Shown piece after piece: positions 1 through 38,001 of a stretch of 38,001 nucleotides of DNA. Source of the DNA: Phycisphaerales bacterium (GTDB lineage: Bacteria; Planctomycetota; Phycisphaerae; Phycisphaerales; SM1A02); assembly GCA_009691705.1 (NCBI GenBank), contig SIAR01000024.1, forward strand, positions 1-38,001, written 5' to 3'. Numbering within the stretch: the first letter of the stretch is position 1; each line of letters begins with the position of its first letter. The translations under genes were made by a program, and so were the position numbers. Under the pieces are notes generated by a model. That model was not told the DNA's origin. It did no database searches and was given only the letters and a program-made list of their open reading frames with translations.

Positions 1-126
1 TGGGCATCTGCTGCCGCTTGGGCATCTGCTGCCGCTTGGGCATCCGCTGCCGCTTGGGCATCTGCTGCCGCTTGGGCATCTGCTGCCGCTTGGGCATCTG
101 CTGCCGCTTGGGCATCTGCTGCCGCT
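1..126. repeat. Seven tandem 18-bp repeats coding for AAADAQ
   Basis: Seven head-to-tail copies of TGGGCATCTGCTGCCGCT fill 1-126. The only difference I see is one silent change in the third copy (CATCCGC for CATCTGC). The array continues past the left edge or begins at it. On the minus strand it encodes a Gln-Ala-Ala-Ala-Asp-Ala hexapeptide repeat, probably alpha-helical. Near-identity at the DNA level suggests recent slippage or conversion. Confidence 0.95.
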
Positions 127-1292
127 TGGGCCACAATCGCGGCCTGCGCCTTGGCGAGAACTCGTGCACGCTCTTTCAAGGCATCAGGTGGCGCTGGAGT
201 CACCCGCGTTGGCGCAACATCGGTTGCGACGCGTCGATTTCGGGAAACCTCTGCGGCTGGAGTTGTTGGAACAGGCGCACTCGCGCTTTCATCGGTTGAC
301 GCTGGCATCGCCAGCGGCGCGGCGGGTTCGTCAGCGGCTGGTTCAGCGATTGGTTCATCCGCAACAGGTGGTTCATTCGCGGCCGCATCTGGCGAAGGGG
401 CGGGCTGCTCGGCTACGGTCGAGTCGACAGTCGCATCGCTGAGCTGCGATCCATTGACTGCCCAATTGGAAACGCAGTATGGACCAATAAAGACTCCGCC
501 GCGATGCCAAGGTCCTTCATCGGCATGTTCCGCCGAGAATGCAAGGCGCGCATCAATCACGCCCGTGAGTTGAAAGACAGAATCGCTGGGCTTGCCGCGA
601 ATCATCGCCCGCGCGCTCTCGCCGTCGATCTCAACTCGAAAGTCGTTGCCGATCTCGCCACCGTTGGCACTCACCGCGCGGCAGAGCAAACTAATATTGG
701 CTGGAGAATTCTTGGATGGCTCAACACGCAGCACTTTGACTCTCCACTCAATCGATTGCGCGAGGATGTTGTTCTGAGTAGCTGCCCACCGCCGCAGGTC
801 GGCTGAAAAGGCGTCGAAGTTGTCGATGTCGGTTGGCAGCATCGCCGCCTTCGTTCCGAATCGTTCGACATACCGGCGCTGAATATCAGCGACCAACGTC
901 ACGGCGGTTGCATACGGGTCGGCCGAGTCGACATTGTTTTCGTCACTGACGATCACGATGGCAGTCGGTGCAACTTCTGTCGCTTGCGCTCCCTCAAAAA
1001 AAACAGTTGCCGCGGTGGCTGGGGTCGCTGGTGGCGGCACGGCGGGAGCGCTTTTAGCGGCCGCCTCTTGATTTGCAAGCTGTGCTAAAAGTTGGTCGAC
1101 CTTCGCCTCGAGATCGGCAATGCGCTGCTCGGCTGAACGCAGTTTGGCATCCGCCGCCGCATTGCGAACTGCTCCCGCGGGTTGGTTGACATCGTCGTCT
1201 GCACTTGGCGACTGGGCAAGCGTCGTGGTCGAGCAAAACAAGGCGCAACTTGTAAGAACAAGTTGCAGGAACAAAGTGGCGGGAGTACGCAT
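1..1292 (-). CDS. Exported coiled-coil protein with Ala/Pro-rich region and AAADAQ repeats (partial, C-terminus outside window)
   Basis: The frame is open from an ATG at 1292 to the window edge (at least 430 residues), so the C-terminus is missing. It opens with a hydrophobic signal peptide. Cleavage after TTTLA is possible, or lipidation at the Cys of LTSC. A coiled coil follows at about residues 45-70 (EQRIADLEAKVDQLLAQL), then an Ala/Pro linker, then a globular stretch at about 100-275 with balanced composition. After that comes a Pro/Ala/Glu-rich region and finally the AAADAQ repeat. I do not recognise the globular part and assign no function. It diverges from the big operon starting at 1340 and a TAGGAT box lies 7 bases upstream. 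The run of eight A at 996-1003 stays in frame. The reading frame is well supported; the role is unknown. Confidence 0.8.
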   Translation of the reverse strand, partial: MRTPATLFLQLVLTSCALFCSTTTLAQSPSADDDVNQPAGAVRNAAADAKLRSAEQRIADLEAKVDQLLAQLANQEAAAKSAPAVPPPATPATAATVFFEGAQATEVAPTAIVIVSDENNVDSADPYATAVTLVADIQRRYVERFGTKAAMLPTDIDNFDAFSADLRRWAATQNNILAQSIEWRVKVLRVEPSKNSPANISLLCRAVSANGGEIGNDFRVEIDGESARAMIRGKPSDSVFQLTGVIDARLAFSAEHADEGPWHRGGVFIGPYCVSNWAVNGSQLSDATVDSTVAEQPAPSPDAAANEPPVADEPIAEPAADEPAAPLAMPASTDESASAPVPTTPAAEVSRNRRVATDVAPTRVTPAPPDALKERARVLAKAQAAIVAQAAADAQAAADAQAAADAQAAADAQAAADAQAAADAQAAADA

Positions 1293-1299
1293 TGGGGCT

Positions 1300-1305
1300 A
1301 TCCTA
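1300..1305 (-). promoter_or_regulatory. TAGGAT -10-like box
   Basis: On the minus strand TAGGAT ends 7 bases before the ATG at 1292, a spacing that would place transcription start at or next to the start codon. I see no convincing -35. It belongs to the window-wide TAnnnT set. Confidence 0.45.
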
Positions 1306-1339
1306 GCGAAGAGATGGAAGAATCGAGAGAGATTCAACG

Positions 1340-3184
1340 ATGACAGAACTTGGTCCCATCATCACGCTGATTGCCCGTGCTCGCCGGCGATTGTTTCTCG
1401 CAGATCTTGTTCAGAAACTTGCGCGTGGGCTGCTCATTGCGGGAATAGCGCTCGCACTCGTCGCACTCGTTGCCAAGGTGATCGCTCCTTGGTGGACGGC
1501 GGCCGCGCAGGAACGTGGGATGTGGTTTGCGATTCTCGTTGGCGTCGTGCTGGGCACGCTCGCGGTGTATGCATTCCTCGCTCGGACGCGCGATCGCACA
1601 GATGTTGCAATCGCTTCACTCGTCGACGTTCGGTTGAAGTTGCACGACCGCCTCTCGACAGCGGTGGCGGTCGCAGGTCGAACCGATCCATTCGCCCGTG
1701 CAGCAGTCGAGGATGGTCTTATGGTCGCAGCGGACCGCCGATTTGCAGAAGCATTGCCACGCGCAATTCCCATCACGACGCCAAAGAACTGGTGGACGGG
1801 TCCGCTCTTGTGCATGATTGCAGCCGCAATTTGGTGGTTTGTTCCAGCGCTTTCGCTGGCTGGCATCGCTACGGCAGCGGCACAGAGCGACGCCGACCTC
1901 CAAGCAGCACGCGACGCTGCCAAGATGCAGATGGAGTCGCTTCAGATGAAACTCGATGAGAACCCGGAACTTTCCAAGGCCGTCGCGGGAAGTGAGAGTG
2001 ACAAGTCACTCGCTCCAGAATTGAGCGACGAAAAACTACACACGCCAGAAGAGGTGCGGCGCGAGACGACCCGCAAGGTGAATGAACTTTCCAAGCGTCT
2101 CGATGAACTGCTCGGTGGCGAGCAAGCCCAACAGTTGGAGGCGATGAAGGAGGCGCTGAGTCGTATTGAGCCGGCGCAGAGTGGTCCACTTCAGAAGTTG
2201 GCAGAAGCGCTCAAACGAGGCGACGCGGCAGTAGCCAAGAGCGAACTCGAGAATCTGCAGAAGCGACTCAACGAAGGCAAGATGGACGAGAACGCCCGCA
2301 AGGAACTCGCGGCGAAGTTGCAAGATCTCGCCGAGCAGTTGAAAGACGCGGCAAAAGCAGGGGATGCGCTGCAGAAGGCTCTTGAAAACGCCGGGCTCGA
2401 CGGTGCGCTTGCCAAGAATCCTGCGGCGGCAAAGGCGGCGATCGAAGCGGCAAAGAATCTCAATGATGCGCAAAAACAGGCGCTCAAGCAGGCAATCGCC
2501 GCCCAGAGCAAGGCGGGTGAGAAACTCGAGAAGCTCGCCAAGGCGTGCGAGTCGATGTGCTCCCAGTGCAAGAATGGCGGGAGCAAGTCAGGAAAGGCCG
2601 GCAGCAAGTCGGGTCAGTCGGGTGAGTCTTCGTCGGCGACTCCATCAAGCAGCGATGGCAACACCGAAGTCGCATCAGAGTCTTTGAGCGAAATGGAAAT
2701 GCTCAACGAAATGATGAAGGATGCCGAGTCGGCCCGATCGCAGTGCCAGAAGAGTTGTTCGAGTGGCAGCGCATCGGACGACGCCAGTTGTCAATCAACG
2801 ATGGGGGCGAATCGCGGGCGCGGCACTGGCGGCGAGCGCACCAAGCAAGAGACGGCAACTGGCACCAAGGCGCGTAAGGAAAAGGTCGAGAACACTGGTG
2901 GGGAAGTGATCGCACGACAACTCGTCGACGCGCCGCCGGTGGTGGGTGAAAGTCGTGCAACGTTGCAACAACTCTCGGGCGAAATCGGACGCGGGTATGA
3001 AGAGGGAACCGACGAAGATCCCGTTCCCGCAAACTTGCGTGAAGTGCACAAGCATTACTTTGGCGATCTCAAGAAGAAGATCGATGCAAAGAGTGTGCAG
3101 CCTGCGCAGCCGTCGACCGCCCCCACGACGCCACCCGGGGCAGCGGCGCGTGAGACTCCCGCGAGCGATGGCGCAAAGAAGTAA
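1340..3184 (+). CDS. Three-helix membrane protein with long coiled coil and Cys-containing low-complexity region
   Basis: This is the first gene of the MoxR/vWA operon, 614 residues. Hydrophobic segments lie at about 30-50, 60-82 and 152-178. Next comes a long Lys/Glu/Ala-rich helical stretch at about 185-400 that should form coiled coils. A Gly/Ser-rich region with clustered cysteines follows (C-x3-C-x2-C at 403, 407 and 410, and a second cluster from 469). A short conserved-looking tail contains YEEGTDEDPVPANLREVHKH. Proteins of this shape occur beside MoxR/BatA genes in planctomycetes and resemble DUF4175-type proteins, but I cannot confirm the family. The ATG is preceded by a GAGAGA Shine-Dalgarno-like run. 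The stop overlaps the next start by one base (TAATG). It may scaffold the vWA proteins in the membrane; that is inference. Confidence 0.85.
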   Translation: MTELGPIITLIARARRRLFLADLVQKLARGLLIAGIALALVALVAKVIAPWWTAAAQERGMWFAILVGVVLGTLAVYAFLARTRDRTDVAIASLVDVRLKLHDRLSTAVAVAGRTDPFARAAVEDGLMVAADRRFAEALPRAIPITTPKNWWTGPLLCMIAAAIWWFVPALSLAGIATAAAQSDADLQAARDAAKMQMESLQMKLDENPELSKAVAGSESDKSLAPELSDEKLHTPEEVRRETTRKVNELSKRLDELLGGEQAQQLEAMKEALSRIEPAQSGPLQKLAEALKRGDAAVAKSELENLQKRLNEGKMDENARKELAAKLQDLAEQLKDAAKAGDALQKALENAGLDGALAKNPAAAKAAIEAAKNLNDAQKQALKQAIAAQSKAGEKLEKLAKACESMCSQCKNGGSKSGKAGSKSGQSGESSSATPSSSDGNTEVASESLSEMEMLNEMMKDAESARSQCQKSCSSGSASDDASCQSTMGANRGRGTGGERTKQETATGTKARKEKVENTGGEVIARQLVDAPPVVGESRATLQQLSGEIGRGYEEGTDEDPVPANLREVHKHYFGDLKKKIDAKSVQPAQPSTAPTTPPGAAARETPASDGAKK

Positions 3185-4425
3185 TGTCGATGATGGTGCA
3201 GTCGACTCGTCGAATCGCCGCGCTGGTTCGCTGCACGGCAGGCGCGCTATGCATGCTCGCAGTCGTGGCGTGTGGCGAAACCCCCGCGGAAACCCCCGCG
3301 GAAACCCCCGCAGAAACCCCCGCAGAAACCCCCGCGGAATCCCCAGCCGGGAGTGCATCCGAGCCATTCGACTCGGGACGCGAAGTCGTCGTCTATGTGA
3401 GCACCGATGAATCGATCGCCCGTCCAATTCTCGATGCGTTTGAGCGCGCATCAGGAGTGCACGTTCGAGCCCGCTATGACAGCGAGAACTCCAAGGCAAC
3501 CGCACTCGCGGCGATGATTCGCGCAGAAGCCGATACTCCCCGCGCTGATGTCTTCTGGTCGGGAGAGTGTTTCGTTGCAGCGCAACTCGCGCAGGAACTC
3601 TTGGCCGATCCTTGGCGCAGTCGCCGCGTCGATCAGTTTCCGGCGCTGTTGCGCGGGGCATCGGGTCGTTGGTACGGGATGACGCCGCGGGTGCGCGTGT
3701 TGGTGTACGACCCAGCGCGCATTGCAGTGAACGAACTTCCGGCATCAATGATCGATCTCACCGATCCCAAGTGGGATGGTCGCATCGCGATCGCTGATCC
3801 ACGGTTTGGAACGACGCGCGGTCACATCGGGGCGTTTGCGGCGCGACTCGCGGCGGGCGAACCAGGGGGTTCGATGGCTTGGATGGAATGGGTCAATGGG
3901 ATCGCGTCGAACCATCCAATGATTCTGGTTGGCGGGAATGCGGCAGTTGTCGACGCCGTCGCGCGCGGTGAAGCGCAATTGGGACTCACAGATTCGGACG
4001 ATTTCTACGCCGCTGTGGCGGGCGGTGCAAAGTTGGCGATGATTGCGTTGCGGCAACTGCCTCTTGGCGAAAGCGCGGGAGGTGCGATGGTGATTCCCGC
4101 GAGTGTTGCAATGGTGGCGCACGCTCCACACCCTGCCCAAGCGAATGCGTTGATGACCTTTCTTCTCGATCGAGATGTGTCACAGTGGATGCATCAATCG
4201 ACGCAAGGAACACTGCTCTTGCCAGAACTGGCGCAGTTGAACGGAAGCGATACCTCGCCCGCGCCGCCGCCGAGCGGAATTCCACTGATGTCTGAGTCTT
4301 GCGTGCCGCTGCGCATTGACACGGTCGACGATCCATTTCAGTTTGATGCCGATGAGCTTGCCCCGACCCTCGACAAGGCGATTGCAGAGTTCATGCAGGC
4401 GTGTCGAAGGGAGTCTCGTCAGTGA
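3184..4425 (+). CDS. Iron-type ABC transporter substrate-binding lipoprotein
   Basis: A 413-residue lipoprotein: signal peptide with lipobox VVAC (Cys30), a (GluThrProAla) tether, then a periplasmic binding fold of the Fe(III)-binding group (FbpA/FutA-like). Family-like features are an opening VVVYVSTDESIARPILDAFE, the segment RADVFWSGE, WYGMTPRVRVLVYDP in the middle, LTDPKWDGRIAIADPRFGTT, and GEAQLGLTDSDDFY near the site where iron-binding tyrosines usually sit. Fe(III) is the best guess; other small oxyanion or polyamine-like ligands cannot be excluded. The gene is coupled to the upstream membrane protein (1-base overlap) and to the downstream permease (GTGA overlap), so binding protein and permease should be made together. 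No ATPase subunit lies nearby. Confidence 0.87.
   Translation: MSMMVQSTRRIAALVRCTAGALCMLAVVACGETPAETPAETPAETPAETPAESPAGSASEPFDSGREVVVYVSTDESIARPILDAFERASGVHVRARYDSENSKATALAAMIRAEADTPRADVFWSGECFVAAQLAQELLADPWRSRRVDQFPALLRGASGRWYGMTPRVRVLVYDPARIAVNELPASMIDLTDPKWDGRIAIADPRFGTTRGHIGAFAARLAAGEPGGSMAWMEWVNGIASNHPMILVGGNAAVVDAVARGEAQLGLTDSDDFYAAVAGGAKLAMIALRQLPLGESAGGAMVIPASVAMVAHAPHPAQANALMTFLLDRDVSQWMHQSTQGTLLLPELAQLNGSDTSPAPPPSGIPLMSESCVPLRIDTVDDPFQFDADELAPTLDKAIAEFMQACRRESRQ
3277..3348. repeat. 12-bp tandem repeat coding for ETPA tether
   Basis: Five copies of GAAACCCCCGCG (third base of the last codon varies) plus one degenerate copy follow directly after the lipidated Cys of the binding protein. 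They encode a flexible Glu-Thr-Pro-Ala spacer between membrane anchor and binding domain. Copy number is probably variable between strains. Confidence 0.9.
4407..4413 (+). promoter_or_regulatory. Shine-Dalgarno AAGGGAG for the permease gene
   Basis: AAGGGAG lies 8 bases before the GTG at 4422. This supports the GTG at 4422, which overlaps the preceding TGA as GTGA, over the GTG at 4401 further upstream. Confidence 0.65.
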
Positions 4426-7052
4426 CCGCCCAGCGCGCGGCGAGCGGTGGGTCAAACTTTCAATTGAGCTGCGCGATGTTGATCGCGATACCAGGGCTTC
4501 TGTGTCTGGGTGCGCTCGTCGGGTTGCCGATGGCAGTCGCAGCGGTCAAACTTGTGTGCGAGCCTGCACCGCCGCAACCGCTCGAGCCGTTCGATTCGTT
4601 CGCACTGCTGCTGCGTTCAACGGTGTGGGCGGTTGCAGTCGCAGTCGGAGCAGCAGTGTTGGGATGGTTTCCTGGTCGGGCGCTGCGCACTGCCGGAGTC
4701 GGGGTCTCGATGGTGGTGGTCGTTGCGTCACTCATTCCTGCGTACGCAATTTTTTTCTGTTGGTGGAGAGTGCTTCGACCCGGAAATGCAATCGCCGACT
4801 ACGCCATCGCGTATGAACTCACGCCACTATTGCGCGCGTCGGTCTTGGGTTGCGCACTCGTCGCCTGGAGTTGGCCAATTGCTGCCTGGATCTGTGCACT
4901 GCGCCGCTCGCCCAGCGACGAGACGACGCGCGCCTTGCTCGAACTTGATGGCGCTTCGGTGGCGCAGCGACTCGCCGCCTGTTGGCGAAGCGATTGCGGA
5001 TCCCTCACCATGTCAGTCGTTGTGATCGCGCTTGTGCTACTAGGCGAAACAACGGCGTTTGATGCTGCACAGGTCGCGACACTGGCGTCTGAGATTCGTG
5101 CGCTTGACGCGTCAGGGGCGAGCGTGCGTTCGGTCATGATCGCTGCCCTGCCGGCGATCATCCTCGCACTCGCGGTGAGCACCATCGTGGCGCGCCTACT
5201 CGTGCGCACCCTGCGCGACTCACGCGATGTGAGCGCCTCTGATGGGAGCGATCTGGGAGTACACGCACCGCATCATTCGAATCGGGTGAACCGTGGTGCA
5301 GGCGCGCGCGTTGGTCGCACACTCGCAATCGGTCTCGTCGTCGTGTTGACGCTGGTGCCCGTGGTGTGGCTCGCCGTGGACGAGGCCAACTCGACTGCGG
5401 CGCCGTCACTCGATGCACTGCACGCCCGGGGAGCGTTCAACACGCTCATGATGGCTGCCGTCTCAGGTGCGTTGTGCGCTCTCATCGCGATCGCGGGGGC
5501 GAGTCTCATGATGTGTGGAGGGCGTCGCACAATTCCAATCGTTCTCACACTCTCCCTTGTCGCACTCACCGCACCCGCAACGGTCGTCGCCCTCGCGACT
5601 GCTGAGTGTTGGCGCGCACTGCCAATGGGACGAACGGTCTACGACTCGTTTGTCATCGTCAGCCTGGCGGAAAGCGCTCGTTACAGCGCCGTCGCATTCG
5701 TGATCGGGCTCTGGGCAGCCACCGCGCTCACGAAACCGCAACGTGAAATCTGGGTCACTCTTGGGCGAACACCCCGCGACTTCATCCGCATGGGATGGCC
5801 CATCCTGCTGCGCGCCTCTATCGGTGGATGGCTCGTGACGACACTCTTGGCCGCGAGCGAAACGGCAGTTGCGGCACGACTCGAACCTCCGGGAATGGAC
5901 TGGATCTCGACCACGCTCTTGAATGCGATCCACTATCAAGATGCGCGTGGGGTAAGTGGGGCGATCCCATGGATGGCGGCACTCGCCTGCATCGGCGCGC
6001 TTGTGGCAGTGCTGGCATTTCGCACCATTGGCAGGGGCGCCCGTCATTCATCAGTCGGCACGCTACTGCTCTGCGTGGTTGGCGTAATCATGGTGAATGG
6101 GGTCGGATGCGGATCTGCCGCTGACGAGGGCAGTGCCTTCGATGAGTCGCGGCAATCGACCGTGCCGCTTCCTACCGATCAGGTCATCGGGCGTGCCGGG
6201 CGCACCGAGGGACGGTTCGACATTCCGCGCGCGTTCACGATCGACCCCGCGACTGGCGCTCTCTTTGTCGTTGACAAGAGTGGACGCGTGCAACGATTCG
6301 CCAGCGATGGCACCTTTGAATTGGCATGGAAGATGCCGAAGTTCGACAATGGCAAGCCCACAGGAATGACGTTTGGTCCCGATGGTCTGCTTTACGTTGC
6401 CGACACGCACGAACATCGGATTCTCCTCTTCGATCGCGAAGGCGTGGTGCAGAAATCAATTGGTTCGTACGGGCAAGCACCAGGGCAGTTTGTCTATCCA
6501 ACTGATGTCGCGTTCGATCCCGACGGCAAGCTCTACGTCAGTGAATACGGTGGCAACGACCGCATTCAAGTGTTCGACAAAGATGGAAGGTTTCTGCATG
6601 CTTTCGGCGTGCCAGGTGATGGGTTGGGGCAATTCGCCCGCCCCCAATCGCTGGCATTCTCTAAAGATGGCAGCGAACTCTTCGTCGCCGACTCGTGCAA
6701 CCACCGCATCCAAGTTTTTTCGGCCGAAGGAACTCTCAAGCGCGTGCTGTGCCGTCCCGGAGCCCGCGCCGGTGAGGTTGCATACCCATACGGGCTGTGC
6801 GCGCTCGATGATGGATCGCTCTTGATTGCCGAGTTTGGAAACTGCCGCGTGCAGCGCATCGACGCCGCGACCGGTGAGTCGCTCGCAATGCTTGGGGGTG
6901 GTGGACGATCAGTCGGTCGACTCAACGCACCGTGGTCGGTTGCAGTGCACGCCGGCCGCGCATACGTCTTGGATTGCGCCAACGGCAGGGTGCAGTCGAT
7001 GCCGATCACCGCCTTCGACGCGCCGCGTGAAGGGGCGCAACGCAGGCGGTAG
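4422..7052 (+). CDS. Two-module ABC permease fused to an NHL beta-propeller
   Basis: An 876-residue fusion. Residues 1 to about 545 hold two six-helix permease modules of the FbpB/ThiP iron-permease type; ELDGASVAQRLAACW in module 1 and LGRTPRDFIRMGWP in module 2 sit where the EAA loops that contact the ATPase are expected. An extra hydrophobic segment at about 555-575 ends in VNGVGCGSA, which looks like a lipoprotein signal. Residues from about 597 form an NHL six-bladed propeller with repeated YVADxxxHRI and FxPDGxLYV patterns. With 13 helices the propeller would face the periplasm if the N-terminus is cytoplasmic. Normally these would be separate permease and lipoprotein genes; here there is no stop between them. 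A GTG at 4401 is an alternative start. The stop is 5 bases before the next gene. Confidence 0.87.
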   Translation: MTAQRAASGGSNFQLSCAMLIAIPGLLCLGALVGLPMAVAAVKLVCEPAPPQPLEPFDSFALLLRSTVWAVAVAVGAAVLGWFPGRALRTAGVGVSMVVVVASLIPAYAIFFCWWRVLRPGNAIADYAIAYELTPLLRASVLGCALVAWSWPIAAWICALRRSPSDETTRALLELDGASVAQRLAACWRSDCGSLTMSVVVIALVLLGETTAFDAAQVATLASEIRALDASGASVRSVMIAALPAIILALAVSTIVARLLVRTLRDSRDVSASDGSDLGVHAPHHSNRVNRGAGARVGRTLAIGLVVVLTLVPVVWLAVDEANSTAAPSLDALHARGAFNTLMMAAVSGALCALIAIAGASLMMCGGRRTIPIVLTLSLVALTAPATVVALATAECWRALPMGRTVYDSFVIVSLAESARYSAVAFVIGLWAATALTKPQREIWVTLGRTPRDFIRMGWPILLRASIGGWLVTTLLAASETAVAARLEPPGMDWISTTLLNAIHYQDARGVSGAIPWMAALACIGALVAVLAFRTIGRGARHSSVGTLLLCVVGVIMVNGVGCGSAADEGSAFDESRQSTVPLPTDQVIGRAGRTEGRFDIPRAFTIDPATGALFVVDKSGRVQRFASDGTFELAWKMPKFDNGKPTGMTFGPDGLLYVADTHEHRILLFDREGVVQKSIGSYGQAPGQFVYPTDVAFDPDGKLYVSEYGGNDRIQVFDKDGRFLHAFGVPGDGLGQFARPQSLAFSKDGSELFVADSCNHRIQVFSAEGTLKRVLCRPGARAGEVAYPYGLCALDDGSLLIAEFGNCRVQRIDAATGESLAMLGGGGRSVGRLNAPWSVAVHAGRAYVLDCANGRVQSMPITAFDAPREGAQRRR

Positions 7053-7057
7053 CCTGA

Positions 7058-9985
7058 GTGAAGTTCATGATTCCCATTGGCTTTGAACGTCCGATCGCGC
7101 TTCTCCTGCTCGTTGTGCTTCCCGCGCTCTGGTGGATGAGTTGGCGTCACCGACACGCCACAGGTATCGCTCGGGCGTGGACGAGCGCAGTCGTGCGATC
7201 ATTGCTCGTGGCACTCTTGGCATTGAGTCTTGCGCAACCATCGATCGTGCGCACCGGCGAGGGAGTCACAGTGCTTGTCGTTGCCGATGTGAGCCGATCA
7301 ATTCCAAGCAATCTTCTTTCGAGTGCGGAGGCAGCGCTGCAACTGGCGACGAAGACGCCGCCCAATCGTGCCGATCGTGTTGGTGTTGTAACGGTTGCGC
7401 GCGATGCAGCAGTTGCAGAGATTCCAGCGGTCGGTGGCGAGGTTTCATTTGGAGGACACGGAGGAGAACTGGATGGATCGAGCCTCGCGCATGGAGTGCG
7501 CCGGGCGCTTGCACTGCTGCCATCCGACACGATGAACAGGCTCTTGCTCGTCTCAGACGGCAACGAGACGGCGGGAAGTTTGCGCGAAGCAGCGGCGCTC
7601 GCGAAGGCGAACCACATTCCCATTGATGTTGTCGCGATCGAATACAACCAAACGGGCGTGACGATCTTCGAGGGGATTCGCGCGCCGACGCGGGCGCGAC
7701 TCGGTCAGACCGCCGACCTAAAACTCTTTCTTCGAAGCCAAGGTGGAGCCTCCGGCACGCTCTACGTGAAAGAAAACGGAAAGCCTGTTGATCTCGACAG
7801 TGGTGCAGTGGGGGATGGTCTGGCGGTGACTCTCAACGCTGGTCCCAACACCTTCGAAGTGCCGATGAGTTTGGATTCGACCGGAGCGCAGCGTTACGAA
7901 GCAGTCTTCGAACCCGACGCCGCCAGCATGGACGGGGTTGTCGAAAACAAACGAGGTGCCGCGACTGTGTTTGTATCTGGCGAGGGACGCGTACTCGTGG
8001 TCGACAAAGATGGCAACGAAGGCGCGGCACTCATCGCTGCCCTTCGCGGCGGTGGATTGCTCGTCGATGTTGTCAATCCAGAACGACTGAGTGATGGCAT
8101 CGCATTTCTCGCTGGCTACGACGCAGTCGTGCTTGTGAACATGGCACGATTTGAGATCGATAACGCGACCGACCGCAGCCTCCATGCCTATGTGCACGAA
8201 TTGGGCGGTGGACTGCTCATGGTGGGCGGCGATAAATCGTTTGGCGCTGGCGGATGGATCGACAGCGAAACGTCAAAGGTGCTGCCGGTGCAATTGAATC
8301 CGCCTGCGACGCGTGAGCTTCCGCGCGGTGCGCTTGCGCTTGTGATGCACTCTTGCGAGATGCCGCAAGCAAATTTTTGGAGCGAACAAGTTGCAGTCAG
8401 TGCCATCGAGGCGCTTTCACGGCTCGACTATGCCGGAATTGTGGTCTTCAACTACGGGGTGAAGGATGGCATCAATGGAGCGGGTTGGTACTTCCCGATG
8501 CAGATAGTTGGCAACAAGGGTGCGGCGCTCAAGGCGGCTCGCACCATGCCAGTGGGAGATATGCCCGACTTCGGCGCGTCGATGACCGCAGCACTCGCGG
8601 GGCTGATCGCTGTTCCAGCTGGGCAGCGCCACGCGATCGTGATCTCGGACGGCGATCCCGCGCCGCCGAGTCAAGAATTGCTGGCCAAATTCAAAACGGC
8701 AAAGGTCACGGTGACAACAATCATGATCGCTGGTCACGGCACCGCTGAAGACTTGCAGAACATGAAGGCGATGGCAGAGTGGACGGGTGGCAACTTCTAC
8801 AACGTGATGAATCCAAAGTTGCTGCCGAAGATCTTCATCAAAGAGGCGACACTCGTCGCGCGCAGTCTGCTCGTGGAGGGAGATTTTCAGCCCTCGGTTG
8901 CACCAACAATCGGCGGTCCTATCGAGGGGGTCACAGCTGTTCCGATGGTGAAGGGGTACGTGCTCACCGTACCGCGCGAGGGGTTGGCGCAGATTCCCAT
9001 ACTCAACCGCACATCCGAGGGGAACGATCCAATCTTTGCATCGTGGAACTTCGGTCTTGGAAAATCCGCAGTCTTCACCAGTGACTTGAGTGGGCGTTGG
9101 GGAGGGGCATGGCCGGCATGGAGCGGATTTCAAGGGATGTGGGAGCGAGTCGTGCGGTGGTTGATGCGACCGGCGGCGCCGTCGAATGTGCTGTTGAAGA
9201 CCCGCCTCGAAGGTGAAGAGGCGACGGTCGAACTTGAAGCGATTGGCGGAGAATCTGGATTGATGAATTTCATGCGTACAGACGCGCGCGTGGTTGGTCC
9301 CGATGGTGCGACCTCGCCCCTCGCGCTCGAGCAGGTTGCGCCAGGTCGTTACCGTGGCACATTTCAGACCAGCCAAACGGGTTCGTATCTCATTGATGTT
9401 GGATTGCTCGATGGCACAGGAGCACGGACCGGTGGATCGATTCAGGGTGCTGTCACGCTGGCGTATCCCCGCGAGTTTCGCACTAGTCGAGACAACGCCG
9501 CACTTCTTCGGGCGATTGCTGAAGAAACTGGAGGGCGCATCTTTCGAGTGAGCGATCTCGCAGTGGCAGATCTCTTCGACCGAACTGGACTTGCTCCCCC
9601 CCAGAGCGTTAGGCGCATCTGGGACATCCTTGCGATCGTCGCGGCGGCATTCTTGGTGATCGATGTCGCCGTGCGCCGACTCGTGATCGACCGTGAGTCG
9701 GCCCGTGAAGCGGCGCAACAAGCCTTCGGTTCAGCGCGTGGCACTGGCGGCGAAGTCGTCGCGGCGTGGAAAAAGGCACGGCGCGGTTCAACGGTGAAAG
9801 CGTCGATTGAACAGGTTGCGCCAGATACCCGGCGCGCGCCAGTGATCGCACTCCCGACAGAACCCAAGGTCGAAGCACGCGAAGAACTGCAGTCGCCCGC
9901 AGAAGAATCTTCAATGGATCGCTTGCGCCGCGCAAAGCAGCGCGCCAAGGGTGAGCACGACGACGCCGGCGGTAACGTGCCATGA
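7058..9985 (+). CDS. Membrane vWA / glutamine-amidotransferase-like protein of the MoxR cluster
   Basis: A 975-residue membrane protein. Two N-terminal helices (about 11-28 and 46-60) are followed by a vWA domain with an intact MIDAS start, DVSRS at 77-81, and SDGNE further on. A class I glutamine-amidotransferase-like fold at about 310-415 contains GGGLLMVGGDKSFGAGGW. A second vWA-like part includes HAIVISDGDP. A C-terminal helix at about 850-872 precedes a charged cytoplasmic tail ending in RRAKQRAKGEHDD. This is the architecture of the large vWA proteins that accompany MoxR and BatA in planctomycetes. The role is presumably metal-dependent protein interaction at the cell surface. The start is a GTG at 7058; ATG at 7067 is an alternative. 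The stop overlaps moxR (ATGA). Confidence 0.9.
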   Translation: MKFMIPIGFERPIALLLLVVLPALWWMSWRHRHATGIARAWTSAVVRSLLVALLALSLAQPSIVRTGEGVTVLVVADVSRSIPSNLLSSAEAALQLATKTPPNRADRVGVVTVARDAAVAEIPAVGGEVSFGGHGGELDGSSLAHGVRRALALLPSDTMNRLLLVSDGNETAGSLREAAALAKANHIPIDVVAIEYNQTGVTIFEGIRAPTRARLGQTADLKLFLRSQGGASGTLYVKENGKPVDLDSGAVGDGLAVTLNAGPNTFEVPMSLDSTGAQRYEAVFEPDAASMDGVVENKRGAATVFVSGEGRVLVVDKDGNEGAALIAALRGGGLLVDVVNPERLSDGIAFLAGYDAVVLVNMARFEIDNATDRSLHAYVHELGGGLLMVGGDKSFGAGGWIDSETSKVLPVQLNPPATRELPRGALALVMHSCEMPQANFWSEQVAVSAIEALSRLDYAGIVVFNYGVKDGINGAGWYFPMQIVGNKGAALKAARTMPVGDMPDFGASMTAALAGLIAVPAGQRHAIVISDGDPAPPSQELLAKFKTAKVTVTTIMIAGHGTAEDLQNMKAMAEWTGGNFYNVMNPKLLPKIFIKEATLVARSLLVEGDFQPSVAPTIGGPIEGVTAVPMVKGYVLTVPREGLAQIPILNRTSEGNDPIFASWNFGLGKSAVFTSDLSGRWGGAWPAWSGFQGMWERVVRWLMRPAAPSNVLLKTRLEGEEATVELEAIGGESGLMNFMRTDARVVGPDGATSPLALEQVAPGRYRGTFQTSQTGSYLIDVGLLDGTGARTGGSIQGAVTLAYPREFRTSRDNAALLRAIAEETGGRIFRVSDLAVADLFDRTGLAPPQSVRRIWDILAIVAAAFLVIDVAVRRLVIDRESAREAAQQAFGSARGTGGEVVAAWKKARRGSTVKASIEQVAPDTRRAPVIALPTEPKVEAREELQSPAEESSMDRLRRAKQRAKGEHDDAGGNVP

Positions 9986-11028
9986 GTGGCGGTGTGCAAG
10001 AGCAGGCTGCCCGGCTCGACTCGGTGCAATCTGTGCGCGAAGCATGCAGTTCGTTTCGTGTCGTTGCCGATCGACTTCGGCAAGAGATCGGCCTGGTGCT
10101 TGTTGGACAATCAGCGGTGGTCGAGCATGTGCTCATCGCGCTCTTTGCCAATGGACACGTCTTGCTTGAGGGAGTGCCAGGGCTCGGCAAGACGCTGCTT
10201 GTGCGCACCCTCGGTCGCGCGCTTGGCGTGAGTTTCTCGCGCATTCAGTTCACTCCCGATCTCATGCCCGCCGACATCCTGGGCACACAAATCGTCGTCG
10301 AAAACCAAGCGATGGGACGGCGCGAGTTACAGTTTCGCCCCGGTCCAATCTTCACGCAGATTCTTCTTGCTGACGAGATAAACCGCGCCTCTCCCAAGAG
10401 TCAGTCGGCGCTTCTCGAGGCGATGCAAGAGCGCGCCGTGACCACCGGTGGTGAGACACGAAAACTTGACGCGCCGTTCCTCGTGCTCGCCACACAGAAT
10501 CCAATCGAGCAAGAGGGAACCTATCCACTGCCGGAAGCGCAACTCGATCGATTCTTGTTCAAGGTGACAGTGCCGTATGCGACGCAGAGCGATGTCGCCA
10601 CGATCGTCGAACGAACAACGGGACTGCACACACCTGAAACAGAGACCAAGGCCGTGCTAGACGCCGCCAAGATTCACTTCGCGCAAGCCCTCGCGCGCAA
10701 GGTGCTCGTCGCCCCGCACGTGCAGGACTACGCAGTGCGACTCGTGCTCGCGACACACCCAACGGGTGGCGCGACCGATGCCGAAATCTCGCGCATGGTG
10801 CTGGTGGGAGCGAGTCCGCGCGGTGGACAAGCGCTCATCGCTGCTGCCAAGGTGCGGGCGCTCTTGGCGGGGCGCTGCGCCGTGAGCACACAGGACATTG
10901 CCGCACTCGTGCTTCCGGCACTGCGCCACCGAATTGTGCGCAGTTTCGAGGCGGAGGCCGCCGGATTGACCTGCGATGCAATTCTCGCGCAGATCGTGCA
11001 GTCTGTGCCAGCCGAGGCGCAACCATGA
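9982..11028 (+). CDS. MoxR-family AAA+ ATPase
   Basis: A 348-residue cytosolic AAA+ ATPase of the MoxR family, which acts as a chaperone-like partner of vWA proteins. Walker A is GVPGLGKT (64-71), Walker B LLADEIN (129-134 region), sensor 1 is ATQNP (171-175), and the MoxR insert TPDLMPADILGTQ and RASPKSQSALLEAMQE are present. The C-terminal lid carries HPTGGATDAEI and GASPRGGQALI. The start ATG overlaps the preceding stop and the stop overlaps the DUF58 start, both by 4 bases, so expression is tightly coupled. It is the only ATPase encoded in the operon. Confidence 0.96.
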   Translation: MSGGVQEQAARLDSVQSVREACSSFRVVADRLRQEIGLVLVGQSAVVEHVLIALFANGHVLLEGVPGLGKTLLVRTLGRALGVSFSRIQFTPDLMPADILGTQIVVENQAMGRRELQFRPGPIFTQILLADEINRASPKSQSALLEAMQERAVTTGGETRKLDAPFLVLATQNPIEQEGTYPLPEAQLDRFLFKVTVPYATQSDVATIVERTTGLHTPETETKAVLDAAKIHFAQALARKVLVAPHVQDYAVRLVLATHPTGGATDAEISRMVLVGASPRGGQALIAAAKVRALLAGRCAVSTQDIAALVLPALRHRIVRSFEAEAAGLTCDAILAQIVQSVPAEAQP

Positions 11029-11966
11029 GCGCTCATACCCCGGTGGGTGCCGCAAATTCGCAGGGTCGACCTGAGAAGATCGATGACCTCATCGACTCAC
11101 GATTGATGGCACGACTCGACCGACTCGATGTGGTGAGTCGCAAGATATTTACTGGCAAGATTCAGGGTGAGCGGCGGAGCCGGCGCCGCGGACAATCGGT
11201 CGAGTTTGCAGACTTTCGGAACTACTCACACGGTGACGATTTGCGATTCGTCGATTGGAACATTTACGCGCGACTCGATCGCCTCTTCTTGAAACTATTT
11301 CTCGAAGAGGAAGATCTTTCGATGGTGATCGCACTCGACCTGAGTCAGTCGATGAATGGCGGCAGTCCCAACAAGTTCGACTATGCCCGCCGTCTCGCGA
11401 TGGCACTGGGATACATCGGGCTCGTCAACAACAATCGCGTAAGTTTCTTTGGATTCGGGGGCGGAAAGATCGAGCGACTCACTGGCCTGCGCGGCCGGCG
11501 TCGAACGCGAGAGATGGGCAGTTGGCTGCTAGATCGCACAACCGTCGGAGATGCAGGATTCTCCGACGGAATGCGGGCAATCGCACTTGGTGGACAGGGG
11601 CGGGGAGTGCTCTTGGTGCTGAGCGACTTCCTCTTTCCAGACGGATATGAGAAGGGACTCGCTTACGTCGCCGGTCGGGGCTTCGATGTTTACGCCCTGC
11701 AGTTGCTCGCCCCGCAGGAGATCGATCCTGCTCGGCATGGAATCTCGGGCGATCTTCGCCTAATCGATAGCGAGACCGAAGCAGAGACCGAAGTCACTGC
11801 GTCGACAGCGGTGCTCGCGCAGTACAAAGCTGCGCTCGAGAAGTACGTTGGCGGATTGCGCGAGTTTTCAGTGCGCCGCAGCATCTCACACCAAGTCGTT
11901 GAGACTTCAACCGACCTCGACACGCTGCTGCTTGACTATCTGCGTAGACGAGGCTTGCTCGCATGA
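11025..11966 (+). CDS. DUF58 vWA-like protein
   Basis: A 313-residue soluble protein with the DUF58 signature FADFRNYSHGDDLRFVDWN (61-79) followed by YARLDRLFLKLF. The vWA-like fold has a MIDAS-type start at D105 (DLSQS) and LVLSDF later. DUF58 proteins are standard MoxR partners. The N-terminal 15 residues are weakly conserved in appearance, but the ATG at 11025 overlaps the moxR stop (ATGA), which supports it. The 3' end overlaps the BatA-like gene by 4 bases. Confidence 0.95.
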   Translation: MSAHTPVGAANSQGRPEKIDDLIDSRLMARLDRLDVVSRKIFTGKIQGERRSRRRGQSVEFADFRNYSHGDDLRFVDWNIYARLDRLFLKLFLEEEDLSMVIALDLSQSMNGGSPNKFDYARRLAMALGYIGLVNNNRVSFFGFGGGKIERLTGLRGRRRTREMGSWLLDRTTVGDAGFSDGMRAIALGGQGRGVLLVLSDFLFPDGYEKGLAYVAGRGFDVYALQLLAPQEIDPARHGISGDLRLIDSETEAETEVTASTAVLAQYKAALEKYVGGLREFSVRRSISHQVVETSTDLDTLLLDYLRRRGLLA

Positions 11967-13978
11967 GTGCGCTGCCACTCATGGCAGTCGCGTGGCTCGC
12001 TCCGCTCGCAGCAACAGTCGTTGCGCTTGCGACGATTCCGCCGCTTGTTGCGCTCTACTTTTTACGACTGCGCCGCACCAAGCGCGTGATCTCAAGCACG
12101 CTTTTGTGGACGCGTGCCACCCAAGACTTGCGCGCCAACGCTCCCTTTCAGCGACTGCGGTTTTCGCTGTTGCTCTTGCTGCAGTTGCTGGCGCTGCTAC
12201 TGGTGATTATCGCGATTGCGCAGCCGCAACTCGATCTGGGTGAGACGCACGCTGCGCGCGTTGTCTTGCTGGTTGATGCTTCAGGATCGATGGGCGCCAC
12301 CGATTGCGCAGATGGATCAACGCGCCTCAGCGTCGCAAAACGCCTGGCTACCGAACGGGTGCAATCGCTGCACAGCGGTGGACTGTTTTCTGGTGTCGCC
12401 CCCGCGGTCATGGTGATTGCATTCGCCAAAGATGCCCAAGTCGCCTGTCCGTTTACCGACAATGCGGCCCAAGCGATCGATGCGATCGCCGCCATTCAGG
12501 CGACCGATGAGACGACCGCGCTCGTGGACGCATTCGAACTCGCGCGCGCATTTACGACCGTAACAGATCCAGATAATGCCCAGCCCATCGCCGCCGAACC
12601 GCCCGCGTACGAACTGTTTTCGGATGGTCGGGTCGGCGACCTTGCCCGGGTCGTGCTGCGCACTGGTGAACGGGTCATCTTTCACACCATCGGCAGTGCG
12701 ACAACTCAGAACGTTGGCATCGCCGGACTCGCGGCGGCGCGCAATCCCGATCGACCAGACGAAGTGCAAATATTCGCGCGGGTCGTGAACTGGAACACGA
12801 CGCAATATGCGGGTGATCTCGAAGTGCGCGTCGATGGGCAGTTGCGGGCGGTCACCCCCAAGCCCGTTGAAGTTCCAGCAGCCCAAGAGGATGCCAAGAG
12901 CGGCGTGCGGCTGGCTGGGGAGACTCAAGTTGTTTTTCCATCCATCCAGCTTCCGCAGGGGGGAGTCGTCGAGGTTGGCGTGACGACCAAAGATGCGCTG
13001 ATTACGGACGACCGCGCCTCAGTTGTTGCAGCGCCACCACACGCACTGCACATCGCGGTCGTTGGGCGCGGCACATTCGTTCTGAAGTCGCTGCTCGAGG
13101 GGATGTCGCTTGCCGCACTCGACCTCTTTACCGTGGATGAGTGGGACCGCCGCGTCGCGAGTGACGCGCAGGCGCCGGACTCGTACGACGTCATCGTGCT
13201 CGACGATGTCATGCCAGCATCGCTCGAACGTGGCAGGTATCTCATCTTTCGCGCGCCGCCTGTTGCGGCTGGCGTCGCTGCCTACGGAGAGAAAAGCAAT
13301 GCATCGGTGCGCAGCCTGCGCGATGAACATCCACTCTTGCAGTACGTCAATCTCGACGATCTCTTCGTCTCGTCGATGACTGCCGTAGCGCCCGGCGGCG
13401 ATGCAGATGTGATTGTCGAAGCGAGCGATGGTCCACTCGTGTTGACTGTCAACCGAGGCGCATTGACGCTCGTGTATGTCACGTTCGATCCAATGGATAG
13501 CAACTGGCCATTTCAGCGGGGATTCGTCAACTTCTGCTCGAATGCGATCGCGTGGCTTGCGGCGGGTGGCAACGCTGTAACCGATGAACCGCTCGCTCCG
13601 GGCGACGTCATCACGACACGACTGCCCAAAGATGCGCGCAGCCCAATGATTCGCACTCCCGATGGCGAAGAGATCGCCATCTTCGGGCCTCCCCAGTCGA
13701 GTCTCTCATATGGACCCGTGCGCCGCAGTGGGGTCTATCGATTGCAATGGAAGCAGAGCGCAGAGGATCGCCCAGCGCGGTTGCTCGCCTACGCAGTCAA
13801 CATGAAGACGCGCATCGAAGGTCGGTGCGATGCGGCAAGCGATATCTCGTTCGCGACCGAGCGGGTCGCCGGGGTGCAAGGGGGGGGAGTGGCAAAGAGC
13901 GCAGCATGGCCGTGGCTCTTGCTCGCGGCGTTCGCGCTGTTGATTGTGGAGTGGTGGGTCTGGTTACGACTGGTGTGA
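11963..13978 (+). CDS. BatA-like membrane protein with vWA domain
   Basis: A 671-residue membrane protein, last gene of the operon. An N-terminal BatA-type region has two helices (about 10-34 and 67-86) separated by the typical LYFLRLRRTKRVISSTLLW. The vWA domain starts with an intact MIDAS, DASGSMG (105-111). A middle beta-rich region has the form EVRVDGQLRAVTPKPVEVPA. A region ending near PLVLTVNRGALTLVYVTFDP resembles amidotransferase-like parts of related proteins, and a final helix lies at about 648-668. It probably presents its vWA domain to the periplasm and works with MoxR and DUF58. It ends 5 bases before the convergent TPR-YggX gene. Confidence 0.92.
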   Translation: MSALPLMAVAWLAPLAATVVALATIPPLVALYFLRLRRTKRVISSTLLWTRATQDLRANAPFQRLRFSLLLLLQLLALLLVIIAIAQPQLDLGETHAARVVLLVDASGSMGATDCADGSTRLSVAKRLATERVQSLHSGGLFSGVAPAVMVIAFAKDAQVACPFTDNAAQAIDAIAAIQATDETTALVDAFELARAFTTVTDPDNAQPIAAEPPAYELFSDGRVGDLARVVLRTGERVIFHTIGSATTQNVGIAGLAAARNPDRPDEVQIFARVVNWNTTQYAGDLEVRVDGQLRAVTPKPVEVPAAQEDAKSGVRLAGETQVVFPSIQLPQGGVVEVGVTTKDALITDDRASVVAAPPHALHIAVVGRGTFVLKSLLEGMSLAALDLFTVDEWDRRVASDAQAPDSYDVIVLDDVMPASLERGRYLIFRAPPVAAGVAAYGEKSNASVRSLRDEHPLLQYVNLDDLFVSSMTAVAPGGDADVIVEASDGPLVLTVNRGALTLVYVTFDPMDSNWPFQRGFVNFCSNAIAWLAAGGNAVTDEPLAPGDVITTRLPKDARSPMIRTPDGEEIAIFGPPQSSLSYGPVRRSGVYRLQWKQSAEDRPARLLAYAVNMKTRIEGRCDAASDISFATERVAGVQGGGVAKSAAWPWLLLAAFALLIVEWWVWLRLV

Positions 13979-13983
13979 CTGGA

Positions 13984-14640
13984 TTACGACGGTTGCGATG
14001 AGGGTTCTGTGGGCGAAGTGAGTGACGCAACGATGGTCTCATCGAGTCCGAGATACTCGCGCATCTGCTGGTCGTAAATCTCTTGATCACGCTCGCGTGA
14101 AAAGTCGAGGCGCATCTCATTGATGACCTTGGTGCCCTGACCGATCCACTCTTTCCATGTCTCGGCGGAGATGTTCTCGAAGATCCAGTTGCCAATCGCG
14201 CCGCGCATAGGCGGAGCGTCCAGTTTGTTGCCAGGTCGTCCAGTGCGCCCACAGACAAAGGTTCCCGCTGCGCGCAGCGATTCTGCCGCGGTGTTCGCGG
14301 CGCGCTCGATGACTGGTGTGGTTCGACCAATCGAATTGAGCAGTTGGGCGATCGCTTGTTCGACCATTCGGTCGCCGCGCTCCGCAGCTATTTGGTATCC
14401 GCGGTTTAGTACGTCGACGCCTTTGTCAGTCCATCCCGCCCCGATCATTGCCTGCCCACAGAGTTGATAGGCCTTGCTCATTCCCGCACTCAACGCGATC
14501 ACGCGCTCGAGGCTTGTGGCAGCTTCGGCGTGGCGACCGCACTGCAAGTATGCGTTGCCGAGGCTGAAGTGTGCCATCTCATTTGTGGGATCGGCCGACG
14601 CCATCTTCTCGAACTGGGCGATTCGTTCTGGAGTGCTCAT
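13984..14640 (-). CDS. TPR / Fe(II)-trafficking protein YggX fusion
   Basis: A 218-residue cytosolic protein. Residues 1-110 form about three TPR-like helical pairs (MAHFSLGNAYLQCGRHAEA is clear). Residues 127-200 match YggX (oxidative damage protection, Fe-S cluster supply): Cys130 aligns with the conserved Cys near the N-terminus of YggX, then PPMRGAIGNWIFENISAETW, the core W-x2-W, T-x3-INE, and a final helix ending MREYLGL. YggX is normally a free protein of about 90 residues; here it is the C-terminal domain of a TPR protein. It neighbours the iron-type transporter operon, convergently. The start ATG at 14640 has a TATGAT box 8 bases upstream. The alignment is from memory of the family. 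Confidence 0.85.
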   Translation of the reverse strand: MSTPERIAQFEKMASADPTNEMAHFSLGNAYLQCGRHAEAATSLERVIALSAGMSKAYQLCGQAMIGAGWTDKGVDVLNRGYQIAAERGDRMVEQAIAQLLNSIGRTTPVIERAANTAAESLRAAGTFVCGRTGRPGNKLDAPPMRGAIGNWIFENISAETWKEWIGQGTKVINEMRLDFSRERDQEIYDQQMREYLGLDETIVASLTSPTEPSSQPS

Positions 14641-14648
14641 GTCGAACG

Positions 14649-14654
14649 ATCATA
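14649..14654 (-). promoter_or_regulatory. TATGAT -10-like box
   Basis: On the minus strand TATGAT ends 8 bases before the ATG at 14640. It differs from the TATAAT consensus at one position. The spacing predicts a transcript beginning at or beside the start codon. Confidence 0.5.
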
Positions 14655-14688
14655 GATGTGTTACAAGTACGCCGTGGGCATTCCAGAG

Positions 14689-15606
14689 ATGCTTCAGACT
14701 TCACTCGCCGGACTCGACCTGTGCAATCCCGTCATTGCGGCTGCCGGAACGTGCGGATACGTTGATGCGCTCGCTGATGCGATGCCGCTTTCGAGCATTG
14801 GGGCGATCACCACAAAGAGCATCACGCGTGAACCGCGCCCAGGAAGTGCGCCGTGGCGAATCATTCCCGCCCGTGCCGGGATGCTCAACGCGATCGGCCT
14901 GGCCAATATGGGAGTCGCGCGTTTTCTCGCCGAAGAGGCTCCTAAAGTGCGCGGATGTGGCACGCACGTCATCGCCTCAGTTGCGGGCCACACGATCGAC
15001 GATTACGTCGCCGTGGCGAGCGCAGTCGATTCATGCGGTGCTTTTCGCGCGATTGAGTTGAATGTCTCTTGTCCAAACACCTCGACCGGGCGCCACTTCG
15101 GCGCCGATCCAGCCACTCTGCGCGAGGTTCTCGCCGCGGTGCGACCGGCAGTGACTCACTGCGCGCTCTTTGTGAAGTTGGCTCCGGACATGGTTGATCC
15201 AGTGGCGATGGCGGATGCTGCCATCGCATCGGGCGCGAACGCGCTCACCCTGTGCAACACGATGCCCGCGATGGCGATCGATGTGGCAACGCGTCAACCG
15301 CGACTCTCGCGTCGTCAAGGAGGACTATCAGGCCCGGCGATCCATCCAATTGTTGTGCGCATTGTGCATGACGTGTATGCGCGCGTCGCCCGAACTGCGG
15401 GCGTTCCAATCATTGCGATTGGTGGTGTCTTTTCTTGGGAGGATGCGGCCGAGTTCATTCTTGCTGGAGCCACAGGGGTGGGAATGGGAACGGCGCTCTT
15501 TGTCGATCCTGCCTCGCCAATGCGCGTTGTGCGCGGGCTCGCGCGGTGGGCTCGTGCCCAGCAGGTCACAAGCATCTCGCAGCTTGTCGGGCAAGTCACA
15601 CAGTGA
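14689..15606 (+). CDS. pyrD: Dihydroorotate dehydrogenase, class 1
   Basis: This enzyme oxidises dihydroorotate to orotate in pyrimidine synthesis using FMN. The TIM barrel begins SLAGLDLCNPVIAAAGTCGY, and the catalytic-loop Cys is in ELNVSCPNTS (about residue 128 from this start), as in cytosolic class 1 enzymes. Phosphate-binding segments IIAIGGVFSWEDA and GATGVGMGTALF follow. The length of 305 residues is normal. I chose ATG 14689 because known class 1B proteins start MLxxxLxGLDLKNP. ATG 14656 in the same frame would add 11 residues. No pyrK electron-transfer partner is adjacent, so class 1B is likely but not proven. The stop overlaps the metallopeptidase start (GTGA). Confidence 0.92.
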   Translation: MLQTSLAGLDLCNPVIAAAGTCGYVDALADAMPLSSIGAITTKSITREPRPGSAPWRIIPARAGMLNAIGLANMGVARFLAEEAPKVRGCGTHVIASVAGHTIDDYVAVASAVDSCGAFRAIELNVSCPNTSTGRHFGADPATLREVLAAVRPAVTHCALFVKLAPDMVDPVAMADAAIASGANALTLCNTMPAMAIDVATRQPRLSRRQGGLSGPAIHPIVVRIVHDVYARVARTAGVPIIAIGGVFSWEDAAEFILAGATGVGMGTALFVDPASPMRVVRGLARWARAQQVTSISQLVGQVTQ

Positions 15607-16049
15607 ATGATGCAGCGCGTGACGGCTGGTCGCATGCCACGCGCGCGAGGTTCGATGCGATCGTCGAGTCGGTGCTCGCCTCGTTGCCACCAGCGCTGCA
15701 CACGCTGCTCGAAGAATCGCCACTCATCGTTGAAGATGCGCCATCACGAGAACTAATGTGCAGTTTGGGAATCGATACTTCAGAAGATGATCTCTGCGGA
15801 CTGCACACCGGCATTTCGATCACCGAACGCAGCGTCACGCAGTCTGGCGAGCTGCCCGATGTCATCCAGATCTTTCGCCGTGGAATTCTTGACGCAGCAG
15901 GGGGATGGGAGGAGTGGATCGACGAGGATGGCGAGTCACTCGGGGGAACCGCTCGCGTCGAGCAGGAGATTCGAATCACAATTCTGCATGAGATCGGCCA
16001 CCACTTTGGCCTCAGTGAAGAAGACCTTGATCGACTCGGCTACGGGTGA
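15603..16049 (+). CDS. Zincin-like metallopeptidase family protein
   Basis: A 148-residue protein of the small zincin family (PF06262, formerly DUF1025). The diagnostic HEIGHHFGLSEEDL (H129, E130, H133) is at the C-terminus, with YRRG-like FRRGILDAAGG in front of it. The family has a minimal protease fold; substrates are not established. I chose the GTG at 15603, which overlaps the pyrD stop as GTGA, and the first residues are then VNDAARDGW. The acidic linker WEEWIDEDGESLGG is unusual in length for so small a protein. It ends 11 bases before a convergent gene. Confidence 0.85.
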   Translation: MNDAARDGWSHATRARFDAIVESVLASLPPALHTLLEESPLIVEDAPSRELMCSLGIDTSEDDLCGLHTGISITERSVTQSGELPDVIQIFRRGILDAAGGWEEWIDEDGESLGGTARVEQEIRITILHEIGHHFGLSEEDLDRLGYG

Positions 16050-16060
16050 GTGTCGCGTGG

Positions 16061-16804
16061 TCAGGACGCGGCAGATGCGACGTCCGAAATGTACAAAATG
16101 CGGTGGCACGAGGTGCACGTCACCGCGGCGTTTTGATTCGATGCAAGCGCCGCATACTTCTCCTTGGGAAGTTCCATGTTGCACACCCCGCAGACATACT
16201 CGCGCGCGCGGGCATCGACTGCCACAAGTTCTGCCATGGCTTCACCGTCGTAGAGATCGGCGACTCGATTGAAAGCATCGCGATCGCGCTGCGGAATGCG
16301 CGCCGCGGCCGATCCGCGTTCGAGGTCAAGTTCGGCGAGGCGCGATCCCACTTCATTTCGACAGATTTCGAGTTCGGCGTTTCCAGCCGCCAACACCTGA
16401 ACGCGCTCGGTAAGAAGCTTCTCGATTTCGACTAGTTTCGCCTGCAACTCTTCGACCTTTTGCAGTTGAGCAAGCGTGCCATCGTCGATCTCATCTCGTT
16501 TGGCTTGCAGCACCTTGAGTTCATTGAGAACCGCGGCATACTGCTTTGGATTGGTGCTGGTATTCAACTGCGTGCGCAGGGTCTCAATGCGCGCCTTTAC
16601 AGATCCGCTCTCGGCTTCTTGATTCGCAGCCGTTGCTTGGTGTTGCCGCGTCTGGCTCTTGACCTCTTCGAGGCGACCATGCAGAAGCCCTCGCTGTCGC
16701 TCTTGCATCGCAACATAGTTCTGAGCGGACGCGAGTCGCCCGCGCAGCGCACGCACTTGGCTATCGACTTGATGAAGGCTGACGAGATCGGCGATGAGGG
16801 TCAT
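16061..16804 (-). CDS. Coiled-coil C4-type zinc-ribbon protein
   Basis: A 247-residue protein with a long antiparallel coiled coil (about 10-165) and a C-terminal zinc ribbon with ligands C205, C208, C230 and C233 (CGVC and CTSC). It matches the C4-type zinc-ribbon family (DUF164; CdsZ/FlgZ type), which binds nucleic acid or acts as an assembly chaperone in different phyla. Characteristic is NPKQYAAVLNELKVLQAKRD in the hairpin. It lies 47 bases downstream of cdsA on the same strand and also has its own TAACCT box. Its role here is unknown. Confidence 0.9.
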   Translation of the reverse strand: MTLIADLVSLHQVDSQVRALRGRLASAQNYVAMQERQRGLLHGRLEEVKSQTRQHQATAANQEAESGSVKARIETLRTQLNTSTNPKQYAAVLNELKVLQAKRDEIDDGTLAQLQKVEELQAKLVEIEKLLTERVQVLAAGNAELEICRNEVGSRLAELDLERGSAAARIPQRDRDAFNRVADLYDGEAMAELVAVDARAREYVCGVCNMELPKEKYAALASNQNAAVTCTSCHRILYISDVASAAS

Positions 16805-16813
16805 TCTGCGGCG

Positions 16814-16819
16814 AGGTTA
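16814..16819 (-). promoter_or_regulatory. TAACCT -10-like box
   Basis: On the minus strand TAACCT ends 9 bases before the ATG at 16804. It is a weaker match and lies between two same-strand genes, so read-through from cdsA could also express the gene. Confidence 0.3.
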
Positions 16820-16851
16820 GCAGAGAGTCGCGGCGCGCCAAACTCGACTCG

Positions 16852-17748
16852 TCATACGGAAGCGCTCCCCAGAGTCAGAAACCACCAGGCGACTGGGCCA
16901 GCGGGTAGCAGCGAGTCAAAGAGATCGTAAAGCCCACCCATTCCCGGGAGAATGTTTCCAGAGTCTTTCACGCCCGCAGCGCGCTTGAGGCAACTCTCAA
17001 AGAGATCGCCACATACTCCAACCAAACCTAGCGCTACCGCAACAAAGATGCCGTAAGCCACCGAAATGGGTTCAACGTAGGCATCCGCGGCTAGCGCAGA
17101 CTGCGACGCAAGCGCGAGCGCGCCTCCGGTGAGCGCTGACAAGACGACACCACCGGCGAATCCTTCCCAACTTTTCCCAGGACTCAACCACGGGATCATC
17201 TTGTGCCTTCCGAATGCCATCCCAGTGAAGTAGCCGCCAATATCACCGCTCTTAACGCACAGAATCGCACCCGCGAGTGTCCACGCATCACGGTCGTGGC
17301 GCAAGAGAATCCAGAATCCAAGTGGGATTCCAATGGCGCCGTATGCGAGCAGTGCCGAGCCGATCGCGTGTGCCATCCCAGAAACTTGCGTGGTGCGCGC
17401 GTGGTTCAGGGCGCAGAGCGCGACGAGCGCGAATGGCAGGGTGAGCAGAGTTGGTGCAACGAAGTGCCTTGGCAGTAGGGTTGGTACGAGCGCGACGCTG
17501 GCGACTCCGCCCGCGATGGCGATGTAGGCGATCCAAACAGCGAGCGGTCGCCCGCCCGCCGCGGTGAGTCGTGAAAATTCTCTCGCCAATATCACAGAGA
17601 TCAGCAGAAGACTCACAAGTATCAGAATCGCCCCCGGCCCGATGCGTTGCGCGCCGATCGACAGATATGGAATTGCAGAATCGATTGCCGCAAGCGCAGC
17701 AAGCGCAGCGATCAGTAGCGCTCCGACGACAAGCCGTGTTCGCATCAT
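16852..17748 (-). CDS. cdsA: Phosphatidate cytidylyltransferase (CDP-diacylglycerol synthase)
   Basis: A 298-residue polytopic membrane enzyme making CDP-diacylglycerol from CTP and phosphatidate. About eight hydrophobic segments are visible. KSGDIGGYFTGMAFG and SPGKSWEGFAGG are typical of the family. The C-terminal signature reads ESCLKRAAGVKDSGNILPGM, then GGLYDLFDS. The usual His before Gly-Gly is Met and the usual Arg in DRxD is Leu. The metal-binding Asp/Lys/Asp positions are kept. Two tandem start ATGs lie at 17748 and 17745; a TACACT box precedes them. It is probably followed in the same transcript by the zinc-ribbon gene. Confidence 0.93.
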   Translation of the reverse strand: MMRTRLVVGALLIAALAALAAIDSAIPYLSIGAQRIGPGAILILVSLLLISVILAREFSRLTAAGGRPLAVWIAYIAIAGGVASVALVPTLLPRHFVAPTLLTLPFALVALCALNHARTTQVSGMAHAIGSALLAYGAIGIPLGFWILLRHDRDAWTLAGAILCVKSGDIGGYFTGMAFGRHKMIPWLSPGKSWEGFAGGVVLSALTGGALALASQSALAADAYVEPISVAYGIFVAVALGLVGVCGDLFESCLKRAAGVKDSGNILPGMGGLYDLFDSLLPAGPVAWWFLTLGSASV

Positions 17749-17756
17749 TGCGCAGG

Positions 17757-17762
17757 AGTGTA
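17757..17762 (-). promoter_or_regulatory. TACACT -10-like box
   Basis: On the minus strand TACACT ends 8 bases before the first cdsA ATG at 17748. It lies in the 97-base divergent gap shared with the winged-helix gene. Confidence 0.4.
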
Positions 17763-17833
17763 GGAAGACTCCCGCGGCTCGAGTCGGGGTGGATGAATTT
17801 CATGAACCACACTCCCATTGTGGGCATCTTCGC

Positions 17834-17839
17834 TACGAT
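17834..17839 (+). promoter_or_regulatory. TACGAT -10-like box
   Basis: TACGAT ends 6 bases before the ATG at 17846, the expected distance for a leaderless transcript. No -35 is evident. It supports this ATG over upstream in-frame starts. Confidence 0.45.
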
Positions 17840-17845
17840 TGCGAA

Positions 17846-18502
17846 ATGCCATCTGCTTTGACAACTCGCCGTGCCGCGTCAAAGACGCGCGCTGTTTCCT
17901 CATCGAAATCAACACTGCGCCCTGCGCAACTTTCACTCGCGTCGAGCGCCGTGTGGCATGGATTGCGCTCAGTATTGCGCATGCAATTGCTTGAGGCGAT
18001 TCGCGCCCAAGGACCACTGACCGTTCCTCAAATGAGTGCAATCTTTGATCATGAGTGCACGGGTCTCTACTACCACGTGAAATTGCTGCAGAATGCCGGT
18101 CTTATTCAGGTGACGCGCACAAGTGGAGCAGAGGCGTTTGCTGCAACGGGTGGCAGCGTGAAGTTGAAGTGCAACGTGAAGAACCCCAAAGAGGCGAAGC
18201 GGTTGGGTTCAATCGTCGCTGGGTACGTTGAGGCGAGCCAGAAGGCAGTCGCTGCAGACTCGAATGCGACCAACCGCGGACTCGCGTTAGCGGGACTGCG
18301 CTGGGAGAACCTCGAGAATTCAGAGGTCTCCAAAATCAAGGGATTGCAAAAGAAGATTCACGCAATTCTTGACGGTGCGAAGGCGCGGCGAATCGCTGGG
18401 CGCAAACCAACGCAGTTGCACGCGAATTGGCATGTTGCGGTGATCGCGGCGCCAGTCCATGGCACGCAGTATCCGATCACGGGCATCGACTGCGCGGGAT
18501 AA
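17846..18502 (+). CDS. ArsR-like winged-helix protein
   Basis: A 218-residue protein with a basic, Ser/Ala-rich N-terminal extension (1-30) and a winged-helix domain at about 34-105: LRSVLRMQLLEAIRAQGPLT gives the first helices, then MSAIFDHECTGLYYHVKLLQ as recognition helix and AGLIQVTRT as wing. This resembles ArsR-type transcription factors. No metal-binding Cys set is evident. The C-terminal 110 residues are unrecognised; they contain EVSKIKGLQKKIHAILDG and may dimerise or bind a ligand. It diverges from cdsA across 97 bases. Targets cannot be read from the sequence. Confidence 0.8.
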   Translation: MPSALTTRRAASKTRAVSSSKSTLRPAQLSLASSAVWHGLRSVLRMQLLEAIRAQGPLTVPQMSAIFDHECTGLYYHVKLLQNAGLIQVTRTSGAEAFAATGGSVKLKCNVKNPKEAKRLGSIVAGYVEASQKAVAADSNATNRGLALAGLRWENLENSEVSKIKGLQKKIHAILDGAKARRIAGRKPTQLHANWHVAVIAAPVHGTQYPITGIDCAG

Positions 18503-18559
18503 GTCGTCGCGGTCTGCTCGGAAGATTCAGGCGGGTTCGTGAAACACAATCGAGCGCGT

Positions 18560-19624
18560 TCAGGGGCAGGCGCCCCACGCGCTGAGCATGGTTGTGAGAT
18601 CGGATCCACCCACGATGTTGTCCCCGTCGAGATCCCCTGATCCACTGCCGCCCCAGTTACTGAGGATGACTGCCAGATCAGATCCTGCAACAAATCCGTC
18701 GCCGTCAAAGTCGGGAGCGCACGCAGGCGCGCTCGGTTCGAATTCGATAAGGGCAATATGGACGAGTCCGGCGGGTGAGTCGGGGAGATCATTCCAGCGC
18801 CCATTGCTGCCCAGGAACTCAGCGAAGTCTTCTCCTGCGCCAGCGTTGTTTGGTTCACCTGTATTCCAATTCGTAAATCCCACTGCCGCTCCGCTGGTCC
18901 AAACAAACTGTCCTTCTACCACCATGTCCGCATCGGTGAATCCGATCCATATGCGGCGTACAACCCCGAACAACACCCCGAAGTTCGCCTGCACCCAGTC
19001 ATTCTCTGCCTGATCATCAATCGTCACGAGGTGTGATCCTGCAGCGACAGCAAATGCTTCGCTTGAGGTCCACGTTGTTGCAGAGAAGGCGAGGTAGCGA
19101 TGCCCGTTGGCAGGATTTGTGAACTCAGCGAGCGCACCTGAAGCAATGGTGATGTTGCCAGTGCCCGTGGCGCTCGTGGCGTATGCGCCGACGCGAATTG
19201 TGTACGAGTGGCCAGCTTCCGCGATGAATGTCACTTTCGACTGCAGTGCGCATGAGTCGTCATTGCACGCGATGATCGTTGCAGGATTTGGGCAGGGTGT
19301 GCAGTCGCCATAGACCGCGAGCTTTGTGTCGTAAGACGATCCGCAGAGGTCAACCGATGCGATGCCTGTCTGGGATGCAGTCCAGCAATACCAAACGTCG
19401 TTGTAGATCTGCGGGACGCCGAAGAAGAGGCAGGCAGGTGCTGCGAGTCCGTCGGTTGTTGCGCCGACCGTTGTAAATGGAGTGACACCGTATCCAGCGA
19501 TTGGTGTCGCAGCGGCGCAAGCATCGTTGGCGGCTTGGCCAAGGCTCAGCGGGGTGAGCAATGAGCACGCGGCGGCGGCAACCACGACTTGAAATGTTCG
19601 GATGACTTGGGGTCGGTTGTTCAT
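18560..19624 (-). CDS. Secreted C-type-lectin protein with dockerin-like C-terminus
   Basis: A 354-residue exported protein. The signal peptide ends near SLG-QA (about 29). Residues 32-160 look like a prepeptidase (PPC)-type beta domain (VWYCWTASQTGIASVDLCGS, YTIRVGAYATSATGTGNITI). Residues 170-297 form a C-type lectin domain: WIGFTD (226-231), the calcium/sugar motif EPN (257-259) and WND (277-279). Residues 304-354 hold two dockerin-like calcium loops (DFDGDGFVAGSDL, DLDGDNIVGGSDL) and end in WGACP, a pattern common in Phycisphaerae secreted proteins. The EPN triplet predicts mannose-type sugars. An in-frame start at 19756 would add 44 unlikely residues before the signal peptide. Confidence 0.9.
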   Translation of the reverse strand: MNNRPQVIRTFQVVVAAAACSLLTPLSLGQAANDACAAATPIAGYGVTPFTTVGATTDGLAAPACLFFGVPQIYNDVWYCWTASQTGIASVDLCGSSYDTKLAVYGDCTPCPNPATIIACNDDSCALQSKVTFIAEAGHSYTIRVGAYATSATGTGNITIASGALAEFTNPANGHRYLAFSATTWTSSEAFAVAAGSHLVTIDDQAENDWVQANFGVLFGVVRRIWIGFTDADMVVEGQFVWTSGAAVGFTNWNTGEPNNAGAGEDFAEFLGSNGRWNDLPDSPAGLVHIALIEFEPSAPACAPDFDGDGFVAGSDLAVILSNWGGSGSGDLDGDNIVGGSDLTTMLSAWGACP

Positions 19625-19632
19625 GTACCTAC

Positions 19633-19638
19633 AACCTA
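19633..19638 (-). promoter_or_regulatory. TAGGTT -10-like box
   Basis: On the minus strand TAGGTT ends 8 bases before the ATG at 19624. A GTAGG run in the same spot could instead act as a Shine-Dalgarno, so the reading is ambiguous. Confidence 0.3.
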
Positions 19639-19667
19639 CTTCCATCGCGCCGCGGGTCAAAACATTT

Positions 19668-19769
19668 TTACCAAACACTGGCAGCGATTGCCTCGACTGC
19701 ACAACCAAGCAGCAGCGCGCTGCCGGCGGCCTTGCGAGAAGAAGCGGCGGCGGCAACGACCGGGCTCAT
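19668..19769 (-). CDS. 33-residue hydrophobic ORF overlapping the HicA-like stop
   Basis: An ATG overlaps the TGA of the HicA-like gene as ATGA and opens a 33-codon frame ending TAA. The peptide begins MSPVVAAAASSRK and has a hydrophobic centre (SALLLGCAVEAIAA). It sits where hicB normally follows hicA but does not resemble HicB. It could be a coupled small membrane peptide or chance. Confidence 0.2.
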   Translation of the reverse strand: MSPVVAAAASSRKAAGSALLLGCAVEAIAASVW

Positions 19770-20032
19770 TTGTGCGCTGGTTCAAAGCCACATTCGCGCA
19801 GAAAGCGCCGAATGTGGCCAATCTCATCATTATTGTCGAGCGTGTGATGACCGTGTCTTGGAATCAGAAAGGTCATCTCTTTTCCTTTTAGTTTGACCTT
19901 GAGATGATCCTTCTTGGTCTCCTCAGCGACGCCACCGAGCCCCTCGAAAAGCTTGACAATATCTCTCCAGGCGATGTTGTGTGATGTTGGGTGGGCGAAG
20001 AGTTGCTTCAATGTTTCTTGTGTATGCGGCAT
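19766..20032 (-). CDS. HicA-like protein, no HicB partner seen
   Basis: An 88-residue protein resembling HicA-family toxins, which are small double-stranded-RNA-binding-fold mRNA interferases. The match covers NIAWRDIVKLFEGLGGVAEE, then a beta pair around KKDHLKVKLKG (His43 in the region of the catalytic His), FLIPRHG and the closing helix IGHIRRFLRECGF. Free HicA proteins are usually near 60-80 residues. No hicB follows or precedes; the lectin gene starts 141 bases downstream and the divergent sulfotransferase upstream. It is either a solitary HicA-like protein with another role or part of a broken module. A TACCCT box precedes the ATG by 7 bases. Confidence 0.7.
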   Translation of the reverse strand: MPHTQETLKQLFAHPTSHNIAWRDIVKLFEGLGGVAEETKKDHLKVKLKGKEMTFLIPRHGHHTLDNNDEIGHIRRFLRECGFEPAHK

Positions 20033-20039
20033 GTTGTGT

Positions 20040-20045
20040 AGGGTA
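20040..20045 (-). promoter_or_regulatory. TACCCT -10-like box
   Basis: On the minus strand TACCCT ends 7 bases before the ATG at 20032 of the HicA-like gene. Confidence 0.4.
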
Positions 20046-20156
20046 CCGATCAGGGTCGCTACTCGCGCAGTTCTGTGCTGTTCTGGTCCGACATTCAGGA
20101 AGATTCAACAGCTGCTCGAACGATTTCACGAGTGGGCCGCACTCAATCATCGACGG

Positions 20157-20162
20157 TAGAGT
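20157..20162 (+). promoter_or_regulatory. TAGAGT -10-like box
   Basis: TAGAGT ends 6 bases before the ATG at 20169 of the TPR-sulfotransferase. No Shine-Dalgarno is visible in the six intervening bases, which fits a leaderless start. Confidence 0.4.
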
Positions 20163-20168
20163 TTCAAG

Positions 20169-21632
20169 ATGCCACCACCCGAGACACCAGCCGCAGAGAT
20201 CGAGCGGTTGCTCGCATCGGGGGCGTTTTCTCAAGCGCTGCGCTCGTGCGACGCGTTGATCAAGGTCGCACCCCGCATTCGACTTGGCTGGATCGGTCGT
20301 GCGCGCGCAAATCTCGGCCTCGGTCGAGTGTGCGATGCCGATGCAGATCTTGAGAGCGCACTGCGAGTCGATGAATCAGATCCGCAAGCAAACCTCTTGC
20401 GTGGGATGGTCGATCAGCGACTCGGTCGCATCGATGCGGCAGTGCAGAGGTTGACGAAACTGGCGGCATCGTCGAGCCAATACAACATCGAGGCAGCGGT
20501 GACGCTCGCAGAAACTCTCTATTACGCCCATCGGCGCGCGGAGTTCAAGAGTTTCGTGCAGTCGGGTGGGGGGTGGTTGCGCGATGCACGCGGTCCACTC
20601 TTCATGGCTCGCGTGCGCGCTCGCGATGACGCGCCGGGCGCCATTGAAGACTTGCTTCATATCGCCCGCCACGAGAAGAGTGTCGTGTTGCGACGCGTCG
20701 CAGGATTCGACGCCGTGCAATTGCTTGACAAGATCGGACGTTATCGAGAGGCGTTTGACCTCGCCGCGCAGTTACATGCCCAGACAACACCACCGTTTGA
20801 TCTCGAGGGATTGCTCGGCGCAATCGGCGAGCAGCGCGCCCTGCTTCGAAGGGGAGCCACATCAATCCCACCGCGCGCCGATCGCGTGAAAGGAATCGCG
20901 ATGGTCGTTGGGCTCCCCCGGTGCGGTTCGACGCTGTTAGAGCAAATGCTCGACAGCCATCCTGCCATCAGTGGCATTGGAGAGTTCGACGGAGTAGAGG
21001 TTCTTGCCGAGGCGTTTGCTTCGACTGGTCGAACTGGGCGCGATCTCGGGCAGATTCCGCACGAGGTCGCTTGCCAACTTCAGCGCGGATATGTGCACAA
21101 CGCGGCGCGATTGCGTAGGTCGGGAGCAGAGTGGACCTTCGACAAGACTCTCAAAGCGTGGCAGTTTCTTCCGCTGCTCGCGACTGTGATGCCAGGAACG
21201 GTGTGCTTTCACGTGGCGCGCGATCCACGCGACATGGCGATCAGCATGCTGCTCTCGTTCTTTCATCCACTTTCGAATGGTTGGACCGCATCGATCGAGT
21301 CACTGCGGCGCGTGATCGAGGCAGAACGATCGATTCTCCCAGAGGCGCTCGAGACGCTCGGGTTCTCCCACGAACCAATCGTCTATGAAGATCTCGTCGC
21401 AGATCCGCAAGCGCACGCCAAGCGCTGCCTCGACCGACTCTCTCTGCCGATGGACCAACGCGTGATGCAGCCAGAACGCAATTCTCGCGCCGTCTTTACG
21501 TTGAGTCATGAGCAGGTGCGCAGTCCAATCAACGCACTTTCGATAGGTCGTTGGCGCAACTACTCGTGGGCATTCGATCAGGCGTGGGATGCCCTTGCCA
21601 CTGCGCACGCTGCGCGGCGAACACTCTCATGA
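20169..21632 (+). CDS. TPR-sulfotransferase fusion
   Basis: A 487-residue cytosolic protein. Residues 1-225 are TPR-like helical repeats (ALRSCDALIKVAPRIRLGWI; DPQANLLRGMVDQRLGRIDA). From about 240 a sulfotransferase domain (PF13469 type) starts with the PAPS-binding P-loop GLPRCGSTLLEQMLDSHPAI (about 248-267). It continues with FHVARDPRDMAIS, the 3'-phosphate-binding region, and ends with YEDLVADPQAHAKRCLDRL and WRNYSWAF. The enzyme transfers sulfate from PAPS; the acceptor is not known. TPR-sulfotransferases are frequent in planctomycetes and proteobacteria. The stop overlaps the next gene (ATGA), so the two are co-translated. Confidence 0.93.
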   Translation: MPPPETPAAEIERLLASGAFSQALRSCDALIKVAPRIRLGWIGRARANLGLGRVCDADADLESALRVDESDPQANLLRGMVDQRLGRIDAAVQRLTKLAASSSQYNIEAAVTLAETLYYAHRRAEFKSFVQSGGGWLRDARGPLFMARVRARDDAPGAIEDLLHIARHEKSVVLRRVAGFDAVQLLDKIGRYREAFDLAAQLHAQTTPPFDLEGLLGAIGEQRALLRRGATSIPPRADRVKGIAMVVGLPRCGSTLLEQMLDSHPAISGIGEFDGVEVLAEAFASTGRTGRDLGQIPHEVACQLQRGYVHNAARLRRSGAEWTFDKTLKAWQFLPLLATVMPGTVCFHVARDPRDMAISMLLSFFHPLSNGWTASIESLRRVIEAERSILPEALETLGFSHEPIVYEDLVADPQAHAKRCLDRLSLPMDQRVMQPERNSRAVFTLSHEQVRSPINALSIGRWRNYSWAFDQAWDALATAHAARRTLS

Positions 21633-22585
21633 ACCAGCGGCGCGGCAAGTTGGTCGCCCCACTCGCTTCGCGCGCTGGAGTTGGACCAAGTCGCACATGT
21701 CTGCCCGCGGGGTCGTGGACCACGATCGCCGAGTGTTTGATCGAGCGGTTTCCTGAGGCAGACCAAGCGGAGTGGATGAGACGCATCGCAGAGAGAGAGG
21801 TTGTTGATCGCGATGGCATCGTTGTCAGCGCGTCACGCAGACACGAACCAGGGTTAGTCGTTTTCTATTACAGAACCCTCGGTAACGAAGTGCGTATTCC
21901 CTTCGACGAAGTCGTGCTCTTTCAAGATGAGCACATCGTCGTCGCTGATAAGCCCCACTTTCTTCCGGTGATTCCAGCGGGTCGCTACTTGCAAGAGACG
22001 CTCCTGGTGCGTCTCAAGCGCAAACTTGGCATCGACACACTCGTGCCGATTCACCGCATCGATCGGGCAACAGCGGGGTTGGTGGTCTTTAGCGCGCAAG
22101 AGAGCACGCGCGACCGCTACCAAGCCCTCTTTCGCGAGCGATTGGTTGAGAAGCAGTACGAGGCGATCGCTTCGCGCAACATTGCTCTGCAATTGCCGAT
22201 GGTGTACGAGAGCAGAGTGGTTCAAGATGACCACTTCATGCGCATGCGCGAGGTTGCCGGACATCCCAATGCAAGCACACACATAGCGCTCATCGAAACG
22301 CTCGTATCCGCCACGGGCGCGGGCGAGTGTGCGCGCTATCGCCTTGCGCCAACCAGTGGACGCAAACATCAGTTGCGCGTGCAGTGCGCGGCGCTTGGTA
22401 TCCCAATACTCAATGACCCGATCTACCCAGTGCTCTTGCCGTCGCCACCGCAGGGCGAGCAAGACGACTATTCAAAGCCGCTGCAACTTCTCGCGCGGGT
22501 AGTCGCCTTTGCCGATCCTGTCACGGGTCAAGCGCGCCGGTTTGAGAGTCGGCGCAGGCTCGATTGGCCAACGACTGCTCTATAG
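21629..22585 (+). CDS. RluA-family pseudouridine synthase
   Basis: A 318-residue RNA pseudouridine synthase. The N-terminal 95 residues look S4-like in position ([18 protein letters not shown]). The catalytic domain opens [14 protein letters not shown] and has [13 protein letters not shown] with the catalytic Asp at about 145, then KQYEAIAS and a closing RHQLRVQ equivalent, [15 protein letters not shown]. The target (23S rRNA or tRNA) cannot be decided. The ATG at 21629 overlaps the sulfotransferase stop by 4 bases; an in-frame upstream start at 21551 would lie inside that gene and add a Cys-rich segment, so I reject it. Confidence 0.9.
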
Positions 22586-22586
22586 T
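22581..22586 (+). promoter_or_regulatory. TATAGT -10-like box
   Basis: TATAGT, one base from consensus, ends 6 bases before the ATG at 22593 of trhO. It also contains the stop codon of the upstream synthase gene (TAG at 22583-22585). Confidence 0.5.
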
Positions 22587-22592
22587 GGGTCG

Positions 22593-23447
22593 ATGTTCAC
22601 CAATATTGCCGCCTACAAGTTTGCGCCACTCGAGAACCTCGAAGTACTTCGTGAGAAGTTGCGCGCACTTTGTACGGAGCAGTCGTTGAAGGGCACGATC
22701 ATGCTCAGCCCCGAAGGTGTCAACCTCTCTATTGCGGGCGAAACGAGTGCGGTGGAGGCACTTATGGTCGCGTTGCGTTCGGTGGCAGGCCTTGAAAATC
22801 TCACAGTAAAAGAGAGTGTCAGTGCCAAGCAGCCATTTCGCCGGATGTTGGTGAAACTGAAGAAGGAGATTATCGCGTTTGGAATCGACGGCATCGCTCC
22901 GGCCCGCGCGTCTTCTCCCAAGATTTCGGCGCAGGTCTTGAAGCAATGGATCGACGAAGGTAAACCGCTCACGCTGCTCGACACGCGCAATGACTATGAG
23001 ATTCGCATGGGAACATTTCACGGCGCGCTACCCATTGGAGTCAACCACTTTCGCGACTTTCCTGAGGCGGCTCGCAAACTTCCGAGCGAGCTAAAAGATC
23101 AGACCATCGTGATGTTCTGCACCGGGGGCATTCGCTGTGAGAAGGCCGGTCCATTCATGGAAGCGGCTGGCTTTGCGCAGGTCTTTCAACTCGACGGCGG
23201 AATCTTGAAGTATTTTGAAGAGTGTGGGCAATCGCACTACGACGGGGATTGCTTCGTCTTTGATCGCCGTGTCTGCGTCGATTCGCAGTTGCGCCAGACA
23301 AGTGCCGCGCTCTGCTATTGCTGCCAGATGCCTGTCACCCCGCAAGAACAGGTCGACCCGCGATATGTAGTGGGAGTCTCATGCCCATTCTGTCATGCGG
23401 ACACGGCGGCAGTCGCACCCCAAGCGCGCGAATCGGGCGAGCGCTGA
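22593..23447 (+). CDS. trhO: tRNA uridine-34 hydroxylation rhodanese TrhO
   Basis: A 284-residue protein of the TrhO (YceA) family, which hydroxylates U34 of tRNA with prephenate-derived or oxygen-dependent chemistry. The N-terminal ferredoxin-like domain runs from [10 protein letters not shown] to about 95 (with [18 protein letters not shown]). The rhodanese domain holds [25 protein letters not shown] and the active loop [12 protein letters not shown] with catalytic Cys176. The C-terminus has CYCCQM and SCPFC, a likely zinc-binding site seen in part of the family. I chose the ATG at 22593; an upstream start at 22509 would lie in the synthase gene and lacks family similarity. Confidence 0.95.
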
Positions 23448-23452
23448 AGCAC

Positions 23453-23980
23453 CTAATACTGAAGCACACTGTGCACTGGCAGGGGATCGAGTGCCCTGCG
23501 ACCACCGAGCGACGGAAGTTCGATGAAGACACTCGCTGCGACCGGGCAAGCGCCGGTCATCTTGACGAGTTCGATGCATGCCTTCATCGTGCCACCAGTC
23601 GCGAGTAGATCATCGACCACCAGTACGCGCGCACCGGGAGCAAGCGCATCTTGATGCACGTGCATCGCGTCATTGCCATACTCCAATTCGTACTTGATGC
23701 TGAATGTTGGCGCAGGCAACTTGCCCGGCTTGCGCATCGGAACAAAGCCCGTGTTGAGGGCCTGTGCGACCGCAGTTCCGAAGATGAATCCGCGACTCTC
23801 GGCGCCGACCACGGCATCAATCCGCGCGCTGCGCCAAGGATTCGCCATGAGCTCGACCGCCATTGCGAGCGCGCCAGGATCAGCGAGCAGCGGCGTCACA
23901 TCTTTGAAAACGATTCCCTTGCGCGGAAAGTCTGGAACGTCACGCACAAATCGTTCCAGCATGGAGGCGAGGGCTTTCAT
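23453..23980 (-). CDS. apt: Adenine phosphoribosyltransferase
   Basis: A 175-residue purine-salvage enzyme converting adenine and PRPP to AMP. Recognisable are VRDVPDFPRKGIVFKDVTPL at the N-terminus, GAESRGFIFG (hood/base-binding), LPMRKPGKLP as VPMRKPGKLP, EYGNDAMHVH and the PRPP-binding loop VLVVDDLLATGGT. The length is normal. I chose the ATG at 23980 because it gives the usual N-terminus and has a TACTCT box 7 bases upstream; an in-frame start at 24073 would overlap the divergent copper ATPase gene. It is convergent with trhO, 5 bases between stops. Confidence 0.96.
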   Translation of the reverse strand: MKALASMLERFVRDVPDFPRKGIVFKDVTPLLADPGALAMAVELMANPWRSARIDAVVGAESRGFIFGTAVAQALNTGFVPMRKPGKLPAPTFSIKYELEYGNDAMHVHQDALAPGARVLVVDDLLATGGTMKACIELVKMTGACPVAASVFIELPSLGGRRALDPLPVHSVLQY

Positions 23981-23987
23981 GATATCG

Positions 23988-23993
23988 AGAGTA
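23988..23993 (-). promoter_or_regulatory. TACTCT -10-like box
   Basis: On the minus strand TACTCT ends 7 bases before the apt ATG at 23980. Confidence 0.4.
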
Positions 23994-24036
23994 TCAGGCT
24001 GGGCTTTGGCAACTGATGCGCGATTCAACGCCGCCT

Positions 24037-24042
24037 TATGAT
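24037..24042 (+). promoter_or_regulatory. TATGAT -10-like box deciding the copper ATPase start
   Basis: TATGAT ends 6 bases before an in-frame GTG at 24049 and lies downstream of the ATG at 24016. If it is the promoter, translation must start at 24049 or 24052. Confidence 0.45.
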
Positions 24043-24048
24043 CGACTC

Positions 24049-26283
24049 GTGGTGAGTCAAACTGCTGATCCAACGATACGACTCTCTATCGACGGAATGC
24101 ACTGCGCTGGCTGTGCGGCTTCAGCGCGCGCCAAACTGACTGCGGTCGCAGGTGTCGATCGGGCTGACGTCGACTTCGCAACAGGCATCGCGTTGGTCAC
24201 GCCCGTTGCTGGCGGTACCCCAAACGAAGAGGCCCTCCGCGCGGCGATCCGCGCTGCCGGTTTCGAGCCTGGCGCAAGACGCGAGACCTCGCCGCAGCAG
24301 GACGCCTTTGCTGCGCTCATCAACTTGCAACGAACGGCACAAGCGCGTCAGAAAAAACAACTGCACCAGTGGTCGCGAAGCGCCCTTGTCGCGGGAAGTA
24401 TCTGGATCGTGCTCGAGACTCTCCACTGGACCGCCGGACATTCTGCGCACGAAGGTGGATGGGTTGGCTGGAGCATGTTCGCTGGGGCATCCATCGCACT
24501 GATCGTTGCTGGCGGTGGTTTCTACGCGAGCGCCTGGCGCGCCCTGCGATTGAAAACGACCAATATGGACACCTTGGTTGCGCTGGGTGTTTCGGCGGCG
24601 TTCGCGCTCAGTGCCTTCACCTTTCTCGCCCAGCGATTTGGCGATGGGATGCACGATGGCCCGCTCTATTTCGCTGAGTCGAGTGCGCTATTGGCGATCA
24701 TCAGTCTCGGTCACTACATCGAGTCGCGCGCTGCGAGTCGCGCCAACTCTGCAATTCAAGAGTTGCTTCATTTGCAACCCGGGACGATCGAGCGCTTCGC
24801 GCCCGATGCGACTCTCGCGGTCGTCGCGCTCAGTGAGATTCGCGTCGGCGATCAGATCAACGTGCGTCCTGGAGGACGCGTTCCTGTGGATGGCATCATC
24901 GTCACTGGTGGCGCGAGTATCGATGAGAGTTCTCTCACCGGCGAACCGCTGGCAATCACCAGAAAGGTCGGAGATCGCGTGAGTGCGGGCACGATCGCGC
25001 TCGACGGAGCACTCGTCGTGCGCGTGACTGCCGCTGGCAATGACTCGGCGATCGGTCGCATCGCCCAGATCGTCTACCGCGCACAGATTTCGCAGGCCCC
25101 CATCCAACGGACGGCCGATCAGGTCTGTCAGATCTTTGTGCCAGCGGTGCTGCTCATCGCGCTCGCGACGTTTGTCGGCTGGTGGATGACCGCTTCGTTA
25201 TCCGTGGCAATTCTCACCGCAGTCACCGTGCTTGTGATTTCTTGCCCGTGCGCGCTGGGGATCGCCACGCCGCTCGCACTCGTTGTGGGGACTGGTGAGG
25301 CGAGTCGCCGCGGAATACTCGTGCGCAACGGGGCGATCTTGCAATCGGCATCGGCAATTCGAACGGTCGCCTTTGACAAGACAGGCACCATTACCCGAGG
25401 GCGACCAACCCTTGAGCGCATCGAACTCATCGCGCAAAGCATGAACGAATCGCAGGCGCTTGCGCTCGCCGCGGCGGCTGAGTCTCAAAGCGAACATCCG
25501 CTCGGTCGGGCGGTGATCGCTGCGGCCGCATTGGCGAAAGTGCGCGTTCCACCAGTCACAGACTTTCGGGCCCACGCGGGCAGCGGAGTGCAAGTCGACT
25601 GTGAAGGCAAAGTCATTTGTGTGCGGCGCGACGAAGTGGCATCGGCGCGCCTCGAGGTCGATGGAGTGCTCATCGCACGATTGCACATCGCTGATGAGGT
25701 GCGCGCAGAGTCACGCGCTGCGGTCACGCAGTTGCGCGCCCAAGGGTGCTCAGTCGCACTCATCACCGGTGACCGAACTGCTGCAGCTCTAAAGATCGGG
25801 CAAGAGGTTGGTTTCACGCGGGCAGAGGTATTCAGCGAACAGACGCCGGAGTCGAAAGTGACTGTGATTCAGGGGCTGCAGTGCGACTCATTGATGATGG
25901 TCGGGGATGGAATCAACGATGCCGCCGCGCTTGCGACGGCAGCGGTTGGGGTTGCGATGGGAAGCGCCACGGCACTCGCCGCTGAAAGCGCCGATGTGAT
26001 CTTGCTGCGCGATGATCCAAGGGATGTCTCGGTGCTCATCGACATCGCCCGAAAGACCTTCACTGTGGTGCGACAGAATCTCGTGTTGGCATTCGCCTAC
26101 AACGCGCTTGCGATCCCGGCCGCGGCATTTGGACTGCTTGGAGCGAAGGGACCACTCATCGCCGCGGTCGCCATGGGACTCTCCGATCTCTCGGTTGTAG
26201 GCAACACGTTGTGGCTTCGTCGACGCCTGCGCAGCGGGCGCAAGTGCGACTCTTCGGGTACACCCACGCCGTCACCGCGGTAA
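24049..26283 (+). CDS. copA: Copper-type P1B ATPase
   Basis: A 744-residue heavy-metal exporting ATPase of the CopA type. One N-terminal HMA domain has GMHCAGC (16-22). The transmembrane metal site CPC lies at 399-401 in SCPCALGIATPL. The phosphorylation motif is DKTGT (Asp443), the nucleotide-binding HP motif is in SQSEHPLGRAV, the hinge is GDGINDAAAL (about 620), and the actuator TGE is in SSLTGEPLAITRK. Eight helices are expected. CPC suggests Cu(I) transport. The ATG at 24016 would add 11 residues, but the TATGAT box at 24037-24042 lies inside that extension, so I prefer the GTG at 24049. It diverges from apt and is followed after 19 bases by a TPR lipoprotein. Confidence 0.93.
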   Translation: MVSQTADPTIRLSIDGMHCAGCAASARAKLTAVAGVDRADVDFATGIALVTPVAGGTPNEEALRAAIRAAGFEPGARRETSPQQDAFAALINLQRTAQARQKKQLHQWSRSALVAGSIWIVLETLHWTAGHSAHEGGWVGWSMFAGASIALIVAGGGFYASAWRALRLKTTNMDTLVALGVSAAFALSAFTFLAQRFGDGMHDGPLYFAESSALLAIISLGHYIESRAASRANSAIQELLHLQPGTIERFAPDATLAVVALSEIRVGDQINVRPGGRVPVDGIIVTGGASIDESSLTGEPLAITRKVGDRVSAGTIALDGALVVRVTAAGNDSAIGRIAQIVYRAQISQAPIQRTADQVCQIFVPAVLLIALATFVGWWMTASLSVAILTAVTVLVISCPCALGIATPLALVVGTGEASRRGILVRNGAILQSASAIRTVAFDKTGTITRGRPTLERIELIAQSMNESQALALAAAAESQSEHPLGRAVIAAAALAKVRVPPVTDFRAHAGSGVQVDCEGKVICVRRDEVASARLEVDGVLIARLHIADEVRAESRAAVTQLRAQGCSVALITGDRTAAALKIGQEVGFTRAEVFSEQTPESKVTVIQGLQCDSLMMVGDGINDAAALATAAVGVAMGSATALAAESADVILLRDDPRDVSVLIDIARKTFTVVRQNLVLAFAYNALAIPAAAFGLLGAKGPLIAAVAMGLSDLSVVGNTLWLRRRLRSGRKCDSSGTPTPSPR

Positions 26284-26302
26284 CACTTTGCGAAAGGTCA
26301 TC

Positions 26303-27166
26303 ATGCATTCAACATCCACCTATTTCTCAACGCGCTTCGGTTGCAGCGTCGCCATTGCCGCTGGTAGCGCGCTTGTCGCGCTCGTCTCGTGCGTCGCTCC
26401 ACCGCGCACAATGAGTTCGCTGCCCTGCGCTGCCGAGATTCATGCGGATGCCGCGGCCGCTGTCGCAAAGCTGACCGCGGCTGCGAGTACTGGCGCCTCG
26501 CCAAAAGTGACGCAACTCTGCCTCGCCTATGCGTTCATTGCGCAGAAGAAGTATCCAGCCGCAGTCGAAGCTGCCTCGCGCGCAATAGCCATCGATAAGA
26601 GCGACGCGCTCGCATTTCGCATGCGCGCCTTTGCGCGCTACCGCATGGGTGCATACCCACAGGCGATCGAGGACGCCAACGCGTCGCTGAAGTCTGAAAC
26701 GACCGGCGAGGCGTACGAGATTCTTGGCAAATGCCGCCTTCGCACCGGCGACGCGGCGGGAGCGGCCCAAGACTTTCGCATCTGGGCGAATCTCGACAAG
26801 TCAGTCGAAGCACGCTGCTGGATGGGTAGTGCACTCTGGACAACCGGCGACACGGCTGGCGCGCTCGATACTTGGCTCGCCGCAGAGCTGTCCGCTCCTA
26901 GCGATCCTGAGCCATTCGTTTGGAAGTGCGGGTTTCTATATCGCGCTGGAGACAAAGATGGCGCGCTGCTCGCGGCGAAACGGGCGGTGCAGTTGGCTCC
27001 TGATTCCCCACAAACACTTGGGACGCTCGCGCGTGTGCAGACGTGGAGTGGCGACTCGGTTGCGGCGGCCGCGACTCTCGCGCAACTCGCCAAGACGAAT
27101 CCAACGGCAGCTGCGAAGCTCACCGAGCAATTGAAGACGAGTGTTCCTACTGCAAAGGGGACATGA
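26303..27166 (+). CDS. TPR-repeat lipoprotein
   Basis: A 287-residue lipoprotein: signal peptide with LVSC lipobox (Cys30), then about six TPR-like repeats, e.g. LCLAYAFIAQKKYPAAVEAA, AFRMRAFARYRMGAYPQAIE and GSALWTTGDTAGALDTWLAA. It probably acts as a periplasmic protein-interaction scaffold. I chose ATG 26303 because GAAAGG lies just upstream; the TTG at 26288 would add five residues. It lies 19 bases after the copper ATPase gene and is likely co-transcribed, but nothing shows a copper role. The 3' end overlaps the convergent small gene by 20 bases. Confidence 0.88.
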   Translation: MHSTSTYFSTRFGCSVAIAAGSALVALVSCVAPPRTMSSLPCAAEIHADAAAAVAKLTAAASTGASPKVTQLCLAYAFIAQKKYPAAVEAASRAIAIDKSDALAFRMRAFARYRMGAYPQAIEDANASLKSETTGEAYEILGKCRLRTGDAAGAAQDFRIWANLDKSVEARCWMGSALWTTGDTAGALDTWLAAELSAPSDPEPFVWKCGFLYRAGDKDGALLAAKRAVQLAPDSPQTLGTLARVQTWSGDSVAAAATLAQLAKTNPTAAAKLTEQLKTSVPTAKGT

Positions 27167-27446
27167 GTCGGCTGATGCGGGCCCGCGCCCGAAACCACCA
27201 CGATCTACTGGTGAAATCAGCGAGCGTTGCCCGCGTTGACCGCGCGAGATCGCGTGCGAACATCTGCTCGACGTGATCCGCCAGCGGACCGCCCGCCACG
27301 AGTGCCCCGTGCAATCGCCATCCGAGTTCATCGGCCCGCACGAGGTAAAACTGAATGCAAACATCGCGCGTCGCCAGTTCAAGTTGGGCAAGAATCGCGG
27401 CAAGAATCGCCGCGAGCGATGCCACGATGAGCCAGTGGTCGGTCAT
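27147..27446 (-). CDS. Small membrane-anchored protein of unknown function
   Basis: A 99-residue ORF with one N-terminal hydrophobic helix (about 5-22) and a basic C-terminal half (SRSWWFRARARISRL). I do not recognise it. It follows the 153-residue gene on the same strand after 28 bases, so the two may be one transcript. Its last 20 bases overlap the end of the convergent TPR lipoprotein gene. No Shine-Dalgarno is evident at the ATG. It could be real or fortuitous; the balanced composition and lack of a competing ORF favour a gene. Confidence 0.5.
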   Translation of the reverse strand: MTDHWLIVASLAAILAAILAQLELATRDVCIQFYLVRADELGWRLHGALVAGGPLADHVEQMFARDLARSTRATLADFTSRSWWFRARARISRLMSPLQ

Positions 27447-27474
27447 GCGGCAGGTCGAGCGGGCATCACTTGGC

Positions 27475-27936
27475 TCATTTCAGCCGTTTGAAAAAGAACG
27501 AAGTCGTTGACCCTTGATCGACTTGGTTTTGCGTGACTGCAGCCAACTCCCAGTTCGCGAGACCCATCCACTGAACGAGCATCATGTCGTCCATCGGAAG
27601 TCCAGGCGCCAGTTCAGAGAAACCACTATCAGCCGTGGTGGCGCGAATCGCAGTTTGGATCGGTTCGAGCGTTCCATCGACCCCTTTGCCAACATTCGCA
27701 GTGGCAGCGCCGAGCGGCGTGTTGATCCACACCATCGTCGACTGCGGAGCGACCGTGACAACAAGGCGCGCATACTCGAAGTCGGGTGTGCCCGCGAGAA
27801 TCAGCGGGGTCGACAGGGTTGGGTTGGCATTGCTTGTGAGTGCGGTTGCACCGATAAAACCAAATGCCACGGCACCGGCAATGGCTAGCGAGACGAGGCA
27901 CAGCGCAACGGGGATATGTGAGGTCGTTGTCTTCAT
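27475..27936 (-). CDS. Exported or single-pass hypothetical protein
   Basis: A 153-residue protein with a hydrophobic N-terminus (about 10-34, VALCLVSLAIAGAVAFGFIG) acting as signal or anchor, and a soluble part rich in Thr and Ala ending LANWELAAVTQNQVDQGSTT and SFFFKRLK. The C-terminus resembles a short beta-strand/helix/strand unit, but I do not recognise a family. I chose ATG 27936, which precedes the signal helix and has TACTCT 6 bases upstream; the open frame continues upstream to 28614 but only as a shadow of the MFS gene. It is divergent from the MFS gene by 24 bases. Confidence 0.72.
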   Translation of the reverse strand: MKTTTSHIPVALCLVSLAIAGAVAFGFIGATALTSNANPTLSTPLILAGTPDFEYARLVVTVAPQSTMVWINTPLGAATANVGKGVDGTLEPIQTAIRATTADSGFSELAPGLPMDDMMLVQWMGLANWELAAVTQNQVDQGSTTSFFFKRLK

Positions 27937-27942
27937 GCGGTC

Positions 27943-27948
27943 AGAGTA
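27943..27948 (-). promoter_or_regulatory. TACTCT -10-like box (divergent pair)
   Basis: On the minus strand TACTCT ends 6 bases before the ATG at 27936. It overlaps the plus-strand TACCTT box at 27947-27952, so the two promoters would compete. Confidence 0.45.
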
Positions 27949-27952
27949 CCTT
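27947..27952 (+). promoter_or_regulatory. TACCTT -10-like box (divergent pair)
   Basis: TACCTT ends 8 bases before the ATG at 27961 and 5 before the GTG at 27958 of the MFS gene. It shares bases 27947-27948 with the opposite-strand box. Confidence 0.35.
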
Positions 27953-27960
27953 TCGAAGTG

Positions 27961-29274
27961 ATGACGATTCCTGCCGCAACTGCCACGCCCCGCGCGCAAG
28001 CGCTCGTCATCATCGTGGCCGCGCTTGGTTACTTCGTCGACATATTTGACTTGCTGCTCTTCGCGATCGTGCGGGTAGAGAGTCTTAAGTCGCTCGGCGT
28101 CGCCGCCGACCAACTCAAGCCGGTGGGACTCTGGCTCGACAACTATCTGCAGGTCACCGGACTCGTTGTGGGAGGAATTGTGTGGGGCATCTTGGGCGAT
28201 CGTCGGGGTCGTCTCACCGTGCTCTTTGGATCGATCATCGTCTACTCGATCGCAAACATTCTCAACGCCTTTATCGCCGATGTGCCCAATGCAGGTTGGG
28301 GGGCAGTGCTGCACGCGGTGGGGCTCGGGGGAGCAATAGAACAGTATGGAGTGCTGCGGTTTGTTGCGGGGTTTGGACTCGCGGGCGAACTGGGGGCCGG
28401 CATCACGCTCGTCAGCGAACTCGTCAGTAAGGAGCGGCGTGGGCTTGCCACTACAGTCGTGGCAACGGTCGGCATTTGCGGCGCAATCGTTGCATATTTC
28501 GTCACACGGGTCGTCGAGTGGCGCACGGCGTTTCTCATCGGCGGCATCATGGGATTGGCGCTGCTCTTTCTGCGCATCGGAGTCGTCGAAAGCGGGATGT
28601 TTCGCGACGCGCAAGCGAAAGATGTCGTCGGCCGTGGGGCATTCTGGTTGCTGTTCACTCCCTGGAAGCGGCTGCGCAGATATCTCGCGGTGGTCGTCTG
28701 TGCGATTCCTATCTGGTTCTCGGTTGGCATCTTGATCAAGTACTGCGATTCGATTTCAGCAAGCCTTGGGATGCCCGAGGGTGCACGGCCGACTCCTGGA
28801 CTCGCCATCATGTGGTGCTACGTTGGGCTGGCATTGGGCGATCTCTCGAGCGGTGTGCTCAGTCAGTTGCTCAAGTCGCGCCGACAAGCGCTGCTGAGTT
28901 TTCATGCGCTCACCGTGGTGAGTATCGCTCTCTACTTCACGGTGGGGGCAACGTCTCTGAGTGCCTTTTACTACTGCGCGGTCGCACTTGGTTTCGCGTG
29001 CGGATATTGGGCAGTCTTTGTGACCGTTGCGGCAGAGCAGTTTGGCACGAACCTGCGCGCGACCGCTACAACATCCGCTCCCAATTTCGTGCGCTGGTCG
29101 GCTGCGGGCAGCGCATTTCTGTGGACCGCGACCGAGAGAGTTCTGGGAGACTCGCCGAATTCTCTGTGGCAAGCCGCAGTAATCGTGGCCGCAATCGTCA
29201 TTCCGCTCGCCGTGGTTGCGGTCTTTTTTCTGCAAGAGACATACGGACGCGATCTCAACTTCGTCGAAGACTAA
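27961..29274 (+). CDS. MFS transporter of the tyrosine-catabolism cluster
   Basis: A 437-residue major facilitator protein with about 12 hydrophobic segments. The loop 2-3 signature is GILGDRRGRLTV, and the region VRFAGFG-like VLRFVAGFGLAGELGAGITL and SKERRGLATT are typical of the metabolite:H+ symporter group; the second half contains AEQFGTNLRATATT. The substrate is not readable, but the gene is followed after 27 bases by the unnamed 310-residue gene and fumarylacetoacetase, so an aromatic acid or related catabolite is a reasonable guess. GTG 27958 directly before the ATG is an alternative start. Confidence 0.9.
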   Translation: MTIPAATATPRAQALVIIVAALGYFVDIFDLLLFAIVRVESLKSLGVAADQLKPVGLWLDNYLQVTGLVVGGIVWGILGDRRGRLTVLFGSIIVYSIANILNAFIADVPNAGWGAVLHAVGLGGAIEQYGVLRFVAGFGLAGELGAGITLVSELVSKERRGLATTVVATVGICGAIVAYFVTRVVEWRTAFLIGGIMGLALLFLRIGVVESGMFRDAQAKDVVGRGAFWLLFTPWKRLRRYLAVVVCAIPIWFSVGILIKYCDSISASLGMPEGARPTPGLAIMWCYVGLALGDLSSGVLSQLLKSRRQALLSFHALTVVSIALYFTVGATSLSAFYYCAVALGFACGYWAVFVTVAAEQFGTNLRATATTSAPNFVRWSAAGSAFLWTATERVLGDSPNSLWQAAVIVAAIVIPLAVVAVFFLQETYGRDLNFVED

Positions 29275-29289
29275 TCGGCGCGAAAGCCG

Positions 29290-29295
29290 TATCGT
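29290..29295 (+). promoter_or_regulatory. TATCGT -10-like box
   Basis: TATCGT ends 6 bases before the ATG at 29302. It lies in the 27-base gap after the MFS gene, so the downstream pair could be transcribed independently of the transporter. Confidence 0.4.
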
Positions 29296-29301
29296 GCGAC
29301 G

Positions 29302-30234
29302 ATGCAAAGCGTTCACGCACTCGTCGCATCCATTGTTGATTACGCAGGTCTCTATCCACCGGCCCAACTCGACCCTGCGACGGCGGTGCGTAGTTATTCG
29401 CACGTGCACGCATCCAATCGCCAATGGATGCTCGGTCGTTTGATCTGGCCCGTCGCGCTGCTCGACCAACTCTCCTCGCTCGCAGTGGGACATGCGCCCG
29501 AAGCGGTGCTCCCTGAGACTCACGGAGCGTGGGCGATCTCATGCATTCTCTCTCCGGCGGGAACGCCCGAGTTCGTTGAAGAACTCGACCGCGTGCAAGC
29601 CTTCAATGAGCAGCACGATGAGGTTGGCAGCCCAGCGATGCGCATCGACTCGCTCGAGATGCGTGCCCCCGATCCATCTGCAGTCGAACGCGCCCTCAGT
29701 CACCTGCCCGATGACATGTTCCCCTATTTCGAGATCGCACTAGATAGTGATCCGCGTGGTGTCATCGCCTCTCTCGTTGGTGAAGAGGCGGGGGCAAAGT
29801 TTCGCACGGGCGGCACCACCCCGCAGGCCCATCCAACAGCGGGGGATCTTGCGCGTGGCATGCATGCGTGCGCATCGGCGGGAGTGCCGTTCAAAGCGAC
29901 GGCGGGATTGCACCGCGCGCTCTGTCACTTCAACACTGCGGCAGGATCGAAGCAGTTTGGATTCCTCAACGTGCTGCTCGGGGCAGCATTCATCTTCAAC
30001 CGAAAGTGCGACGTCGAGGGGCTCGCCCGATTCCTGACAGTGGGTTCGGTCGATGAGATCGAGTTCAATGAGAAGGCGATGAGTTGGCATGGGGTGCGCG
30101 TCTCACTCGACGAGATTGAAGAGACCCGAAGTCGGTTCGCGCATTCATTTGGTTCATGCTCGTTTGACGAGGCATGGGATGACCTCGTTGCAATGGAAGT
30201 TGTGCGGGCGGTTTCGGCCGGCGGTGCAGCGTGA
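29302..30234 (+). CDS. Uncharacterised protein coupled to fumarylacetoacetase
   Basis: A 310-residue protein without a signal peptide. I do not know a named family, but it has strongly motif-like segments: DYAGLYPPA at 13-21, GAKFRTGGTT at 164-173, and FKATAGLHRAL at 197-207, followed by FGFLNVLLGAAF. The alternation of strands and helices and the KxRTGG / FKATAGLH pair suggest an enzyme with a barrel-like fold, with conserved Lys residues at 166 and 198 and His204. I believe similar proteins with AGLxPPA exist in other phyla but cannot check. The stop overlaps the fumarylacetoacetase start (GTGA). Because maleylacetoacetate isomerase is missing here, a role in that step is possible but speculative. 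Confidence 0.85.
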   Translation: MQSVHALVASIVDYAGLYPPAQLDPATAVRSYSHVHASNRQWMLGRLIWPVALLDQLSSLAVGHAPEAVLPETHGAWAISCILSPAGTPEFVEELDRVQAFNEQHDEVGSPAMRIDSLEMRAPDPSAVERALSHLPDDMFPYFEIALDSDPRGVIASLVGEEAGAKFRTGGTTPQAHPTAGDLARGMHACASAGVPFKATAGLHRALCHFNTAAGSKQFGFLNVLLGAAFIFNRKCDVEGLARFLTVGSVDEIEFNEKAMSWHGVRVSLDEIEETRSRFAHSFGSCSFDEAWDDLVAMEVVRAVSAGGAA

Positions 30235-31523
30235 CGTCCATCGCAGGGCAGTCGTGGGTTGAAGGGGCGAACGATGCTGATGGCGACTTTTCGCTCGCGA
30301 ATCTTCCCATGGGAGTGGTCGCTGGAGAAGGACGCGGGCTACGCATCGGGGTACGCATCGGCGCATTCATCGTCGATTGTCGCGTCCTCGTTGAGGCAGG
30401 ATTTCTTGCCCAACTAGACGAACCAATTCGCAGCGCGCTGACTGGCGACTCGCTCAACGCTTTCATGTCGCTAGGTCGAGGAGCGTGGCGCAAGGCACGC
30501 GCCGAGATGACGCGACTTCTTGGCGCAGAGTGCGCAGAGTTGCGCGATCATCCGCAACGAAAGTCGATCATGCTTCCAGAGTGGGGTATGAGCGTGCGCC
30601 TGCCATGCACGATCGGCGACTACAGCGACTTTTACGCTTCGCTCAATCACGCCACCAACGTCGGCAGTATGTTTCGCCCCGACAATCCGCTGCTTCCGAA
30701 CTGGAAGCACATGCCCATCGGGTACCACGGTCGGGCGAGTTCGATTGTTGCCACTGGCACGCCGATTCGCCGTCCTAGTGGTCAGACCGTTTCGAATGAC
30801 GCGGGACCGCCCACATTTGGTCCAACAAAGTTGCTCGATTACGAACTAGAAGTCGGCGCGCTCATCGGAACGGGTAACGCGCTGGGAGAGCCAATCACAG
30901 TCGACTGTGCGCTCGAGAACGTCTTTGGACTTGTACTCCTAAACGATTGGAGTGCGCGGGATTTGCAGAAGTGGGAGTACCAACCACTGGGACCATTTCT
31001 CGCCAAGAACTTTGCGTCAACCCTCTCGGGCTGGGTTGTCTCAGTCGATGCCCTCGAACCATACCGTGTGCCGCTGCCAGCGCGGCCGACGGGTGATCCC
31101 GAACCGCTCGCCTATTTGCGGGCAGCCAACGATGTGCTTTTCGATGTCCACCTCGAAGTCTCGATCGCTAGCTCTGCGATGAGAAGCGCTGGAACTCCCG
31201 CAACTCGCATCAGTCGTGGCAATTTCAAAGATATGTATTGGACTATCGCCCAGATGATTGCCCATCACACAAGTAGCGGTTGCAATCTTCGGCCAGGAGA
31301 CTTGCTTGCGAGTGGAACCGTCTCAGGCGCGTCACCTGATTCACGCGGTTGCTTGCTCGAACGCACCTGGCGCGGCAGCGAGCCCATCACACTTGGCGAT
31401 GGCACAGAGCGAAAGTTTCTGCAGGACGGCGACGAGGTCATCATGCGCGCCTGGTGTGAGCGCGATGGATTGCCACGCATTGGATTTGGTGCGTGCCGCG
31501 GAATCATCACTCCCGCGCGCTGA
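30231..31523 (+). CDS. fahA: Fumarylacetoacetase
   Basis: A 430-residue enzyme hydrolysing fumarylacetoacetate to fumarate and acetoacetate, last step of tyrosine degradation. N-terminal SH3-like part to about 118, then the catalytic domain: GDYSDFYASLNHATNVGSMF (metal Asp133, catalytic His140), RPDNPLLPNWKHMPIGYHGR, DYELEVGALIG (metal ligands), LLNDWSARDLQKWEYQPLGP and LRPGDLLASGTVSG. The length is normal for the family. The start GTG at 30231 overlaps the preceding stop. It ends 26 bases before the convergent DUF192 gene. Confidence 0.97.
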   Translation: MTSIAGQSWVEGANDADGDFSLANLPMGVVAGEGRGLRIGVRIGAFIVDCRVLVEAGFLAQLDEPIRSALTGDSLNAFMSLGRGAWRKARAEMTRLLGAECAELRDHPQRKSIMLPEWGMSVRLPCTIGDYSDFYASLNHATNVGSMFRPDNPLLPNWKHMPIGYHGRASSIVATGTPIRRPSGQTVSNDAGPPTFGPTKLLDYELEVGALIGTGNALGEPITVDCALENVFGLVLLNDWSARDLQKWEYQPLGPFLAKNFASTLSGWVVSVDALEPYRVPLPARPTGDPEPLAYLRAANDVLFDVHLEVSIASSAMRSAGTPATRISRGNFKDMYWTIAQMIAHHTSSGCNLRPGDLLASGTVSGASPDSRGCLLERTWRGSEPITLGDGTERKFLQDGDEVIMRAWCERDGLPRIGFGACRGIITPAR

Positions 31524-31549
31524 CCCACGGCCAGACCACGCGGGACAAT

Positions 31550-32119
31550 TCAACGGGTGAGATGACTGAGCAACTTCTTGCGATTGATGGCAATCTTCAC
31601 GCCAGTCTTGATCTTGAGCGCCTCATTGGTTCCGGCTGGAGTCTCAATGGCGAACTGCGCGCCAGGACCGCTCAGGTAGCGCTTCAGCCGTGCTTCGTAG
31701 TCGGCGACTGGTTCGCGCTCCCCGCGCGGCGCTTCTTTCTTCATCGAGTAGACGCTCAGCACCGTGCCATCGGCCGCGAGATAGGCGATATCCATGTCGA
31801 CCAAGCAGTCGACCATCCAAAAAGACCGCTCATTACCGGCCGGAAAGATAAAGATCATGCCAGTGTTGGCCGCAATCTCAGCTCGATTCGAGAGTCCGCG
31901 CGCAATGTCAGCCACATTGGCGGCCACCTCAAACTGAAAGACCTTTCCTTGCAGTGTGACCTGCTCGATGGCAAGACCACTCTTGGCCTTCGCTGGTGGA
32001 GTATTGGATGATTGAGTCACTGTGCCATCACCGCCTCGATTCGCAGCGTAGGCGAGCCCGCCCATCGCAATGATCACTAGCGCAAGTAGTCCGATTCGAA
32101 TCATGGTGCTCTTTTTCAT
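31550..32119 (-). CDS. DUF192 protein, membrane-anchored or exported
   Basis: A 189-residue protein. A signal/anchor helix (about 7-26, ending AYA-AN) is followed by a low-complexity linker and a DUF192 domain (about 50-165): ADIARGLSNRAEIAANTGMI, FIFPAGNERSFWMVDCLVDM, IAYLAADGTV. The family is small, beta-rich and of uncertain function, often exported. It follows hmgA by 22 bases on the same strand, and GGGAG lies 9 bases before its ATG, as expected for an operon-internal gene. A link to homogentisate metabolism is not implied by the domain. Confidence 0.9.
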   Translation of the reverse strand: MKKSTMIRIGLLALVIIAMGGLAYAANRGGDGTVTQSSNTPPAKAKSGLAIEQVTLQGKVFQFEVAANVADIARGLSNRAEIAANTGMIFIFPAGNERSFWMVDCLVDMDIAYLAADGTVLSVYSMKKEAPRGEREPVADYEARLKRYLSGPGAQFAIETPAGTNEALKIKTGVKIAINRKKLLSHLTR

Positions 32120-32141
32120 TCGTATGCGCTCCCTTTGCGGT

Positions 32142-33371
32142 TTACCAAGTGTTCACTTGGTCGGGGTGATTTGGGCCTGGACCTGCAGGGCCATCCTGTC
32201 CCCAACTCATTGGATAGTGCGAATCGTCAAGTTCTATCGCCGCCTTCGTTGGAAAGAGCGGGCGAAAAGTATCGCACATCACGGCAAGTTCGTCGGTTTT
32301 GGTTGCCCCGATCGACGACTCCACAGTGCCTGGGTGGGGACCGTGTGGAATCCCCTGCGGATGCAGGGTGAGTGATGCGCTCTCGATTCCCCGTCGCGCC
32401 TTGTAGTTGCCTTCGACGTAGTAGAGCACTTCATCGGAATCGAGGTTGGAGTGGTTGTATGGCACAACAATCGCTTGGGGATGGAAGTCGAGCAACCGCG
32501 GACAGAACGAGCAGATCACGAAGTTGTGCGCTTCGAACGTCTGGTGGGTCGGCGGCGGCAAGTGATGTTTGCCAACGATCGGGCTGAAGTCATCGATGTT
32601 GAAGATGTACGGGTAGTAGCAACCATCCCAGCCAACCACATCAAGCGGGTGATAGCGATACTGATATGCGTGCACAGCACCGCGCGTTTTGATTCGCACT
32701 TCATAGGTACCAAGTTCGTCGAACGTCAGCGGCAGTTGCGGCAATCGCAGGTCGCGCTCGCAGTAGGGGGCATGCTCGAGAAACTGCGAAGTCTGCTTCG
32801 AGAGATAGCGCCGTGGTGGAAGTATGTGCGATCCATTCACTGACTCAATCATCAAGAATCGCGCGGGCGGCGCGCCTGCGGCCGTGGGATCGAAGATCAT
32901 CTGATAGGTCACACCCTTGGGGATGATGATGTAATCCTTGGGGCCGAATCGCAGTGTGCCGAAGATTGAATGCACAACACCAGAACCGTGATGAACGAAG
33001 ATGCACTCATCACCCGTGCCGCTCTTGAACCAATAGTTCATGGCCTCGGCGGGCACACATACTGACATTTCAACATCTTCATTTCCAAAGAGCACGACCC
33101 GACCAGTAACTGGATCGCCTTTGGGTGGCATTGGCGCGCTGCGCACATGGCGCATGCGCATGACATCGCGTTCGACGTACTCGGGTTTGCACGTGTAGAT
33201 CGGCCGCCATCCCGTCACTTGAGTCGGTGGATGAATGTGGTACAGCGTCGATGTCGGACCGACGAAACCTTCCGTGCCGAAGACCTCTTCGCTGTACAAC
33301 CTGCCGTCTGGGCGACGGAATTGAATGTGGCGCTTGTTCGGAAGTTGACCGAGTGTCGTGTAGAAAGCCAT
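32142..33371 (-). CDS. hmgA: Homogentisate 1,2-dioxygenase
   Basis: A 409-residue non-haem iron dioxygenase opening the homogentisate ring to maleylacetoacetate. The cupin-like N-terminal part carries IFVHHGSGVVHSIFGTLRFG. The C-terminal iron site is in NHSNLDSDEVLYYVEGNYKA (His307, Glu314 in the expected ligand positions), then LHPQGIPHGPHPG (His337/343 region). PYNH and HGPHPGT are characteristic. The length fits bacterial enzymes. I chose ATG 33371; an in-frame start at 33557 lies in the divergent synthase gene. Orientation is opposite to fahA. It is followed by the DUF192 gene. Confidence 0.95.
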   Translation of the reverse strand: MAFYTTLGQLPNKRHIQFRRPDGRLYSEEVFGTEGFVGPTSTLYHIHPPTQVTGWRPIYTCKPEYVERDVMRMRHVRSAPMPPKGDPVTGRVVLFGNEDVEMSVCVPAEAMNYWFKSGTGDECIFVHHGSGVVHSIFGTLRFGPKDYIIIPKGVTYQMIFDPTAAGAPPARFLMIESVNGSHILPPRRYLSKQTSQFLEHAPYCERDLRLPQLPLTFDELGTYEVRIKTRGAVHAYQYRYHPLDVVGWDGCYYPYIFNIDDFSPIVGKHHLPPPTHQTFEAHNFVICSFCPRLLDFHPQAIVVPYNHSNLDSDEVLYYVEGNYKARRGIESASLTLHPQGIPHGPHPGTVESSIGATKTDELAVMCDTFRPLFPTKAAIELDDSHYPMSWGQDGPAGPGPNHPDQVNTW

Positions 33372-33380
33372 TGCTCGCGT

Positions 33381-33386
33381 AGTGTA
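33381..33386 (-). promoter_or_regulatory. TACACT -10-like box
   Basis: On the minus strand TACACT ends 9 bases before the hmgA ATG at 33371. This is the outer limit of the spacing seen elsewhere. Confidence 0.35.
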
Positions 33387-33400
33387 CGGCGGTTGCTGCG

Positions 33401-34159
33401 GTGCACCTTTCAAACCACCGCGCCAAGTCGAGTGCAACTGTGAACGACCAAGCATCTCTTTCATTTGACGCCAGCGCCGTTTCTCCAACGGTGGTGCATG
33501 ACTGCCCAGAGTGGTTCGTCGTGAACAAGCCCATTGGATGGCACTCCGTCGCGGCACGAGTCACCGACGGCAGTGCGACGATTCAGGCGTGGATCGCCGC
33601 GAACTACCCTGCGCAGTGCGCACTGCCCGAGTCGGGGCTGGTGCATCGGCTCGATGTCTCGACTAGCGGGTGTCTACTTGTCGCCAAATCCGAGCGTTCG
33701 TACGAAGATTTGCGCGAGAACTTCTCGGCAGGTGTCGGGGGATGGTCGATCGCAAAGAAGTACCTCGCACTTGCGACGCCAGGTCTCGCGCAGAGTGGTG
33801 AGTTCACACTCTTCTTCTCAAGTCGTCACAAGGGATCTGCCAAGGTCACCGTTCACGAGGTCGGCAGTCGTAATGAGCGCGGCGTCTGTCGCTGGAAGGT
33901 ATTGCGGGCCAGTGATCCGCAGGCTGCCGCTGGCGATCCAACGACCTTTGATCTGATCGAAGTTGAACTCATCGGTGCGGGGCGACGCCATCAGATTCGT
34001 GCCGGGCTTAGTTCGCTTGGGCATCCGTTGGCGGGGGACTTGATGTACAGAGGAGCGCCGCTGAACGAGTCATGCAATCACAGTTTCGCGGCGCTTCATG
34101 CCTGGAAAATTGTTGTCACCGGCATTGAAGTCGAGAGTGCACCACCGCAGTGGGCGTGA
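33401..34159 (+). CDS. RluA-family pseudouridine synthase (second copy)
   Basis: A 252-residue RNA pseudouridine synthase without an S4 domain. Motifs: WFVVNKPIGWHSV, catalytic HRLDVSTSGCLLVAKS (catalytic Asp in HRLD), KKYLALATPG, ELIGAGRRHQIRAGLSSLGH and PLAGDLMY. It is shorter than the synthase at 21629 and only distantly like it, so it has a different target. The start is uncertain: the GTG at 33401 is used here, and a GTG at 33440 would remove 13 poorly conserved residues. Neither has a good TAnnnT box or Shine-Dalgarno. It diverges from hmgA and ends 3 bases before the convergent 779-residue gene. Confidence 0.88.
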   Translation: MHLSNHRAKSSATVNDQASLSFDASAVSPTVVHDCPEWFVVNKPIGWHSVAARVTDGSATIQAWIAANYPAQCALPESGLVHRLDVSTSGCLLVAKSERSYEDLRENFSAGVGGWSIAKKYLALATPGLAQSGEFTLFFSSRHKGSAKVTVHEVGSRNERGVCRWKVLRASDPQAAAGDPTTFDLIEVELIGAGRRHQIRAGLSSLGHPLAGDLMYRGAPLNESCNHSFAALHAWKIVVTGIEVESAPPQWA

Positions 34160-34162
34160 GAG

Positions 34163-36502
34163 TCACTGCGCAGCGGTGGGTTCGACCGCAGGTTCCTCGA
34201 CCGGCACTTCGAGCGGTTCCTCGGCCGCTGGCACTTCGAGCGGCACGCCTTCAACTTTAACGAGGACGCGCGGATCGATCCAATTGATCAGCGACATTGC
34301 AAGGCGAACCTCTTCATCTGGAATCGAAATCAACAACAGTTTGTGAGGAGTGAGCGTCTGATCGCCGTCGTTCCAAAATGGCAGCGCGAAACGACCGCCA
34401 CAGCGCAGTTCATCCATAGTGAGTCCACCGGATCCTGCGAAGACTCCATCATCGTCGGCACAATCGAAGTATCCACTCACTCCGAACTCGACCCGCTCAT
34501 CACGGTGCGCCTGCAGCGCAACTTCGCTGCCAAGGAGTGTCGTTTCGTCGGCGGTGACGCCAGGAAGATCGAATCCAAACGGAATCTCGTTGATCGCAAC
34601 CGTCAGACTCGTTCGAGGGGTCGACCACTCACATTGCGCATCGCTCCACTCGACTCCCTCAATCTGCACAGTCAAGCCAGGAAGCTCAAGTGCCTCGAGA
34701 CTCTTCGCCACCTGCGCCTGCATCGGCGGCGTGGCGCCCAGCATTCGAATTGGATCGAGATACCAACGCGCGGCTAGTGCATACTCCTCGAACGACCCAT
34801 TCGACAGTCGCTGAAGATCTTCGTAAAGCATCTTGTCCTCTTCGATTGAGGCGAGCGCCCAGAGCGCAATTGTTTCGTTCGCCAAATCTGCGGCAAGCAC
34901 CGGCGCCCAGGCGCTGGCGAGCCACCCACGCAGGCTGTTTGCGAGAGCGCGCCAACTGCCCGTGCTGCGCGCGTCCTGGGCCATCGCATTGAATCTGGCA
35001 ACCGCCACGCGAGCAAACCCATCCTTCAACAGGCGCCATGCTTCGATCTGCTCTGGACCCTCAGGAGCGGCAGTCGCTAGTGCGTCCGCTGCTTGCGCGA
35101 TGGCACCCGACTCGACGGCAGCATTCACACTGAGCAACGCCGCAGTGAATGCCTCCGCGCGGGCCCGCGACTCGTCCATCAGTCGCCGTTCGTCTGCTAG
35201 CACAATCGTGCGGGCAGACAATCGCGCCAAAAAATCTTCGGCAGTTCTGGCCACGATCGGCAGATCGCTAGGAGGCGGTTCGGCGCTGAGCAACTCCTGC
35301 GTAAACGTCGCGAGGTCTTCGACCGTTGTGATCGCTTCGAGGGTGTGGCGCCGTGATTCAAACCACGCCAGTGCAACGTCACGCGCTTGCAATGTCTCGC
35401 GCACTCCAATTGCGGCCGTCGCTCCGCGGGAAGCAAGATCGCGCACTCTGTCGAAACGCGCGTCGTCGGGAGTCGCGAGCGAACCCAAGCGCGTCGCCAC
35501 AAGTTGCAGCGTTTCAGCGGAGCCTGTGTCAAGGTCAAGTGCGGCAACTTCGGCCAGAGTCGCGGTCAATTCAGACTCCATCGCATCTCGTGCAGAAAGA
35601 AAGTCGCCCACGATCACTGCCTGCGCCCGGATCGCAGCGATTGCCTCAGCAATTTCTGGTGGATTTCGATCGAGTGGTGTTGGCTGATCAACCGCCGCGA
35701 GGGCGGCTGCAAGTTCGTCTAGCGTTGCTGAGGCGCGAATCACCGCCAGTTGGCTCTGGCGCAGTTCGAGTTGGGCGTTCTGGCCAGCCATGAGCTGATC
35801 GAGGTCGCTTGAACAGCGTTCAGTGAGAGAAGCGAGATCGTCGGCACTGAATCCTCCCTCGCCAGAATGTGGTGGCTGCGCGCTTTCGAGATCATCGCTG
35901 GCGTTCTGTATGCCGGGAATAGTGCGGTCGTCGGCGGCGATCGCTGCGTCAACAGCTGCCGTGCGCTGCCCCCACCATGCGCGATTCAGTTCACGATGGT
36001 CGGCCGTCAGGAGGAGCTCGTCTGTTTGCGACTGGGCACTCGCGAGTCGCTCTTGATCAATGATGCGTACAGCGACGCGATCCCACCAAGGTGCATTCAG
36101 AATTTCATTGACGCGCGCCACGAGCGCGCGTGCCGCCGCGCGCTCACCTGAATCGACCGTGCGCCCCTTGGATTGTTCGGCGCCATCGCGGGCAGCAATC
36201 AAGTCTGCGTCGAGTAATCCCAGACTCTCGCGGTCACACCAGTACGACCATCCCAGCCAACCAACAACACCCACCAGCACCACTGCCAATGCGGCCGCCA
36301 GCCTTGGAAGCAATCGCGAGGGCTTGCGTGAAGGTGGCGCAGTTCTCTGGTAGCCAACGCTGCCATCGCCCGACGCGTCCGCAGATATGGACTCTTCTGG
36401 TGCAGTCGTCTCCTCGATGATCCCATCGAACGAAGGGTCGTTAGGCAACTCGGAAAATGGGTCCGAGTCGCCTTGGGAATCTGAGTTCTTTGGTTCATCC
36501 AT
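34163..36502 (-). CDS. Large single-pass membrane protein, function unknown
   Basis: A 779-residue protein. An acidic N-terminal region (1-60, rich in Asp/Ser/Glu) precedes one transmembrane helix (about 66-86, RLAAALAVVLVGVVGWLGWS). A very long helical region follows (about 90-580) dominated by Ala/Glu/Leu/Arg, probably an elongated helical bundle or coiled coil. From about 590 comes a beta-rich domain (QIEGVEWSDAQCEWS ... GRFALPFWNDGD) and a Pro/Glu/Val tail with repeated LEVP and EEP. I do not recognise the family. It follows hppD by 34 bases on the same strand and might be co-transcribed, although no metabolic link is evident. It may be an envelope scaffold. Confidence 0.85.
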   Translation of the reverse strand: MDEPKNSDSQGDSDPFSELPNDPSFDGIIEETTAPEESISADASGDGSVGYQRTAPPSRKPSRLLPRLAAALAVVLVGVVGWLGWSYWCDRESLGLLDADLIAARDGAEQSKGRTVDSGERAAARALVARVNEILNAPWWDRVAVRIIDQERLASAQSQTDELLLTADHRELNRAWWGQRTAAVDAAIAADDRTIPGIQNASDDLESAQPPHSGEGGFSADDLASLTERCSSDLDQLMAGQNAQLELRQSQLAVIRASATLDELAAALAAVDQPTPLDRNPPEIAEAIAAIRAQAVIVGDFLSARDAMESELTATLAEVAALDLDTGSAETLQLVATRLGSLATPDDARFDRVRDLASRGATAAIGVRETLQARDVALAWFESRRHTLEAITTVEDLATFTQELLSAEPPPSDLPIVARTAEDFLARLSARTIVLADERRLMDESRARAEAFTAALLSVNAAVESGAIAQAADALATAAPEGPEQIEAWRLLKDGFARVAVARFNAMAQDARSTGSWRALANSLRGWLASAWAPVLAADLANETIALWALASIEEDKMLYEDLQRLSNGSFEEYALAARWYLDPIRMLGATPPMQAQVAKSLEALELPGLTVQIEGVEWSDAQCEWSTPRTSLTVAINEIPFGFDLPGVTADETTLLGSEVALQAHRDERVEFGVSGYFDCADDDGVFAGSGGLTMDELRCGGRFALPFWNDGDQTLTPHKLLLISIPDEEVRLAMSLINWIDPRVLVKVEGVPLEVPAAEEPLEVPVEEPAVEPTAAQ

Positions 36503-36536
36503 AATTATGTCTGTCGGGTGGAGTGCTGATCACAGT

Positions 36537-37739
36537 TCAAAGATTGCCGCGGCGCGCTTGCTCTTCTTCAAGGGACTGAAACAGCGCCTTAAAATTGCCC
36601 TTTCCAAAGGACTGACTGCCGCGGCGGCAAATGATCTCGAAGAAAAGGGTGGGGCGATCCTGAAGTGGCATCGTAAAGAGTTGCAGCAGGTACCCCTCGT
36701 CGTCGGCATCCACCAGGATGCCGAGTTCGCGCACGCGCTGGTGATCTTCTTTGACTGCCGTGTGCCCATGCGTCGTGAGTTCTTTGTTGACGCGGCTCCA
36801 GACCGACTCGTAATAGGTGTCAGGAATCGCGAGGAATTCAACGCCGCGACCGCGCAACTCTGCGACGCTCGAAAGTTCATCGTCAGTGCGAAGCGCCAAG
36901 TGTTGGATTCCAGGAGTCATGCCATGCCAATCGAGATACTCCTGCACTTGGCTCTTGCGTTTTCCCTCTGCGGGTTCGTTGATGGGCATTTTGATGAGGT
37001 GGTTTCCAGATGCCATCACCTTGCTCATGAGGGCGGAGTACTCCGTTGAGATGTCCTGTTCGTCGAAGTGCTTGAACATCGCAAACCCCATGACATCTTC
37101 GTACCACTTGACCCAGTGGTTCATCTTTCCAAGTTCGACATTACCCACGCAGTGATCGACGAACTTGAGCCCACAGGGATGGATGCGATTGAACTCGTTT
37201 AGCTTGAGGTTCTCGACCTTGCGAAAGGCTGGGGCGAAGAGTCCGCCCTGCTTGAGCGCGGGAAGGTCGTATCCGCCAGTGCGACTAACAAACGAATGCA
37301 CAACGCGTCCGTATGTTTGAATGCCCGCCATCGTGATTGATCCAGTTGAGTCGTGCGTTGTGCGCGGTTCGTAGGCCGAGACGCCACCGTTGCGTTTCGC
37401 CTGTTCCCAAGCCTTCTCGGCATCGAAGACGGTGAATGCGACATCTTTGATGCCATCGCCGTACTTGCCAAGTTCTGCAACCGCCGCGTGGTCGCTGGTG
37501 AGCGGGGTTTCGAGCAACAATCGGATGTTTCCCTGGGTCAAAAGGTACTGCGCGCATTGGCGATTGCCAGTGGTGAGGTCGTTGACTTGCTCAACTTGGA
37601 ATCCAAATGCGTAGGCGTAAAAGAACGCTGCCTGCTTCGCATTGCCGACAAAGAATCGCACATGATCGACGTCAATGAGCGTCAGCGGATCAGTAGCAGA
37701 CTTCGGCGCATCCTTGCTTGCTGGAGTGAGAGTTGCCAT
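36537..37739 (-). CDS. hppD: 4-hydroxyphenylpyruvate dioxygenase
   Basis: A 400-residue Fe(II) dioxygenase converting 4-hydroxyphenylpyruvate to homogentisate. Two VOC-type halves; iron ligands are His196 in FVDHCVGNVE, His280 in GIQHLAL and Glu368 in PTLFFEII. Other family segments are LIDVDHVRFFVGNA, NEPAEGKRKSQVQEYL and QLFTMPLQDRPT. The family C-terminal gate helix is present (FGKGNFKALFQSLEEEQ). I chose ATG 37739 because the codon before it is TTG and a TACCAT box lies 6 bases upstream. It feeds HGD (hmgA), encoded on the same strand 3.2 kb downstream. Confidence 0.97.
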   Translation of the reverse strand: MATLTPASKDAPKSATDPLTLIDVDHVRFFVGNAKQAAFFYAYAFGFQVEQVNDLTTGNRQCAQYLLTQGNIRLLLETPLTSDHAAVAELGKYGDGIKDVAFTVFDAEKAWEQAKRNGGVSAYEPRTTHDSTGSITMAGIQTYGRVVHSFVSRTGGYDLPALKQGGLFAPAFRKVENLKLNEFNRIHPCGLKFVDHCVGNVELGKMNHWVKWYEDVMGFAMFKHFDEQDISTEYSALMSKVMASGNHLIKMPINEPAEGKRKSQVQEYLDWHGMTPGIQHLALRTDDELSSVAELRGRGVEFLAIPDTYYESVWSRVNKELTTHGHTAVKEDHQRVRELGILVDADDEGYLLQLFTMPLQDRPTLFFEIICRRGSQSFGKGNFKALFQSLEEEQARRGNL

Positions 37740-37745
37740 CAAATG

Positions 37746-37751
37746 ATGGTA
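37746..37751 (-). promoter_or_regulatory. TACCAT -10-like box for hppD
   Basis: On the minus strand TACCAT ends 6 bases before the hppD ATG at 37739. It overlaps the plus-strand TATCGT at 37750-37755. Confidence 0.45.
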
Positions 37752-37755
37752 TCGT
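37750..37755 (+). promoter_or_regulatory. TATCGT -10-like box for the small membrane protein
   Basis: TATCGT ends 10 bases before the ATG at 37766, slightly longer than the 6-9 seen at other gene heads. It overlaps the hppD box on the other strand. Confidence 0.35.
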
Positions 37756-37765
37756 CTCGCCCCTT

Positions 37766-37924
37766 ATGAGCGCGAAACTCCCAACCAAGTCGGCAGGATC
37801 TAAAATTGGAATCTGGATCGGACTCATCTTGGCGATGGCGGCGGTCTTCTTTGTCGTCATGTGCACCGCAGGCGATCCCAAGTTTCTTCAGCCAGACGCC
37901 GACCATTCTGCCCCCAACAACTGA
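37766..37924 (+). CDS. Small single-pass membrane protein
   Basis: A 52-residue ORF below the usual size cutoff. A short basic N-terminus (MSAKLPTKSAGSK) precedes one hydrophobic helix at about 14-33 (IGIWIGLILAMAAVFFVVMC) and a short acidic tail ending SAPNN. I do not recognise it. It diverges from hppD, and a gene start follows 11 bases after its stop, so it may lead an operon that continues past the right edge. An in-frame TTG at 37733 would overlap hppD and is unlikely. Confidence 0.6.
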   Translation: MSAKLPTKSAGSKIGIWIGLILAMAAVFFVVMCTAGDPKFLQPDADHSAPNN

Positions 37925-37935
37925 ACAACCCACCA

Positions 37936-38001
37936 ATGGCGCAGCGAACCAATTCTGATACGAAACGACTCGAAACAGTTGAACCTGTTGGCGCGCGGGT
38001 G
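37936..38001 (+). CDS. Start of an unidentified gene (partial at right edge)
   Basis: An ATG at 37936 opens 22 codons to the window end without a stop: MAQRTNSDTKRLETVEPVGA and on. The phrase VEPVGARV is reminiscent of the beginning of a GroES-like co-chaperonin, but 22 residues cannot decide this. It is probably coupled to the small membrane gene upstream. Confidence 0.45.
   Translation, partial: MAQRTNSDTKRLETVEPVGARV

Follow-up and report, generated by a model that had tools for sequence, protein, structure and literature searches.

The hexamer TAnnnT that precedes many start codons in this small planctomycete genome is very probably a −10 promoter element placed for transcription from the start codon or from a few bases off it, yielding leaderless or near-leaderless mRNAs. 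In this model the box needs no recognisable −35 element and would most likely be read by the primary sigma factor. RNA polymerase would initiate on the start codon or within a few bases of it, and the leaderless or nearly leaderless mRNA would then be translated via the start codon at its 5′ end without a Shine–Dalgarno (SD) site. Many downstream operon genes would rely on SD-like sites or on stop–start overlap. The box, its spacing, its class specificity, its exclusivity with SD-like sites, its conservation within the genus and its presence at tRNA genes are established by sequence statistics; the exact transcription start, the sigma factor and the route of leaderless translation are inferred. 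An earlier note had proposed leaderless promoters for this DNA. Spacing, tRNA genes, purines, congeners and the profile in Thermus all fit that reading when it is worded as leaderless or near-leaderless.

The window is the whole 38,001-nt stretch of DNA that was analysed, and its box sites are listed in Table 1. TAnnnT was present at all 16 heads named in the earlier note, with a spacer of 5 never used, and re-reading the site before head 37766 agreed with the box described there. Heads 1340, 14689, 33401 and 36502, which had been said to lack the box, have none at spacers 5–11; head 33401 has one at 15. Upstream of heads 26303 and 32119, no TAnnnT was found within 30 bases. When starts were called blind to upstream signals, the box stood at spacers 6–11 in 15/27 window heads. 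The claim that most gene heads carry the box goes too far genome-wide, where it was found in 345/1173 heads.

Table 1. TAnnnT boxes in the window; the spacer is the number of bases between the box and the start codon.
Box	Position	Strand	Spacer	Gene or start	Remarks
TAGGAT	1300..1305	-	7	3-1292	
TATGAT	14649..14654	-	8	13984-14640	TPR / Fe-traffic-like domains
TAACCT	16814..16819	-	9	16061-16804	zinc ribbon / CT398-like
TACACT	17757..17762	-	8	16852-17748	cytidylyltransferase family
TACGAT	17834..17839	+	6	ATG 17846	blind caller favours 17981
TAGGTT	19633..19638	-	8	18560-19624	C-type lectin domain
TACCCT	20040..20045	-	7	19766-20032	weak HicA-like match
TAGAGT	20157..20162	+	6	20169-21632	TPR sulfotransferase
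TATAGT	22581..22586	+	6	22593-23447	UPF0176 / rhodanese
TACTCT	23988..23993	-	7	23453-23980	phosphoribosyltransferase
TATGAT	24037..24042	+	6	GTG 24049	P-type ATPase; blind caller favours ATG 24016
TACTCT	27943..27948	-	6	27475-27936	TA 27947-27948 common to opposite box
TACCTT	27947..27952	+	8	27961-29274	MFS transporter; shared TA, 24-bp intergenic region
TATCGT	29290..29295	+	6	29302-30234	
TACACT	33381..33386	-	9	32142-33371	homogentisate dioxygenase-like
TACCAT	37746..37751	-	6	36537-37739	glyoxalase family; TA 37750-37751 common to opposite box
TATCGT	37750..37755	+	10	ATG 37766	near contig end; blind caller: no gene there

Among the 17 listed starts, the blind caller chose others in place of 17846 and GTG 24049, so these two may have been picked for their box, and at 37766 it called no gene. 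These cases give some colour to the idea that the pattern is due to chance or to starts chosen to suit the box. We consider this idea refuted, and its probability negligible, on two counts. With blind start calling over 1.88 of the 1.99 Mb of this genome, which is 93% complete, TAnnnT stood at spacers 5–9 in 157/504 divergent heads (31%) vs 20.6 (4.1%) in dinucleotide shuffles, and an annotation-free count of TASNMTN6ATG gave 101 occurrences vs 17.9 expected. The shuffles also confirm the earlier estimate of a chance rate of about 4% per head. At spacers 6–11 the box was found in 184/504 divergent heads vs 24.4 in shuffles, the largest of 100 shuffles reaching 36. In-frame internal ATGs used as decoys had a box at 5–9 in 0.34% of cases (n = 10336). 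The genome-wide enrichment called for in the earlier note therefore survives comparison with shuffles, with decoy starts and with other spacers. Allowing for start errors, the box was found in 486/1170 heads vs 88–129 at five control spacer ranges. After correction for such errors, the box-bearing share is about one third of promoter-proximal genes, and we put the leaderless kind at roughly a quarter of the total gene set.

The spacing is narrow. Box counts over the 504 divergent heads were 2, 68, 30, 25, 33, 18 and 10 at spacers 5 to 11 and at baseline thereafter, giving a profile with a sharp lower edge and its mode at 6 that has faded by 12. If the box ends at −7, a spacer of 6 makes the first base of the start codon +1. 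As a positive control, Thermus pTT27 had the box in 22/98 heads vs 4.8 at control spacers, with one at spacer 5 and 10 at spacer 6. E. coli K-12 had it in 5/73 heads vs 8.0 at control spacers, with none at spacer 6. Rhodococcus pRHL1, intended as an actinobacterial positive control, had two box heads vs 0.2 expected, and with 36 heads is too small for use.

According to the available text of Nakagawa (2017, PMC5397173), AT-richness ahead of starts can reflect either −10 boxes or S1 sites, and this known ambiguity leaves room for a box that is a translation signal, or an AT-rich unstructured start region, and no promoter. However, in a scan of XYnnnZ patterns TAnnnT alone stood out, ranking first of 64 at 19-fold with the runner-up at 2.5-fold, and few operon-internal starts carry it: same-strand genes separated by ≤5 bases had a box in 13/342 cases and an SD-like site in 159/342. 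Set against the divergent heads, these overlapping or adjoining genes bear out the contrast between operon-first and internal genes that the earlier note had drawn. At gaps of 6–40 bases the box was found in 89/298 same-strand genes. The box also precedes tRNA genes, lying 9–15 bases upstream in 19/36 and 17–30 bases upstream in seven more, with none within 30 bases in 10. It was never closer than 9 bases (0/36); a pre-tRNA needs a leader, which would explain why these boxes lie further out. The tRNA genes argue that the box is a promoter −10 element and largely refute the translation-signal reading, which we now regard as very improbable.

A −35 element would be expected about 17 bases upstream of the box, but we found no position-specific TTG or TTGAC there in 333 box heads, and no TGn extension of the box at box heads. 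The missing −35 signal points to −10-only promoters at these genes. No stand-alone CarD was found in the 93% complete genome; the sole CarD-type domain lies in a 1097-aa open frame, which we take to have the arrangement of Mfd.

A closer rival to transcription from the start codon itself is that many genes are near-leaderless, with the same −10 box, transcription starting 1–5 bases before the codon, and a short pyrimidine-rich leader read via S1 or an unstructured start. The genome has six S1 domains within one open frame, 214/346 boxes (62%) are at spacers 7–11, and C is frequent at −2 where the spacer is at least 8. Spacers 8–11 (150/346 boxes) may leave leaders of 1–5 bases. Against this, the mode of the spacer is 6, there is no smooth tail past 11, and purines, with which transcription usually initiates, are scarce in the short leaders, as though selection disfavoured upstream starts. 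At spacers 7–11, purines made up 182/554 bases between T+7 and ATG vs 253.6 expected from the same places in non-box heads (Fisher test against a control, p = 2e-11, a value flattered by the control itself being purine-rich, with 343/660 vs 302.2 expected from non-box heads). The depletion looks as though initiation were directed to the start codon's A. Such short leaders in many genes are rather unlikely in our view. The start codons of the 346 box heads were 309 ATG, 36 GTG and one TTG. GTG was found in 32/196 at spacers 6–7 and in 4/150 at spacers 8–11 (p = 2e-5). In non-box heads TTG made up 30/837 starts, and TTG calls are the least reliable start calls.

Leaderless initiation at the box would make an SD site dispensable, and SD-like sites were reduced but still present at box heads (36/345 vs 234/828 of the others; Fisher p = 4e-12). 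Because 594/1173 heads have neither a box nor an SD-like tetramer, the box is not the sole non-SD route. No 16S rRNA gene was found in this genome, so as a stand-in we searched 61 genomes for the anti-SD 14-mer TGGATCACCTCCTT. Matches, which are putative 16S tails, were found in 42/61 genomes and in 10/18 congeners, with none in the genome studied.

Conservation was seen within the genus. The enolase gene has the box at spacer 6 in 18/18 genomes (this one and 17 congeners). The upstream T at −12, A at −11 and T at −7 are invariant, and in the other 37 columns the commonest base occurs in 5–16 of the 18. In four of these genomes the upstream sequence looks different in kind on visual inspection, and the spacer of 6 is still kept. 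In other genera the box was absent from all 12 enolase loci. Box status is shared within the genus, with 10/14 box genes also bearing a box in the congener G014 (p = 0.004). Across seven further genera of the family, the shared fractions were 1/6, 5/10, 0/9, 1/6, 3/8, 0/4 and 2/10, and in one other genus of the order 1/3, all from few pairs. Agreement in box status was not significant in any of these eight genera, the smallest p being 0.08 (G027), and we therefore reject an invariant core of leaderless genes. The identity of box genes is close to independent between genera, and we take conservation to be established for the genus alone.

To survey the phylum we used whole-genome pattern counts instead of the 20-kb named loci (54 of 80, hand-picked), which are too short for single-genome verdicts. 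The annotation-free TASNMTN6ATG count was positive in 56/61 genomes of the order, 0/3 class-mates and 6/16 others of the phylum. The order is probably Phycisphaerales, judging by the best matches and by a MoxR tree in which paralogues are included. Over the 61 genomes of the order, with kinship ignored, sizes rounded and some genomes 70–90% complete, box density per Mb falls with genome size (Spearman −0.74), and the absolute box excess gives a Spearman of −0.07. A constant box count is enough to produce the density trend, so density alone is no proof of selection.

Boxes on both sides were found in 26/252 divergent pairs. Four of these overlap, and two of the four, a small number of pairs, are in TANNNTA register, their start codons being separated by 18 and 20 bp and the entire intergenic region measuring 17 or 19 bp. 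The primary work on bidirectional −10 promoters is reportedly Warman 2021. According to the available text of PMC10268837, transcription starts of such promoters are 18 bp apart. The two candidate pairs resemble the promoters described there in having overlapping boxes on both strands within a TANNNTA heptamer, and differ from them in that the two mRNAs made would both lack a leader, with 17 or 19 bp between the genes.

Taken together, the data tentatively suggest a broader picture, for which we would give somewhat less than even chances. A whole planctomycete order may use leaderless, −35-less transcription as a standard form of expression, with an origin separate from that in Actinobacteria and Deinococcus. 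The initiator would be the start codon itself, and the loss of purines from the stretch between box and ATG would make the polymerase begin on the A of AUG. Box number per genome would be roughly constant over a three- to fourfold size range while the genes carrying them change between genera, so that boxes come to dominate small genomes. At the extreme, two divergent leaderless genes would share a single symmetric TANNNTA within a 17-bp intergenic region.

These results add a planctomycete lineage, known here from genomes alone, to the short list of bacteria rich in leaderless genes, and they point to which planctomycetes to examine: one order yes, three class-mates no. TAnnnT at 6–11 bases provides a start-finding rule by which gene starts would be corrected in these MAGs, in which an SD site is missing from many heads. 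Two questions also become testable: does leaderless expression increase as genomes shrink, and does the start codon have a second role as transcription initiator?

Many leaderless genes are known from mycobacteria and Deinococcus and were hardly known in planctomycetes before. Mycobacterial leaderless promoters have a −10 box without a strong −35 and start at AUG or GUG, with CarD and RbpA as helpers; unlike in that system, no stand-alone CarD was found in this genome. According to the available text of Zheng (2011, PMC3160421), TA-led leaderless genes make up about 20% of genes in Actinobacteria and about 40% in Deinococcus-Thermus. The genes studied here are like these in having TANNNT some 12 bases ahead of the start, in their comparable share of genes and in the weakness of the middle box positions at high G+C. 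They differ in lineage, since planctomycetes are absent from the groups that section 7 of that paper gives for its 207 positive genomes and from its main text, and the trait here occurs in one planctomycete order as well as in some lineages elsewhere in the phylum. The box also resembles the '-10 region adjacent to ORFs' of Deinococcus-Thermus, described in the available text of PMC12340547 as a −10 motif directly 5′ of the ORF that is the promoter of a leaderless mRNA. That system belongs to another phylum and 'planctomyc' does not occur in the paper's main text, although the domain-wide survey in its Fig. S7 may include planctomycetes. Mechanistically this is the leaderless expression already known, in a lineage for which there had been hints at most.

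A box TAnnnT, 6–11 bases before the start codon, is strongly enriched across the genome. For this analysis we used a purpose-written gene caller with coding potential and start-codon frequency as its sole inputs. It gave 1554 genes on 1,875,802 bases, of which 42 lacked a usable upstream neighbour or region and were dropped, leaving 1512; later runs with a slightly different caller model used 1564 genes and 1173 heads, that is, genes standing first behind a promoter. At the 504 divergent heads, the box occurred 0, 2, 1, 3, 1, and 2 times at spacers of 0–5 bases between box and start codon, 68, 30, 25, 33, 18, and 10 times at spacers 6–11, and 1–7 times per spacer beyond that. At spacers 5–9, 157/504 were boxed versus 20.6 expected from 100 dinucleotide shuffles (largest 34). 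The same comparison for co-directional genes gave 26/220 versus 5.8 at gaps of at least 80, 49/244 versus 7.3 at gaps of 26–79, and 62/544 versus 9.3 at gaps of 25 or less. In this last class, boxes at spacers 6–11 were mostly at gaps of 6–25 (60/202); gaps of 5 or less had 13/342, and an SD-like (Shine-Dalgarno) tetramer in 159/342. In-frame internal ATGs, used as decoys, had a box rate of 0.34% (n = 10336), and no other XYnnnZ pattern exceeded 2.5-fold at spacer 6. In an annotation-free count, ATG preceded by TA[CG]N[CA]T came to 91 at spacer 6 versus 9–29 at spacers 1–5 and 12–24. With alternative plausible starts admitted, 486/1170 heads were boxed versus 88–129 at control spacers, so that about a third of heads carry the box.

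The 346 boxes give the logo TA[GC]n[CA]T, and neither a –35 signal nor a TG extension accompanies it. SD-like motif and box avoid each other (SD-like in 36/345 box heads versus 234/828 others). Predicted tRNA genes also have the box: it lies 9–15 bases upstream in 19/36, where about 2 would be expected at 0.9% per position. It is at 17–30 bases in 7 more, absent within 30 bases in 10, and closer than 9 bases in none of the 36. The TAnnnT box is thus a promoter element. Spacer 6 in mRNAs but not in tRNAs is expected if transcription begins about 7 bases past the box and pre-tRNA needs a leader. The earlier note had read the boxes as a leaderless promoter pattern, and the genome-wide excess over shuffles together with the tRNA boxes supports this reading.

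RNA polymerase favours purines as the first base, A most. At spacers 7–11, purines are depleted from the seventh base after the box up to the ATG (182/554 versus 253.6 expected from non-box heads). The control, bases nearer the box in spacer-6 genes, has no depletion and, with 343/660 versus 302.2 expected, is itself purine-rich. GTG starts are scarce at spacers 8–11 (4/150 versus 32/196 at other boxes; 145/837 at non-box heads), to which start-calling errors could add. These two signs in the sequence point to transcription that would start at the start codon. At spacers 8–11 in this genome, C is preferred at –2 of the ATG (0.48–0.64).

In the window (contig C33), all 16 boxes listed in the earlier note are present on re-reading of the sites, at spacers 6–9, as is that of 37766 at spacer 10, and the four heads it gave as exceptions lack the box. 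Two of the listed starts differ from those taken by the caller, whose starts, called without upstream signals, have a box at spacers 6–11 in 15/27 window heads.

Features of the window and overlapping divergent boxes
Feature	Coordinates	Observation
Heads lacking the box	1340, 14689, 33401, 36502	
Same-strand gene run	1340-13978	among its re-read heads, only 7067 boxed (spacer 11)
Run, early members		weak GA-module match protein, solute-binding protein, NHL-repeat protein
Run, last four		VWA/GATase-like protein, MoxR ATPase, DUF58, BatA/VWA; linked by 4-base overlaps
Small protein	19766-20032	weak HicA-like match (under Pfam cut-off); leaderless-type box
Divergent pair	27936/27961	intergenic 27937-27960; single TA common to both boxes
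Divergent pair	37739/37766	intergenic 37740-37765; one TA in common
Divergent pair, contig C37	23168/23186	TANNNTA in 17-bp intergenic region
Divergent pair, contig C8	28489/28509	TANNNTA in 19-bp intergenic region

The box is conserved among close relatives. At eno, where the enolase N-terminus is conserved, it stands at spacer 6 in 18/18 loci (this genome and 17 congeners; the 18th congener yielded a fragment and no usable locus), with TA and final T invariant and the remaining bases variable. In four of these loci the upstream sequence differs by eye, with box and spacing unchanged. Outside the genus, none of 12 eno loci (10 from the same family, 2 from the same order) had a box at spacers 6–11. 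Across 36 orthologous heads compared with one congener, the two genomes agreed in box status: 10 were boxed in both, 4 in each genome alone, and 18 in neither (p 0.004); eight comparisons with other genera gave no significant agreement, at low power (12–29 pairs each). Many congeners (L189–L206, the eno loci) also have a conserved stretch bearing TTGTCCAC upstream of the enolase box, about 25–50 bases before eno at varying distance, which we take to resemble the DnaA box of high-G+C bacteria.

We counted TASNMTN6ATG against the mean of spacers 14–20 in 80 genomes (significance p < 1e-3/80). The excess was significant in this genome, 18/18 congeners, 16/18 family members, 21/24 order members, 0/3 class-mates, and 6/16 other phylum members, these 16 being our choice, mostly for few contigs. 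Of 40 hand-picked named genomes 12 were significant, one Verrucomicrobia and 11 planctomycete-labelled (including one Algisphaera, one Planctomycetaceae, and one Planctomycetia); Paenibacillus, Mucilaginibacter, Rhodopirellula, Terriglobia, and Fimbriimonadia had no significant excess. Among genomes labelled Phycisphaerales, Phycisphaerae, or Algisphaera, 3/7 were significant (L035, L052, L081) and L031, L034, L063, and L065 were not, so that the label is no predictor of the trait. Within the order the excess per genome is independent of genome size (Spearman –0.07), and box density is therefore greatest in small genomes. In 55–80 kb samples, the share of boxed heads was 0.35–0.39 in G014, G036, and G023 (2.0–2.3 Mb genomes), 0.26 in G035, 0.20 in G022, 0.16 in G030, and 0.06–0.13 in G051, G042, G033, G027, and G024 (3.3–4.6 Mb), with the background raised in the more A+T-rich G036 and G030.

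The source genome has 1,985,919 bases in 46 contigs and is 93% complete. The closest named relative of its MoxR is from a MAG labelled Planctomycetota (67% identity, in a collection that may omit this genome), and in the MoxR tree the window falls together with that MAG and a second one that bears the label Phycisphaerae; planctomycete, as the earlier note had it, is correct, and we infer the order Phycisphaerales. Its small size is reminiscent of the reduced freshwater Phycisphaerae (2.6 Mb) described in PMC6461901.

As controls, three other bacteria were sampled. In 150 kb of the Thermus plasmid pTT27, 22/98 heads were boxed, 10 at spacer 6, with an SD-like motif in 1/22 box heads versus 39/76 others. 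E. coli K-12 (100 kb) had 5/73 boxed, none at spacer 6, and Rhodococcus 2/36 in a 50 kb sample that is too small. Among the open-access papers searched, one that speaks of leaderless genes also names the Phycisphaerae, in a table that sorts groups by anti-SD type. Nakagawa 2017 (PMC5397173) gives an upstream bias in one planctomycete, naming leaderless mRNA and/or S1 as causes, a 2019 study (PMC6728339) places Planctomycetes among groups of intermediate SD usage, and the list of positive groups in Zheng 2011 (PMC3160421) is without planctomycetes. Within the open-access literature searched, the pattern thus appears unreported for this order; a 2025 survey may cover planctomycetes in one of its figures.

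Boxes stand on both sides in 26/252 divergent pairs, and 4 of these overlap, numbers too small for statistics: two as TANNNTA and two by a single TA, one of the latter in the window. Bacteria are already known to have symmetric –10 boxes whose two starts are separated by 18 bp (PMC10268837); two leaderless products would be what is new here. The distribution of the box is clear and the fine mechanism, as read from sequence, plausible. The mechanism itself is already known, and what is new is the lineage, where it had at most been hinted at before.
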